DNA of 64,000 nucleotides from assembly GCA_022376465.1 (NCBI GenBank), contig JACDTU010000010.1:1364001-1428000 (forward strand), written 5' to 3'. The position numbers and the translations under genes are program-made. Source of the stretch: Cubamyces lactineus. Taxonomy: Eukaryota; Basidiomycota; Agaricomycetes; Polyporales; Polyporaceae. The notes beneath the pieces are model-generated. The model did no database searches. It was not told where the DNA came from and worked only from the letters and a program-made list of their open reading frames with translations. Of this stretch, positions 1 through 64,000 are shown in pieces. Within the stretch, counting starts at the first letter, position 1. The number at the start of each line of letters is the position of its first letter.

Positions 1-2
1 TG

Positions 3-758
3 GAAGGGGACAATATAAACTACTGGAAGGACATCACAATTCAGCGAGCTGAAGAGGAAATTAGACCGGGAGTCTATCGAGGATTTGACTCTTGGCCGGT
101 CTTCAAAAGGAATTTCCTGCTCGCATTTGCCCCAGTAGACGAGGTGGACGACTCTATGGTTAATCTCACGACAATACAGCTCAAGGACTACTCTTCAGTT
201 GATGAGTTCAATGCGAGGTTCATGGATCTAGCTCTCAAGGGAAAAATTCTGGACCCAGCAGCGCAACTGGCCCTGTACAGGAATGCGCTTCCAGAATATT
301 TACTTAAGAAGATATCCATGTCGTACCCTCCGCCGACGACCATTGAAGAGTGGATGACTAGGACTAAGGAGATCGACCATAGCTATCACCTTACGGAGAA
401 GATTTTGGCTAATCGCAGAGGACGCAAGGCCAAAACCTCGAAGACTAGGAAGAATGTCAAGACGGTTAATATCGAGGACGACTCGCTCGATATTAACAAG
501 CTCTCTGTCAAGGAGAGACAGGAGCTGCAAGACAAGGGACTATGTTTCCGGTGCAGGAAGCCGGGACATATTTCCAGAGACTGTCCTTCTAAACCTAAGA
601 AGCCCGGCAAACCCGTCAGTCGGAAGGTACGACAGGTTACCGACGAGGACTTAGAGGACGAGTCTGAGGAGATCTCAGACGAAGAGGACGAAGAGGACGA
701 AGAGGACAATATTTCTATTAACGCACTCAGGGCTACAGATTTTGAGACGGGTTTTTAG
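3..758 (+). CDS. gag: Gag polyprotein, C-terminal part (partial)
   Basis: The frame is open from base 3 to a TAG at 756-758; the first ATG, at 144, is internal, since the same protein sequence continues upstream in copy G1-C. Gag forms the cytoplasmic particle that packages element RNA. A CCHC zinc knuckle (CFRCRKPGHISRDC, C-x2-C-x4-H-x4-C) lies near base 545-585, preceded by a basic linker and followed by a strongly acidic Asp/Glu tail. The stop overlaps a -1 slippery heptamer leading into pol. The decayed G1-C copy suggests a full gag of roughly 900 residues, long for the family; only about 250 residues are in the window. Confidence 0.9.
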   Translation, partial: EGDNINYWKDITIQRAEEEIRPGVYRGFDSWPVFKRNFLLAFAPVDEVDDSMVNLTTIQLKDYSSVDEFNARFMDLALKGKILDPAAQLALYRNALPEYLLKKISMSYPPPTTIEEWMTRTKEIDHSYHLTEKILANRRGRKAKTSKTRKNVKTVNIEDDSLDINKLSVKERQELQDKGLCFRCRKPGHISRDCPSKPKKPGKPVSRKVRQVTDEDLEDESEEISDEEDEEDEEDNISINALRATDFETGF

Positions 759-3700
759 GCAGGCAAGCAGACTCGACGCCTGACTTGCCCAAGGAACTGC
801 ATGTAACTATTGTAACCAATACAGAGCGGAGACGCAGTGCTCTGCTGATACCCGGTTACATGCAGGTTCAGGACAAAGCCGTCGAAATCAAGGGGCTCAT
901 CGACACTGGTGCGGATGCCGTGATCGTCAATAAAAAGATTGTGGACAAGTACAATCTTCCGACAGTCAGACTACCGAAGACTCTGACTTTCCGGAACGCG
1001 GACGATAGCGTTAATAGCATGGGAACCATTACCCATCGGGTGGAGGGGACATTTAATCTACACGGGAAGAAGCTCCCAACAAATTGGTATGTGGCCGACA
1101 TTGGGCGGGACGATGTCTTATTCGGCATGCCATGGATCCGCAAGTACAATCCTAATATCGACTGGGAAAGTGGACGCATTACTTTCAAGTCAGATATTAT
1201 CAAGAAGCAGCAGCAGATCCATAAATACCAATGCGAGCACGACCCACCCGAAGGGATGCTGTGGAATTTCCCAGTAAAACCTCTAAATCAAGATCTGGTC
1301 GTATCGTTCGTACGTGCTATACCGGACGAGGACGACGCAGACCCAGACTCCGAAAGGCTTACATTTAATCCTTCGAGGGCCATCGAGCTATGGTACCGCA
1401 AGAAGAAAATCCGAAAGATTAATAAGTCTACGGAGATCGCTATAGCAGCGAAGAAAGACCAGAAGGAGAAGACCTTGGACGAAATCCTACCTGATTTTGT
1501 AAAGGACTATCGACAGGTCTTTGAGAAAAAGGCAGCAAGTAGATTTCCGCCCTCGAGACCATGGGACCATGCTATCGAATTCAAGAAGGACTTCGACCAT
1601 CATACCAAGGGGTCTTGGAGGAAAATCTACCCTCTGACCTATACGGAACGTATAGAACTCGACAAATTCATTGCGGAGAACCTCGAGAAGGGCTACATTC
1701 GAAAATCCAAGTCTCCACTAGCCTCGCCATTTTTCTTTGTCACCAAGAAGGATGGGAGTCTTCGACCTGTTCAAGACTACAGGGCTCTTAACGAGGGGAC
1801 TATCAAAAACGCATATCCCTTGCCGCTCATCAGCGACATCATTGACCGGCTGAAAGGGGCCACAATATTCACCAAGCTCGACGTGCGAGCAGGGTACAAT
1901 AATGTTCGCATCAAAGAGGGTGATGAGTGGAAAGCTGCGTTTATAACACCCAGCGGATTGTTCGAACCGACAGTCATGTTTTTTGGTTTGTGCAACGCAC
2001 CGGCCACATTCCAGAACATGATGAACGATCTCTTCCGGGACATGCTTCAGGAAGGATGGATGGTCATTTACATGGACGACATCCTGATATTCTCAGACAA
2101 TGTCGAGGACCATCACAAACGCACGCGAAGAGCTTTACAGCGACTTCAAGACAGTGATCTATTCCTCAAGGCGGAAAAATGCGAATTCGACAGACAAGAA
2201 GTCGAATTTCTAGGATCAATAATCCGGCCAGGGGTAGTCGCTATGGATCCAGTAAAGCTCAAGGCAATTATCGAGTGGGAACCACCGAAAACAGTCAAGC
2301 AGGTTCAGGCATTCCTAGGGTTCGGTAATTTCTACCGACGGTTCATTCGGGATTATTCAAAGATAGTCCGACCCCTCACGGAATTAACCAAGAAGGACCA
2401 GCCTTTTCTGTGGACCTCTGATTGTCAGAAAGCATTCAATACACTCAAGAAGCGGTTTACTGAAGAACCGATCCTACAAATCCCGGATCCGGAGAAACCA
2501 TTTCAGATTGAGTGCGATGCTTCTAAGGTCGCAACAGGTGCTGTACTACGACAGCAAGGAGAGGACGGACTATGGCATCCTTGTGCCTATTTGTCCAAGT
2601 CCTTTACTCCTGCGGAACGGAACTATCAGATTTATGATAGAGAATTGTTAGCCATTGTTCGAGCTCTCGAAGCATGGCGACATTTTTTGCAGGGTTCCCC
2701 ACACCCTACAGAAATCCTATCAGATCACAAAAATCTGACCTACTTCCGTACGGCGCAGAAGTTAAATCGCAGACAGGCGCGATGGCATTTATTCCTCTCG
2801 GAGTTCAACATCGTAATCAAGCACCAGCCCGGAAAATCCCTCACTCAAGCAGACGCCCTTTCTCGGAGATCAGGGCATGACGGGGGGGAAAATGACAACA
2901 AGGACGTCGTATTACTAGGGCCAGAACTTTTTGCCAAAGCTGTCAACGTTGAGCTACAAGAGCGCATCCGTGATAGCAAGCTACGGGACAACTCGGTAGT
3001 AGAGTACATTACTCTAAAAGGAAAGGCTACCAAACGCCCAGAGTTCGGCAAACCAGAAGATTGGTCCGACGACGACGGAATACTCCTGTACAAGAACAGA
3101 GTATACGTTCCACCAGATAATCAATTGTATCGTGATATAGTCAAGATGCATCACGACGCACCGATTATGGGACACCCAGGAGTCCAGAAAACCTATGATC
3201 TGGTTAAACGGGAATATATGTGGCCAGGCATGCGGAAATTCATCGCGCAATATGTCAAAGGTTGCGCCGCTTGCCAAACAAGCAAGGTCAATACGCATCC
3301 CATTAAACCAGGCTTAATTCCCATTCAACACAGTGGGGATACTAGGCCTTTCCGGACAATTACCATGGATTATATCACCGATCTACCAGAATCGGATGGT
3401 TTTAATGCCGTCCAAGTGGTAGTCGACCATGATGTATCCAAAGCAGCGGTATTTTCCCCTTGCACCAAGAATATTACGGCAGAAGGAGCCATGGATATTC
3501 TGCAAAGGGATGTGTATCGCAGATTCGGACTACCTGCGAAGGTCATCTCGGATCGGGGGCCGCAATTCATATCCAAGGCATTCAAAGAACTACACAATAG
3601 CCTCGGAATTGAAACGGCACTCAGCACGGCCTACCATCCTCAGACAGATGGGGAAACGGAGCGAGTAAATCAAGAACTCGACTTAGCACTTCGGCTCTAC

Positions 3701-4408
3701 TGTGCTAACAATCCGGAGAACTGGGCCAAACTGCTGCCTCAATTCGAATTCGCGCACAATCAGCGGACACACTCTGTCACGGGAAAATCCCCGTTTGAGC
3801 TACTCTACGGGTTTCAGCCAGAGGCCGTTGGGACAGTCCGAACCACCCCAAAGCATCCAAGTACGGAGCAGAGGCTTCAAAGTCTTCAGGAAGCCAGGGA
3901 GAATACAATAGCGGCGCATGCGCAGGCCGCCGCAGCTATGTCAAGAAGGCTCCCCGCTGCGCAAGTTCCGCTGAAGCTCGGAGACAAGGTTCTTCTCGAT
4001 ACAAAGAACCTCAGGCTTCCATATGTCTCCAGGAAGTTGATTCCAAAACGAGTGGGACCGTTCACCATCGTCAAGGTCTTGGGACCGGTTACATTTAAGT
4101 TAAAGCTTCCGGAGAAATGGAAGATACACCCCGTCTTCCACGTAGCGCTACTTACCCCGTACCACACAACTAAGGAGCACGGACCAGACTATGTCCGACC
4201 TCCACCGATTCCCACTCCTGAATCAACTGAAGGAGAGGAATGGGAGGTAGAAGCAATTCTGAGCCACCGCACTAGAGGTACCCAAAAGCAGTATCTAGTG
4301 GCTTGGAAGGGCTGGCCCGCATCGGAAAATTCTTGGGAACCAGAAAGACATCTCAAGAACGCGCAGTCGATCTTGCGCAACTATAAGAAGAGGCACAAGT
4401 TGTCGTGA
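746..4408 (+). CDS. pol: Pol polyprotein: protease, reverse transcriptase, RNase H, integrase, chromodomain
   Basis: An uninterrupted reading frame. Counting residues from base 785: aspartic protease DTG at about 40-42; RT with the YMDD active site at 429-432; RNase H beginning near 570 ([14 protein letters not shown]); integrase HHCC zinc domain near 788-835 (H..H ending CAAC); integrase core Asp near 861, Asp near 922 (ISDRG) and Glu near 958 (DGETERVNQ); C-terminal chromodomain near 1147-1200 (YLVAWKGWP..NSWEP). Chromodomains direct integration to marked chromatin in chromoviruses. Pol is entered by the -1 shift from gag; it has no obvious ATG at its start. All catalytic motifs look intact, so this copy could be functional. 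Confidence 0.95.
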   Translation, partial: DGFLGRQADSTPDLPKELHVTIVTNTERRRSALLIPGYMQVQDKAVEIKGLIDTGADAVIVNKKIVDKYNLPTVRLPKTLTFRNADDSVNSMGTITHRVEGTFNLHGKKLPTNWYVADIGRDDVLFGMPWIRKYNPNIDWESGRITFKSDIIKKQQQIHKYQCEHDPPEGMLWNFPVKPLNQDLVVSFVRAIPDEDDADPDSERLTFNPSRAIELWYRKKKIRKINKSTEIAIAAKKDQKEKTLDEILPDFVKDYRQVFEKKAASRFPPSRPWDHAIEFKKDFDHHTKGSWRKIYPLTYTERIELDKFIAENLEKGYIRKSKSPLASPFFFVTKKDGSLRPVQDYRALNEGTIKNAYPLPLISDIIDRLKGATIFTKLDVRAGYNNVRIKEGDEWKAAFITPSGLFEPTVMFFGLCNAPATFQNMMNDLFRDMLQEGWMVIYMDDILIFSDNVEDHHKRTRRALQRLQDSDLFLKAEKCEFDRQEVEFLGSIIRPGVVAMDPVKLKAIIEWEPPKTVKQVQAFLGFGNFYRRFIRDYSKIVRPLTELTKKDQPFLWTSDCQKAFNTLKKRFTEEPILQIPDPEKPFQIECDASKVATGAVLRQQGEDGLWHPCAYLSKSFTPAERNYQIYDRELLAIVRALEAWRHFLQGSPHPTEILSDHKNLTYFRTAQKLNRRQARWHLFLSEFNIVIKHQPGKSLTQADALSRRSGHDGGENDNKDVVLLGPELFAKAVNVELQERIRDSKLRDNSVVEYITLKGKATKRPEFGKPEDWSDDDGILLYKNRVYVPPDNQLYRDIVKMHHDAPIMGHPGVQKTYDLVKREYMWPGMRKFIAQYVKGCAACQTSKVNTHPIKPGLIPIQHSGDTRPFRTITMDYITDLPESDGFNAVQVVVDHDVSKAAVFSPCTKNITAEGAMDILQRDVYRRFGLPAKVISDRGPQFISKAFKELHNSLGIETALSTAYHPQTDGETERVNQELDLALRLYCANNPENWAKLLPQFEFAHNQRTHSVTGKSPFELLYGFQPEAVGTVRTTPKHPSTEQRLQSLQEARENTIAAHAQAAAAMSRRLPAAQVPLKLGDKVLLDTKNLRLPYVSRKLIPKRVGPFTIVKVLGPVTFKLKLPEKWKIHPVFHVALLTPYHTTKEHGPDYVRPPPIPTPESTEGEEWEVEAILSHRTRGTQKQYLVAWKGWPASENSWEPERHLKNAQSILRNYKKRHKLS
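749..789 (+). promoter_or_regulatory. Programmed -1 ribosomal frameshift site (gag to pol)
   Basis: Bases 749-755 read G GGT TTT in the gag frame, a canonical X-XXY-YYZ slippery heptamer, followed at once by the gag TAG at 756-758. Shifting back one base gives GGG TTT TTA GGC, which is the open pol frame (open from 746). Six bases downstream, GGCAAG (762-767) can pair with CTTGCC (784-789) around a 16-nt loop, a plausible stimulatory hairpin. Copy G1-C has the weaker AGGTTTT at the same place. The motif and frames are seen; its use is inferred. Confidence 0.75.
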
Positions 4409-4475
4409 AGGACTCAACCCACTCCTCACCCAATATCTCTTCGAATTTTCTGAACAAATTTCTCCTCTATTCACT

Positions 4476-5771
4476 ATGGTCTACACCAACACTCGTCTTA
4501 CTGGTCGTCGTTTCTCTGAGGCGACTCGTCGCAACATTCCCCGTCCCCCCAACTTCATTAGGGCACGGCGCACTGTTTTCTACAACCATCTTCCCCGACA
4601 CACCGTCTCGTGCAACGACGAGGGCACCCTCGCCGATCGTGTCGGCTGGGTCATCGTGCACCCCGACCTCTACAGCCATGTCGAGGCCCGTATTGCCCAT
4701 CTTCCTGAGGTCAAGGACCTCATCGACGTCTACCGCGCTCTCGCCAGGGCCGCCCCCTCTTACTCTGTTCTCATCAAACACAACCAGAGAACGTCGGCGC
4801 CCAAGTCCGAGAAGAAGAAGGTAGTTCAAGTTGCGAGCGAGGCCTATCAGGCAGTGGTTCAAGCGGCAGAGAAAGTAATTTCTATGCTCGCTAACCCTCA
4901 GGTCGCGGGAGCACTCTCGGACCTGATGCCCCTGCGTAACCAACACGGTACGCATAGTTGGGGGCATGTCTTTTGGCCGCAACGCCTCGATGACTACCCG
5001 CAAGCTATCGAGGTCGATTCTTCGGATGAGGAAGAAGACGAGGACGAGGTACGCTCGGATGGTGGATGGTCCATTCCCTCGACTGACCCTTGGAAGGTTT
5101 CCACTCCTGATCCTGAGGAGGAAGCCATCAAATGGGGTCCGACTTCAGTTGAGGGGTCGACCCCGACCCTATCCTCCTCAAGTTCTGACTCCTCCTATTC
5201 GGAAGTCGAGTCTTTCGACTTACTCCCTGAGCTCGAACAACTAGAGCTTAGCACGATCGACGAGCTCTCGGAAGAGGAGTTCCACGAAGCCCTGAAAGTC
5301 GCAGTAAGGGCCCCTTCCCCGCCTCCTCCTCCCCCGACTACGATCACCAAGCACGTCGAGGAACCCCATGGACGATGCGGTTTCTTTCGTGGAACCGGAG
5401 AAGATCGGTTCGGATACATCAACTCTCGAGGCGACATTTTCATGGTCCCCAACAGTTCCTTCGGCATCTCTGACGTTCGGATCATGGTCGCATACCATCT
5501 CCGATGGCCGGAAGCTTCAGTCAGGACCACCCAAGCCGCCTCCCTACTCATCGACGATGTCATCGCCCGGCGTGGAAATTACCCCGCCTTCAAGGTCGAC
5601 GCTGAACGCATCGCGACTACTTATCGCGAGGCTTTAGGCATGTCGGCGGCAGAGACTGCTCAATGGGACTGCATTCGAGCAGTAGGTAGCGATGCGGAGC
5701 TCGTCCAGATCTCCCTGGATGTCTTCCGTCCTGAGGTCGTCGAGAGAAACAATGCTATCGTTCACCTCTAA
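4476..5771 (+). CDS. Extra sense ORF (ORF3) downstream of pol, function unknown
   Basis: This 431-aa ORF starts at the ATG 68 bases after the pol stop and ends 34 bases before the 3' LTR. I recognise no domain. The N-terminus is basic (start MVYTNTRLTGRR). The middle is acidic and Ser/Pro-rich, with Asp/Glu runs and a Pro stretch near residue 285-290. The C-terminal ~140 residues look globular and are the best conserved part in the G1-B and G1-C copies. There is no signal peptide or membrane segment, so despite its position after pol it is not env-like. Preservation of frame in this copy and alignable remnants in two others show that it belongs to the family. An accessory role is only a guess. 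Confidence 0.8.
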   Translation: MVYTNTRLTGRRFSEATRRNIPRPPNFIRARRTVFYNHLPRHTVSCNDEGTLADRVGWVIVHPDLYSHVEARIAHLPEVKDLIDVYRALARAAPSYSVLIKHNQRTSAPKSEKKKVVQVASEAYQAVVQAAEKVISMLANPQVAGALSDLMPLRNQHGTHSWGHVFWPQRLDDYPQAIEVDSSDEEEDEDEVRSDGGWSIPSTDPWKVSTPDPEEEAIKWGPTSVEGSTPTLSSSSSDSSYSEVESFDLLPELEQLELSTIDELSEEEFHEALKVAVRAPSPPPPPPTTITKHVEEPHGRCGFFRGTGEDRFGYINSRGDIFMVPNSSFGISDVRIMVAYHLRWPEASVRTTQAASLLIDDVIARRGNYPAFKVDAERIATTYREALGMSAAETAQWDCIRAVGSDAELVQISLDVFRPEVVERNNAIVHL

Positions 5772-5787
5772 GGTCGAGGACGACCTT
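5770..5787 (+). other. Perfect 7-bp hairpin at ORF3 end
   Basis: AAGGTCG-AGGA-CGACCTT forms a perfect stem with a 4-nt loop, overlapping the ORF3 stop and abutting the polypurine tract. It is kept in both minus-strand G1 copies (about 7241-7258 and 43127-43144), although flanking sequence has diverged. It could mark the 3' RNA region or help RNase H leave the polypurine primer; the role is inferred. Confidence 0.55.
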
Positions 5788-5805
5788 CAGCGGAGGGGGA
5801 GCTGA
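5788..5805 (+). other. Polypurine tract of G1-A
   Basis: The purine-rich run GCGGAGGGGGAG ends a few bases before the LTR, where the plus-strand DNA primer of LTR retroelements is expected. The same run, as its complement, lies beside the 3' LTRs of G1-B (from 7224) and G1-C (from 43110). Confidence 0.8.
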
Positions 5806-6355
5806 TGTTACGAATGTACAATAGGTATTGCGACGTCTCGACGAACTGGTAACGGTTTCTAGTACTTACTCTGTACGATACAAGTATGGTAGGCTCTGGG
5901 ACTCCAGCTACGATTGTATATGGCGGATTCTATGGAACAGTCTCGTATTATCTAGGATGCTCTAGGACTTTCCATGCACAGTTACTTCTGCACAGTGCAC
6001 AGTCGCTTCCGCGCAGTGCACAGCGCTTCTGCACAGTACACAGCAGCACTGCCACAGTGTTACTAGGTTCGACTAGCGCTGACTACTACGCACCAGAAAG
6101 TCCTTGTATACGCTAGAACGTTCCGTCTACAGGCTGGTATACATGTATATAAGAGGCGACGCCATAGAGCGACCCTCAGCTTTCAGTCTCTTCGCGAAAT
6201 ACGACTTTGGTTGCTCGTTAACTCGCTCTCAACTGCAAACACTACTACGCGCTTATCTTCGACAAGCTAGGGCTAGTAGCTGAATAGATACAAGCTCTCT
6301 ATTCATTGACGTCTTAAGGCTTGATAGTTTAAGAGTCACGCTCGAAAGCGTAACA
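5806..6355 (+). repeat. 3' LTR of G1-A (550 bp)
   Basis: Starts TGTTACG and ends CGTAACA, a perfect 7-bp terminal inverted pair. The start is fixed by the polypurine tract and by alignment with the inverted LTRs at 6693-7223 and 42579-43109 (531 bp each). U3 carries three ~20-bp imperfect repeats at 5985-6047 built on CTTCTGCACAGT. A TATA box lies at 6146-6152. Confidence 0.92.
6146..6189 (+). promoter_or_regulatory. LTR promoter: TATA box and predicted transcript 5' end / self-primer
   Basis: TATATAA at 6146-6152 is followed 32 bases from its start by AGCTTTCAGTCT (6178-6189). That 12-mer is the exact complement of the primer-binding site just inside the 5' LTRs of G1-B and G1-C. This is the arrangement expected if the first bases of the element RNA fold back to prime reverse transcription, as known for Tf1 of fission yeast. 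The sequences are seen; the start site is inferred. Confidence 0.75.
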
Positions 6356-6692
6356 CAGTTCCCTATGTGGATGATCTTCTCTCTGTGCTTGACCAAGGCC
6401 TTTCCTTGAGTCAAATCTCTACCCAAACTGGTGTCCACACCTCTACAATCAGCAAGATTAGTTCCAAACTCCGTTTCTACCTTCCAAAGTCCAAGGGAGG
6501 CTGTCCACCCAAGCTTTCTTCCACCACCATCAACTATGCACAGCGCCTTATCTGCTCTGGAGAAGCTGATACAGCTGTGGATGTCCACAAAAAGTTGGAG
6601 GATGTCTGCACAAAGCCAGTCTCCACTCAAACGGTGCGTCACCATCTCAAGAAGCATGGAATGAAGGCCGTTGTGAAGTGTAAACGCCCGCT
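6356..6692 (+). pseudogene. Tc1/mariner-like transposase N-terminal fragment
   Basis: Encodes two helix-turn-helix-like units (QISTQTGVHTSTISKI and, further on, VSTQTVRHHLKKHGMK) separated by GCPPKLS, the paired-type DNA-binding region of Tc1-like transposases. It is nearly identical from about 6372 to the fragment at 42258-42578, which keeps the start codon and 5' terminus. Here the 5' end is lost against the G1-A LTR. The 3' part, with the DDE/D catalytic domain, is cut off at 6692 by the G1-B LTR, so it is inactive. Confidence 0.75.
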
Positions 6693-7223
6693 TGTTACGC
6701 TTTCTAGCGTGACTCTTAAACTATCAAGCCTGAAGATGTCAATGAATAGAGAGCTTGTTTCTATTCAATTACTAGCCCTAGCTTTTCAAAGATAAGCGCA
6801 TAGTAACTTGTTCAGTTGAAAGTGAGTTAACGAGCAATCCGAGTTCGTAATTCGTGAAGAGACTGAAAGCTAAGGGTCGCTCTGTGGCGTCGCCTCTTAT
6901 ATACATATACAGAGACCAAAGAGAGGAATGTTCTAGCGTATTCAAGGACTTTCTAGTACGTCGTAGTCAGTGCTAGATGAACCTAGTACCACTGTGGCAG
7001 TGCTGCTGTGCACTGCGGGCAGCTGCGCAGAAGCGACTGTGCACCCCTATATGGTAAGTATAGAGTAAGTGCTAGAAAGTCCTGGCTAAAACGAGAACGT
7101 TCCTCTCCTAAAGAACCGTAGCTACAATCCTAGAGCTCGCCATATCCATATCGTACAGGGAACGTAGCACAAGTCCATGACTAATTGTAAAGTTTGTAAA
7201 CAGCCTATCGTACATTCGTAATA
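6693..7223 (-). repeat. 3' LTR of G1-B (531 bp)
   Basis: Starts TGTTACGC and ends CGTAATA (mutated from CGTAACA), followed directly by the complement of the polypurine tract. It is essentially identical to 42579-43109. It differs from its partner LTR at 16584-17114 at about ten of the first 80 bases, so the two LTRs are not a fresh pair. Confidence 0.9.
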
Positions 7224-7257
7224 TCAGCTCCCCCTCCGCTGAAGGTCGTCCTCGACC

Positions 7258-8550
7258 TTAGAGATCCAATATAGTGTTAGGGTTTCTCTCAACAACCTCT
7301 GGGCGATCAACGTCCAAAGAGATGTTAATGAGATCAGCTTTGTTACCCACTACCTGAATACGGTCCCACGGCGTACACTCCGTTGTCGACATACCTATAG
7401 CTTGGCGGTAAGTCGTCGGAATGTGTTCTGCTTTGATCTTGAAAGCAGGAAAATTCCCCCTTCGAGCGATGACATCATCGATGAGAAGGGAAGCTGCCTT
7501 GGTAGTCCTAACTGAAGCCTCTGGCCACCGAAGATGGTAGAAAGCCATGATTTGGGTGACCAAAGTGCTAAAAGAGTCGTTGGGGACCATGAAGATGTTG
7601 CCATTGTAGTTGATGTAACTGGGTTGATCTTCTCCAGTTCCTCGAAAGAAAACACATCACCGGTGAGAACCCTCGACATTCTTGAGAAGAGTAGTCAGAA
7701 AAGGGGGAGGAGGAGAGGGAGCCCTAACAGCGACCTTGAGGGTGTCATGGAACTCCTCTTCTGAAAGTTTGTTGATGGTGCTGAGCTCAAGATGATTGAG
7801 CTCTGGGAGTAAGTCAAAAGACTCGACCTCAGAGCAAGGCGAGTCGGAATGAGAAGAGACAAGGGAGGGAGTGGACTCCTCAACCGGAGTCAGACCCCAC
7901 TTGATAGCCTCCTCCTCAGGGTTGGGGGTGGAGACCTTCCAAGGGTCTGTTAAAGGAGTGGACCATCCTCCAGAGTGCTCCTCATCCTTGTCTTCATCCT
8001 CATCCGAGGACTCTGCTCTGAAAGGCTTCTGGTAGTTGTCGAGATGCGTAGGCCCGAAAATGTGCCCCCAGTTTTGAGTACTATGCTGGTTGCGAAGTGG
8101 CATAAGATCCGAGAGAACCCCTGTGACCTGGGGGTTAGCAAGCATAGAAATGACTTTCTCTGCCGCATGGATCACCGCTTGGTAGGCCTCGCTTGCGACC
8201 TGAACCACCTTCTTCTCTGACTTGGGTGCCTGCATTCTCTTGTTGTACTTGAGGAGAACAGCGTACGAGGGAGTGGCCCTAGCCAGAGCGCGGTAGACGT
8301 CGATGAGGTCTTTAACCTCGGGGAGATGGGAGACCCTAGCCTCGACATGGCTGTAGAGGTCGGGATGGATGATAACCCAGCCAATGCGATCGGCGAGGGT
8401 ACCTTCGTCGTGGATAGAAACCGTGTGTCAGGGAAGATGATTGTAGAACACCGTTCGCCGTTCACGAATAAAATTGGGAGGGCGAGGGATGTGACGTCTC
8501 GAGCCCTCAGTGAAGTGACGTTCAGTGAGACGAGTACGAGTGTAGACCAT
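7258..8550 (-). pseudogene. ORF3 of G1-B, disabled by two TGA stops
   Basis: Aligns with the intact ORF3 of G1-A (4476-5771) from the start codon (8548-8550) to the end, in one frame. Two in-frame TGA codons interrupt it at 8428-8430 and 7657-7659; the G1-A codons at both places are CGA. Function of the intact protein is unknown. Confidence 0.8.
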
Positions 8551-8616
8551 TGTGAAGTTATGAGAATTGTTGAGAAAATTCGAAGAAATATTTGAGAGGG
8601 AAGTGCGTTGACTCTT

Positions 8617-9525
8617 TCACCGCAACTTGTGCCTCTTCTTATAGTTGCGCAGGACCGTCTGTGCATTCTTGAGATGCTTTTCTGGCTCCCAAGAATTTTC
8701 CGATGCGGGCCAACCCTTCCAAGCCACGAGATACTGCTTTTGGGTACCTCTAGTGTGGTGACTTAGGATCGCCTCTACCTCCCATTCCTCCCCTTCAGTC
8801 GACTCTGGGGTTGGAACTGGTGGAGGTCGGATGTAGTCTGGGCTGTGCTCCTTTGGTGTGTGGTACAGAGTGAGTAGTGCTGCGTGGAAGACAGGGTGTA
8901 TCTTCCATGTCTCCGGAAGTTTTAATTTGAATGTGACCAGTCCCAAGACCTTGACTATTGTGAATGGTCCCACCTGTTTTGGAATTAACTTCCTGGAGGC
9001 ATATGGGTGCCTGAGATTCTTTGTGTCGAGAAGAACCTTGTCTCCTTGCTTCAGCGGTACTTGAGCAGCAGGGAGCCTTTTTGACATTGCTGCAGCCGCT
9101 TGAGCATGCGCAGTGATTGTATTCTCCCTGGCTTCTTGAAGACTTTGAAGCCTCTGCTCCATACTTGGATGCTTTGGGGTTGCTCTGACTGTCCCAATGG
9201 CCTCTGGCTGAAATCTGTAGAGGAGTTCAAAAGGGGATTTTCCCGTGACAGAGTGTGTCCGCTGATTATGCGCAAATTCAAATTGAGGCAGCAGTTTGGC
9301 CCAGGTATCTGGATTGTTAGCACAGTAGAGTCGAAGTGCTAAGTCAAGTTCTTGATTGACTCGTTCTGTTTGCGGATGATAGGCCGTACTGAGCGCAGTT
9401 TCGATTTCTAGGCTGTTGTGTAATTCTTTGAATGCCTTGGAGACAAATTGTGGTCCTCAATCCAAAATAATTTTTGCGGGTAATCCAAACCTGCGATATA
9501 CATCTCTTTGCAGAATATCCATGGC
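8617..9525 (-). pseudogene. Pol remnant of G1-B: integrase C-terminus and chromodomain
   Basis: Carries the integrase core tail, the GPFTIVKVLG..VTFKLKLP linker and the chromodomain (YLVAWKGWPASENSWEP), matching the C-terminal ~300 residues of G1-A pol. It ends abruptly at 9525, where the G2-A LTR begins inside integrase, and the reading frame shifts near 9160. PR, RT and RNase H are missing from this copy. Confidence 0.85.
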
Positions 9526-10231
9526 TGTTAGGGCCGTGCTGTCCGGGGGTACAACTCCGGTGGTCGGGACTTGGACGGAGTTCGGGGTCGGAGTACGACC
9601 AGAGGTCGGACTAGCACTGGGGTGAGGACTTTCGCGAAACTATTAGTAACGCACGGGTTCCGACTCAGTGTCCTCTATTTGCGGACTACGGAGTACGGAC
9701 TTGACGGGACGGAGGTCGGACCTGAGAACGGGGTTGGGTCGGAAGGGGTGGTAGGAAGAGAACGAAGGTTGGTTGGACTAGGGGGTCGGGGTTGAGTGTC
9801 GGGGTGCGGACTAGAGGTCCAGTAAGACAAGGGTACAAGCTTAACGAGATTTCCGAACTGAGTAGCTACTACATTCCGGGGCAGTATTTATACTAAGTCA
9901 GAAACCTGATGGAAACAATAAGAGATGTACGTGATAGGAAAGAGGAGAACGAAAGTACGAAGTAACCTGCCAAGGGTAAGATAACGCAGATAGCTCTGTA
10001 AGCAAAAGCCTCATGTAGGTAGCGCCATGAGGGGTTATCTGAGACATGTAAGTCATGGGGTCGGGGGAAGTCTGAAGTACGGAGTACGTAGTGCGGAGTA
10101 CGGAGAATGGAGTCGGGGGTACGGGGTACGGAAGAGCGGAGTACGGGGAAGCGGAGTACGTAGTGCGGGGTAAGGAGCGGAGTACGGGGGTTCGGGGATC
10201 GGACTTCGGGGTTACAGCACGGAGCATAACA
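9526..10231 (-). repeat. 3' LTR of G2-A (706 bp)
   Basis: Terminal inverted pair TGTTA...TAACA. The inner edge is fixed by the adjoining polypurine complement. In sense (minus) orientation it has TATAAATA at 9885-9892. The perfect palindrome AGTAGCTACT at 9861-9870 starts 22 bases after the TATA start. The same TATA-palindrome spacing is found in the solo LTR at 51951-52811, and the palindrome is also in the solo LTR at 39189-40158. Confidence 0.9.
9861..9892 (-). promoter_or_regulatory. G2 LTR promoter: TATAAATA plus AGTAGCTACT palindrome
   Basis: On the minus strand TATAAATA (9885-9892) is followed by the 10-bp perfect palindrome AGTAGCTACT at the distance expected for the transcript start. 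Conservation in two otherwise diverged solo LTRs (39539-39548 and 52418-52427) argues for function in initiation or in the RNA 5' end. Confidence 0.6.
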
Positions 10232-10246
10232 GTGCCTCCCCCCTAG
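10232..10246 (-). other. Polypurine tract of G2-A
   Basis: The plus strand reads gtgcctcccccctag, i.e. TAGGGGGGAGGCAC in sense, directly beside the LTR end, as expected for the plus-strand primer of a minus-strand element. Confidence 0.75.
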
Positions 10247-10368
10247 GCCCGAACCCTTGAGGGCCTATAGTGAAGGGAAATGGAAGTCTGTCCCAAAAAG
10301 GTAATCCAATAAGTCCAGGGAACGGAGATCAAGAATCGGGGCAGGGTCAGAATCGATGAAGAAAGGTG

Positions 10369-10375
10369 TATATAA
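10369..10375 (+). promoter_or_regulatory. TATA box of the G2-A antisense gene
   Basis: TATATAA lies 71 bases upstream of the ATG at 10440, on the strand opposite to gag-pol, followed by a CT-rich leader (about 10398-10420) and CCA repeats just before the ATG. It suggests a promoter separate from the LTR. Confidence 0.65.
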
Positions 10376-10439
10376 GACGGGGGTGAGACTTAGCCAGTTC
10401 TTCCTCGCTCTCTCTCAGCTACCACCACCACCACCACCA

Positions 10440-11838
10440 ATGTCTTCAACTCTCGACAACATCCAGGCTCTGGAGGCGCACCTCGCGCAACTCCGGATGA
10501 AGGCGGCGGCAGAGGAGGCCGCAGCAGCCGAGGCGTAAGTACCGGGGTTGTCGGAATTCGGGGTACGGAGTTCGGACTAATGGTGGTATACAGGGCGCGA
10601 AGGGCGGAGGAAGAGCGAAAGTGGGAGGAGGAGCGAGCATGGGAGGAGAAGGAGCGCGCGGAGTACGAGGCCGCGCAAAAAGCAGCGGCGTTGATTCGCC
10701 AGGCTGCCCTCGCGAAGTCCGGGACTTCCGCGCGGGGAAGTAAGCGTCCCGCGGAGGACGAGGAGCCGGAGTCGGAGTTGGAGGAGGACGACGCGGAATT
10801 GCTCGTCCCGCGGTAAGTCCGGTCGGGGTACGGAGTACGGGGTTCAGACTAACGGAGTTCCACAGGACGAAGTGCGACCGGTGCGCCGCGAAGCAAATCG
10901 CGTGCCGGTTCCGCGCGGGCAAACAGACGTCAAGTTGCGTCCAATGCCAGAAGGCCCGGTCGCGCGCGTGCGTCGGGGCTCGCGGGCTTCCCATGGACAT
11001 TCAAGCCCGAATCGCGCGCAAGGAGGAGGCCCCAAGCCCGCAGCGCAAGAAGGTCAAGTCCGCCGCCATCGTCGTCAACGACGACGGGTTCGAGACCCCT
11101 GCGCCCACCGGAGTACGGAGTTCGGAGAAGGTGCGGGCGGACAAGGGCAAGGGGAAGGAGAAGGAGAAGACGGCGGAGAAGCCGCTGCAGCCAGGTGAGG
11201 TCCAATGGACGTTCGTAGCACCGCCCGGGATTAACCCACCAGCACGCACGGTCGTAGCCCGAGGCCCGAGCCTTGCGGGCTCGTCGACAGGCCCCCGGAT
11301 GTCCGCGAGCTCCGGACTTCCGGAGGTTGGGAAGTCCGACCTCCGGTGGTCCGACGACCCAGAGAAGCTCTCCGATCGGGAGCTCCTCGAGCACCTGCTC
11401 GTCGCGGTGCAGCGCAACCGGCGCACCGCGGGGTGGGTCATCGACCTGCTGGTTGACGAGGAGGAGCAGCGGGAGGAGATGATGCGGGAGGAGGTCCGGG
11501 GTCTTGGCGACGCCATCGCCAAGATCGTGCGGAAGGAGCTGAAGTCCGCCATCGGCGAGGCCGTCCGCGACGCGGTCAAGTCCGAACTCGCAACGGAGTT
11601 CGGTACTATGCTGCGGGAGATCCTGGAGATCACCTCGCAGGACAAGGAGGACGCGATCGCGGATGCGCTGGAGTGGGCGGGTGTGGCTGGGTCGGACTGG
11701 GAGGAGGAGGAGAGTGGGACGGGGTTGGCGGACAAGTCCGCGCGGGGCAAGTCCGGTGAGGTGGAGGAGGAGCAGGGCGAGGGCGCGAAGGAGGGAAAGG
11801 GGCCGGAGGACCCGGCAGACATGGACATGGCGGAGTAG
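10440..11838 (+). CDS. Antisense three-exon gene in G2-A: coiled-coil / Zn2Cys6-like protein, 428 aa
   Basis: Exons 10440-10534, 10594-10812 and 10866-11838, with introns 10535-10593 (59 nt) and 10813-10865 (53 nt), both GTAAGT...AG; phases join to give 429 codons including the stop. The N-terminus is a charged Ala/Glu/Arg helix, probably a coiled coil. Exon 3 opens with a six-cysteine cluster, C-x2-C-x6-C-x10-C-x2-C-x7-C, which fits the fungal Zn2Cys6 DNA-binding pattern. Next come basic stretches (RKKVK, KGKGKEKEK), a conserved-looking segment near LSDRELLEHLLVAVQRNRR, and an acidic tail. It is convergent with pol, whose stop (11943-11945) is 104 bases away. DNA binding in the nucleus is inferred. 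The gene model is supported by frame and splice signals only. Confidence 0.8.
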
Positions 11839-11942
11839 GGCGGAGTACGGACTTCGGACCTCGGACATCATAGGTAGAATTTTGTAGTCCGAGTGCGGAG
11901 TTAAGTGGAGAAATGGAGGTGAGAAAAACACCGGTGTGACCC

Positions 11943-14900
11943 TCAAGACAACTTAGCTAGAGGTCCGGGTTTGTCGGGGTAAGCAGAGTGGAAGTCCGAG
12001 ACTAGCTCCTGGGCATGTCCGAGCTCCGTGGCTAAGATCCATGAAGTTTCTTCGTCCGTACCTTCGTAGCCTGCCCATCGGACTAGGTACAGGAGTCGAC
12101 AACTCCGACGCCGGCGGTCGATCTTGGAGTCGAGGATCTCCGAAATCTCGTACTCCGGTTCTCCGTCCACCAGGATCGGAGGTGGCGGAGTTTGGACACA
12201 GCCGGGGATGGTGTTCGGAGTTGCAGGCTCGAGTTGCGAAACATGGAAAACGGGGTGTACCGCGCGCATAGTGTCCGGTAGTCGGAGGGTGAAGGAGTGA
12301 GTTCCGACCTGCGCGATGATAGTGAACGGACCTAAGAACTTCTCGGACAACTTTTTGGAAGGACGTGTAGTCCGGATGTGCTGAGCTCGGACATAGACCT
12401 GATCTCCGACCTTGAAGTCCGGTGCGGGTAGACGGTGCTTGTCTGCCTGTACTTGGTACTGGGCCTGGGCTTCGGAGATCTGCTGTCGGAGTTAGGTGTG
12501 AAGTTCGTCAAGGTCGACAGCGTAGTCGCGAGCTCGAGTGGAGGTGAGGTCCCGCTCGGGGTAGACGGAGATGGCGGGGTTGTAGCCCTTGTTCGCGAAG
12601 AACGGGGATATACCGGTAGTTGCGGACGGGGCATTGTTATACGCGAACTCCGCCAAGAGGAGGAGTTGGGACCAGTTGTCCTGCTGGTAGTTCGAATAGA
12701 TCCGGAGGTACTGCTCGAGGGTCTGGTTAACCCGCTCGGTTTGACCGTCGCCTTCCGGGTGGTAACCGGAGGTGAAGTGAAGGCGCATGTCGAGGGCCTT
12801 ACCGAGGGAGCGGAAGAAGTGAGAGACGAACTCCGAGCCCCGGTCGGAGGTAACGTGCGAGGGAACTCCGTGCTTGGAGAACACATGGAGTACAAACAAG
12901 TCCACTAACTCCGAGGCTGTAAGCGTGTCGTGGGTAGGGATGAATATGCCTTGCTTAGTGAGCCTGTCGACTACCACCAAGATCGCGGTGTAGCCAGCGG
13001 AGTTCGGGAGTTGCTCGATGAGGTCCATGGAGATGGAGTTCCAGGGTCGCTCGGGGATCGGGAGTTGCTTTAAAGTACCATAGGGAAGGTGCCGGGGGAC
13101 TTTAGCTCGCGCACAGGTAGTACAGGACTTACAGTAGTCCCGGACGAAGAGTCGAAGTCCGGGCCAGGCGTAGTCCCGCAGGACCAGGGCTTGCGTCTTG
13201 TTCTGTCCCCAGTGTCCGGCAGTAGGATGATCGTGACAAGCTCGGAGTACGCGAAGGCGGAGGTCGCCGGAGTTTGGGACATAGACTCGACCTGAGAGTC
13301 GGAGTAGTCCGTCTTCATCGCGGGACCATCGGGAGTTGCCTTCGGAGGCGAGCTTGAGTGCAGCAGATAGTTCGGGGTCAGGAGTCGGGGTTGCTTGAGC
13401 GGACTTGATGTCCGAGAGGAGTTGTTCGGAGTCGAGGATGAAGGAAGCTCGGAGTACGGGGGGTCGGAGGTAGGTAGCCCGGAGGGACGCGGCGAGCTGC
13501 TCCTGGGTAAAGACCAGTCGGTAGTTGTAAGGGTTGACGACGGAGTAGTCACTGCCCCCCTCTTTTGGGTAGACGTCCCAACGGCGTGTCAGTGCGTTGG
13601 GCTTCGCTCCAAGCTTACCTGGTCGGAACCGGACTACGAGGTTGAACTGCGAGAGGAACTCTGACCATCGGGCTTGGCGGCGGGTTAGCAACTTCGTAGT
13701 CGCGAAGTATACCAAGTTCTTGTGGTCCGTGACAACGTCGATCGGAGTTGCCGAACCTTTGAGGTAGTGCCGCCAGGTCTTGAAGCATTCGAAGATCGCG
13801 AGGAGCTCCTTGTCATGGGTGTCATAGTTCAACTCTGCGCCGGTCAAGGTGCGGGAGTGGAAAGCAATGGGGTGGAGTTCACCGGACTCGGTGGTAAGGG
13901 AGAGAATGCCGGCGATGGCGTAGTCCGAGGCGTCGGTCTCGACGGTGAGGGGTCGGTCGGGCATCCAGTGGTGTAGTACCGGAGCTGTCGTGAACGCCTT
14001 CTTGAGAGCGTTGAACGAACTCCGACATTCCTCGGAGAAGTGCCAAGGCGCGGACTTGCGGGTTAAGCGGGTCAGCGGTAGTACGATCTCGGAGTAGTTT
14101 GGAATAAACCGTCGATAGAAGTTTGCGAACCCCAGGAACGACTGTATGTCGCGGACCTTCCGGGGTTCGGGCCAATCCAAGATCGCCTTAACCTTCGACT
14201 CCGCCATGGTAAGTCCGGTGGGAGAGAGGATGTACCCGAGGTACTCGACGGAGTCGGTGTGGAACTCGCACTTGTCAGCGCGGGCATAAAGCCGGTGCTT
14301 GCGGAGTCGCCGGAGTACCTCTTTGACGTGCTTGCGGTGTTGCTCGGGGTTGTCAGAGTAGATGAGGATGTCGTCCAGGTAGACGATGACGCACACATCG
14401 AGCATATCCGCGAAGATGTCATTGACGAACCGCTGAAAGGCAGCAGGCGCGTTAGAAAGTCCGAAAGGCATGACTAACCATTCGAAGGACCCATAGCAGG
14501 TCCGAAACGCGGTCTTCCACTCATCTCCGGGAGCTATGCGGACTAGATTGTAGGCGTGACGGAGGTCAATTTTGGTATAGATCCGGGCCTTCCGAGGCGC
14601 GTCCAGCAAGTCCGAGACGAGAGGAAGGGGGTAGCGGTCCTTCCGGGTGATCTTATTCAAACCCCGGTAGTCCACGCAAAGGCGAAGAGATCCGTCCTTC
14701 TTCTTGACGAAGAGGACGGGAGCTCCGCAGGGGGAGTTGGACGGACGTATGAACCCCGAACGGAGGTTCTCGTCGATGTACTCCCGAAGCGTGTCGAGTT
14801 CGAGTTTTGAGAGAGAGTAGATAGGTCCGAGTGGCGGAGTAGCCCCTTCTTCCAGATCGATCTTCAGGTCGTAGGGGCGATGCTCCGGTAGGATGTCGGC

Positions 14901-15451
14901 CTTGGTCTTGCTGAAGACATCCGCAAACTCGTGGTACTCCTCCGGAACTCCAGTGAGGTCCGGGGGAGAGTCGGAGAAGGACGAACTCCGCGCAATAGCC
15001 AAGTCCGGAGTAGACAAATTCAGGGTATAACTCGCGGACCCCGGGAGTTTGCAAGCTCGAGCGAAAGCAGCAGCGTTCACAAGAGAGATCCGGGGTACGG
15101 AGGTCGGAGTAGGAGAAGTCGGTAGTTCCGGAGTAGACGGAGTAGACGGAGTACGCTCAGCCGGAGCTGGCGGGGGTACCATGGTGTCAGGAACAGGACG
15201 CGGCGGGGGTGCGGAACGGAATTGGATGCTGCGCTTCTTCCAGTCAATCAACGGATTGTAGGCGGAGAGCCAGCTGTATCCCAGAACGGCAGACACGGAC
15301 TTGTCGAGCGGAGTAACATAGAAATCTATATTGAGGACTTCTCCAGACGGAAAATGTACGGGCAATGAGGTAAACGAAGTAATCAGGTGGTTAGAAGTAC
15401 CATCAAAAAGCTGTAGACGGAGCGGGGTTACGGCGGTAGTTGGGAGTTGAT
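11943..15451 (-). pseudogene. pol: Pol of G2-A: truncated protease, RT, RNase H, integrase, chromodomain; one stop
   Basis: One frame runs from 15451 down to a TGA at 11943-11945, broken only by TAA at 12492-12494 (CAA or TAC expected between DELHT and LRQQIS). The protease is cut before its catalytic Asp; only the flap side remains (VLGYSWLSAYNPLIDW). RT has VYLDDILIYSD, RNase H has ETDASDYAIAG, the integrase zinc domain ends CKSCTTC, the core has SMDL, TSDRGSEF and GQTERVNQ, and a chromodomain (LYLVRWAGYEGTDEETSW) ends the protein. The missing N-terminus and gag result from the deletion at 15451/15452. Confidence 0.9.
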
Positions 15452-16541
15452 TGCAGGTTGTTGTCCATGACTCTTCTTAATTTCCTTCTCCTGAGAGACC
15501 TTGGTTTTAATAAGAGCCGGGGAGTGTGCGATGTTTGGGACCTCCTTGGTATTGTATCAAAGTGGGCACCGTGCGTGTGTGCAATTAGACCACTTCTCTA
15601 CTGATTCCTAATAGTAAATGTCCCAAACTTTGTCGGAGTCGTAGAGATGATATAGACGTGAACAACTGTATGTTCCGGGTGAACTCATACACGTTGTACT
15701 TCTCGAAGGAAAGCTTGATGTAGTTCCCTAGCTCAGAGGCAACTACAAAGTTTCCCTAGATTATATTCAAGGTCTATATCCGCGTAATTCTCCGGATTGA
15801 TCGCCTTTGCTCGTAGGTAATCAATCTGGTCTTGAAGAAAATCTGCAAAGCTATGTACCCTTTTTGGGGGTGTAGCAACTTCTCTTGGGATTAATTCAAG
15901 TGTCTGATGACTTGAGAGATGTATCAATGTGCCCGTTTGAGAGCCTCGTGATATCTTCCCATGAAGTCTTCCTGTCCCAACACTTCGAGATTGTTTGCAA
16001 TCACCTGAAGTGTGTCAATTGCGTGCACCAGAACTTGTGTCCTTCGATAGAATACTCCTTCTGTCGAGGATGTTTCTTCAACACTTGTTCCTGGAGTCGA
16101 TTGATAAAAGCTATCCGTTCCTGGACTCGCCCTTCCTGGAATGGGTACGCCTTTCGCTACCTCGAATTCCGATTGAATGGCCAGAGAATTCCTATATTCT
16201 CTCCACTCGTCTGTCCTTTGATACGCAGGTTCTTCGTCTGATTCTCGAGTGTTGTAACTCGACGAGATCATACTAGTACTCTCTGCAACAGGAATATCCG
16301 ACCTAAAACCTCTCTCCAAGGGGAATGGGGATCCTCTTGGCGAATGTGGAAGAGCAATAATACTCTCCGGGATTTCAAGTGGTGGTAGAGTCGGTAGTCT
16401 TGAATTCCTTTCGTCTAGTACCCTAGTTGATGGTCGAGAGAGGGGATATATTGTTCCCGCCATCTTGACTACCCATCTTCTTATGCGTTCGAGCAAAGAA
16501 GATATTCTCTGCGTCCAATCTTCGATGTCTTCCAACATCAC
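15452..16541 (-). pseudogene. gag: Gag N-terminal region of G1-B
   Basis: Starts at the ATG 16539-16541, 42 bases inside the 5' LTR, and runs 205 codons to a TGA at 15924-15926. Coding similarity to gag then continues in shifted frames (HSFADFLQDQIDYLRAKAIN..., later DKVWDIYY and EVPNIAHSPALIKT) with further stops. The visible part is Ser/Pro-rich with a helical end. It is the same as 49561-50650 of G1-C. The break at 15452 is the junction with G2-A. Confidence 0.7.
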
Positions 16542-16569
16542 CTCTGCACTTTAATAAGTGGAGGGGTAA

Positions 16570-16581
16570 AGCTTTCAGTCT
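16570..16581 (-). promoter_or_regulatory. Primer-binding site of G1-B (self-priming type)
   Basis: In sense, the two bases after the 5' LTR are followed by AGACTGAAAGCT, the exact complement of AGCTTTCAGTCT at the predicted transcript start in the G1 LTR. It does not begin with TGG as tRNA-primed sites usually do. Confidence 0.75.
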
Positions 16582-16583
16582 AA

Positions 16584-17114
16584 TGTTATGCTTTCGACCG
16601 TGACTCTTAAACTATCAAGCATTAAGATGTCAATCATTAGAGAGCTTGTATCTATTCAATTACTAGCCCTAGCTTTTTGAAGATAAGCGCATAGTAACTT
16701 ATTCAGTTGAAAGCAAGTTAACAAGCAATACAAGTTTGTAATTTGCAAAGAGACTGAAAGCTAAGGGTCGCTCTGTAGTGTCGCCTCTTGTATACATGTA
16801 CAGAGACCAGAGAGAGGAATGTTCTGGCGTATTCAAGGACTTTCTGGCATGTCGTAGTCAGTGCCAGTCGAACCTACTACCACTGTGGCAGTGCTGCTGT
16901 GCACTGCAGGCGGCTGTGCAGAAGCGACTGTGCATCCCTATATGGTAAGTATAGAGTAAGTGCTAGAAAGTCCTAGCTAAGACGAGAATGTTCCTGTCCT
17001 AAAGACCCATAGCTACAATCCTAGAGTCTGCCATATCCGTATGGTACATGGAACATAGCACAAGTCCATAACAAATTGTAAAGTTCATAAATAACTTATC
17101 GTACATTCGTAAAA
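16584..17114 (-). repeat. 5' LTR of G1-B (531 bp)
   Basis: Begins TGTTATGC in plus reading and ends CGTAAAA (consensus CGTAACA). Identical to 50693-51223 over most of its length, but the last ~110 bases carry most of the differences between the two copies. Confidence 0.88.
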
Positions 17115-17633
17115 TCAGGCAGCTTATGCTGATATTCTGCTTCTACATGTAATCTGGTGAAGCTGCCATGCAGCTTACACTTTTTTTGAATCTGAGTCTC
17201 ACCAACTACATTCCCCACCATGGCTATGCTCAACTGATTGTTGATCTTATCTCCAAATCACCACCATCTTCTTAAGCCCCGTTGGTTGCCTTCCACTCAT
17301 ACAAACCCCAGCCAAAATCTCATAAGAGCTTTTACTCAACTATAACAACATTGCTGCCTCCATTGGCATCACCTCACACCTTGGAGAAGACGGCTTGCTG
17401 TGAGGAGCTAAAGGCACTCCACTCCAATGGCGAACATGCACTCACGGAAGCAGACAAAGTGCCACTGTAGATGCTAGCCACTGGACACGGAAAAATCCAA
17501 CCTATGTAAGGGCAATATTGTGATCTGCAGTCAGAGATGACAACATATGACTGATCGGGAACCACATTGGCAGGCTACAGTAATGATGTTTAGCCAGCTT
17601 CAATATATGCGCTCTCACAGTGCCATAGCTTAG
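17115..17633. other. No recognisable gene
   Basis: AT-rich, stop-filled sequence right of G1-B. I see no transposon terminus or conserved coding block. The last ~130 bases may be the unrecognisable front of the DUF6589-like relic that follows. Confidence 0.5.
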
Positions 17634-19470
17634 GTGAAGCCCCTGACCATCTTCCTGAAAGTGAAGGGAGCGTTAGCTAGGTCTCTTGACCTTCTGCACA
17701 CTCTAGGTATCACTATGAGCCATCGCTGGAGCATCAACACATATGCTGAGATCTCTGCAAAGTCAATGGGTGATCTGCAAAAGGTCATTCTGCTCCTTGC
17801 ATGGTGGCTTGGTTACATGGCCAACCAGTCCCACTTCGACTCTGGCACAAGCGGTTCTGTATTTGTGAAACCGAATGGCGCTCCTCCACCTTCTATCTTG
17901 CATGCTGCCCTGCAAGAACAGCGCCAGAGAGGACATTAAAACCCCATCTCCATCTCTGACACAATCATGCTTGAGGTCCCCGCCACCCTGCAGATCTAAG
18001 TGAATCTTGTTGACATTGTCCTTTGGTTCCTTCTTGAGACACCAGAGTTTGATATCAAAATGTATGCTCACTCAGACCACCCTACACTGGCCCCACCTGC
18101 ACCAGTCAATCCCCTCCCTCATGGTCCTGAACATGTTACAAAACAGTACATCTAAGGCACTGTCCATATTGACGAAGCAAGCTACGATGGGACCAACAAC
18201 TTGATCAAGGAATGGATGCGTCAGCTGTATATAGATGAGCAAGACGAGCGCATGCGTACAGGGACAGAGCATGTACTTTTTTGGATTGGAGACCAACTGA
18301 CTGACAACCATCTTCGTGGACTTGCCAACTACCGCTGCGAAGATCTGAATGGCTATAATAGAATGGATTGGCTTGTACTTGTGTTTGGCTGGTTTCACAT
18401 CCTCATGGTGTTTGCAAACTCTCTTCACCGACAATACTTTGGTTCCTTAAGGGGTTGCGGCCTTCGATAAGCATTTGTGCTACTGAATCAGAAGGGGCTA
18501 CAGTCAGTGAAGATCAAGGGAACTTTCTATCATTACTTACACAAGGGTATCATTCATATTGCAGAGGCCCATTTTTGCAACTGCTGGCATCAGGTGGGCA
18601 GCGTTCAGATGCTCTCTGATCTATGAACACGGTCCCCTGAAGAACTTCGGGCCCTAGCTGAGAGGCTTGTTTATGAATATGTATCTAATGATGCTGTCGA
18701 GGACATGGATATGGAGGGTTAGCACAACAATTTCTTTCAACAGAGCAATATTTGGAACCAAGACGTACTATACTACATCCTCCTTCATCGGTCTATGCAG
18801 TCGGGCAATATTGGGATGATGGAGGATCTTCTTCTGCACTTGCTGTTCTGGTTCTCAGGTGGTGGGAATCACAAGTATGCTGTTGAGGTGCTCAAACTAC
18901 TGCAGGGTCTACATCGGGAGTGGCCACAGAATGTCAAGTGAGCATATACAGTCAGGTTCAGCAAGATGTTGAATCAGTGCTTACAAGGAGCGTAAAGACT
19001 TTGTGTGTCATAACTGCTAGCTTGTCAATCTGACAGGTGGCCCTGAAGACTTCCAAGCCATTGATTTGGTGGAGGAGCATATCATCAAAGACGTCAAGGT
19101 TACATATTGACCAAGAGGGCTGAACTCCTTCTGGGAATTGATGAAGGCTTGTGCATTGTAAGGAGCCAGCACAACTAGCACTGACTCCCCACTGGACATG
19201 CATTGAGTACCGACCATACTCAGTCAAGGATGGTGCTAGTTGCACCATCCGCGTAGATTACCAATGATCTGTTGTATTATCTATGCGAGCGTACGACGCC
19301 CTAGACGTTCAGGGTCTGGGCGTCTGGTGGGTAAATCTTACTTACCCACCATCCTCATGAGTACGCCGAGCCCAATACAAGCCCAGTCCAGAGTACTTGA
19401 GGAATGGGTTGGAAGACACCCAGTGAGTTTGAACATGCATATACTTGTGAAGTAGTATCTAGGTATGGCC
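17634..19470 (+). pseudogene. DUF6589-like protein relic (basidiomycete family of unknown function)
   Basis: Coding traces in several frames follow in order: KGALARSLDLLHTLGITMSHRWS (from 17664), NQSHFDSGTSGSVFVKP (~17823), a block with GDQLTDNHLRGL and ending MDWLVLVFGWFH (~18290-18400), SGGGNHKYAVEVLKLLQGLH (~18860), then FQAIDLVEEHIIKDVKV and FWELMKACA (~19050-19150). This order and spacing match proteins I recall as DUF6589 in Agaricomycetes. Frameshifts and stops such as TAG and TGA are frequent, so it is dead. Function is unknown; its setting among transposons suggests a mobile or multi-copy family. Confidence 0.6.
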
Positions 19471-19616
19471 ACCGCCCCCAAGGAACCTCTGCTTCATGTG
19501 GACACGAGGTGGGTGTAGTTTTAGTGGCAAGGATCAGTGTCGACTCCATGCCTAGGAGCGTCCTATTGCAAGTACTTCTGAAACATAGGTTGGGGACAAT
19601 ATGGTGCTACGGTGGA

Positions 19617-19745
19617 TGTAGCGGATGCGTTGGACACAGAGGGCACACTGGGCACAGAGGACATGCTGGACGCAGAGGAAATGCTGGACATGGAGGACAT
19701 GCTGGACACGGTGGGCACAGTGGATGTGGTGGACACACCAGACAT
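19617..19745 (+). repeat. Imperfect short tandem repeat (minisatellite)
   Basis: About ten 12-15 bp units of the type GGACACNGNGGGCAC occur in tandem. Translated in one frame they give a Gly-His-rich run, but it has no supporting context, so I treat it as a simple repeat. Confidence 0.7.
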
Positions 19746-20217
19746 AATGTACAGTTGAGGCAGCAGGTTGGGTGCCACATAGCATGGCTAAATGGGTGGG
19801 AGTGGTGCATGAGGTAGCTGAGATGGTAGGATTGGTGTGTTGTGTACTTGAGGCGGGTGGATTGCTGAATACGGCCATTACAAGGCCAGGAGTGAATCTG
19901 CCAAAGGCAGTCGGAATGTCCAGCTTTGAGTGGGTGTTTGCTGTAATGCAGAGAGGGATTCACTGGGCATTTGTATGGGCCATCCATACATAATACGTGC
20001 CAAGGCGCATACTGCAGGGCTGCATGAGGTGTTAAAGATGCTGCTAGGTGGTACAGGGGGGGCAGAGGTGTGGATGAGAGCAGACAGGCATGTGTGGATT
20101 CTAGCTCTGTGTGTACTGATACTGAGTGACCTGCTATGAACCATTAGCGATCAGATCACAGTATAGATGACTAGATGATGGAACCTAACTGAAAATTGTT
20201 CCTGCATTGCAATAGTG

Positions 20218-20613
20218 TTAGATGGTGAAGCCTTTGGCGGGGGAGGCGTGTTGAGAGCGGCAGAATTCCCCAGGGGACCTGCATACAGTAGAAATCGACA
20301 GACTGGGCCCAGTGAGAGGACCAATTCTATACAGACACAGCTTCACGCTTGTTTTGCGAGGCCACTGCCATCGCTGCTTTGTGTCACTCGGTTGCATGCC
20401 TTTGGGCTTCATGAGCTTCAAGGTTCCGTATTCAGCACTGTTCCTTGTCCTCATGGTCAAGTTGCTTGACTAACTGCGGTACCTCGTCACCATACTTGTC
20501 AAGGAGAAGCCAGGCCAGTTTAAGATGCAGGCGCAAGTTGTTGATGGTGTTAATGCCACACCACAAGGACGCGATTGTTTGCAGATTGCAGTCAGGCAAC
20601 ACACACTCGGCCT
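20218..20613 (-). other. Unidentified decayed coding-like stretch
   Basis: Minus-strand frames hold peptide-like segments such as PDCNLQTIASLWCGINTINN and LAWLLLDKYGDEVPQLV, joined by frameshifts. They follow the RecQ-like relic on the same strand and could be its downstream part, or another gene. I do not recognise a family. Confidence 0.3.
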
Positions 20614-21560
20614 TTATTGAGGTGTCTGGGTAGTACTTCTGATGTGTGTGAACTTGCCAGAGGAGTAGTTGCTTCTTAACATTCTTAGAGCATCATAGCC
20701 GCTTGCGGAGCACATGATATGCATCTTTTGTTTAATATTGACGTGATTGTTGCCTAGATTAATATGAAAGAAACACATGGCTGAGATGCATAGGCTCTCG
20801 CGAACGTCACACAGAGCTATGGGTATCAATGTTGCAGACATTGCAGCACGGGAGGATCTCTGGGGACTAGTGCACATAGGTCATTAAGGTGACTGTACTC
20901 CTTCTAAATGTGGAGTTGATCGCCCATTGCTTGATGCAATGGGCCTCATTGACAATGAACGTGCCCATGCACTTAGTGAATGTCGGGTTCAACAAGTGGT
21001 CCCATACACCCTTTGTTTAGAGCATCTCAGGTGATGTCAGAATGATCTGGTACTTGAATTCTCTGATTTCCTATTTGTACTGTACTGATGAGTATTGCAT
21101 TTTCCTACCTTCAGTAACTATACACTGAATCTTCAATAGTGTAGCTGTACATGTATTGCCATTGAGAACAGCTGCTGACACCCCTATATCCTTAAATCTC
21201 TTTGCCTGCCATACCCATTATCAGTCATGTATACCCATCTACTGAGAGATTCCAGTGTATGCTAAAGTTCTTACTTGGTCCGCCTCCGATGCATTTAGTG
21301 GTGAAACAATCACATACACCTTCCTAGTCTCTACAAGACTTGGCAGTACGAACAGTGTTGTCTTCCCCAAGCCTGTACCAGTGATAACTGTAGCGATAAC
21401 TGTACAGTCTATTCCCAACAGAAGGGCCTCTGCCACATCCAACTGCTAACTTTCCGCCTGTCTGCCTGCTAAACTCCTTTATCATAGTACTCCAAGTTGC
21501 ATCAGAGTTGTAGTTGTGCAATGTGGAGAATCCGGTACACTCACGCCTGCTCGTCTGCAT
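20614..21560 (-). pseudogene. RecQ-like DEAH-box helicase relic
   Basis: On the minus strand, helicase motif I (GTGLGKTTLFVLPSLV) lies near 21340-21380, motif Ia-like VIVSPLNASEADQ near 21290, motif II VNEAHCIKQWA near 20915-20950, and INLGNNHVNIKQ near 20740, in the spacing of RecQ family helicases multiplied in many agaricomycetes. The frames are broken several times and the upstream zinc/HTH and downstream C-terminal parts are not recognisable. Such copies are often spread by transposons; that link is an inference. Confidence 0.6.
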
Positions 21561-21859
21561 GACTTGATATTCTTGTGTCCAATGACACCGTTGATATTAA
21601 ATTCAGCAAGTGAACACCAGAATGATGGAAGCTCAGCAGCAGCATGGGTGAGTGGCAATGTGAGAAGATGTTTGGGGATGTTGGCATATGGACTTTGGGA
21701 CAAAGGAGGTGCTGAAAAAGGCAGGGGGCATCACAGTAGGTTACCAATCCAGGAGTCATGGGGGGAAATGCACCAGACATTCAGGAGCACAGAAACCCCC
21801 AAACTTTGCGCTTTCTGATTTGCGCTCTGAATGTCTGGTGACGAGACTACGTAATGCTT

Positions 21860-23036
21860 ACCTTTACAGAAAACTTGGTGAGAAGATCTATATGGAACAA
21901 CCCGAAGGCCTTGCAGCCAAAGGCCAGGAGCACAAATTTCTCTGACTACTGTGTGCTCTGTATGGACTTAAGCAAGCATGTCTTGCATGGTGGCGCAACC
22001 TGAATGAGTCCATAAAACAGCTAGGCTTCAAACACTTAGTCTCTAATGCTGGTATCTTTGTCTTTAGGGATGAGAACGACAGCATGGTCATCGTCATTGT
22101 ATATGTCGATGACGCCCGCTTCTGTGGACAGAACAAGGCACTCGTCAATAAGATGAAGGCCAAGTTCATGAAGAAGTGGGAGTGCAAAGACCTTGGCGAA
22201 GTCAAGGAATTCCTGCGTATGCGCATCCAGTGTAGAGGTTGAACAATCTGTATTGATCAGTGTGCCTACCTGGAGAAAGTGCTTCTGCGATGCGGTATGC
22301 AGAACGCGAAGCCTGCACCTACTCCACTGCCAGCAGGGTATCACCCAGAGCCAAATAATCAACCAGTGGATCCCATTCTCCGTTCCAGGTTCCAAACCAT
22401 TATTGGGTCCTTTGCTAGGCACTTGACCTGATATCGCTTTTGCCGTGACCAAACTATCACAGTTTGCTGCTGCGAATCCTTCACAAGAGCACCTCACTAA
22501 AGCACTGTATATCTGTCGCTATCTTCTCGGGACCAGGTCTTACTCTTTGGTCTACGATGGTCCTAGCAGTCTTGGCCTTTGTGCATGTACAGACCCTCAT
22601 TGGGGATCTGACCCATTCACTTGATGGTCACAAACAAAATATTTCCTGAAGTTGGCTGAAGGAATTTTCAGCTGGCAATCTTGTGCTCAGAAGACAGTTG
22701 CTGCACATTTGTTAACTAAAGCCAAATATATGGTGAGCAGTGATTGCTCTTGCCAAGTAGTCTGGATCTGCAACCTCATGAGCGAGATTGGCTACAAGCC
22801 AGCTCCTATCCCAATTGCAGGTCTTGACAAGCTTGAACACTGTGACTGAGAGTCGGTCAAAACACATCAACATTTATTATCATGCAATTTGAAAGTACAT
22901 CAACAATAAGCAGATCAAAGTATTCATTGTTGATGACCCAGATAATCCAGCTGACCTCTTCACCCAAAAGCTGGGACACATCAAGTTCACCAAGTTCAGA
23001 GGGACACTTGGCCTTGAGTTCTACAACTTGGCCTGA
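21860..23036 (+). pseudogene. Ty1/copia pol relic: reverse transcriptase and RNase H
   Basis: RT traces run in order: KIYMEQPEG (~21885), LLCALYGLKQACLAWW (~21950), the catalytic box IVYVDDARFCGQN (~22095) and WECKDLGEVKEFLRMRI (~22180). RNase H follows with HLLTKAKYMVSSDCSCQ (~22710) and the usual copia ending NPADLFTQKLGH..FRGTLGLEFYNL* (~22950-23036). Stops and shifts break the frame; gag, protease and integrase are absent. Confidence 0.85.
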
Positions 23037-23067
23037 ATCTGCTGCTTAGCGAGGGCAGGCTAGTAAG

Positions 23068-23270
23068 TGGGAATGGACATGAGGCTACCAGTCTCCTAGA
23101 GAAAGTTCCGGATACTGTGGCTGAGGTACTATATAGTATGACATTGTAATATACAGTATTACATCATAGCCTCTTTGTATATGTTTATAAGGCTGCTCTG
23201 TAGGAGCAATACAACAAGTCACTCTTAACCTTAATCCCTACGTGTGCCTCTATTCAGAGCTCTACAGGTA
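23068..23270 (+). repeat. Possible 3' LTR of the copia relic
   Basis: The ~200 bases after the pol stop contain a purine-rich run (agcgagggcagg, 23048-23059), a TATA-like TTTATAAGG near 23188, and end in CA just before the Harbinger terminus. No second copy is present, so the edges are uncertain. Confidence 0.4.
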
Positions 23271-23781
23271 AGTGGTTGACTTCCCATAAGACTCTCAATT
23301 TCTAGAGTCAACTGTAAACACCTAAAAAGGCAGGTGGAGCCAGCCTCAACGTGAGATTCAAAGTCTGATGGTGGAGTGACCCAGCTCTAAATCCTCTAAG
23401 CACCCAAATTCCAGAAGGGGGGGTTGACCCCCCCTTCTAACTCCAGACGATGCTCTAGAAGCACTGATATGGAAACTGTGCTGCTTACCTCATCAGCTCT
23501 ACCATTGTGTTGATTTCTGTTGGTCATGTCTGACTCTCCTCCCCCTAGCAATTACACCTCCTCACATTCTCTGCTTCAATCATCAGGTCTGCTTCAGCCT
23601 TACAATGAGCTCGCAGGACAGCTGTGAACCTGGCCATGGCTGGCAGTCTTGGACATCGGGTACTCAGGTCTGTCACCCTGGTTATCTTGTGTGTATGCCC
23701 AAGTGCGTCCATATCTTCACACTGCTCACTCCTTTCTAGGCATGAGAAGATCCCTCATTTAATGCTCAAGTCGTCAATCAG

Positions 23782-24873
23782 ATGCTGACATCGATCCAGC
23801 GTTCTTCCTATCCCCTGGTCCAATCGCACGCTATGGCTCAGGCTTCCCAACCAGCCCCTGCTGTGCCCTACACCCCATATCAGGCCTACAGCCAGCCCCT
23901 TCCACCTTCTCAGCTTAGCTCCGGCACATGGCATGTCCAACCTCCTGCACCCGTCACTCAATCCATGTATTCCCCCCTGCCATCGTCACATGTGCCTGCA
24001 TCCGCTATGCCTGGCATTTCTGTTGCCCGAAATAGCAGTTGTACTTCATTCTTGAAGTATGAGCAGTTCTCATTGGATGACGAAGCAATGGAGTCCATAC
24101 CAGCTCCAGTGCAGTGTGATAACGGCAAAATGTGCGCCTTCCAGGCTAACCTTGTGCCAGAGAGCAGCACTTCAAGCAAGAAGTTGAAGGTGGTGGGAAA
24201 CAAGGAAGCCGCAGCGAAGCATGGTGGCAGACAGCTGGGCTCAGCAAACTACAACAATGACGACCTGCGTGAGCTTCTATGCCTTGTACAGGAGGTACTA
24301 CTGGCTGGCAGGAACACCTGGGAATAAATATGTGAAGCCTTCAATGCATGGGCGCTACGGAACAGCATGACAATGCACGAAACTAAGAACTTGAAGAACA
24401 AGTTCAAAATGGTATGTCAGAGCCACTCGGGCCCAATTATTGCTAATCTTTCAGTTCAGCTTGTCTGCACCCGGAAGCCTATGGGGGATGCCGAAATCCT
24501 GTGGTATGTCAAACAGGCGAAACAGATTGACAACATGATTAATGAATGGGTCTGCCTACAAGTCATCGATGACTCAGGCTCTCAGGGACCTCAGGCCAAT
24601 GAGACATCTGGACGACTGGGCCCTCGTGCAGACTCTACCTCCAGCACTGGCTGTACTTCTGCATCGAGCCATTGTTTGGAGGCTGCTGAGTTCTTCTGCA
24701 CCATAAAGGCCACCTTGGATCCTGCAGCACCTGAGGCCCATGATGAGATGTGGTTTGCTTGCCAGCTCATGCAATCAGAACTCACTTGTCTCAGGGATGA
24801 GAACCAGGAGCTCCAACGTCAGAACAAACCTTACCAAGCAGGTCTTCGACCTCTCCTGTCAGCTGCAGGATGA
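23782..24873 (+). pseudogene. Myb/SANT-like DNA-binding protein of Harbinger 1 (one stop)
   Basis: A single frame runs through, with one TAA at 24325-24327 where CAA (Gln) is expected. The first ~100 residues are Pro/Ser/Gln-rich; ATGs at 23833 or upstream could start it. A Myb-like block follows: RQLGSANYNNDDLRELLCLV, then TWE*ICEAFNAWA, then LKNKFKMVC, then KPMGDAEILWYVKQAKQID. The last ~100 residues are a charged helix. In Harbinger elements such proteins bind the transposon ends and partner the transposase. I recall a similar basidiomycete family as DUF6818, unchecked. Confidence 0.65.
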
Positions 24874-25296
24874 GTGTGCCAAAGTTATGTGACTCCAATC
24901 TGTGTCAGGAACTACGAGTTCATGAATGCCCTTCTCACACATCTCCAACCCCACGCTGTCAGTTTACCAGCCTCCCTGATTCCACAAGGCACTGTCAACA
25001 TGCAACCTTCCCCTCCCCATCCACTCTGACAGGCTGCAGTGGATGACAACCCCCTGTCTGCACTGTCACCATCACATCCTGCGCAATGATCTGTAGCAAG
25101 CTCGAGCATGCAAGGGGTGAGTCCCAAGAGCTTGGCTGCTGTTGCTTTGTTGTCGGGCAGGGAGTCTACACCACTTCATGATTTCAAAGTTGTAACCATG
25201 ACAATGATTAGCCCATGCCATTGTCACCATATATCTAAGTAACTAATGTCAAGTTGTACTCAAGCTTGAATACACACTGTGGCTTGTTAAAGGAAA

Positions 25297-25990
25297 TTAT
25301 TCTACTACAACATGATGAAAGTAGGCAACCTGATCATGCCACCTCAGCTTGCCAAACAAAACATTCTCAAGAGCCCTCCATATATCATCATTCTCTGCCT
25401 CCTGCCAAATGTGCATATACACCATGGAATTCTGACTGATGCCAATGCACCTTGTTCGCAAATTCAATGAGCGAAAACACATCTCCAAGAGGTTTGCGCA
25501 TCCAATGGGGTCATTGATGTCAAGAGGTAGTCGTAACTGCCCAAACCCTGCACAGAGTTGCCATATTCCCCACTCGGCTGTCTATAGCGGAGGTAATGTA
25601 ATGGTATATGAATCCCAACACTCCTTCCCCTGTGAGAGAACACCTTTCATGACAAGGTGGTCCATGAGGGTTGATGTCAGCATGGGGTATGGGGGATGTG
25701 TTCCAGCGTTGCGCAAGCCTGTTCTGCAGGACATAGTGGAAAGTCGCGCAGTCGATGCCCTTGGTAGTGATGAACACCCAATTGTCTTGGCTATCATAGA
25801 GAACTTGCCATGGCGTGTTTTGCCTGGAGTTTGGCAGGAGTTGGGATCTTCATAGGTAGCGTTGACTAGGGAGGCATGCGGCAGCGCAGTCCTCGCAGAG
25901 GCCTTCAATGCCAGCCATGATGGCAGCTGATGCGAATAGAGCGATCTCTTGCAGCTCATCTTTATATTTGTCGTCTGAGTCCGATAGGTA
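25297..25990 (-). pseudogene. DDE (Harbinger-type) transposase relic of Harbinger 1
   Basis: On the minus strand, traces include LFASAAIMAGIEGL, PWQVLYDSQDNWVFITTKGID, FHYVLQNRLAQRWNTSPIP and GVLGFIYHYI, then degraded frames ending near 25297. They match the N-terminal half of DDE_Tnp_4-type transposases common in agaricomycetes. The catalytic residues cannot be identified. Many frameshifts are present. Confidence 0.55.
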
Positions 25991-26235
25991 GAAGGCCATG
26001 AGATGGGGAGACACAGTGGAAGAGTGAGCTGCAGTGGTAAGCAGATCTATGCAAAACTCTAAATTCTAGAACTAGGTGCGTCAAATGTTACGGATTGGAG
26101 CCCCACCAACTCTAGATTGTTTTATACTCTGACTTGTGATCTAGAGGCCACTCTAGAATCTAGAGTCTTATGGGAAGTCAACCAGTGAGCTAGTGGGGCT
26201 TTCCACTGCGTAACACGCACTGCTCAACAGTCCCT

Positions 26236-27516
26236 ACCTTCATAGCTTACCCATCAGACTAGGTACAGTAGTTGGTGACTCAGACGGTGGTGGTTAATCT
26301 TGACGTCGAGGATCTCTGAAATCTTATACTGTGGTTCTCTGTCCACCAGGACCGCAGGTGGCGGAGTTTGGACGTGGCCGGGGATGGTGTTCAGTGTTGC
26401 AGGCTTAAGTTGCAAGACGTGGAAAACAGGGTGTACCGCACTCATGGGGTCTGGTAGTTGGAGGGTGAAGGAGTGAGTTCCAACCTGTGCAATAATAGTG
26501 AACAGACCTAGGAACTTTTCAGACAACTTCTTGCACGGACATGTAGTCTGGATGTGCTCAGCTCAGAGATAGATCTGATCTCTGACTTTGAAGTTTGGCG
26601 GTGGTAGACAGTGCTTGTCCACCTGTACTTAGTATCGAGCCTAGGCTTTGAAGATCTGTTGTCAGAGTGGGTATGGAGTTCATTGAGATCAACAGCATAG
26701 TCACGAGCTCAAGTAAAGGTGAGGTCCCGCTTGGGGTAGACGGAGATGGCGGGGTTGTAGCCCTTGTTCGCGAAGAACGGGGATATGCTGGTAGTTGCGG
26801 ACGGGGCATTGTTGTACGTGAACTCCGCCAAAGGAAGGAGTTGGGACCAGTTGTCCTGCTGGTAGTTCGAGTAGATCCGGAGGTACTGCTCGAGGGTCTG
26901 GTTGACCCGCTCAGTTTCACCGTCGCCTTCCGGGTGGTACCCGGAGGTGAAGTGAAGGCGCATATCGAGGGCCTTACCGAGGGAGCGGAAGAAGTGTGAG
27001 ATGAACTCCGAACCCCGGTCGGAGGTAACGTGTGAGGGAACTCTGTGCTTGGAGAACACATGGAGTACGAACAAGTCCGCTAGCTCCGAGGCTGTAAGCG
27101 TGTCGTGGGTAGGAATGAATATACCTTGCTTAGTGAGCGTGTGGTGCCAGGGGACTTTAGTAGCTTGAGCAGACTTGATATCCGAGAGGAGTTGTTTGGA
27201 GTTGAGGATATAGGAGGCTCAGATTCCAGGGGGTCAGAGGTAGGTAGCCTGGAGGGATGCAGTGAGCTGCTCCTGGATGAAAAACGGCCAGCAGTTGTGT
27301 ACTGCCCCCGTCTTTTGGGTAGACAGGTTCAGGCTATAACTCGTGGACCCAGGGAGTATGCAAGGCCCAGTGAATGCAGCGGCATTTACAATGGAGTTTT
27401 GGGGTACAGAGGTTGGATTTGGAGCAGTGAGGGTTTTCAGAGTAGCTGGTGTAGATGGAGCATGCTCAGCCAGAGCTTGCAGGGGTACCATGGTGTCAGA
27501 AACAGAACACAGCAGT
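26236..27516 (-). pseudogene. Pol remnant of G2-B: integrase and fragments, RT deleted
   Basis: Matches G2-A 12043-12960 (chromodomain start and integrase core with TSDRGSEFISHFF and GETERVNQTLEQ), then jumps over three deletions to short pieces equivalent to G2-A 13087, 13393-13570 and 15017 onward. The largest deletion removes about 1.4 kb with the RT domain. The segment 26720-27135 is much less mutated than its flanks. Confidence 0.85.
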
Positions 27517-27870
27517 TGCAAGGACAATGAGGCGCTCACACACCGTAACAGGACGTGCGCGAGGTGCAATCACGTGACTGCACCTACATGCAGCCACTCC
27601 ACACATTCAACCTTTCTTCCTATGTACTACTGTACCTTTCGTTCCTGTGGCTCTCGGACACTATGACTGTCTGACTTTTACCTGACCGAGGCCAAGCCTC
27701 GACACTCTCTCATTCTTTGCTTTTCACACTTCTAGACTTTCTGTTCTCTTGGCTGTTCCTGATAGGCTCCCTCCTCGTATCCGATGACTCTTGTGTTTCC
27801 CAACAACGCCAACTCAACCTTGCAAGCCACCCCCTGCTAAACTGAGTCCAACGCGCCAGGTTTCCTCACA
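27517..27870 (+). repeat. 5' LTR of G3 (354 bp)
   Basis: TGCAAGG...CCTCACA. About nine differences from the 3' LTR, all within the first ~45 and last ~20 bases; the central ~290 bases are identical. Confidence 0.88.
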
Positions 27871-27942
27871 TTTTTTGAGTAGTCTTTCTTTCTTCGTATT
27901 TTTGCGCCAACTCGGCTTGATCACCCGCGTGACGTTAGGATA

Positions 27943-28490
27943 ATGTTCTTCACAGCCAGATACAATATGCCAGTTAAGAAGGACATTTGCAGGGATATGC
28001 GGACCTGGCAAGAGGCGGTGGCCACTGTCAACCAACCAGTAGTTGAACAGCAAGAGTCCGAAACCCTGGAAGCTATCAGTGAGTTGCCCACTGCCTTTTC
28101 TCTAACCCCTGTCGAGCCCGTCAGCACCCGGGGACGAGTATACCTGATTGAGAAGGGTTTAAACCCTGAGAAGACAAAACTCGAGAAGTTAGTGAAGTAT
28201 GCAGTTTGTGAAGAGGACGCATACCTGGAGGCCAGACAGGAAGAACATACATACAAGGGCCAGGTACTGGGACGGGCATGGGGACAAAGGGACATCCGGC
28301 ACAGGAGGTACAGGTGCAGCGGCAACAACCTCAAAGCCTGGGACATCTGAGCGTCGATACTCCCGACCAATGGCCAGAAAATTAGGTCACAAGGACAAGG
28401 AGCGTCTGAACAGGCTCTTTGAAGAGGCTTTGAGCCGAGGGACAATGCTTCAACCACAAAGACATTGGGCACCAGAGTAGCAAGTGCCCC
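27943..28490 (+). pseudogene. Gag C-terminal part of G3
   Basis: Contains LIEKGLNPEKTKLEKLVKYA (from ~28150) followed by a basic segment (LGHKDKERLNRLFEE) and, in a shifted frame near 28450, CFNHKDIGHQSSKC. That is a zinc knuckle whose second Cys is now His. A C-rich run (28488-28507) follows. The capsid part that should precede it is found inverted at 28569-29394. Confidence 0.65.
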
Positions 28491-28568
28491 CCCCCCCATC
28501 CCCCCCCAGTCTCTTCCGAAGAAGGTGACTGTTTGGCGGTAGATGCCATACAGTCATCGGTTTTCTGC

Positions 28569-29394
28569 TCACCTTACTGATGCAGTCCCATAGTGGTCCC
28601 TCCACGTGTGGCCCGGGCATAGGTACGGGTGATGCAGAGCGCCTTCTGCTATCCGCCCATAGTCCGCCATTCCCCACTCGACACCTAGTGCCAGCTCACT
28701 AGTGGTGTACAGGGGGGGTTCGGCATGTAGATGCATGTTCAGTCCACGCCACAATATTTGAACGAGCTGAAAGTCAGTCACGTCCGGGAACCGGACTGTG
28801 AGCTGATGTATTTCACATACAAAATCTCTAACGCAAGACTGTCCTTGCTTTGCCCGCTCCAGATGCGATCTGAGGCGCGCCTTGAAGTCCCTAGGAAAGC
28901 AGTAGTCGAATGTAGCTTTGTACAATGTTTTTACAGTCCACTCCAATTGTCTAGTGGCTACATGGTGCATGAAGAATCAGCTGGGGTCACCTAATAAGAA
29001 TTGAACCATGAACTCAAGGATCAGACGGTCAGGGAGCCCACTAACTACCTCATAAGTCCACTGATCAAAGAGGTCTAGATCGGCGGTACCATCCCAGACG
29101 AATGGAGGCTTTTACTTTGACTTCAGCCAAAGCCTTTCGGATATGCTTTTGGTCACTCTTCTGTTTTCGGCATCGTCGCCATTCTCTGTCCATCCTTTGT
29201 CTCTTGTCAGAGCCGAAGTTGTTATTTGACATTGATTCAGATGTGCTCGAATCCTCTGACTCAGATCCTGAGTCTGTACCCGAGCTTGAGCTCGACCTAC
29301 TGGGTGGGTTGTGCCCTCCACCACCAGCTCCCGCAGTGGTGGCCCGGAACCATCCTCCAGATGGTACTTGGGACATCTCCCGGACATAATCCAT
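28569..29394 (-). pseudogene. Gag N-terminal (capsid) part of G3, inverted
   Basis: On the minus strand the product runs: acidic Ser-rich start, RKALAEVKVKA, VWDGTADLDLFDQWTYEVV, then VKTLYKATFDYCFPRDFKAR and FVCEIHQLTVRFPDVTDFQL. This is a Retrotrans_gag-type capsid with a shift and one TGA. Pol and the gag C-terminus of the same element are on the plus strand, so this block has been inverted or copied in reverse. Confidence 0.65.
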
Positions 29395-29695
29395 TGTTGG
29401 GGCCCTTGAGCGACTTCGCTCCTGTGAGTTTGAGCGGGCTCATGCTCAGAGATTTGAGCCTTTGCGCGCATGCGTGTTTTGTGTTTTGTCAATGGGAGTG
29501 CAGCTATAAGACGCAGCTCTTCATTCTTTTGAGAGCGGCCTAGGAGGCGCTGCGTCGCTTTTTGGGTGGAGCTGCCTTGTGCATGGCGCTGCACAACCAA
29601 AGGAGTGCCGCCCTCCCGGTGCACATCAACCTCAGCCATCGCACCGTGACAGCACCGACCATAGGCACTGGCAATGTGCATGTTGGGGCTGTGAC

Positions 29696-30260
29696 AGCTG
29701 ACGCAAAAACTTTGGGCGCGCGACCCCCTCGCAAAGGGAAAGCTCGGATCACGGCAAACCCCGGCCGGACGCCCTCAGCCACAGCTAGCCCCGGGCGTTC
29801 TGCACGCGACGCATCGTTGCGCATTGCGCATTCTGAGAAATTACGGTCGATTCCTCGTCCTGTGCTTGAGAAGACATTCGTCCGCTCCCAACTTGCATGT
29901 AACTATACCAAACAAGAACCCGGATGTCGAATTTCCATGGCCAACTGCGATGTTGCTCCTCCGGAAGCTTTAGATTGCCATTGGCACCATCTTGTAGCAC
30001 ATACACGGAGGCATTCCGACTTGTAAAATAGTTCCTTGGTGCTCTGTGTCATGACAATTACCTTTGGAAGCCTTTCCCTTGGTCTAGATGGGGGAGGATG
30101 TAGTTGCAACAATCCACGGTAAGTATGAGTATGCTGTACAGGCCGGAATTGCATAGAGCGCCCGGGGCTAGCTGTGGCTGAGGGCGTCCGGCCGGGGTTT
30201 GCCGTGATCCGAGCTCACCCTTTGCGAGGGGATCGCGCGCCCAGAGTTTTTGCGTCAGCT
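29696..30260. repeat. 102-bp inverted repeat pair inside G3
   Basis: Arms 29696-29797 and 30159-30260 are inverted copies with about four or five mismatches, separated by 361 bases. Arm sequence begins AGCTGACGCAAAAACTTTGG on the left. They lie just downstream of the inverted gag block, between it and pol. Confidence 0.85.
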
Positions 30261-30770
30261 GGAACTTCGCTGAGCTGGAGGATCTAGCTGCCCGAGCACG
30301 TTGGTCATGTAACCCTGAGCTCTTCATGGGGGCAATGACTTTAGACAACAGGACCATGGGGCATACACATTGTACAAAAGAGGTCTGGCCTGGTAAAAGT
30401 AAAAGCGACTGTATTGAGTATCTAATGGCCCTATTCACTTCATACTATGACCCTGCGAGAGCCATCAAAGCGGGGATACTTCCGAGTGACCAATTGAAGT
30501 TGATACCTATGGAGGTGGCGATGAGTTGATAGTCATGGAGCACTTAGCCTACCAGGGACTACCACACAAGGATGTAGTCAGCTGCGCCCAAACAAATGAT
30601 CCCAAATGGGGTGTACCAGAGATCTTGCAGGATGAATGGGATGATTGGATCACTATCCCTCCATGACCCAAATGGGGAACTGGCTTCCTGCCTTGTTCAG
30701 GTCCTGATGGCTGTGTGCTCATGCGCGAGCAAGTCTGTGTGCTCGATACCCAGATATCCCTGAGCAAATC

Positions 30771-33700
30771 ATGTTAGTTTCTGTCAATGAACGCCCGGAT
30801 GGCTACTGGGTGACCTCCAGAATGCATGCGGAAGAATATACCTACACTCACGAGGAGGTTAGTGACCCGTCCTTCAATCTGACAGCGATATGCTTTCCAT
30901 TGTTTGACAGATACACAACTGACGATCTGTGGCATGAGTGCTGTTGGCAAGAACGTCACAGACAGCACCGCATGCAGATTATGATGTGCGCAGCTACATT
31001 CCAAAAGCATAAGCTATCCTGCAAAGCCCACAAGCAGTCGGACTTACCTGCAAATATGATCCCCGCTGTAGAACAGAACACAATGCGTCCTAAGGACTTC
31101 ACAAGGAAAGCACCATCACCTATCCTAGTGACCACACAGATTAATGGGTAGCCAGCACAGGCTCTACTGGCTACCGGCTGCATGGCGGAATTCCTATCAA
31201 CAATGCTGGAAGATCAGCTAAGAATCAAGAAACAGGTTCTAGAGAAACAGCTACCTGTACAGCTTGCGGTTCAAGGGTCTTGGTCGAAAATCAACCGCAC
31301 CTGTGTCATGGATTTTGTGTATCAGGATATCAGCACAAAGCGACGATTTGACATAGCTAACCTTCAGAACTACGACGTGATTCTTGGCATACCATTCATA
31401 CATCAACAAAAAGCAGCCATTGGACTTAACCCGATGTGGGTTCACGTTGGTTATTCAGCACCTGAGAAACTGGAGGGTGAGAGTGTCGCCACAATCTTAT
31501 CAGCGGCGGCAGAACTCCTAAAGGTTCAACTAGATAAGCTACGTGAGACCCTTTGAGCAGAGGCTGCTGACCTGTGTCAAGATGGTGCAAGAATAGAATT
31601 GCCCCCTCTGAGAGCAATCAATCATTCAATTCCGTTGATAGATGAGTCGAAGGTGTATAGCTGGAGGCCATCTAAGTATCCGGATGTGTTAAAGCCACTT
31701 TGGCAGGATAAGAAGGTGGCATACCTTTGATCCGGATGATGGCAGGTTGCTCAAGGGGTAAATGCCTCACTGATGTTGATGATACCAAAGCCTGCGTGCA
31801 AAGACGGCATTCTCCGCCTCCGCACTGTGGTGGACAAGCGAGAGCAGAACTCCAATACGCCTAAGCTCGCTGCGCCACTTCCAGACATTGATGGAATCCT
31901 ATGGAATGTAGTGAAGCATAAGTATTGCGGTATAATTGATGGGAAAGATGCATATGAACAGATTTGTGTTGTACCTAAACATGTGACCAGGACCCTATTT
32001 ATAATGCCAGATGGCACTATGGTTAGTCTGGTGTCACAGCAAGGTGATGTGAATGAACCGACAACTTACCAGATGGTAATGAACCACATCTTTGCGCCGT
32101 ACATTGGTGTCTTTATGGACGTATACCTAGATGACATTGTCATATACTCGGACACCATTGAAGACTATATGAAACACATACAAATCATTCTGGATGTCCT
32201 CTGATGCGAAAAGTTCCACCTCGGGGCTGACAAGATGAACTTCTTTGCACAGAAGCTGAAAATGCTTGGTCATGTCATTGATGAGTCGGGGATTGCAATG
32301 GACCGGGTTACCTCAGTGGCAAACCAGAAGGTTCTGACGAACTGTTCATTGTTGAGAAGCTTTCTGCGGGCGGTGGGCTTTCTAGCCCCTGACTGCGAAG
32401 GGATCAGGATTTCAATGGGAGTCCTTGCACCCTTGACCAGTGTGACCAAAGCCTGAAAATGGACCGATACTCATCACTGGGCATTTGAAGAGGTTAAGAA
32501 CTTGCAAGGTACACACTTGAAGAAATAATTGTCAGGTCGCACTGGACTACTCAGCTGAGGCCCTGCTGATAAACCTGGTGACGGATGCATCACTGACTGG
32601 AGCCAGTTGATACATTTAGCCAGGGCGATGAGCTGAGGACTTCGAAGGTAGTCACCTTTTGATCCGGCACGTTCAACTCAGCACAGCAACATTATCCTGT
32701 ACATGAACAGGAGTTGTTGGCTATTATTGAGTCCCTAAAGTGATTTAGGCCGCTCCTGTATGGTGCGCAGTTTCATATTTGCACAGACCATAAGGCACTG
32801 GAGTACCTGATGCAACAGAAGCACCTGTCTCCATGTCAGCACCGGTGGATGGACATGTTGAATGAGTTCAAATTCACCATACACTACATACCTGGAGAGA
32901 CCAACGTTCTTGCAGACACGCTATCTCAAATATATAGCGATGAGCCAGTGGGAACTGTGCGATCATCAGCGGAATATGTTGGTGACAACGGAGTGGGCGT
33001 ACCTCTCATGCACAGTATATACATGGGAGCTGCAGTGTGGTTGATTTCTCACCTCGCCGGTCAACGCACTTGCACAGGGCATGTACCAAGCAATGCACAC
33101 CGGGCAACCTGGTGAATTGTGTGCACAGCTTTCAGAGACTCTGACGTTAATAACAGACCATGTAGACATAATTGTTGCCACCTGTCAGACATCAATGCCT
33201 ACGGCAACAGACTTACCTGAGGAGAGGTGCACAAACAATCGACAACCAGCATTTCCAAACCCTTGTGCTCATAGCCTTGTACACAGCACGAGCGAGTTGG
33301 GGCTAGCTATGCCGGACTGCCATGAGGTCATCTCACTGAGGACCCATTCTTTAATAAGGTCCTTGACAATATTGCTAACTATGAGCACTTCACATTAGAC
33401 CGCAGTCTTTTGTACACTACTGAAGACGGTATAACACAGTTGATATATTTGTGGGATCGCGCTGGGTACGAGAGGTCCTGATATGGCATGCGCATCCTAC
33501 ATTAGCACACTTGGGCAATCAAAAAACATTGGAATATCTTCAGGACGAGGTGTGGTGGCCAGAGATGGTTGCAGATACAGCAGCATACTGCCGTACATGC
33601 GAAATATGTGCGACCACTAAATTGGCAACTGCACGACCACTGGGACTCTTGAAACATCTCCCGGTGCCGCACTGCCTATGGCAATATATTACAATGGATT

Positions 33701-34586
33701 TTTTGTGGGTCCACTTCTGGCGTCGACAAACCAGAATGGGTCATTTGACATGATCTGTGTGTAGTAATAGATCAGCTCACATTGATGGTACACCTTATAC
33801 TAACAGAACAGACTTATAGTGCTACACAAATGGTGGAAGTTGTTTTTGAAAATGTGTATAAACTGCATGGGCTCCCAGAACGCATCATTAGTGACCGGAA
33901 CACACTGCTTATTCTGGCAGAAATTGCATGAGCTCTTGGGGACTGAACTGAGGTTATCATCATCTTACCATCCGCAGACTGATGGGATGACAGAGAGGGT
34001 GAATCACACCATAATACAGATGTTACAGCAGTGTGTCCGACCTGACCAGAAGGACTGGGTGAGCCGCCTGCCTGCTGTGGAGCTAGCTATGAATATGGCA
34101 CAGTCAGATACAACCAGATTTTCACCTTTTTACCTCAACTATGGCCAGATGCCGCGGACCCTTGTGTGGTCTGGCAACTCGGAGTATCCAGGCATCCAAG
34201 TCTTTGTATGCAGGATGAAGGAAGCAGTTATGGTGGTGCACGATGTGATCATTGTCTCGCAAGTTGAACAGACACAACAGGCAAACAAGCAGCAATGGCT
34301 GGCAGTGTTTGCAACAAACAATCTTGCATATCTATCTACCAAAAACTGGTGGCTACCTAAGGGACGAGCACATAAGCTTTCACCGAAGTACCTGGGGCCC
34401 TTCCACATCACCGAAGTTGTCAAAGAAGGGGCGACTTACAGGTTAGACCTCCCACAGGAGTTACGGGCCCGAGGACTCCGTAACGTGTTCCATGCATCTT
34501 TGTTACGCCTGCACTACCCGGGAGAACAGCCCCAGGAATGGGCAGTGGAACCTTCGTCAAGAGACAATTCTGATCGCATTTGCTAA
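30771..34586 (+). pseudogene. Pol of G3: protease, RT, RNase H, integrase, multiply broken
   Basis: Protease: the catalytic D(T)G is replaced (ALLATGCMAEFLS near 31160), with a later ILGIPFIHQ. RT from ~31770 keeps VYLDDIVIYSD (~32125) but the palm is interrupted by stops at 32202 and beyond. RNase H traces end IHYIPGETNVLADTLS (~32880-32930). Integrase: zinc domain HAHPTLAHLG...CRTCEICATTK (33490-33620), core end SSSYHPQTDGMTERVNH (~33960), and a C-terminal KLSPKYLGPFHITEV (~34375) without a chromodomain. At least six frame breaks; inactive. Confidence 0.85.
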
Positions 34587-35488
34587 CACCGATTGCTGGA
34601 GGGGTGTTCAGTATAAAAACAGCAATAATGGAGGGAGGTAGCGAACCTGAACTCAACACCACATCCGCTATCTGTGATCACCCCATGTCCTCAAACCCGC
34701 ATGCATACAACGTTGATGACCGAGTCTGATGGGAGCAGTATGCTGACGCATTCTGCTTGTGGCTCACAAGATGTGGCTTGTACCCGAGTGACCCACCAGC
34801 TGGCTACCTCGAGGTCTATAAGACCATACAGAGGTATGCACCATGTCCTCACGGGTACACCGCCCTAGTGGCTGTGGAGATTACCCCACAGATGACTGGT
34901 TCAGAGGTATCAATGTCAGTCAGTGAATGTGTTCCAAGCGCTGCTGGCGCACGACTCAGCAGTGACCGCACAGATGGCGTTGTTCGCACAGCAGGCAGGA
35001 TGTACTGCGTTGAGCTCCTGGGACCGCTTGGGTTATCCACATCAAGGTGGTGGACATGGCAGCCAATGGTCATTGTGAGGACGCGGAACCAGTCGATGAA
35101 GCAGCCACTGACCTCTTGCTGAACATCTTTGGCCACATTGTAACTGGGCTACACACTGAGGGTAGAGAGGTGGATATGAAAGGGTTGAGACTGAAACTTA
35201 TGACCCGGCCCCCGAAGGGGAACAAAGTATTCAATCCGCACTCACAACACTGTTGACAAACCTGTATTCTGAACTCCAATTGTCAGAAGGACCGGGTGCA
35301 GTTGACCATGAGAACAAGGCTGTTCAGCCTGAGAATGTACTGGATGTCGAAGAATACAATGATCCAGGAAATCTGATGGTGGTGGACCTTGAACTCGACC
35401 AGCAAGTCGAGGAGCAGTTCTGACAACCACGGTGGTGTGTTGCACTGGTAAGTAGTAGGCCTCCTTACAATAGGCCTGGAGGGTGGAT
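34587..35488 (+). other. G3 3' region: unassigned, with polypurine tract
   Basis: After pol, short frames are open (e.g. 34757-35122 and 35047-35256, the latter with DEAATDLLLNIFGHIVTGLH), probably decayed remains of an extra 3' coding segment; I recognise no domain. The purine run GGAGGGTGGA at 35479-35488 abuts the 3' LTR and is the likely polypurine tract. Confidence 0.45.
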
Positions 35489-35841
35489 GGAAGAACAATG
35501 AGGTGCTCACACACCGTAACAGAATGCGCGCGAGGTGCAATCACGTGACTGCACCTACATGCAGCCACTCCACACATTCAACCTTTCTTCCTATGTACTA
35601 CTGTACCTTTCGTTCCTGTGGCTCTCGGACACTATGACTGTCTGACTTTTACCTGACCGAGGCCAAGCCTCGACACTCTCTCATTCTTTGCTTTTCACAC
35701 TTCTAGACTTTCTGTTCTCTTGGCTGTTCCTGATAGGCTCCCTCCTCGTATCCGATGACTCTTGTGTTTCCCAACAACGCCAACTCAACCTTGCAAGCCA
35801 CCCCCTGCTAAACTGAGTCCAGTGTGCCAGGTTTCCTCACA
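35489..35841 (+). repeat. 3' LTR of G3 (353 bp)
   Basis: TGGAAGA...CCTCACA, direct copy of 27517-27870. Followed by GCAGC, the target duplication, and by G2-B protease sequence. Confidence 0.88.
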
Positions 35842-36032
35842 GCAGCGGTGCAGAATGGAATTGAATGCTATGCTTCTTCCAGTCAATCAACGGATTGTAG
35901 GCAGAGAGCCAGCTGTATCCCAGAATGGCAGACACAGACTTGTTGAGCAGAATAACATAGGAATCTATATTGAGGACTTTTCCAGACAGTAAATGTAAGG
36001 GCAAGGAGGTAAACAAAGTAATCAGGTGGTTA
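35842..36032 (-). pseudogene. Protease-region fragment of G2-B
   Basis: Matches G2-A 15200-15390 (the stretch before and including LGYSWLSAYNPLIDW) with many C-to-T and G-to-A changes. It ends at TTA (36030-36032), the 3-bp target site of the Harbinger insertion. Confidence 0.85.
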
Positions 36033-36318
36033 GGGCCTCTCTAGCTGCATGCTGATTGACAATGCACTCCACTCCAAAACAATCAGTAAATACGGCCCAT
36101 GTGACTCCGAGTGACCAACCCATTAGCTTGTGTGACCTCAAGTGCATACAACATGAGTGTCAACACTCACCACATTATTTGGGTGCTTACAGCAAACACC
36201 GAGTGTTCATGCAATCACCTTGTGGGCACTTATTTGTTTGTCATGGGCACTAACTGTGCAAAGTTTGCACAAACAGATTTCTCTCTGTCCCTTTCTGTCT
36301 CTCTGCTCCTTCACACCA

Positions 36319-37676
36319 ATGGCACCTCACAAGACACCTTGCAAGTGGACAGATGACCACATAGAGACCATGTTAGACTCTCTCTATGGCCAAAAGGCAG
36401 GATTTGGACAGGGTGGAAACCTCCAAAACTTCCATTTTCAGGTAGCCTGTGATGCAGTCAACAACAAGTGCAGTGCTTTACAGAACCAGCCCAAGACTGT
36501 GTGTTCAGTGCAAAATAAATGGTGACAAGTGAGTGTGCAGTCTCTGTGAGTGTTCTGATGCTAACATGGCCATAGTTCTGATCTATTTTTGCAGGTTTCT
36601 GTGCATGGGACAGCCATAGCAGCTTATCATATGACAATGTTGAGTACAGCTTTGGTGTTGGTGACTCCATGTAAGATCAGTGGATGAAACACCTTGCAGA
36701 GCATAAGGCAATTGCTCCATACTGTAACACACCCTGGAAATGGTATCCACAATCTGTACCGCAGTACCTGTTAAAGGCCAGTGTGTCTTTTTGGCAAGCA
36801 TGCAAAGCCAGCCTGCAGCATCCCAGGGCAATGCTGAGATCAAGGACAAGGAGACCCAGGAGGTCGAAAAGGATGCAGAGAATGCTCACATCCAAGCCTC
36901 CTCTTACAATGTGTGTTTTCGCCTTTTTGCTTAAATTTCTGTATACTTATTTTATCTTTGATAGGCCCATGACAAGACTCCTGTCAAGTACTCTGATAAT
37001 GAGGATGTTCTTGTCTTGTCATCACAAAAGGTATGTTGCTTTGAATGCTGTTGACAGAAAGCTTATATTGTTTTAGATGGCTGAAACACTAGGGCTCCTC
37101 AAAATCAAGCATCAAGCTTCTGATGAGCAGTCTGAGCCTGGCTTGCAGTGGAAGAAGAGTCGCCCAAGTTGTGTCCAGGTGCTCATTGATGTCAATAAGC
37201 ATATGGACCATGTGGGTAACATCCTGTAGAATGCCTTCAGCCTCTTAGGCTCAGCTTCTTTTGGCCCTGCTGCTCCAAAGACACCAACCCACTGTGAAGA
37301 TATTGTTGCCAATTCCAGCCCAGTGTGAGCACGTAAGGCTGCACCCTCAGCAGCTATTCTTGAAATGCAGCATCTTCAGGATGCTGATAAGGTGACTGAG
37401 TTCCTACGCTACTTAGGGAAGAATCCAGCTTTGGTGATTACTTATAACACCTTGGTTGCCCTGGAGCTGGCGGAACTTCATTGTGCCTATGTCAAGCAAT
37501 ACCTGCAAGAGTATGAGGAGAAGGAGGAGAGAAGGGCTTTGGGAATGTACTGTAGATACAGAATTACAAAGATTGTTATTCTGCCCATTCCTGTACAATG
37601 CGCTAATCATCCATCCACATTTGCTGTGCCTTCCTATCCTGCAAAGCACTTACCCTCCACTCCTCTGCACGGTTGA
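36319..37676 (+). pseudogene. Myb/SANT-like accessory protein of Harbinger 2
   Basis: Opens with MAPHKTPCKWTDDHIETML and VACDAVNNK..., the first helices of a Myb_DNA-bind_3-type domain. A probable intron (GTGAGT after ~36530 to TTGCAG at ~36594) leads to DSHSSLSYDNVEYSF, then DQWMKHLAEHKAIAPYCNTP, the second part of that domain. Downstream frames (to ~37676) encode a charged region. At least one TAA (36673-36675) breaks it. In the family this protein cooperates with the transposase in binding the ends. Confidence 0.65.
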
Positions 37677-37688
37677 CTGGACTCTTGG

Positions 37689-39037
37689 CTAAGTCTCCCA
37701 GGAAGCTAGGAGGTTCACCTTGACAAGGGTCAGGTGGACCACCACATGCCTCCTGCTCCTGCAAATGCTCCTCCAAGTTGAGGGATCCAGATTAATGATC
37801 ATGTTGTGAATGGCAGCCAATCCAAAGGGATCTGGATCTAAAACTTCAAGGAAAAATTGCAGAATATGAAAGAATTGCAAATTTTTCCTTGAAGATGCCA
37901 AAAATTGTTCCTGGAAGATGCCAAAGATACGCTCAATGGCATTATGAGCCTGTGCATGATGCAAATTTAATAGCTCTTAAGCATTTACAGAACTAAGCAT
38001 GGTTTTAGACATCTGAAAACTAAAGTGAAGGAGTGACATACCACACAGCTGCACGACCCCATTCTTTGAGATGGTAACATACCCTTTGATATGGCGTAAG
38101 CAAAGAATCACAAATGCCAAACCCAGCATCTGCAATATAATATTTGCCTGAAGGTAAAGTTAGTGATGTTGTATTGAGAAGCGACTGCAACATACCAGAG
38201 GCAATGTAAAGATCAGTGAGATGAGCTTGAGCACACATTGCACCATCTGCTGCAGCCTCTTCCCGTCCACTGACAAAGTAAATGAAGTGGAGACCCCATG
38301 TGCAAGCTGCAAGGCAGTTTTGAGTCAAACCATCTTTGCAATCCCATGCACCTTCTGCCTCAGCTGCTGATGGGCAACACAGAATGTGAGTTCCATTGAT
38401 GGCCACTACAGCTCCCTGGAAGTAGGCTGCAAACTTGGGAGTGGATGCAAGACAAGGATGTAGAGGACTGTCAGCAGGTGGAAGGAAGATGTATTTTGTG
38501 TAAAATGGTGGTGATGAAACAATCATCAAAACATGTTTGAAGTATCTGAGTGATGTGAGTGAATAGTCAAGGGCAACAGTAACAGAACACACACTTTGAG
38601 ATGGTGTCATTTGCATGCTGAAATCTCTCCACAATATGCCCTATTTTTAGGTCAGTTACACACATATAGAGAAAGATTGCTGCCCGCTTCTCAACTTGAA
38701 CGTATCAGGTGTTTTTGAGCCCACAAGCCCTGAGTTCACCCACAAACACCACAAAACCATGTAAATGCATCCCTAGCTCATTCTGAATCCATTCCAGATG
38801 GCCATGGATGAGCTTCTAGACCCAGGCATGCCTGGAGAGGTAGGATGTGTGATAGGGCTGTTTCCAGTAATTTAAGGAGGAACAGAGATGTATGGCAAGA
38901 AATATAGTGGTTGTTACATAGGCAGATATGCCTAGCAATAGTAATTGAAGCTCTTTAATGTGTGCAGCACTGAGAGCAGAAGGCATAGCGAGCAAGGGAG
39001 AGGAGAAAGAATCAAACTTTTCATTGACTGGGTGCAA
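37689..39037 (-). pseudogene. Harbinger DDE_Tnp_4 transposase of Harbinger 2
   Basis: On the minus strand the N-terminal helical part (SAAHIKELQLLLL, HGHLEWIQNELGMHLHGF) is followed by the catalytic part: AINGTHILCCPSA (Asp expected at Asn), QNCLAACTWGLHFIYFVSG, GKYYIADAGFG (second Asp kept) and NAIERIFGIFQEQF (Glu kept). So the first catalytic Asp of AIDGTH is lost. Frames also break near 38640, 38815 and 38000. The transposase is inactive. Confidence 0.85.
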
Positions 39038-39188
39038 TGTGCATAATGCAGACCACAGTCACTTAAAGTCACCCAAAGTCACACACATCCTTAGGTGCAA
39101 ACTAATGGAGTCTGGAGTCTGGGCATCTAACCTGCCTTTTATAGTAATCTATCACATTGGAGCAGAGCGCATTGTCGATCGGCATGCA

Positions 39189-40158
39189 TGTTAGGAATGT
39201 GCTGACATAAGTCCGGAGCTAAGGTGGTTGGACTTCAGGGTTCCTGAAGTCCGGAGGTCCAGAGTTTCGGAGTTTGCAGGTAGGGACAAGTCCGGACAGA
39301 AGCAGAGCAGAAGGAGGACTTTGGCAAAGCTATTAGCAACATGCCTGAGAACCTTCTAGGATGTCCTCAATTCCGGACAAAAAGTTGAAGTTGAAGTAGG
39401 AGTAGGAGTAAAAGTAGGACAAGGAGAAGAAGTAGGAGTACCAGAGTGGAAGTTATGGTGTTGGAGTTGGGGTTGGACAAGGAGTGGAGGTGGAGATAGG
39501 ATTTAAAATATGATAGGTAGCAACAAGTATCTGAACTGAGTAGCTACTACATTCGTCAGAAACTGGGGAAGAATAATAAGAGATGTCTGGGATATGAAAG
39601 ATGAAGTATGGAAACTGATCCTACTGATAGCTCAGTCAGCAAGGCCTTGTGTAGGTATTGCCATAAGGGTTACAGTGGCACTTGAAAGTATTGCATGCTG
39701 TTTTATGGAGTATTGACTTCTTATATCCATTAACCCATCTTCTCCTCCAATGGAGTACAGTAGCACATATCATATTGCTACGAATCACACATGTCATACA
39801 TTGACTTTGAAATATTTTACAGAGGAGTAAGAGGGCTATGGACTTTCTAAATAATAGCTATGTGCAATACCTTTGAGTGTCACTGTATCTGAGACATAAA
39901 TGTCATGGGGTCAAGCTGAATTGGAGGATGGAGTAAGGAAGTAAGGCATTGGAGTCCCTCTGGGGTTACATCCGGAGTTATATCTGGAGTTAAGCCCAGA
40001 AATGTGGGGTTAAATGCGGAGTAAAATGTGGAGTAAAGTCTGGAGTTAAGTCCAGGGTAAACTCCAAAATTAGGTCTGGGTTAAGTCCGGAAAATGCGGA
40101 GTTAATAATGAAAAATGCGGAGTTGTGTTCAGGGAAGGTGGTAGCATGGATTGTAACA
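39189..40158 (-). repeat. Solo LTR a, G2-related (970 bp), inside the Harbinger 2 end
   Basis: TGTTAGG...TTGTAACA, flanked by ATGCA (39184-39188) and GTGCA (40159-40163), a duplication with one change. It shares with the G2-A LTR the AGTAGCTACT palindrome (39539-39548) and the segment around 39310-39345. The last ~150 bases are an array of ~12-bp TCCGGAGTTAAG-like units. No internal domain is attached, so it arose by LTR-LTR recombination. Confidence 0.85.
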
Positions 40159-40179
40159 GTGCAGCTGGACAGGCCCATA

Positions 40180-41878
40180 GAAGTACCATCAAATAACTGA
40201 AGATGAATTGGGTTACGGTGGTAGTTGGGAGGTGATAATTAGACATGGATTTGGAGTTAATGAAACAGTAAGAGGAACCAGAGTTGATAAGGATGTGGAA
40301 TGGAGTTGGGATTGGATCAAAGTACAAGTCGAGGAAGAGTGCATGGCAGTTGGAAAGAGTAGACATGTTGAGCCTGAGGATCTCCATACCAGAGGAGTCA
40401 ATATGGTGATCACGGGGTATGGAGTTCAGAGGACTGTGGATTAATTTTTGTCTTCTTCAGAGCTGCAGCCGGAGCTGGCGCAGCTGGAGTGAGGTTGGCC
40501 TGGGCAGCACACCCCTTAGCCATGGACAAGGTCTTCTTCAGACAAGCACTCACAGTATGACCAGCTCTGCCACAGAAGAAACAGAGGTTGTTGGCAAAAT
40601 GATGGTGATGCTTCTTGGGGGTGAGCTTTCCATCCTTACCGAGCTTATTGGTGTATGTCTTGGCCAGTGTCTTTGGAGTCTTTGGGGACTTCAACAAAGT
40701 ACTGAAGTTGCTGGACTTGGACAGGTTAGACAAAGAGGTCTGTCCAGAGTTACTACCTCTGAACTTGTTGTCAGAGTTGGAGGACTTGGAGTTGGAGGTC
40801 AACTTGCTGCTAGACTTGGAAGGTCCAAACTCACGCAGAACCTTGGCCTTGTGCTCCCAGTAGCAGTTGTTGATTGACTGTGCAAGGTCGTGAAGGAACA
40901 CCAAGGTCTCAGGCTTGCTGTCCTTGGAGATGCAGTTCTTGAGATGGTTTGGTCGTCCATTGTGCAACCAGTACCAGAGCGGAACATTACCTCAGCAGAC
41001 TTGAGTAGCAAGGCAGGTGAAATGAGTGATATACTTAGCTATCCACTGGTTGGTTGTCACCCATTCAGAGGTTCATTAGCTCGTGCTCTGCAGCTCCAAA
41101 TGCATCATAGGATCCAAAGTTCACTCAGAGTTCCTCCTGGAAGTGCTTGTAGGACGTGAGGAAGGTAGAGGGGTTGTCCAAGTCACCTTCGAAGAGGTGG
41201 GGCTCAAACCACTGTAGTGTGGTGCCCTTAAGAAAGAGATGGTGTAGGTTGCCATCTTCTCATTGGATTCAAAGGTCCAGGGCCAGGCCTTGAAGACCAA
41301 CTTCAACTGCATAAAGAAGGACCAGAGTTTGTTGGGGTTAGATCCATTAAACTGGTCCGGCTTGTGGACATTGTCCCACTTGCTGTTCAAAGGTTGGGTC
41401 AGGGCCAGAGTTGGAGTGATAGTATGTTTGAGGGTTTGAGCAATAAGGAAGATTGTGGTAGCTAGCTGGGACTGGACTCAATATTCAGAGTCAGAGGAGT
41501 CCAAGCTAAAGTTGTTGTTGTCACTGAGGCCCTGAGGGTCTTCTGGGTCATTTTCTGGAGGTTCTGGTGGACCTGGCAGATCTGGAGGCCCACAGCTTGG
41601 ACCTGTAGGCTGATCTTTGAAGTTGAAGGGGTTCCCCAGGGATGGCTCTCAGAGTACCTGTGGTGTAGTCGCAGTTGAGATGACCAGGGGCTGAGGTTGG
41701 TCATCTTTGTTGTGGCCGTTGGAAGAACCTTCAGTAACTGTTTGAGCAAATTGATTGCAGTAGCTCAACGTAGCTGCTTCTTGTGCTGCTGAGTTGCCTT
41801 GGCAGACTGTCCAGCCACTCCAGTTCTGAGCCAGGTCTTCTTGCTTTAGGGCACAAGACTGCATCTGAGTGCAAACTA
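40180..41878 (-). pseudogene. gag: Gag and protease start of G2-B
   Basis: Gag from about 41878 to 40410 holds PDQFNGSNPNKLWSFFMQL (capsid start, ~41350) and, after a frameshift, a Lys/Ser-rich linker and the zinc knuckle CFFCGRAGHTVSAC (~40560). The protease frame (40387-40180) follows with ILINSGSSYCFI, where the catalytic Asp is Asn (GAC to AAC). This is the only gag of family G2 in the window. It is cut at a TA dinucleotide by the Tc1-like terminus at 41879. Confidence 0.8.
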
Positions 41879-42578
41879 CAGTGACTTACAAAACTATTGC
41901 CATGTTTCGCACTTTTTGAATGGGAAGGCTGTATCTCCACCATTTCTGACTCAATGACCATGATTCAACTACCAATAGAAAGGTGTGCATCCTGGCTTTC
42001 CCACGGCATGTCAATCACGTGATTTGAAGCTTTGGAAGCGGAGATATTCCCTACTCTTTGAAGCAAGTGCATGACAATAGTTTTGTTGCTGGCCCTGCTT
42101 TAGCAACAAATGTCCCCTTAGAGCGGCCATTATCACATGACTGATAGAGGAGTATCATGTGACCTCATCCTAGTTGATCTCCCATCAAAATCTGCCAGCT
42201 CATCACTTGAACCTTTACCACCACCACCATGCGACCTTTCCCTCAGCAAACTGTGAATGATCTTCTCTCTCTGCTTGACCAAGGCCTTTCCTTGAGTCAA
42301 ATCTCTACCCAAACTGGTGTCCACACCTCTACAATCAGCAAGATTAGTTCCAAACTCCGTTTCTACCTTCCAAAGTCCAAGGGAGGCTGTCCACCCAAGC
42401 TTTCTTCCACCACCATCAACTATGCACAGCGCCTTATCTGCTCTGGAGAAGCTGATACAGCTGTGGATGTCCACAAAAAGTTGGAGGATGTCTGCACAAA
42501 GCCAGTCTCCACTCAAACGGTGCGTCACCATCTCAAGAAGCATGGAATGAAGGCCGTTGTGAAGTGTAAACGCCCGCT
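41879..42578 (+). mobile_element. Tc1/mariner-like element, 5' part
   Basis: The sequence CAGTGACTTACAAAACTATT at 41879 is a typical Tc1-like terminal repeat start and follows TA (41877-41878), the expected target site, inside G2 gag. About 350 bases of leader precede the transposase start at 42229. The right half is missing: the G1-C LTR begins at 42579. Confidence 0.75.
42229..42578 (+). pseudogene. Tc1-like transposase N-terminal region
   Basis: From ATG 42229: tandem helix-turn-helix-like DNA-binding region (LSLSQISTQTGVHTSTISKI, GCPPKLS, TVRHHLKKHGMK), ~117 residues, then cut by the G1-C LTR. The catalytic domain is absent. Same reading as 6372-6692. Confidence 0.75.
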
Positions 42579-43109
42579 TGTTACGCTTTCTAGCGTGACT
42601 CTTAAACTATCAAGCCTGAAGATGTCAATGAATAGAGAGCTTGTTTCTATTCAATTACTAGCCCTAGCTTTTCAAAGATAAGCGCATAGTAACTTGTTCA
42701 GTTGAAAGTGAGTTAACGAGCAATCCGAGTTCGTAATTCGTGAAGAGACTGAAAGCTAAGGGTCGCTCTGTGGCGTCGCCTCTTATATACATATACAGAG
42801 ACCAAAGAGAGGAATGTTCTAGCGTATTCAAGGACTTTCTAGTACGTCGTAGTCAGTGCTAGATGAACCTAGTACCACTGTGGCAGTGCTGCTGTGCACT
42901 GCGGGCAGCTGCGCAGAAGCGACTGTGCACCCCTATATGGTAAGTATAGAGTAAGTGCTAGAAAGTCCTGGCTAAAACGAGAACGTTCCTCTCCTAAAGA
43001 ACCGTAGCTACAATCCTAGAGCTCGCCATATCCATATCGTACAGGGAACGTAGCACAAGTCCATGACTAATTGTAAAGTTTGTAAACAGCCTATCGTACA
43101 TTCGTAATA
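42579..43109 (-). repeat. 3' LTR of G1-C (531 bp)
   Basis: TGTTACGC...CGTAATA, same as 6693-7223, beside the polypurine complement starting at 43110. Confidence 0.9.
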
Positions 43110-43143
43110 TCAGCTCCCCCTCCGCTGAAGGTCGTCCTCGACC

Positions 43144-44436
43144 TTAGAGATCCAATATAGTGTTAGGGTTTCTCTCAACAACCTCTGGGCGATCAACGTC
43201 CAAAGAGATGTTAATGAGATCAGCTTTGTTACCCACTACCTGAATACGGTCCCACGGCGTACACTCCGTTGTCGACATACCTATAGCTTGGCGGTAAGTC
43301 GTCGGAATGTGTTCTGCTTTGATCTTGAAAGCAGGAAAATTCCCCCTTCGAGCGATGACATCATCGATGAGAAGGGAAGCTGCCTTGGTAGTCCTAACTG
43401 AAGCCTCTGGCCACCGAAGATGGTAGAAAGCCATGATTTGGGTGACCAAAGTGCTAAAAGAGTCGTTGGGGACCATGAAGATGTTGCCATTGTAGTTGAT
43501 GTAACTGGGTTGATCTTCTCCAGTTCCTCGAAAGAAAACACATCACCGGTGAGAACCCTCGACATTCTTGAGAAGAGTAGTCAGAAAAGGGGGAGGAGGA
43601 GAGGGAGCCCTAACAGCGACCTTGAGGGTGTCATGGAACTCCTCTTCTGAAAGTTTGTTGATGGTGCTGAGCTCAAGATGATTGAGCTCTGGGAGTAAGT
43701 CAAAAGACTCGACCTCAGAGCAAGGCGAGTCGGAATGAGAAGAGACAAGGGAGGGAGTGGACTCCTCAACCGGAGTCAGACCCCACTTGATAGCCTCCTC
43801 CTCAGGGTTGGGGGTGGAGACCTTCCAAGGGTCTGTTAAAGGAGTGGACCATCCTCCAGAGTGCTCCTCATCCTTGTCTTCATCCTCATCCGAGGACTCT
43901 GCTCTGAAAGGCTTCTGGTAGTTGTCGAGATGCGTAGGCCCGAAAATGTGCCCCCAGTTTTGAGTACTATGCTGGTTGCGAAGTGGCATAAGATCCGAGA
44001 GAACCCCTGTGACCTGGGGGTTAGCAAGCATAGAAATGACTTTCTCTGCCGCATGGATCACCGCTTGGTAGGCCTCGCTTGCGACCTGAACCACCTTCTT
44101 CTCTGACTTGGGTGCCTGCATTCTCTTGTTGTACTTGAGGAGAACAGCGTACGAGGGAGTGGCCCTAGCCAGAGCGCGGTAGACGTCGATGAGGTCTTTA
44201 ACCTCGGGGAGATGGGAGACCCTAGCCTCGACATGGCTGTAGAGGTCGGGATGGATGATAACCCAGCCAATGCGATCGGCGAGGGTACCTTCGTCGTGGA
44301 TAGAAACCGTGTGTCAGGGAAGATGATTGTAGAACACCGTTCGCCGTTCACGAATAAAATTGGGAGGGCGAGGGATGTGACGTCTCGAGCCCTCAGTGAA
44401 GTGACGTTCAGTGAGACGAGTACGAGTGTAGACCAT
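43144..44436 (-). pseudogene. ORF3 of G1-C with two TGA stops
   Basis: Same reading as the G1-B copy, with TGA at 44314-44316 and 43543-43545 where intact G1-A has CGA. The shared stops show that they arose before the G1-B/G1-C duplication. Confidence 0.8.
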
Positions 44437-44502
44437 TGTGAAGTTATGAGAATTGTTGAGAAAATTCGAAGAAATATTTGAGAGGGAAGTGCGTTGACTC
44501 TT

Positions 44503-47500
44503 TCACCGCAACTTGTGCCTCTTCTTATAGTTGCGCAGGACCGTCTGCGCATTCTTGAGATGCTTTTCTGGCTCCCAAGAATTTTCCGACGCGGGCCAAC
44601 CCTTCCAAGCCACGAGATACTGCTTTTGGGTACCTCTAGTGTGGTGACTTAGGATCGCCTCTACCTCCCATTCCTCCCCTTCAGTCGACTCTGGGGTTGG
44701 AACTGGTGGAGGTCGGATGTAGTCTGGGCTGTGCTCCTTTGGTGTGTGGTACAGAGTGAGTAGTGCTGCGTGGAAGACAGGGTGTATCTTCCATGTCTCC
44801 GGAAGTTTTAATTTGAATGTGACCAGTCCCAAGACCTTGACTATTGTGAATGGTCCCACCTGTTTTGGAATTAACTTCCTGGAGGCATATGGGTGCCTGA
44901 GATTCTTTGTGTCGAGAAGAACCTTGTCTCCTTGCTTCAGCGGTACTTGAGCAGCAGGGAGCCTTTTTGACATTGCTGCAGCCGCTTGAGCATGCGCAGT
45001 GATTGTATTCTCCCTGGCTTCTTGAAGACTTTGAAGCCTCTGCTCCATACTTGGATGCTTTGGGGTTGCTCTGACTGTCCCAATGGCCTCTGGCTGAAAT
45101 CTGTAGAGGAGTTCAAAAGGGGATTTTCCCGTGACAGAGTGTGTCCGCTGATTATGCGCAAATTCAAATTGAGGCAGCAGTTTGGCCCAGGTATCTGGAT
45201 TGTTAGCACAGTAGAGTCGAAGTGCTAAGTCAAGTTCTTGATTGACTCGTTCTGTTTGCGGATGATAGGCCGTACTGAGCGCAGTTTCGATTTCTAGGCT
45301 GTTGTGTAATTCTTTGAATGCCTGGGAGACAAATTGTGGTCCTCAATCCGAAATAATTTTTGCGGGTAATCCAAACCTGCGATATACATCTCTTTGCAGA
45401 ATATCCATGGCTCCTTCAGCCGTAGTATTCTTTGTGCAAGGAGAGAATACCGCTGCCTTGGATACATCATGATCGACTACCACTTGGATGGCATTGAACC
45501 CATCCGACTCTGGTAAATCGGTGATATAATCCATGGTGATCGTCCGGAAAGGCCTAGTATCCCCACTATGTTGAATGGGAATTAAATCTGGTTTGAGGGA
45601 ATGTGTATTGATCTTGCATGTTTGACAAGCTGCGCAACCCTTGACGTATTGCGTAATGAATTTTCGCATGCCTGGCCACATATATTCCTGTTTGACCAAG
45701 TCATAGGTCTTCTGGACTCCTGGGTGTCCCATAATCAGCACATAATGATACAACTTGACTATATCATGGTACAACTGATTATCTGGTGGAACGTATACTC
45801 TGTTCTTGTACAGAAGTATTCCATCATCATTGGACCAGTCTTCTGGTTTGCCGAACTCTGGGCATTTGGTAGCCTTTCCTTTTAGAGTAATGTACTCCAC
45901 TACCAAGGTATCCTGTAGTTTGCTATCCCTAATGTGCTCTTGAAGCTCGACATTGATAGCCTTGACAAACAATTCTGATCCTAGGACAACGACGTCCTTG
46001 TTGTCATTTTCCCCCCGTCATGCCCTGATCTCCGAGAAAGGGCATCTGCTTGGGTGAGGGATTTTCCAGGTTGATGCTTGATTGCAATGTTGAATTCTGA
46101 GAGGAATAAATGCCATCAAGCCTGTCTACGATTTAACTTCTGTGCTGTGTGGAAGTACATCAGATTTTTGTGATCTGAGAGAATTTCCACAGGATGAGGG
46201 GATCTCTGTAGAAAATGTCGCCATGCTTCGAGAGCTCGAACAATGGCTAACAATTCTCTATCATAAATCTGATAGTTCCGTTCCACAGGAGTGAAAGATT
46301 TGGACAAATAGGCACATGGATGCCATTGTCCATCTTCTCCTTGCTGTCGTGGTACAGCACCTGTTGCGACCTTGGATGCATTGCACTCTATTTGAAACGG
46401 TTTCTCCGGATCCGGGATTTGCAGGATTGGTTCTTCTGTAAACCGTTTCTTGAGTGTCTCAAATGCTTCTTGACAATCTTGAGACCACACAAAGGGCTTG
46501 TCTTTCTTTGTCAATTCCGTGAGGGGTCGAACTATCTTGGAATAATCCCGGATAAACTGTCGGTAAAAATTCCCAAACCCCAGGAATGCTTGGGCTTGCG
46601 TGACCATCTTTGGTGGCTCCCACTCAACAATTGCCTTGAGTTTAATGGGATCCATAGCGACAATTCCTGGCCAGATGATTGATCCTAGGAATTCGACTTC
46701 TTGCCTATTGAATTCACATTTTTCCGCCTTGAGGAATAAATCACTATCCTGGAGCCGTTGTAAGGCTCTCCTTGTCCTTTCGTGATGTTCTTCGATGTTG
46801 TTTGAGAATATTAGGATGTCATCCATGTAAATGACCATCCATCCTTTCTGAAGCATATCTCGAAAGATGTTGTTCATCATGTTTTGGAATGTTGCCAGTG
46901 CATTGCACAATCCAAAAAACATGACCGTCGGTTCGAACAATCCACTTGGTGTAATAAACGCAGCTTTCCACTCATCACCTTCCTTGATGCGAACATTATT
47001 GTATCCTGCTCGCACATCAAGTTTGGTGAATATTGTGGCCCCCTTCAGCTGGTCAATAATGTCGCTAATGAGCAGCAAAGGGTATGCGTTTTTTACTGTC
47101 CCTTCATTAAGAGCCCGGTAATCTTGAACCGGTCGAAGACTCCCATCTTTCTTGGTGACAAAGAAAAATGGTGAGGCTAAGGGAGACTTGGATTTTCAAA
47201 TGTATCCCTTCTCAAGATTCTCTGCAATGAACTTGTCGAGTTCTTCGCATTCCGTGTAAGTCAGCAGGTAGATCTTCCTCCATGAACCTTTGGTGTTATA
47301 ATCAAAGTCCTTCTTGAATTCAATTGTGTGGTCCCATGGTCTCAAGGGTGGAAATCTACTTGCTGCCTTCTTCTTAAAGACCTGTCAATAGTTCTTTACA
47401 AAATGCGGCAGGATTTTGTCCAAGGTCCTTTCCTTCTGGTCCTTCTTCGCTGCTATAGTGATCTCTGTCGACTTATTAATCCTCCGAATTTTCTTTATGG

Positions 47501-47960
47501 TCCTCGAAGGATTGAATGTAAGTCTTCCAGAGTCTGGGTCTCCATCGTCCTCATCCGGCAGAGCACGCACAAATGGGACGACCAAATCTTGATTTAGAGG
47601 CTTGACTGGGAAGTTCCATAACATTCCCTCGTGTGGGTCGTGTTTGCATTGTGACTTAGCCACTTTCCCAGCCAATATTAGGATTTGTCTGGGTAATGGT
47701 TTCCATACTATTGATGCTATCGTCTGCATTCCAAAAAGTCAGAGTATTGGGTAGTCTGACTGTCAGAAGATTGTACTTGTCTACAATCTTTCTATTGACG
47801 ATAACTGTGTCCGCACCCGTGTTGATGAGCCCTTTGATTTTGACGGCTTTGTCCTAAACTTGCATGTAACTGGGTATAAGCAGAGCACTTCGTCTCCGCT
47901 CTGTATTTGTTACAATAGTTACATGCAGTTCCTTTGGCAAGTCAGGCATCGAGTCTGTTG
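44503..47960 (-). pseudogene. pol: Pol of G1-C, broken
   Basis: Protease keeps DTGADTVIV (~47805-47830); RT keeps [12 protein letters not shown] (~46820); RNase H begins [12 protein letters not shown] with Asp changed to Asn (~46385); the integrase zinc domain (CAACQTCK) and first core Asp (TITMDYITDLPE) are present around 45520-45670; the chromodomain ends the protein. Frame breaks occur near 47730, 47380, 47195, 46115, 45345 and 45050. Confidence 0.9.
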
Positions 47961-47965
47961 CCTGC

Positions 47966-50650
47966 CTAAAAACCTGTCTCGAAATCTGTAGCTCTGAGTG
48001 CGTTAATAGAAATATTGTCCTCTTCATCGTCACTTTCTTCATCTGAGACTTTCTCAGTCTCATCCTCCAAATCCTCCTCTGTAACCTGTTGAACCTTCCA
48101 ACTAACAGGTTTACCAGGTTTCTTGGGTTTGGAAGGACAGTCCCTGGAAATATGTCCCGGCTTCCTGCACCAGAAACATAATCTCTTGTCTTGTAACTCT
48201 TGTCTTTCCTTGACAGAGAGTTTATTAATGTCGAGTGAATCATCCTCAACATTAACTATCTTGATGTTCTTCTTTGTCTTCGAAGTTTTAGCCTTTCTTC
48301 CTTTGCGATTGGCCAAAGTTATCTCCGTAAGATGGTAGCTATGGTCGATCTCCTTTGCTTGAGTCATCCACTCCTCAATGTTCGTTGGTGGAGGATATGA
48401 CATGGAGATCTTTCTCAACAAATATTCTGGAAGCGCATTCCTGTAGAGAGCGAGTTGCGCTGCCGAGTCCAGAATATTTTCTTTGAGGGCCAGATCCATA
48501 AATCAAGCATTGAACTCATCGACTGAAGAGTAGTCTTTGAGTTGAATTGTTGTGAGATTGACCATAGAGTCGTCGACCTCGTCCACTGGAGCAAAAGCAA
48601 GCAAGAAATTTCTCTTGAAGACTGCCCAAGAGTTAAATCCTTGAAACTCTCCTGGTCTATCTCTTTTTCGGCTTGCTGGATAGTAATATCCTTCCAGTAG
48701 TTTATATTATCCCCTTCCATGAAGGATAAGGCCTTTGCCACCTTCATATAATCATTAACGAAGTCATGGGGTCTTGCTGTGAACAGAAGAAACAATTGGT
48801 TGAGGAGGGGCCTAGTTTTGTTCCAGTCTCCAGTAAAGACCTCTGGGTCCTTGATCTTGCCTTTTCCTTGCCTCTGTTCCTGCGGCCTATTATTTTCTGG
48901 GGGATTTCCTGGTTGTCCAGGCAGATCAGGGTCTGAGCCTTGTCCCAGTGGTCCTCCTCCTCCTGGTGGATAAGGACTTTGTGGTCCTCCTCCATCTGAA
49001 GGTTCAGAATCAGGTTTGCCTCCAGGTCTACTGGGTCCGCCTCCTCCTCTGCCTCCGGAAGGATTAACCATTCCTCCAAAGAATGATGTCGCCCTTGGGG
49101 CCGGTCCACTGGATGAAGACCCAAATGTCCCTCCTCTGAAAGTAGTCCTCGGAGTGAAGGCATATCTATGGGCTCCAGAAATGGATTCCCCTGTCGCCGT
49201 AATTGTTCTAGACATATATGATGGTACTAACTTCCGTATAAACTCTGGGGTTGTACTACCACTTAATTCTTCTCCTGCCTTCGGTTCAGGTACTTCAACC
49301 TTTGTCCGAATAGTTTCTTCTTCTTCCAGATGAGGTACTTCGACCGTCGTCTGAAAATTGTCTTCTTCAAAGTCTGAATCCTTCTTCTCAGGCTGTTCGA
49401 TCTCTAGCCCTTTCTCTTGTAAAGGTGGATCGGGTTCCCTGGGTGATTCAGGGTCTTGTAGTCTCGGGGTTCCTACTCTTGAAGTCAGAAACAATCCTGA
49501 CACTACTCTTGGACTAATAATCCGACTAGTACTTCCTGCTGGTAGAGGATTCTTTACTAGTGCAGGTTGTTGTCCATGACTCTTCTTAATTTCCTTCTCC
49601 TGAGAGACCTTGGTTTTAATAAGAGCCGGGGAGTGTGCGATGTTTGGGACCTCCTTGGTATTGTATCAAAGTGGGCACCGTGCGTGTGTGCAATTAGACC
49701 ACTTCTCTACTGATTCCTAATAGTAAATGTCCCAAACTTTGTCGGAGTCGTAGAGATGATATAGACGTGAACAACTGTATGTTCCGGGTGAACTCATACA
49801 CGTTGTACTTCTCGAAGGAAAGCTTGATGTAGTTCCCTAGCTCAGAGGCAACTACAAAGTTTCCCTAGATTATATTCAAGGTCTATATCCGCGTAATTCT
49901 CCGGATTGATCGCCTTTGCTCGTAGGTAATCAATCTGGTCTTGAAGAAAATCTGCAAAGCTATGTACCCTTTTTGGGGGTGTAGCAACTTCTCTTGGGAT
50001 TAATTCAAGTGTCTGATGACTTGAGAGATGTATCAATGTGCCCGTTTGAGAGCCTCGTGATATCTTCCCATGAAGTCTTCCTGTCCCAACACTTCGAGAT
50101 TGTTTGCAATCACCTGAAGTGTGTCAATTGCGTGCACCAGAACTTGTGTCCTTCGATAGAATACTCCTTCTGTCGAGGATGTTTCTTCAACACTTGTTCC
50201 TGGAGTCGATTGATAAAAGCTATCCGTTCCTGGACTCGCCCTTCCTGGAATGGGTACGCCTTTCGCTACCTCGAATTCCGATTGAATGGCCAGAGAATTC
50301 CTATATTCTCTCCACTCGTCTGTCCTTTGATACGCAGGTTCTTCGTCTGATTCTCGAGTGTTGTAACTCGACGAGATCATACTAGTACTCTCTGCAACAG
50401 GAATATCCGACCTAAAACCTCTCTCCAAGGGGAATGGGGATCCTCTTGGCGAATGTGGAAGAGCAATAATACTCTCCGGGATTTCAAGTGGTGGTAGAGT
50501 CGGTAGTCTTGAATTCCTTTCGTCTAGTACCCTAGTTGATGGTCGAGAGAGGGGATATATTGTTCCCGCCATCTTGACTACCCATCTTCTTATGCGTTCG
50601 AGCAAAGAAGATATTCTCTGCGTCCAATCTTCGATGTCTTCCAACATCAC
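47966..50650 (-). pseudogene. gag: Gag of G1-C, broken
   Basis: Runs from ATG 50648-50650 to the stop at 47966-47968, about 895 codons if frames are joined. Order: Ser/Pro-rich start (205 codons, TGA at 50033-50035), helical block HSFADFLQDQIDYLRAK, stop-interrupted middle, Gly/Pro-rich linker (~48900-49100), capsid (FTGDWNKTRPLLNQLFLLF onward, ~48800), a one-base shift near 48680, then the zinc knuckle CFWCRKPGHISRDC (~48170) and an acidic tail. Confidence 0.8.
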
Positions 50651-50678
50651 CTCTGCACTTTAATAAGTGGAGGGGTAA

Positions 50679-50690
50679 AGCTTTCAGTCT
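50679..50690 (-). promoter_or_regulatory. Primer-binding site of G1-C (self-priming type)
   Basis: In sense AGACTGAAAGCT, two bases after the LTR. Its perfect complement sits inside the same LTR at 50860-50871, about 30 bases from a TATA-like TATACAA (50898-50904, minus strand). Confidence 0.75.
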
Positions 50691-50692
50691 AA

Positions 50693-51223
50693 TGTTATGC
50701 TTTCGACCGTGACTCTTAAACTATCAAGCATTAAGATGTCAATCATTAGAGAGCTTGTATCTATTCAATTACTAGCCCTAGCTTTTTGAAGATAAGCGCA
50801 TAGTAACTTATTCAGTTGAAAGCAAGTTAACAAGCAATACAAGTTTGTAATTTGCAAAGAGACTGAAAGCTAAGGGTCGCTCTGTAGTGTCGCCTCTTGT
50901 ATACATGTACAGAGACCAGAGAGAGGAATGTTCTGGCGTATTCAAGGACTTTCTGGCATGTCGTAGTCAGTGCCAGTCGAACCTACTACCACTGTGGCAG
51001 TGCTGCTGTGCACTGCAGGCGGCTGTGCAGAAGCGACTGTGCATCCCTATATGGTAAGTATAGAGTAAGTGCTAGAAAGTCCTAGCTAAGACGAGAATGT
51101 TCCTGTCCTAAAGAACCATAGCTACAATCCTAGAGTCTGCCATATCCGTATGGTACATGGAACATAGCACAAGTCCATGACTAATTGTAAAGTTCGTAAA
51201 CAACCTATCGTACATTCATAACA
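50693..51223 (-). repeat. 5' LTR of G1-C (531 bp)
   Basis: TGTTATGC...CATAACA. Matches 16584-17114 almost completely except in the last ~110 bases. Confidence 0.9.
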
Positions 51224-51585
51224 GATAGTTAGGAACCTCATAGGAACAATAAAAGATGTCTGGGATAGGAAGAAGTAGAACAAAAATATGAAAGTAAGTG
51301 CCAAAAGATATGATCTCAGAGATAGCTCAGTAAGCAGCAGCCTCATGTAGGTAGCACCACAAGGAGTTATCTAAGACATATAAGTCATGGGGTGAGGGAA
51401 AGTCCAAAGTGCATAGTGCAAACAGAGTATGTAGTGCAAAGTGCAAATGGAGTATGGGAAATGGAGCCAGGGGTAAGGGATACAGAAGTGTGGAGTACGG
51501 AAAAGCAGAGTACATAAGTATGGAGTATGGATGGAGTACGGAGGTCTGGGGTTTGGACTTCAGGGTTACAACACAGAGCATAACA
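51224..51585 (-). repeat. G2 LTR remnant
   Basis: Aligns with the right half of the G2-A LTR (about 9897-10231), ending GAGCATAACA at 51585, with many CpG-type transitions. The left half is missing where the G1-C LTR ends. Its orientation and place fit a displaced 5' LTR of G2-B. Confidence 0.8.
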
Positions 51586-51950
51586 ATTGGCAACTGAATT
51601 TCTGACATGTGTATTCTAGATATATATTACTGAACAATATATTATGTATACATATAGTAACTAGCCAACAAAGTAAGTATTTGTGTTAACAACAGTATAT
51701 ATAACAGTACAAGTAAAGTTTCAGAGAGTAAGTGAAGTTTGAGAGAGTACTGGTAATTCATTTAATGATCAGTGATCATGCATTAGGCTGCTACTATCAT
51801 GCTTAACATGGCCTACAACATAGTGTGTATCCTAAGTCTACCTCCATTAATAGGTTTATGTGGTACAGAGCCATTTTGTTACAAAGAGAAAAATGCGGAC
51901 ATTTAGTGTTGATTCATAGAGAGTGGAAAGACTTCACAATTGCTGGTGGA
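51586..51950. other. AT-rich sequence, no feature seen
   Basis: Low-complexity AT-rich DNA with TATATA runs and a repeated GAGAGAGTA word near 51725-51750. No coding potential or terminus recognised. Confidence 0.5.
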
Positions 51951-52811
51951 TGTTACAACCTATGCTTTGACTTTCATCTTTGGACACAACTCCGCATTTT
52001 CTGGACTTAACTCTGGACCTAACTTCGGATCATACCCCGGACTTATGTAACTTTGGACTTTACTCTGCCTTTTACTCCGCATCTAACCCCACATTTCCGG
52101 GCTTAACTCCGGACATAACTTCAGAAATAACTTCGGATGTAACTCCAGATGTAACTCAGGAAATAACCCCAGAAATAACTCTGGACGTAACCTAGAGGTA
52201 CTCCAACTCCTTACTTCCTTACTCTGTCCTCCAATTCAGCTTGACCCCATGACTTTTGTGTCTCAGATAACCCTCATGGTTGTACCTATATGAGGCCTTG
52301 CTGACTGAGCTATCAGTAGGATCAGTTTCCATACTTCATTTTGTTCTTTCATATCCCAGACATCTCTTATTATTCTTCCCCAGTTCCCAACTATGTATAA
52401 CTACTACTCTGGAATATAGTAGCTACTCAGTTCAGATACTTGTTGCTACCTATCATATTTTAAATTCTGTCTCCACCTCCACTTCTTGCCTGACTTCAAC
52501 TCTGACTCCACAACTCCTATCCTGGTACACCTACTCCTTGTCCTTGTCCTACTCCTACTTCTATTTTGAATCCTTGTCTGAATTGAGGACATCCCAGAAG
52601 GTTCTTAGGTGCATTGCCAAAAGCTTCGCCAAAGTCCTCCTCCTGCTGCACTTCCATCTGGACTTGAATCTACCTCTGAACTCTGAAACTCCGGACCTCT
52701 AGACTTCCTGAACTCCAGACTTCCAGGCCTTCAAACTCCAGACCTCCGGACTTCAGGAATCCCGAAGTCCAACCTCCTTAGCTCCGGACTTATGCCAGCA
52801 TGTTTATAACA
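51951..52811 (+). repeat. Solo LTR b, G2-related (861 bp), with perfect target duplication
   Basis: TGTTACAACC...TTATAACA, flanked on both sides by GTGGA (51946-51950 and 52812-52816). It is the inverted relative of solo LTR a. In sense it has TATAAC near 52396 followed 22 bases on by AGTAGCTACT (52418-52427). The first ~250 bases are an array of CCGGACTTAACT-like units. A clean LTR-LTR excision product. Confidence 0.9.
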
Positions 52812-52816
52812 GTGGA

Positions 52817-53994
52817 GCTACTGTACAAACACTATGAGACTGTGCGTTCAAATTCTGCTAATGGCAAATAGCTAAAAATGCACAAATGGTATCAATACAT
52901 TTTTTGCACTGAATCATCCCACATTTTGTGAATGAATGTATATTTTCCATGTGATTGGGTAGAGCAGCAAATTAATTCATCACATGCATGAGCACCTCAA
53001 TTGTGGCTATAAATATTCTCAGCTAATTGTGCACTAATATGGGGTAAGGGTACTAATTAAATAATCACATTGTAAAGTATTACTAATCAACTAATCTTGA
53101 CTATTGGCAGGTAATTAGTAACAATTAGAGGTAATGATGTGCACGAAAGTTAATCTAATAAAACCAACCTCTGACTGAAGTAACTGGATCAGACGTTAGA
53201 TCAAGAACACTCCACGAGTTTGTTTGTAGAACAAAAGTGGCTTAGATAGGACCCAGATTGTCCTCAGGTAGTTTACGAAGACCTCGGTATAGGTCTGATA
53301 ACAATGACTAAGGCTTGATTGACAATGTTGACAAGTTCTCATAGGACTTCACTGAGGCTAAAGTTCAGGTGGGAAAAAGCTTTTTTTATTCTATGGGACT
53401 ACCACTACTTATATATATGTATTGTGGGAAAATGTTAAAACAATAGAACCCTTAACAACAATGAGTGTTTTTGGTTGAACATAAAAGGGAAACAAAGAGA
53501 CATAAACAATAACAAGTCAAACAATAGAACTGGAGAACAATAAACTCTTTGACCAAAGTAACTGACGAAAGAGAATCAGAACAATAACACCTTTGCACAA
53601 TTAGCCAACATGTGCTTCATTGTTCCACCAATTGGTTTCTTAAAAGGGATTTTACATTGTCTTCCTACTGCATGACATGATCACTGTGAGTCATTCCTGG
53701 TTCCAACAGTTCCAACAGGTCTTGAATGCTGTCACCTTGCTCAATATTGTCCATCTCGGTTTCCACCATTGATCCTTCATTGGCATCCTCCAAGTCGACC
53801 AGATCTGTCTGCATCCTAACACCCACTATCACAGCTGTGTGCATGTCTATCTCCGCCCAGTACCAGAGACTACTGTACGTACTGTAGTTGGACATTTGGA
53901 CATTCCCTCCATCTTTCTGTTGTGTTCTTCACTGCTATGAATTCTTCCAGAGGGTTCTCTACCTATGATACCATATGACACAATACTTGCACCA
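52817..53994. other. AT-rich intergenic sequence
   Basis: No conserved coding block or terminus recognised. A short minus-strand frame at 53665-53895 encodes an acidic peptide without recognisable domain; I do not call it a gene. Confidence 0.5.
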
Positions 53995-54256
53995 TTGTTT
54001 TACTCAGGATATGAGCCTCTTGAGCTCATTCACACTAATCTTGATGGGCCAATGCGCACTGCGTCAGTTGGTAGTGGATTCAAATACTTTGCTAGCTTCA
54101 TTGATGACTACTCTGGTCTTGCCTGTGCTTACTTCCTGAAGTACAAGCCAGACACCTTCAAAGTGTTCAAGGACTTCAAGGCTTGGGCTGAGAATCAAAC
54201 CGGGAGGAAATCAAGCAAGTCTGCTCTAATCATGGTGGGGAGTATACGTCAAACGA
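53995..54256 (+). pseudogene. Ty1/copia integrase fragment
   Basis: YEPLELIHTNLDGPMRTAS, then YFASFIDDYSGLACAYFLK and KVFKDFKAWAENQTGRK form the first half of a copia integrase core. The first catalytic Asp (HTDL) is Asn here. After a frameshift, CSNHGGEYTSN matches the second Asp region. It stops at 54256, where the G5 LTR begins. Confidence 0.8.
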
Positions 54257-55330
54257 TGATGCGTCTAACCCACCCGTAAGGGAAGGATACTACTCAGGCC
54301 GAGAGCCTTTGTAGGTCGAGGCCTGCTAGCAGGGGAGAAGGGAGAGGACGCGAAGGAGAGGGGAGGTTGGAGTCGGGTGCCCTGTGACTAGCACGGGCCG
54401 TAGTGAAGCCTAGGACCAAAAAGGGGGTGGATAGAGAGGGTTGGCGGGCCTTTGCGAAGAGTGTAAAGCTGCGCGAGAGCGCGGAGGGAGAGTTTGCGGC
54501 TTCTGCTGGGAGAGAGGAAAGAAAAGGGCAAGGGGAGAGGAGCGCAGGGTTCCGCGCGAAGACTGTTGCAACTCGCCTGACGTGGCACTCCCAATACACG
54601 TTCCGCACCTGTCCGTTTCGCCGATTTTACAGATTTCGCAGAATTTCGCAAACTTTCGCGGAGTCCGTTTTCGCAGCTTCGCGTGATTTCGCAACTACGC
54701 GGTTTTCGCCAGTTTTCGCAAGGGTCGTCGCAAGAGATTCGCAGTTCGCAGTTTCGCAAGGATTCGCAGCTCGCAGTTTCGCAAGGGTTCGCAGTTCGCA
54801 GTGTTCGCAGTTCGCAGTTTCGCAGTTCGCAGTTCGCAGATTTCGCAGATTTCGCAGGTCGTAAATATCACAACTGAGAGACCCTAAGGGTATGGGGGAA
54901 AGGGCATCTGAGTTCTCTGGCCCTCTGGGGCGTGTACTTTACAGGGGAGCGCTGTGCTACAGTCCATCAAGTCTTGGCAAGTCCGCGTGGCCTCGCCGCG
55001 AGGCTGACTCACTATGCAGCCTCTCCGCAACCTCCTATAGGCTCTGTGCTGCCCCTTGCGTGATATGGCGCCATTCCGCGAGGTTTCCGTCGGACAATGC
55101 GGTCCGTAGGTGGGCGTGACACGTCCGCGAGGTCGAGGAGATGAATGCGGGACCAGGGATGTGCGTGCGAACTGCTCCGCTCGCGCGTGAAGGGTTTCGC
55201 GAAGGTGTGAAGGCGCGAAGCGTCGCGTGGAGTCGCAGCTAGCGGGAGCAGGATTGAAGGAGAAGGAAGCGGGGATCGCGAAGTCGCGCCGGCGCTCTGC
55301 TCCGAGCCTGGGATGGCACCATGCGCATCA
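54257..55330 (-). repeat. 3' LTR of G5 (1074 bp)
   Basis: Starts TGATGCG and ends CGCATCA, a perfect terminal pair. The inner edge adjoins the polypurine complement. It interrupts copia integrase at 54256; the 5 bases before it are AACGA. Contains a block of TTCGCAG repeats at 54600-54860. No second LTR is in the window, so the outer edge rests on the inverted termini. Confidence 0.75.
54600..54860. repeat. TTCGCAG / TTTCGCAG tandem repeat block in the G5 LTR
   Basis: More than twenty copies of TTCGCAG or close variants in ~260 bases, densest at 54735-54860 (units of 7-10 bases in tandem). Confidence 0.85.
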
Positions 55331-55366
55331 TCTCCCCCTCACTGAAATCTCGACTGTCCTCAGTCG
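55331..55366 (-). other. 3' polypurine tract of G5 and adjoining conserved segment
   Basis: In sense TTTCAGTGAGGGGGAGA directly precedes the LTR. Bases 55332-55366 are repeated, 34 of 35 identical, inside pol at 61628-61662. Confidence 0.8.
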
Positions 55367-55396
55367 GTGCGACCGCGGGGTGTGGATTTACGGGCT

Positions 55397-55403
55397 TATA
55401 TAA
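55397..55403 (+). promoter_or_regulatory. TATA box of G5 antisense gene A
   Basis: TATATAA, 49 bases before the ATG at 55446, outside the LTR and on the strand opposite to pol. Confidence 0.65.
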
Positions 55404-55445
55404 CCGGCCCCATCCCCAGCGAGCCCGGGAACTGATACGCACTCC

Positions 55446-56047
55446 ATGGCGTCCTTGCGGTTTCTAGAAGCAACCTGCGAAGAACTCCTGCACGCGGTGC
55501 GCGAGCCTGCCCATACTGGAGTCCTTGGCTGCCTAGTAGCCCTGGAATTGATGCGCGAAGACTTCCTCCGCTATGGCGAGGACTGGCGAAACTGGAGGGG
55601 AGAATGGGAGGCTACTCTTGAACGGTTCCTCACAGCTTTTGTAAGCTACCCGCTGCTATTGCTTGCGCGCTAGGCTCGCTCATACTCGCTTCGCAGGAGG
55701 CTTTTGCTATGACCGCCGTGGAGAGTGAGGAAGTACTGTCCGCAATCGACCGGCTGGAGAGGGCCCTCGCTGGGCCTGTCATTGACCCTTCTCTCGCTCG
55801 CGCGACACGCAGGCGCCTCTACAAGATCACACGCGATGTTCGCGCCGCCCGAGCGAACCTCCTCCGCGCACGGCTAGATCTGTTATCGCAGCAGGCTGAG
55901 GCCATCCAACACATTGTCTTCCGCCTCCACCCTACGCCTGCAGAAGATGTGATACGGGTGCGCGGGGTGTTGGAGGGGGTATCGCGATTGGAGCGGGAGT
56001 GGCTGAGAGAGTCCTATCAAGACTGGGAGTTGCTGCGACGCGAGTAA
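55446..56047 (+). CDS. G5 antisense gene A: spliced, 181 aa, unknown
   Basis: Exons 55446-55640 and 55697-56047, intron 55641-55696 (56 nt, GTAAGC...CGCAG), phase 0. No known domain. The product is Leu/Arg/Glu-rich and mostly helical, e.g. RLERALAGPV and RLYKITRDVRAARANLLRAR. It resembles gene B in length, in intron phase and in intron position relative to the helical blocks, so the two look like tandem duplicates. It lies on the strand opposite to gag-pol, between 3' LTR and pol. Confidence 0.65.
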
Positions 56048-56196
56048 AGGGGGAAAGGGTACAGGAGCGGTAGGAAGAGTCGACGGACACGTGTAGGGGG
56101 GGCGTGGCAGGCCTCGCGGCAGGTTAGACTGGGAAGCAGGACCCGCGGCGAAATCCAGAGGGGTATTATCGATGAGATGCGAGTGATACCTGGCGG

Positions 56197-56203
56197 TATA
56201 AAT
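56197..56203 (+). promoter_or_regulatory. TATA box of G5 antisense gene B
   Basis: TATAAAT, 46 bases before the ATG at 56243; similar spacing to gene A. Confidence 0.6.
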
Positions 56204-56242
56204 GCGCGAAGCCAGTACCCCAGTCTTGCGAACCTTCGCGAC

Positions 56243-56882
56243 ATGAATACCCTCCCTGGCATCGCCGATGCAGTCGCAGGCCTCCGCCTGGAGACCGAAC
56301 AGCTCGCGCGCGATCAGTTGGAAGCTCAGGTCGCCGAGCTGGAGTTCATGCATGAATCGGAAGGCTTCGCGCCTAAGGACTGGGTCGCGGCGGTGGAGGA
56401 ATGTGTCTTTCGCTTGGTGCGACCTTCTGTCTTCGTCGCGAACCAAGGCCGCTAAACCTGTCCTGTAGCGCGCCTTCCTGTCTATCTGCCACGGATCGGG
56501 TGGAGTCGAGCCCATCTTGCAACGCATCGAAACTGCTCTTCGTCATGAGAGCCTCGCGCCAGAGCTACTTGTCAAGTTCCGCGACGGTGCCTTCCTTGCT
56601 CAGCAGGATGTCGCGCGACTCCAGTACCGCAGCGCAAGAGCTCGCTTAGCCAAGTATCGCGACGAACTCCAGAGTATGAACCAGGTGCTCTATCGCGCTG
56701 GACCAGAGCGGTTTATCTCTCTCGCGCGAACCCAAGACATCATTGTCGCGACCCATCGCCTCTCGCGCGAAGTGGACTGCAAGCTCGCGGCCTGCGAGAC
56801 GGAGGCCGGAGGCGAAGAAGGCTCGCGCGCACGCCAAAGACTTCAGGGGCGACTAGGAGAAGGGGACGGTAGGGTGGAGTAG
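56243..56882 (+). CDS. G5 antisense gene B: spliced, 195 aa, unknown
   Basis: Exons 56243-56416 and 56469-56882, intron 56417-56468 (52 nt, GTGCGA...TGTAG), phase 0. The start is the ATG just after the TATA box (MNTLPGIADAVAGLRLE). Predicted helical, Leu/Arg/Glu-rich (LQRIETALRHES, ARLQYRSARARLAKYRDEL). No domain recognised. The region just after the intron (RAFLSI..., EAFAMT in A) and the following helices line up with gene A. It could act as a small structural or RNA/DNA-binding protein; there is no direct evidence. Confidence 0.65.
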
Positions 56883-57351
56883 AGTGGCAGAGCTCTAGGA
56901 TCGAAGCCCGTAGAATAGAGTTCGAGAATGTGAGCCTCCTCCCTTCGCGCGAAAATCCCCGCTCTTTGCTCGCATGGGCCCTTGCAGGAGGATCTCGGCA
57001 GCATCGCATTGCTAGCGCCCCGCCATTGTCACTCTACTCAACCCTCCAGTCTGCATTGTCTGCGCTGCCGAGGGAGTCCGCTTGCGATGGCCCATTGTGA
57101 GAGGTGCACCGCCACCAGAAGACAATAGAGTTCGCGCGAATAGCGCCCGTCGCTAGATCGGTGTATGTCAAATAGAAGCTCGCGCAAGGCGCTTGCAGAG
57201 TTCGCCGAGTTGATTCAGGGTCATATGGGCGTGCGAAGGTGCTCGCGAAGGGGGGACATAAGAGGTGAGGGGGTCTGCGGAGTCTTGTCGCGCCCCTCTT
57301 TTCGCACTTTCTTGAGTACTCCCTTTCTTGCTTGGCTTGCCCCTCGCTCCC
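56883..57351. other. Spacer between G5 genes B and C
   Basis: GC-rich, with many TTCGCG/CGCGAA words. No open frame that fits the neighbours. It probably contains the promoter of gene C; only a weak ACATAAG (57257-57263) resembles a TATA element. Confidence 0.5.
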
Positions 57352-59515
57352 ATGTCTGCCGCCTCCTCCCCTGACCGCAAGAAGGCCATTCGCGCCGGGC
57401 GCAACACGTTCGACGAGCTCTGGAAGTGCTACCCAGAGGGTAGCGCCGAGGTAGAGGACTATGAGAGGGCCACCGCGGACATCCTCGCGGTATTGGTAAG
57501 TTCCTTCGCGGCTTGTTCCCGTCCTTCGCGCAGCTGACATCCAGGGTAGGAGGAACTAAAGGAAGCCGGCGCGAGCCCTGACCTCCTGGAGGAGCTCGTG
57601 GACCGCGTCGTGAAGGCGTCCATGGAGGTCGCGGACGCGGAGGTGTGGAAGAACCTCACCAGCGCGCCTGGCCCTTGGCACCACCCTCTCTACCGCGAGG
57701 GCTTTTACCGCCTCGCGTCTGATGAGACCATCGCAGAGCATAATAGGCGAGCAGACGAATACAATGCGGGGGTTGAAGAGCCGGAGGAGGAGGGTGAGGA
57801 CCCTGAAGTGGAGGAGGACGAGCGCGACGAGCTTGTAGGTGACGCGAGTGGGGCTAACGACCCGCAGGAAGAGGAAACCCAGGAGGAGATCTCGACCCCT
57901 GCCTCGGCGAATCGAGCTACTCGCAGCCAAGGCCGGGCCACCACCTCGCGAGCCGCGACAAGCGAGGGCAAAGGTAAGGGCAAGGAGAAGGCGGGTCCCC
58001 CTTCGCGCGCGACCGCGAAGCATCAGCGTTCCCCTTCGGCGGAGGACGAAGATGCTGAGGGGTCTGCGAAGAAGAAGGCCCCTGCTCGCGCGTCCAAGAA
58101 GGCTCGTCGCGACCCACCACCGCAGCTCCCTGCGGCCTACTATCCAGGCGCGAAGGTCCCGGACCAAGGGGTAAGTTTCCCCCTCGCTGGCTTTTCGCGC
58201 GAACTCGCTGATGTGTCTTGTAGTGCGTTCGCTGCAAGAAGAAGGCATGCGTCCTCCATGCGAATCTTCCCAAGTGCGACCAGTGCTTTTTCGACCGCGG
58301 CGGCTGCTACATTGAAGGGAACAAGTCGTACACGGAATGGTACGACAAGGAGGGGTATGACCGGGGTAAGTCGTGTCCTCGCGCCTTCGCGAACTGCGCT
58401 AACTTCGCCTGCTTCCTCTGTCTAGCCATTCGCGTCGCCGCGGAGACTGCCTCCGAGATCATGGCGCAGCGCAACACTCGCGAGAGTGACCTCCCGCAGT
58501 ACGTGAAGGACTTTCGCAAGGGGAAGGTAGGCAGCAAGGAGCCGGAAGTGCGCCCTGCCGCATCCTCCGCCTCCTCAGCAAAGCCAACTCCATCTGGGTC
58601 CGCTAACAAGCCGCGCCCCCGCCCTGCTGCCAAGGTTGCGGAGGGGAAGGCAGTCGCGACTCCGCGGGTGGTTACCCCCGTAGCGGGATCCTCTTCGCGA
58701 CCCAATCGCGCCTTCGTCCTAGTAAGTCGCTGACAGTTGCCCTCTTGCGTACAGCGCTAAACTGACTCCCCTAGTCCCAGGTGACTCCCGCCGCTAGTGT
58801 GGCGTCGCACGGTCGCAACTCTGTAGAGACTCCGAGTAGGCCCCCTGCGAGTGCTGCGAGACCATTGGTGGCTGACTCCCCGGCAGTAGGTGTGCCGGCT
58901 GTCGTCTCCTCCGCTCCTCGCGTCGCAGCACCTCGCGCGTCGCTCCCCGCTGCGCCCGCTGTCCGCGCGAGTCCTCGCAACCCTGCCACGCAACTCTTCG
59001 CGCAGGTCCCTGCCGTCGCAAACCCTGCGCCTGTTCCGCCGCCTACCCTCGCGAACAACCCTTCCCTGCCTCTGCTCCCTCCGCTGCCGCCTCCGCTGGT
59101 GCTGAACCCTGCTCCGGCCTACCTCACCTCGAGCCCGCCGGGCGTGCAGATGGTCGACGCCTTCCTGGAGGACGAAACCGCGCGGTTCCGCCAGCTCATG
59201 GGCGGGTACCTTCAGCAAGCGCTCCGCTGGCAGAACGACCTTCGCGAAGCATACTCTGCGGCACTGCCCAACGTCACGAACATCGGGGCACTCCACATCA
59301 CTGCCCTCCGACTCGAGCGCGACTTCGCGAGCGCGCGCTGCCAGGCCTACGGCGCTATCGCCTCCGACCAACATCAGCGCATCCAGCAGTTGATCACGGA
59401 GCTCGTTCGCCTCAACCCGGAGATGTACCCGAACGGTGCGCCGCACCCGGACGGTCCTGAGGGTGGTGCTGGCGCGAGTGCAAGCGCCGCGGCGGGCTCC
59501 GGCTCGCGAAACTAG
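57352..59515 (+). CDS. G5 antisense gene C: five exons, 647 aa, Cys6 cluster protein
   Basis: Exons 57352-57495, 57550-58170, 58224-58365, 58426-58721 and 58775-59515; introns of 54, 53, 60 and 53 nt, all GTAAG...AG, and phases join without a stop. The N-terminal ~100 residues look globular (GRNTFDELWKCYPEGSAEVE). An acidic region follows, then KGKGKEK and a basic KKAPARASKKARR stretch (nuclear-signal-like). Exon 3 encodes C-x2-C-x4-C-x8-C-x2-C-x6-C, close to the fungal Zn2Cys6 pattern (first spacing 4, not 6). A Pro/Ala-rich linker leads to a C-terminal helical block (RFRQLMGGYLQQALRWQ to LITELVRLNPEMYPNG). Convergent with pol, 513 bases away. A DNA-binding role is inferred. Confidence 0.75.
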
Positions 59516-60028
59516 TGAGTGCGACGTCTTGGTATTGCGGACTTGTAGATAGCAGTCGCATACGTGGCTTCTTGGGCTCTCGCATGGCGCCTGGCGCGCA
59601 ACGGGGTGTTTCGCGAGTTCGGTAGCTGTCGCCTCAGGTCTCCGCATGGTACGCAAGCAGCTCGGTCGGTTGTCGCGGACTTGTATGTTCGGTTCTTGAT
59701 ATCGCCGCCCTCCTCCTCTCCTTCGCATACGGACCTGTAGATAGTTAGCGTATCCTGCCTGTAGGTATTGTCGCTGGAGTCAAAGGTACATAGAGAAAAC
59801 TTAATAGAAGAAAATTGTACAGCTCGCGAAGTGGTCTGCGTCAGGCTTGTGGAGCAGCGAGGAGGAAAAACAAAAGAGTGTGGGTGGTTTTCGCGTGAAC
59901 TCATAAGTTCTCAAGGAATGACTGGTGTGTGCACTAAACTCGCGCGGATAATGGAATGCAATGAGAGGGGATGGGATTGGAACTGAGAAAGATACGTATA
60001 CATGTGTGAAACACTGGGAGAAGGGTTG
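59516..60028. other. Spacer between gene C and pol 3' ends in G5
   Basis: Convergent 3' region. No supported ORF; presumably holds the 3' ends of both transcripts. Confidence 0.5.
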
Positions 60029-63000
60029 TTAGTCGTCCATAGAAGCTTCGCTGGCCTCCTCATCGCTCGTCTGGCTGTCATCTGGCTCGCGGATCACCTC
60101 TGGCTCCGGATCGTCCTCGCCATTGTCTTGCGAGTGGATGAGCTCAGAGAGGCGCTTCTCAGAGATGTCGACAAAGTTTGCGGGGAGTGGGATAGCCTTT
60201 CGCGCGAGATAGGGGATGAGTCGGAAAGCCGCGATGGCCCTGTGCAAGACAGAGCCGTCCAACTCGCAGAGTACGTAGGCACCTCCGCGGTTCCGCGACA
60301 CTACGACTAGCGGTCCTGTGTAGCGGGGTCGCATCTTGCGGTTGAGGCTCTTCTCGATCTGAGTGTGTCGCATAAGAACCAGTGAGCCTGTAGCGAAGTC
60401 GTAGTTGCGAATAGTGGTCGCGTGCTTCTCCTCGAACTTCTTTGCTGCAGCGATCCTCGTGGCGTAGACACGAGTATTGAGTTGCGCTAGCTGGTCTTGT
60501 CGCTTTTGCAACTCGATCGCCCGTCGCGCGATGAGGTCTTCAGTCGCCATAATGCCCTCGGGTGGGGGAAGCAGATATGTCGCCTCCGCGATATCCATAG
60601 GCAGGACTGGGTGGCAACCTGTGACTGCGAAGTACGGCGAGCAACCCATGCGCCTGCGAACAGTGACTCGCTCTGCCCAGAAGGCGTAGTGCGCGACTTG
60701 CGACCATTTCCGCTGATCGCCACCGCAGGCCTTGAACAGGACCTGGCGGGTGTCGAAGTGCGAGCGCTCCACGATGCCATTCGCTTTCGAGTTGTAGGGG
60801 CTGATCTTGATGTGGTTCAGATTGAATCGTCGCTCGAGTTCGCGGGCCGCGCTAATGAATGCAGATCCATTGTCAGTGACTAGTTCGACTATCGCACCCC
60901 AGCGACAGAGCAGGTCCTGGAACATGAAGTCGCCTAGAGTCTTCTCATTCTCCGTGCGAAGCATTCACCACTCGACCCAGGCAGAGACAGAGCATCGTGC
61001 GACTACGATCATAGTGTATCCACCCGAGTTGGGCATCTTCATGGTGTCAATATGCCAGCGCGTGCAGAGACCTCCAGGCTTCGCGACGGTTGGGGGAATG
61101 AGGACTTGACGATGCTGTCGCAGCTGACAGAGGTGGCACGTCTTGACATACCACGTCGCGTCTTCGCCAAGGTTGGGCCACCAGAATCGCTCCGCGATGA
61201 GCTGTAGTGTCGCATAGCGTCCACGGTGCCCTAGCTGGTCGTGTGCTTCGCGAAGGATGTCCAGTCTTCGCTCGCGCCAGACTACGACCTTGTGCCGTCC
61301 CTGCGAGTCCTTCTTCCATAGCCTTCCTGCGTCGTCTGTGAAGAAGCCTTGCGCGTACTTGATGAATGCCTGATAGGCGGCGTCTGAGAGCTCTAGAGGC
61401 CTCTGAAGGTCCTGCAGCCATTTCGCGACCATGCGAAGTCTCTCCTCCGTGCGCTGCGTCACTTCCGAGTAGGGTAGCTCCTCTGGCCCATCCGGCTCCT
61501 CTATGGTCTGCGCTTCCTCCTCTGATGCGACTCGGATAGCAGCTCTTGTTGCTGCGCAACTCGCGCGCGAGGTCTCCTGCGCCTTCGGGTCCTCGCCTAT
61601 CGCCTGGCTTGCCTCTCAACTCGCATCCTCCCCCTCACTGAAATCGCGACTGTCCTCAGTCGCCTCTGACAGCGCGAACAGGCGGATAGGGTCTGGGTGG
61701 ATATGTCTCGCTCTCGCGGGATAGGGCAGGACTTGGTGCATGAAGCCATGTACGCGGTCGATCCAGTCCTCAAAGTTGTCCTGGCTCTCCGGAGGGTCGT
61801 CTCCAGGCTGCGCTGGTCGTCGCGAGAGTCCATCTGGGCCATGCGAAGTGCCGGGAACATGAACTAGGTGGAAGTGGAAGGTGAGAATGGCGACAATCCA
61901 GCGGTTCATACTCGCGCTAGGGGCGAGATCTGGGTTGTTGAGCATTCCGCGGATGTATCTGGCGTCGACTTCGACAACTAGGTTGCGAACTCCAATGAGG
62001 TAGAGCTTCATCGCCTGCAGGGCGCGAAAGAGGCCGTAGAGCTCGAGCTTTGGCTGCGAGAAACACGATTCGCGATCATTGAGGGTAATGGACCCGAAGC
62101 GACTGTAGTAGCGCTTCTTAGGGTTCTCCTCGTCGCATTGACACAGGTGGTATCCAACTGCGATATACGAAGTGTCCACGGCAAGGATGACTGGCGCGGG
62201 GGACTCGTAGTCAAGAGCTCGCAGTGCCTCAGAGTCTAGGAGCGCTTTCTTGAGGTCCTCCATCGCGGCGAGCTGGAGGGGGCCAAACTCGAAGGGGACG
62301 TCCTTGCGAGTGAGCTTGACTAGGTGGTGCGCGCGTTTTGCGAAGTTGCGAATGAAGATTCGTGCGACGCCAACGGTGCCTAGGAATGCGCGAACCTCAG
62401 ACAGATCCTTGCAGGGTCCCCAGTTCGCGATAGCCTTCACTCGCGACTCATCTGGCAGTCTCCCTTCAGGTGTACAGCGGTGCCCAACAACCATGATTTC
62501 GCGCGCGCAGAGTAGGGACTTGGTGCCAGAGAAGGTTCCGCCAGCGTACTTCATCCGCTGAACCACGCGATTGATGTTCTGGAAGTGCTCCCACACGAAG
62601 CGGCGGATGCCTGGATTCGCGGGGATGGTCTCGTACGACCCTCCCTCGTCGCGATAGTCGGACTCAGGCCCCTTGCAGGGTACGTCGTCGATGTAAGGCA
62701 CAGTGATGTCTGGAATCTCGGGTCGCAAGATGTAGGTGACGTCGTCGTGGAAGATGGGGACCGAGTTAGACCAGCCCATGGGCAGAGTACAATGTCGCAA
62801 GGCTCCAAAGGGGGTCTGGAAGGTGGTGAGGTCGCGCGAAGCCTCCGAAATCAACCGCTCATCGTAGCCGACATAGAGGTCGAAGATCGCGCTGCAAGGG
62901 CGCCCTGCAAACTGCTCCGCGAGATAGTCTGGAGTAGGAGGGACCCCAGAGTGCTGAATGGTAACTTTGTTGAGCGGTTCAAGGCCGTGGACAATTCGCA

Positions 63001-64000
63001 GCGACTTCCCGTCCTTCTTCAGGACGCAGAACCACCGCGAGCGGTAGGAGGAGTTGGAGGGCTCATACACGCCGGCCGCGATCTTCTTTTTGAGAATTTC
63101 GCAGACCTCCTTGTAGAGCCCAGGGGGAATAGGGATGTTCTTCTCGACCCAAGGGGTATGCTGGACCACAGGGAACTCGACCGGGGGGAAGAACTCCGGC
63201 TTGAAGCAGCCTCGCTCCGCGTCGCTCCATGCGAAGGCGTCGTTGTGCTGGCACATGAAGTGATGAAGGAGCTTTCGCTCCTCCTGCCAGAGGAAGTCTC
63301 CGCCATGCGCGCGATCCATTGCCTCTTTGCGCTCCGCAGTGTAGCGACCAGTGGGGGTGAACTCTGGTGGACGTGGATTGAGCTGAGGCATGTTCGCGAG
63401 AGGGTCCCCAGTGATGTTCCGCTCGATGCGAAACTGCTCTGGGCAGGGCCCCTTCGAGGCGCGGACCTTCTTCGCGATCGGCTTATACTTCTTCTTGGTC
63501 TGAAGGAACGTCGCGGTGAGCCCTTTCTGCGGTCACGAAGGCTTTGGCGTGCGGGGAGGAGTGGAGGCTGGAGGATGGGGACATGGCGCGCGCGTGTGGG
63601 GCTTGGGTAGGGATGTCTCGGAGTGCGAAGTTGGGCCAGCAGCCTTCGCGTGCAGAAATACGCCAGCAGGAGTGTCTTGCGAGCGAGGAGTGACTGTATA
63701 GACCTCGCCGCCGACTTGGTAGGTGAAGGAGAGGGGTCCTTCGCGTTTTCGCTCGCTCGCGAAAACAGAGGGGGAGCGTGGTGGGGTTGAACCCGGGTGT
63801 GGCTTGTCAGCCGGTGGGGTATCTTCGCGAACCGAAGGCGTTCGCGCCTTCGCGAAACGCCTCGCGTGCTCGCGGGACTGTTCTGGGGTTTTAGGGGTGG
63901 ATTCTTGAGAGGCACAGGCAGACGCAGAGGAAAAAGACGCAGACTGAGAGAGAGCTGGAGAAACCGGTTCGCTTTGTGGGGTTTTAGAGTGTAAGAAGGT
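60029..64000 (-). pseudogene. pol: Pol of G5 (RT, RNase H, integrase), three TGA stops, N-terminus outside window
   Basis: A single frame runs from 64000 to the stop at 60029-60031, broken only by TGA at 63533-63535, 61616-61618 and 60965-60967. The N-terminal region is Pro-rich. RT: EPLNKVTIQHSGVPPTPDYL and VPYIDDVPCKGP (YIDD). RNase H: VDTSYIAVGYHL, KLELYGLFRALQAM. Integrase: zinc domain HDQLGHRGRYATL..CHLCQ, core DTMKMPNSGG, TDNGSAF, NGIVERSHF; the C-terminal part has GPLVVVSRN and an acidic tail, no chromodomain. Each stop can be a CGA-to-TGA change, so this copy is only lightly damaged, or stop readthrough is possible. Confidence 0.88.
61628..61662 (-). other. Internal copy of the G5 polypurine tract (possible central PPT)
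   Basis: This 35-base segment is 34/35 identical to 55332-55366 next to the 3' LTR and includes CAGTGAGGGGGAG in sense. It lies within coding sequence between RNase H and integrase, encoding EDSRDFSEGE. Lentiviruses and Ty1 have a second, central polypurine tract in pol that primes an extra plus strand; a like role here is inferred. Confidence 0.65.

Follow-up and report, generated by a model that had tools for sequence, protein, structure and literature searches.

The window analyzed here is a 64,000-nucleotide stretch of Cubamyces lactineus DNA, and it holds copies of two LTR retrotransposon families, G2 and G5, each with one or more additional genes on the strand opposite gag-pol, in the interval from pol to the 3′ LTR. 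The G2 copy is laid out as follows.

9526-10231, minus strand (the orientation of gag-pol): 3′ LTR, placed by BLASTN against the LTR of the copy L032
10369-10375, plus strand: TATA-like box of the antisense gene, 71 nt upstream of its ATG, within the element and outside the LTR
10440-10534, plus strand: antisense gene exon 1, from gene model and copy comparison
10594-10812, plus strand: antisense gene exon 2, from gene model and copy comparison
10866-11838, plus strand: antisense gene exon 3, with a six-cysteine cluster, a basic stretch and a long coiled coil
11946-15451, minus strand: pol, with RT, RNase H, integrase and chromodomain end, truncated at 15451

The three exons, separated in the window copy by introns of 59 and 53 nt, encode a product of 428 amino acids. 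The window 3′ LTR aligns with the L032 LTR at 92% over 706 columns (BLASTN), and the match to L032 stops at 15451, short of gag and the 5′ LTR; other G2 copies have both LTRs. Assignment of pol is based on Pfam matches in 12493-15182 and in the homologous L032 pol, and the window pol has an in-frame stop at 12492-12494. In L032 the Pfam domain order is protease, RVT_1, RNase H, H2C2, rve and Chromo, the chromodomain match has an E value of 6.9e-6, above the Pfam cut-off, and the two LTRs are identical, 694 nt long and flanked by 5-nt target duplications. The G2 RT motif is YLDD. With domain order, chromodomain, LTRs and target duplication all present, G2 is a Ty3/gypsy LTR retrotransposon of the chromovirus type. 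The G5 copy carries three antisense genes, A, B and C.

54257-55330, minus strand: 3′ LTR, with edges reading TGATGCG...CGCATCA
55446-55640, plus strand: gene A exon 1, from gene model and copy comparison
55697-56047, plus strand: gene A exon 2, from gene model and copy comparison
56243-56416, plus strand: gene B exon 1, from gene model and copy comparison
56469-56882, plus strand: gene B exon 2, from gene model and copy comparison
57352-57495, plus strand: gene C exon 1, from copy comparison
57550-58170, plus strand: gene C exon 2, from copy comparison
58224-58365, plus strand: gene C exon 3, with the cysteine cluster CX2CX4CX8CX2CX6C
58426-58721, plus strand: gene C exon 4, from copy comparison
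58775-59515, plus strand: gene C exon 5, from copy comparison
60029-63391, minus strand: pol region, with integrase pieces, RNase H and an RT

Gene A (two exons, intron of 56 nt) encodes 181 amino acids and gene C (five exons, introns of 54, 53, 60 and 53 nt) encodes 647. In gene B (two exons, 195 amino acids) several GT-AG intron choices preserve the frame, and the 52-nt intron chosen here yields a protein 98% alike, over its full length, to a 195-residue Trametes cubensis protein. Gene B is probably a paralogue of A, judging from an intron that occupies the identical alignment column in phase 0. TATA-like boxes lie 49 nt upstream of the start of A and 46 nt upstream of that of B, and a search before the start of C found none; the boxes of the G2 gene and of A adjoin the 3′ LTR. 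The RT motif of G5 is YIDD, and the Pfam matches in its pieces are RNase H, then H2C2 and a weak rve (E 0.016), with no chromodomain in the three pieces scanned and no RVT_1 match in the piece scanned. The second LTR of the window copy lies beyond the window (G000:C2:1431166-1432637), and all five G5 copies have LTR pairs. By its gypsy domain order and two LTRs, G5 is also a Ty3/gypsy LTR retrotransposon.

The initial annotation had described these four genes as antisense and convergent with pol (pol on the minus strand, genes on the plus strand), with three, two, two and five exons, introns of 52-60 nt and TATA-like boxes 46-71 nt before the starts of the G2 gene, A and B, in elements of differing RT type (YLDD with chromodomain, here via L032, versus YIDD with none found). 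This description holds, and the genes are real by comparison with other copies, in which starts, frames and splice sites are mostly kept. The G2 antisense gene has at least 42 matches in the window's own genome, and G5 has five copies there with all three genes. The start codon and both donor sites of the G2 gene are kept in 21/21 copies examined and the full frame is intact in 15; among these 15, intron 1 ranges from 51 to 61 nt, while exons differ in length by multiples of three. Both introns are present in all 21 copies, as the annotation had expected, since introns of antisense genes outlast reverse transcription of the genomic RNA. Genes A and B are intact in 5/5 copies and C in 4/5. Frames are also kept beyond this genome, with relatives of the antisense proteins in Trametes cubensis and Cubamyces (Polyporales). 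The dN/dS comparison proposed with the annotation gave values well below 1 for all four genes, ~0.06-0.24 at informative divergence, and the antisense frames show third-position bias; within G5 subgroups the values are higher and uncertain owing to few changes (A 0.35-0.72, B 0.10-0.66, C 0.19-0.47). A pol dN/dS for L026 versus L032 was left out, since a deletion in L026 distorts the alignment. Of the three outcomes that the annotation named as refuting, two, frames kept in no other copies and dN/dS near 1, did not occur. The antisense genes of G2 and G5 are thus conserved, under purifying selection, spliced and protein-coding.

Ten of the retrieved G2 copies have LTRs that are 99% alike or more, and nine of these keep the antisense gene intact; L028 (136-bp LTR match) and loci whose stretch has no second LTR do not enter this count. 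Capture of a passenger gene by a single copy is rejected on these intact copies together with the at least 42 matches. The exception, L022, has LTRs 99.7% alike and a broken antisense gene, and therefore the gene seems not to be required in cis.

What kind of protein does the G2 gene encode? Zn2Cys6 proteins share the six-cysteine pattern CX2CX6CX5-12CX2CX6-8C, and the cysteines of the window protein, CX2CX6CX10CX2CX7C, fit it, with a long coiled coil downstream. All six cysteines are preserved in the proteins P0002 and P0003, and P0001 is without the region. A search with a model of the cysteine region returned seven PDB matches, all of them Gal4-type Zn2Cys6 with weak scores; a search of solved structures by sequence gave no useful match. 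The annotation's designation of these as Zn-cluster genes is borne out in part: the G2 cysteine pattern agrees with it, and the fold search, at its weak scores, gave Zn2Cys6 domains only, but the Pfam profile Zn_clus (PF00172) matched none of the four proteins and four A1 members with E values as high as 10 allowed, in a search limited by HMMER filters that discard most matches above 0.1. In G5-C the spacing departs from the Zn2Cys6 pattern, one of the six cysteines is missing from the protein P0004, and the modelled region has a low mean pLDDT of 52. When hhalign is given the cysteine regions of G2 and G5-C, it aligns them with a probability of just 0.7 out of 100 and an E value of 0.075, values that decide neither for nor against a common origin; acquisition more than once, or long ago, which the annotation thought probable, is one possibility.

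Each element is studded with a short word of its own, in coding regions as well as outside them, a feature that the initial annotation had missed.

9526-15451, both strands: CGGRST-studded zone of G2, 122 sites
54258-64000, both strands: TTCGC-studded zone of G5, 130 sites, counted to the window edge

In 200 dinucleotide shuffles the G2 zone has a mean of 22.8 CGGRST sites (maximum 34) and the G5 zone a mean of 32.1 TTCGC sites (maximum 45); the counts were made in the very elements that had served to discover the words. Densities are ~21/kb for CGGRST in G2 versus 1.2/kb in window positions 16601-54000, and 13/kb for TTCGC in G5 versus 0.8/kb in that interval. The loci L045 and L046, considered as a distinct third family in which a different binder might go with a different word, proved to be incomplete and decayed members of G2, with 85-93% likeness to it. 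CGG is the half-site of Zn2Cys6 proteins. The G5 word is not CGG, which is a counter-point to the proposal that follows.

We hypothesize that the product of the G2 gene acts in the nucleus as a DNA-binding protein of Zn2Cys6 type, that it would dimerize through its coiled coil and recognize CGGRST along its own element, in LTRs and coding regions, and that this recognition may mark every family copy, in trans, for activity, whether by transcription or by anti-silencing. G5 would follow a like principle through gene C, with A and B as helical partners and TTCGC as its word, and the proteins of both families would then be self-recognizing nuclear regulators, VANC-like in logic. We infer both the binding and its effect, and assign a rough probability of 0.5 to the reading that the antisense proteins bind their own family word and so activate or protect family copies. 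A more specific form is offered tentatively, as doubtful: that antisense Zn2Cys6-type proteins of fungal gypsy elements recognize a word written throughout their own element, including synonymous pol codons, with a separate word for each family, and constitute a retrotransposon counterpart of the plant VANC system with family-only action.

Could the studding arise with no DNA-binding partner, as an RNA-level signal or a compositional or mutational habit (packaging, codon habit, CpG richness)? This is unlikely but has a real chance of being correct. Both words hold CG and both elements are CpG-rich, with observed/expected ratios of 1.19 (G2) and 1.06 (G5) versus 0.87 in window positions 1-9500 and 0.45 in 16601-54000, and the G2 word has a strand bias (136 vs 44) that is partly base skew, with G skew on that strand. 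However, the two elements have no words in common at equal GC, and outside the LTR the G5 motif is unbiased by strand (27/26 and 25/21). Synonymous shuffles speak on both sides. The word excess in G2 pol surpasses shuffles that preserve codon usage, but several G5 ORFs are without excess: relative to synonymous shuffles, TTCGCG has no enrichment in genes A and B or in the integrase ORF, and a mild one in the RT ORF (12/1000 synonymous shuffles). Retention of TCGCR sites in G5, for its part, exceeds that of permuted words that contain CG. When the best of all 6-mers is taken, the leading words in gag and in the antisense CDS of G2 fall below the 95% level of synonymous shuffles, G5 RT only matches it, and G5-C lies above it in the window copy and not in L043; one of five control ORFs (48415-49215) is just above. 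Retention of G2 sites between L026 and L032 is mildly high at 89.4%, with 10/132 control words as high.

A different hypothesis is that the proteins regulate only at the LTR or promoter, in the manner of HBZ or maize Grande gene23, and that the studding is unrelated. Place and strand are indeed those of antisense accessory genes as described in PMC7264820, two of the TATA-like boxes adjoin the LTR, and among the regions tabulated CGGRST density peaks in the G2 LTR (33/kb), save for a 110-nt gap. Yet the word is also dense, at 16-21/kb, in gag, pol and the antisense gene, hits all reading frames of pol and is separate for each family, and we regard an LTR-only role as quite unlikely. That the antisense RNA rather than the protein is functional, through dsRNA or transcriptional interference, has been suggested for other elements (PMC7264820) and would suit genes convergent with pol, but it is highly improbable given the low dN/dS of all four genes, the third-position bias and the triplet exon changes beside an intron 1 of variable length. 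Extremely improbable is a true gene in the form of a sense env-like ORF, of which the antisense frame would be a shadow. On the gag-pol strand of L032 a 500-codon stop-to-stop stretch does lie over the gene, and dN/dS is low in the mirror frame too (0.14-0.20 across three G2 pairs); however, the antisense dN/dS is lower in 6/6 comparisons, the mirror frame has stops in 5/6, splice sites are kept, and the spliced B protein matches its T. cubensis relative end to end. The shadow ORF was discarded on these frame tests and on the varying intron lengths, which would shift a sense frame.

The proposal of self-recognizing antisense proteins can be set against known systems. VANDALs are DNA transposons, and HBZ of HTLV-1 is spliced and a bZIP protein rather than a Zn-cluster one. 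The Arabidopsis VANC proteins are described as element-encoded, with a dense family motif (YAGTATTAY; AGTTGTCC/AC) in their own element (PMC5735166), and G2 and G5 are similar in having a dense, family-specific short motif in an element that encodes a candidate binder. As described there, VANC motifs lie mainly in noncoding tandem repeats, whereas the G2 and G5 words also occur in gag, pol and the antisense genes. HBZ, in the account of PMC11963269, offers the likeness of an antisense regulator at the 3′ end of a retroelement, a role that is predicted for G2 and G5; the HTLV antisense promoter is placed inside the 3′ LTR (PMC7264820), in contrast to the TATA-like boxes of G2 and G5 outside it.

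Plant elements with antisense accessory ORFs include Grande (gene23), RIRE2, Retand (with TRP28) and PvRetro13; an own promoter and a nuclear protein are reported for Grande, and DNA binding is predicted for TRP28, in sections of PMC7264820 and PMC11963269. G2 and G5 share with these, as there described, an antisense gene between pol and the 3′ LTR that is kept in most copies, and differ in their basidiomycete host, in having one to four introns per gene and three genes in G5, in the Zn2Cys6-like appearance of the G2 protein and in a family word that runs through the element. In fungi, the Boty-like retrotransposons of Botrytis cinerea are described as carrying an antisense gene, brtn (PMC7264820, PMC8365987), likewise an extra gene of a gypsy-type element; the host is an ascomycete, unlike that of G2 and G5, and the likeness is by description only, not by sequence. 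The arrangement per se is already known from these plant elements and from Boty. The annotation was aware of no described basidiomycete counterpart, and we found no basidiomycete case of an antisense gene in a gypsy element in the literature searched, which is not proof of absence; its claim to novelty needs narrowing because brtn, a fungal gypsy-type case, is already in print. In a survey of chromoviruses from fungi, Agaricomycetes among them, a figure legend names an additional ORF of unknown function, and the word antisense is absent from the text (PMC2864245).

The role of antisense accessory genes of LTR retrotransposons is described as unknown in the reviews PMC7264820 and PMC11963269. 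G2 and G5 each combine, within one element, a candidate DNA-binding protein with a candidate target word, and the word differs between the two families. With protein and word in the same element, and with ~40 matches (G2) and five copies (G5), the question becomes testable by a simple binding assay. The studding of pol further suggests that retrotransposon coding sequence may be shaped at synonymous sites to carry a recognition code.

The four antisense genes that the initial annotation described in two Ty3/gypsy families, G2 and G5, were confirmed at their positions on the plus strand, opposite to gag-pol, with introns of 52-60 nt. The TATA-like boxes proposed for the G2 gene and for G5 genes A and B were found 71, 49 and 46 nt upstream of the respective starts, and no such box lies upstream of the start of gene C.

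Antisense genes and element parts
10440-11838, plus strand: G2 antisense gene, three exons, 428 aa
Plus strand: G5 gene A, two exons, 181 aa
Plus strand: G5 gene B, two exons, 195 aa
Plus strand: G5 gene C, five exons, 647 aa
9526-15451: window G2 copy, from the 3' LTR to 15451 only
12492-12494: in-frame stop in the pol of the window G2 copy
54257-55330: G5 LTR, 1074 nt
C2:1431166-1432637, outside the window: other G5 LTR, interrupted, 99-100% alike over the matched parts

A search of the genome (36.3 Mb, 43 contigs) with the G2 gene returned at least 42 matches, some of which are pieces of a single copy, and 31 of the 42 span query position 10 or earlier through the end. Inspection of the 20 best-scoring matches together with the window's own copy (n = 21) reveals that the start, both donors and both introns are present in all 21, that, in the alignment, 41 of the 42 acceptors are CAG, and that the full frame is kept in 15. 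Among these 15 intact copies, exon lengths differ by multiples of three only and intron 1 measures 51-61 nt. All six G5 introns are present in five of five copies. The prediction that such introns would be retained is sound and is borne out in these copies, since a sequence that is an intron on the antisense strand is not one in the genomic RNA and so survives retrotransposition. The dN/dS comparison that had been proposed as a check gave 0.06-0.21 for the G2 gene over 21 pairs of seven intact copies, with one exception, 0.44, in the pair with the lowest dS; G2 pol gave 0.08 (window versus L032, another G2 copy). The G5 copies fall into two subgroups separated by dS of 0.6-0.86, between which dN/dS is ~0.23 (A), 0.10 (B) and 0.22 (C). 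Inside the subgroups, which differ by few changes, dN/dS is higher and reaches 0.72. Moreover, the opposite-strand mirror frame, aligned third position to third position with the gene, has higher dN/dS in six of six comparisons and stops in five of six.

The closest named proteins in a protein database comparison come from Trametes cubensis, a member of the Polyporales, and Cubamyces sp. With the proposed splicing, the B product aligns end to end with a 195-aa T. cubensis protein (98%) and also matches a Cubamyces protein (88%); both are database proteins without genomic context. A and B share 24% identity (BLASTP E 1e-5, a single comparison) and a phase-0 intron in the same alignment column, with first exons of 195 and 174 nt, and from these sequence features they are probably paralogues.

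Each element is studded with a short word. The strongest 6-mer in the 8.3-kb L032 is CGGAGT (80 observed versus 23 expected under a trinucleotide model), and the wider form CGG[AG][GC]T, or CGGRST, has 180 sites there, one per 46 nt, with a strand bias of 136 to 44. Against 200 dinucleotide shuffles, the window G2 copy holds 122 CGGRST (mean 22.8, maximum 34) and G5 holds 130 TTCGC (mean 32.1, maximum 45). The crossed counts are 19 TTCGC in G2 (shuffle mean 13.6) and 22 CGGRST in G5 (28.5), and therefore, at equal GC, each element carries its own word only. Window positions 16601-54000 contain 1.2 CGGRST and 0.8 TTCGC per kb. CGGRST occurs at 16-36 per kb across the G2 LTRs, gag, pol, antisense gene and gene-pol gap, and the G5 word at 8-27 per kb by region, with no strand bias of the G5 word outside the LTR. 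Among seven regions tabulated, the only one without a CGGRST site is the 207-nt LTR-to-gene stretch (L032, oriented, 1294-1500). The window counterpart of this stretch contains the TATA-like box.

The word is present in G2 pol in all three frames and on both strands. Synonymous codon shuffling gave expectations of 9.8, 4.1 and 1.7 CGGAGT for G2 pol, gag and antisense CDS, versus 39, 9 and 6 observed (reached in 0, 3 and 0 of 1000 shuffles). In G5, TTCGCG is in excess in gene C (12 versus 4.1, 0/1000) and mildly in RT (8 versus 3.5, 12/1000), with no excess in A, B or the integrase ORF. In a stricter test that scored the best of all 6-mers, G2 pol reached 9.4, whereas the highest of 200 shuffles was 6.4. 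For G2 gag and the G2 antisense CDS the top word fell below the shuffles' 95% level, and G5 RT equalled it; gene C lay above it in the window copy (6.2 versus 5.1, with a highest shuffle of 6.3), though not in another G5 copy, L043. One of five control ORFs elsewhere in the window was just above (48415-49215, 5.0 versus 4.9). In oriented positions 1501-6500 the density is 18-21 words per kb in 17 of the 20 G2 copies and ~9, about half, in the other three (L021, L023, L029), whose GC is lower, a pattern that C-to-T decay of old copies would produce.

Retention in G5 was measured between the window copy and its three diverged copies, with pooled permuted words containing CG as controls. Outside exons and the tandem repeat, 57% of TCGCR sites are kept (56-58 of 98-102) versus 32-35% of controls, and in exons 62-65% versus 40-42%; 0-3 of 38-40 control words per comparison are as well kept. 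TTCGC outside exons is less clear (41-43% versus 24-34%; 1-2 of 6-7 controls as high). For the G2 word, retention between L026 and L032 is weakly raised (89.4%, where the median is 84.4% and 10 of the 132 control words reach that level).

What might read these words? Gal4, Hap1, Ppr1 and other proteins of the Zn2Cys6 class bind to CGG triplets. The G2 word starts with CGG, and the matches of the G2 protein model, weak in score, are of the Zn2Cys6 class only. On the most economical view, the antisense protein would bind the word throughout the element that encodes it. Since coding and noncoding parts both contain the word, the bound protein may mark the chromatin of the entire element rather than drive a single promoter. 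One G2 copy, L022, has LTRs 99.7% alike but a broken antisense gene, which suggests that the protein acts in trans. We give this combined mechanism a probability of about one half. The proposed marking resembles that by VANC of Arabidopsis, where one protein is reported to recognize a densely repeated short motif, with loss of silent marks (PMC5735166, PMC10398659). A clear difference is that the VANC motif is described there as lying mainly in noncoding tandem repeats (PMC5735166), whereas the G2 and G5 words also lie in coding parts. A strictly VANC-like version is put forward only tentatively, as a putative and less probable form.

Antisense accessory genes have already been described, and therefore the present arrangement is not a new kind; the papers on them call their function unknown and suggest that TRP28 of plant Retand binds DNA (PMC7264820, PMC11963269, PMC8365987). 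One figure legend in a fungal chromovirus survey mentions an extra ORF of unknown function (PMC2864245). A literature search covering mostly papers outside subscription found neither a basidiomycete example of such antisense genes nor a description of word-studded coding regions.

The gene sits ~207 nt inward of a 694-nt 3' LTR in the other G2 copies and is directed towards pol. Of the 20 fetched loci, 15 have a second LTR-like repeat, in some cases a short or partial match, and 5-nt target duplications are readable in all eight loci printed. Stop to stop, L032 has a gag of 500 codons and a pol of 1265 codons terminating in a chromodomain. A paralogous stretch, L045 1-309, lacks the G2 insertion of L032 and represents an empty site, where the two L032 flanks (480-601 and 8918-9110) adjoin with a 6-nt overlap. 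In L038 (oriented; 1-1293 and 7624-8917) the repeat runs ~600 nt past the LTR, which would fit a tandem of two G2 elements with one LTR in common. The window also contains fragments related to G2 pol, its gag side and its LTR, 73-88% identical to L032, at 26230-27300, 40178-41882 and 51227-51585.

Two flanking LTR matches were found in five of five G5 copies, with spans of ~13.5 to 18 kb. In the window copy an in-frame TGA (60965-60967, minus strand) splits the integrase region, even though the matched parts of its LTRs are 99-100% alike. Many more G5 LTR matches are split by additional sequence into two blocks (~73-75% and 83%), and some of them form closely spaced pairs; these matches (for example C34:501-7865, C41:1334621-1337890 and C40:456581-457889) are perhaps short non-autonomous relatives.
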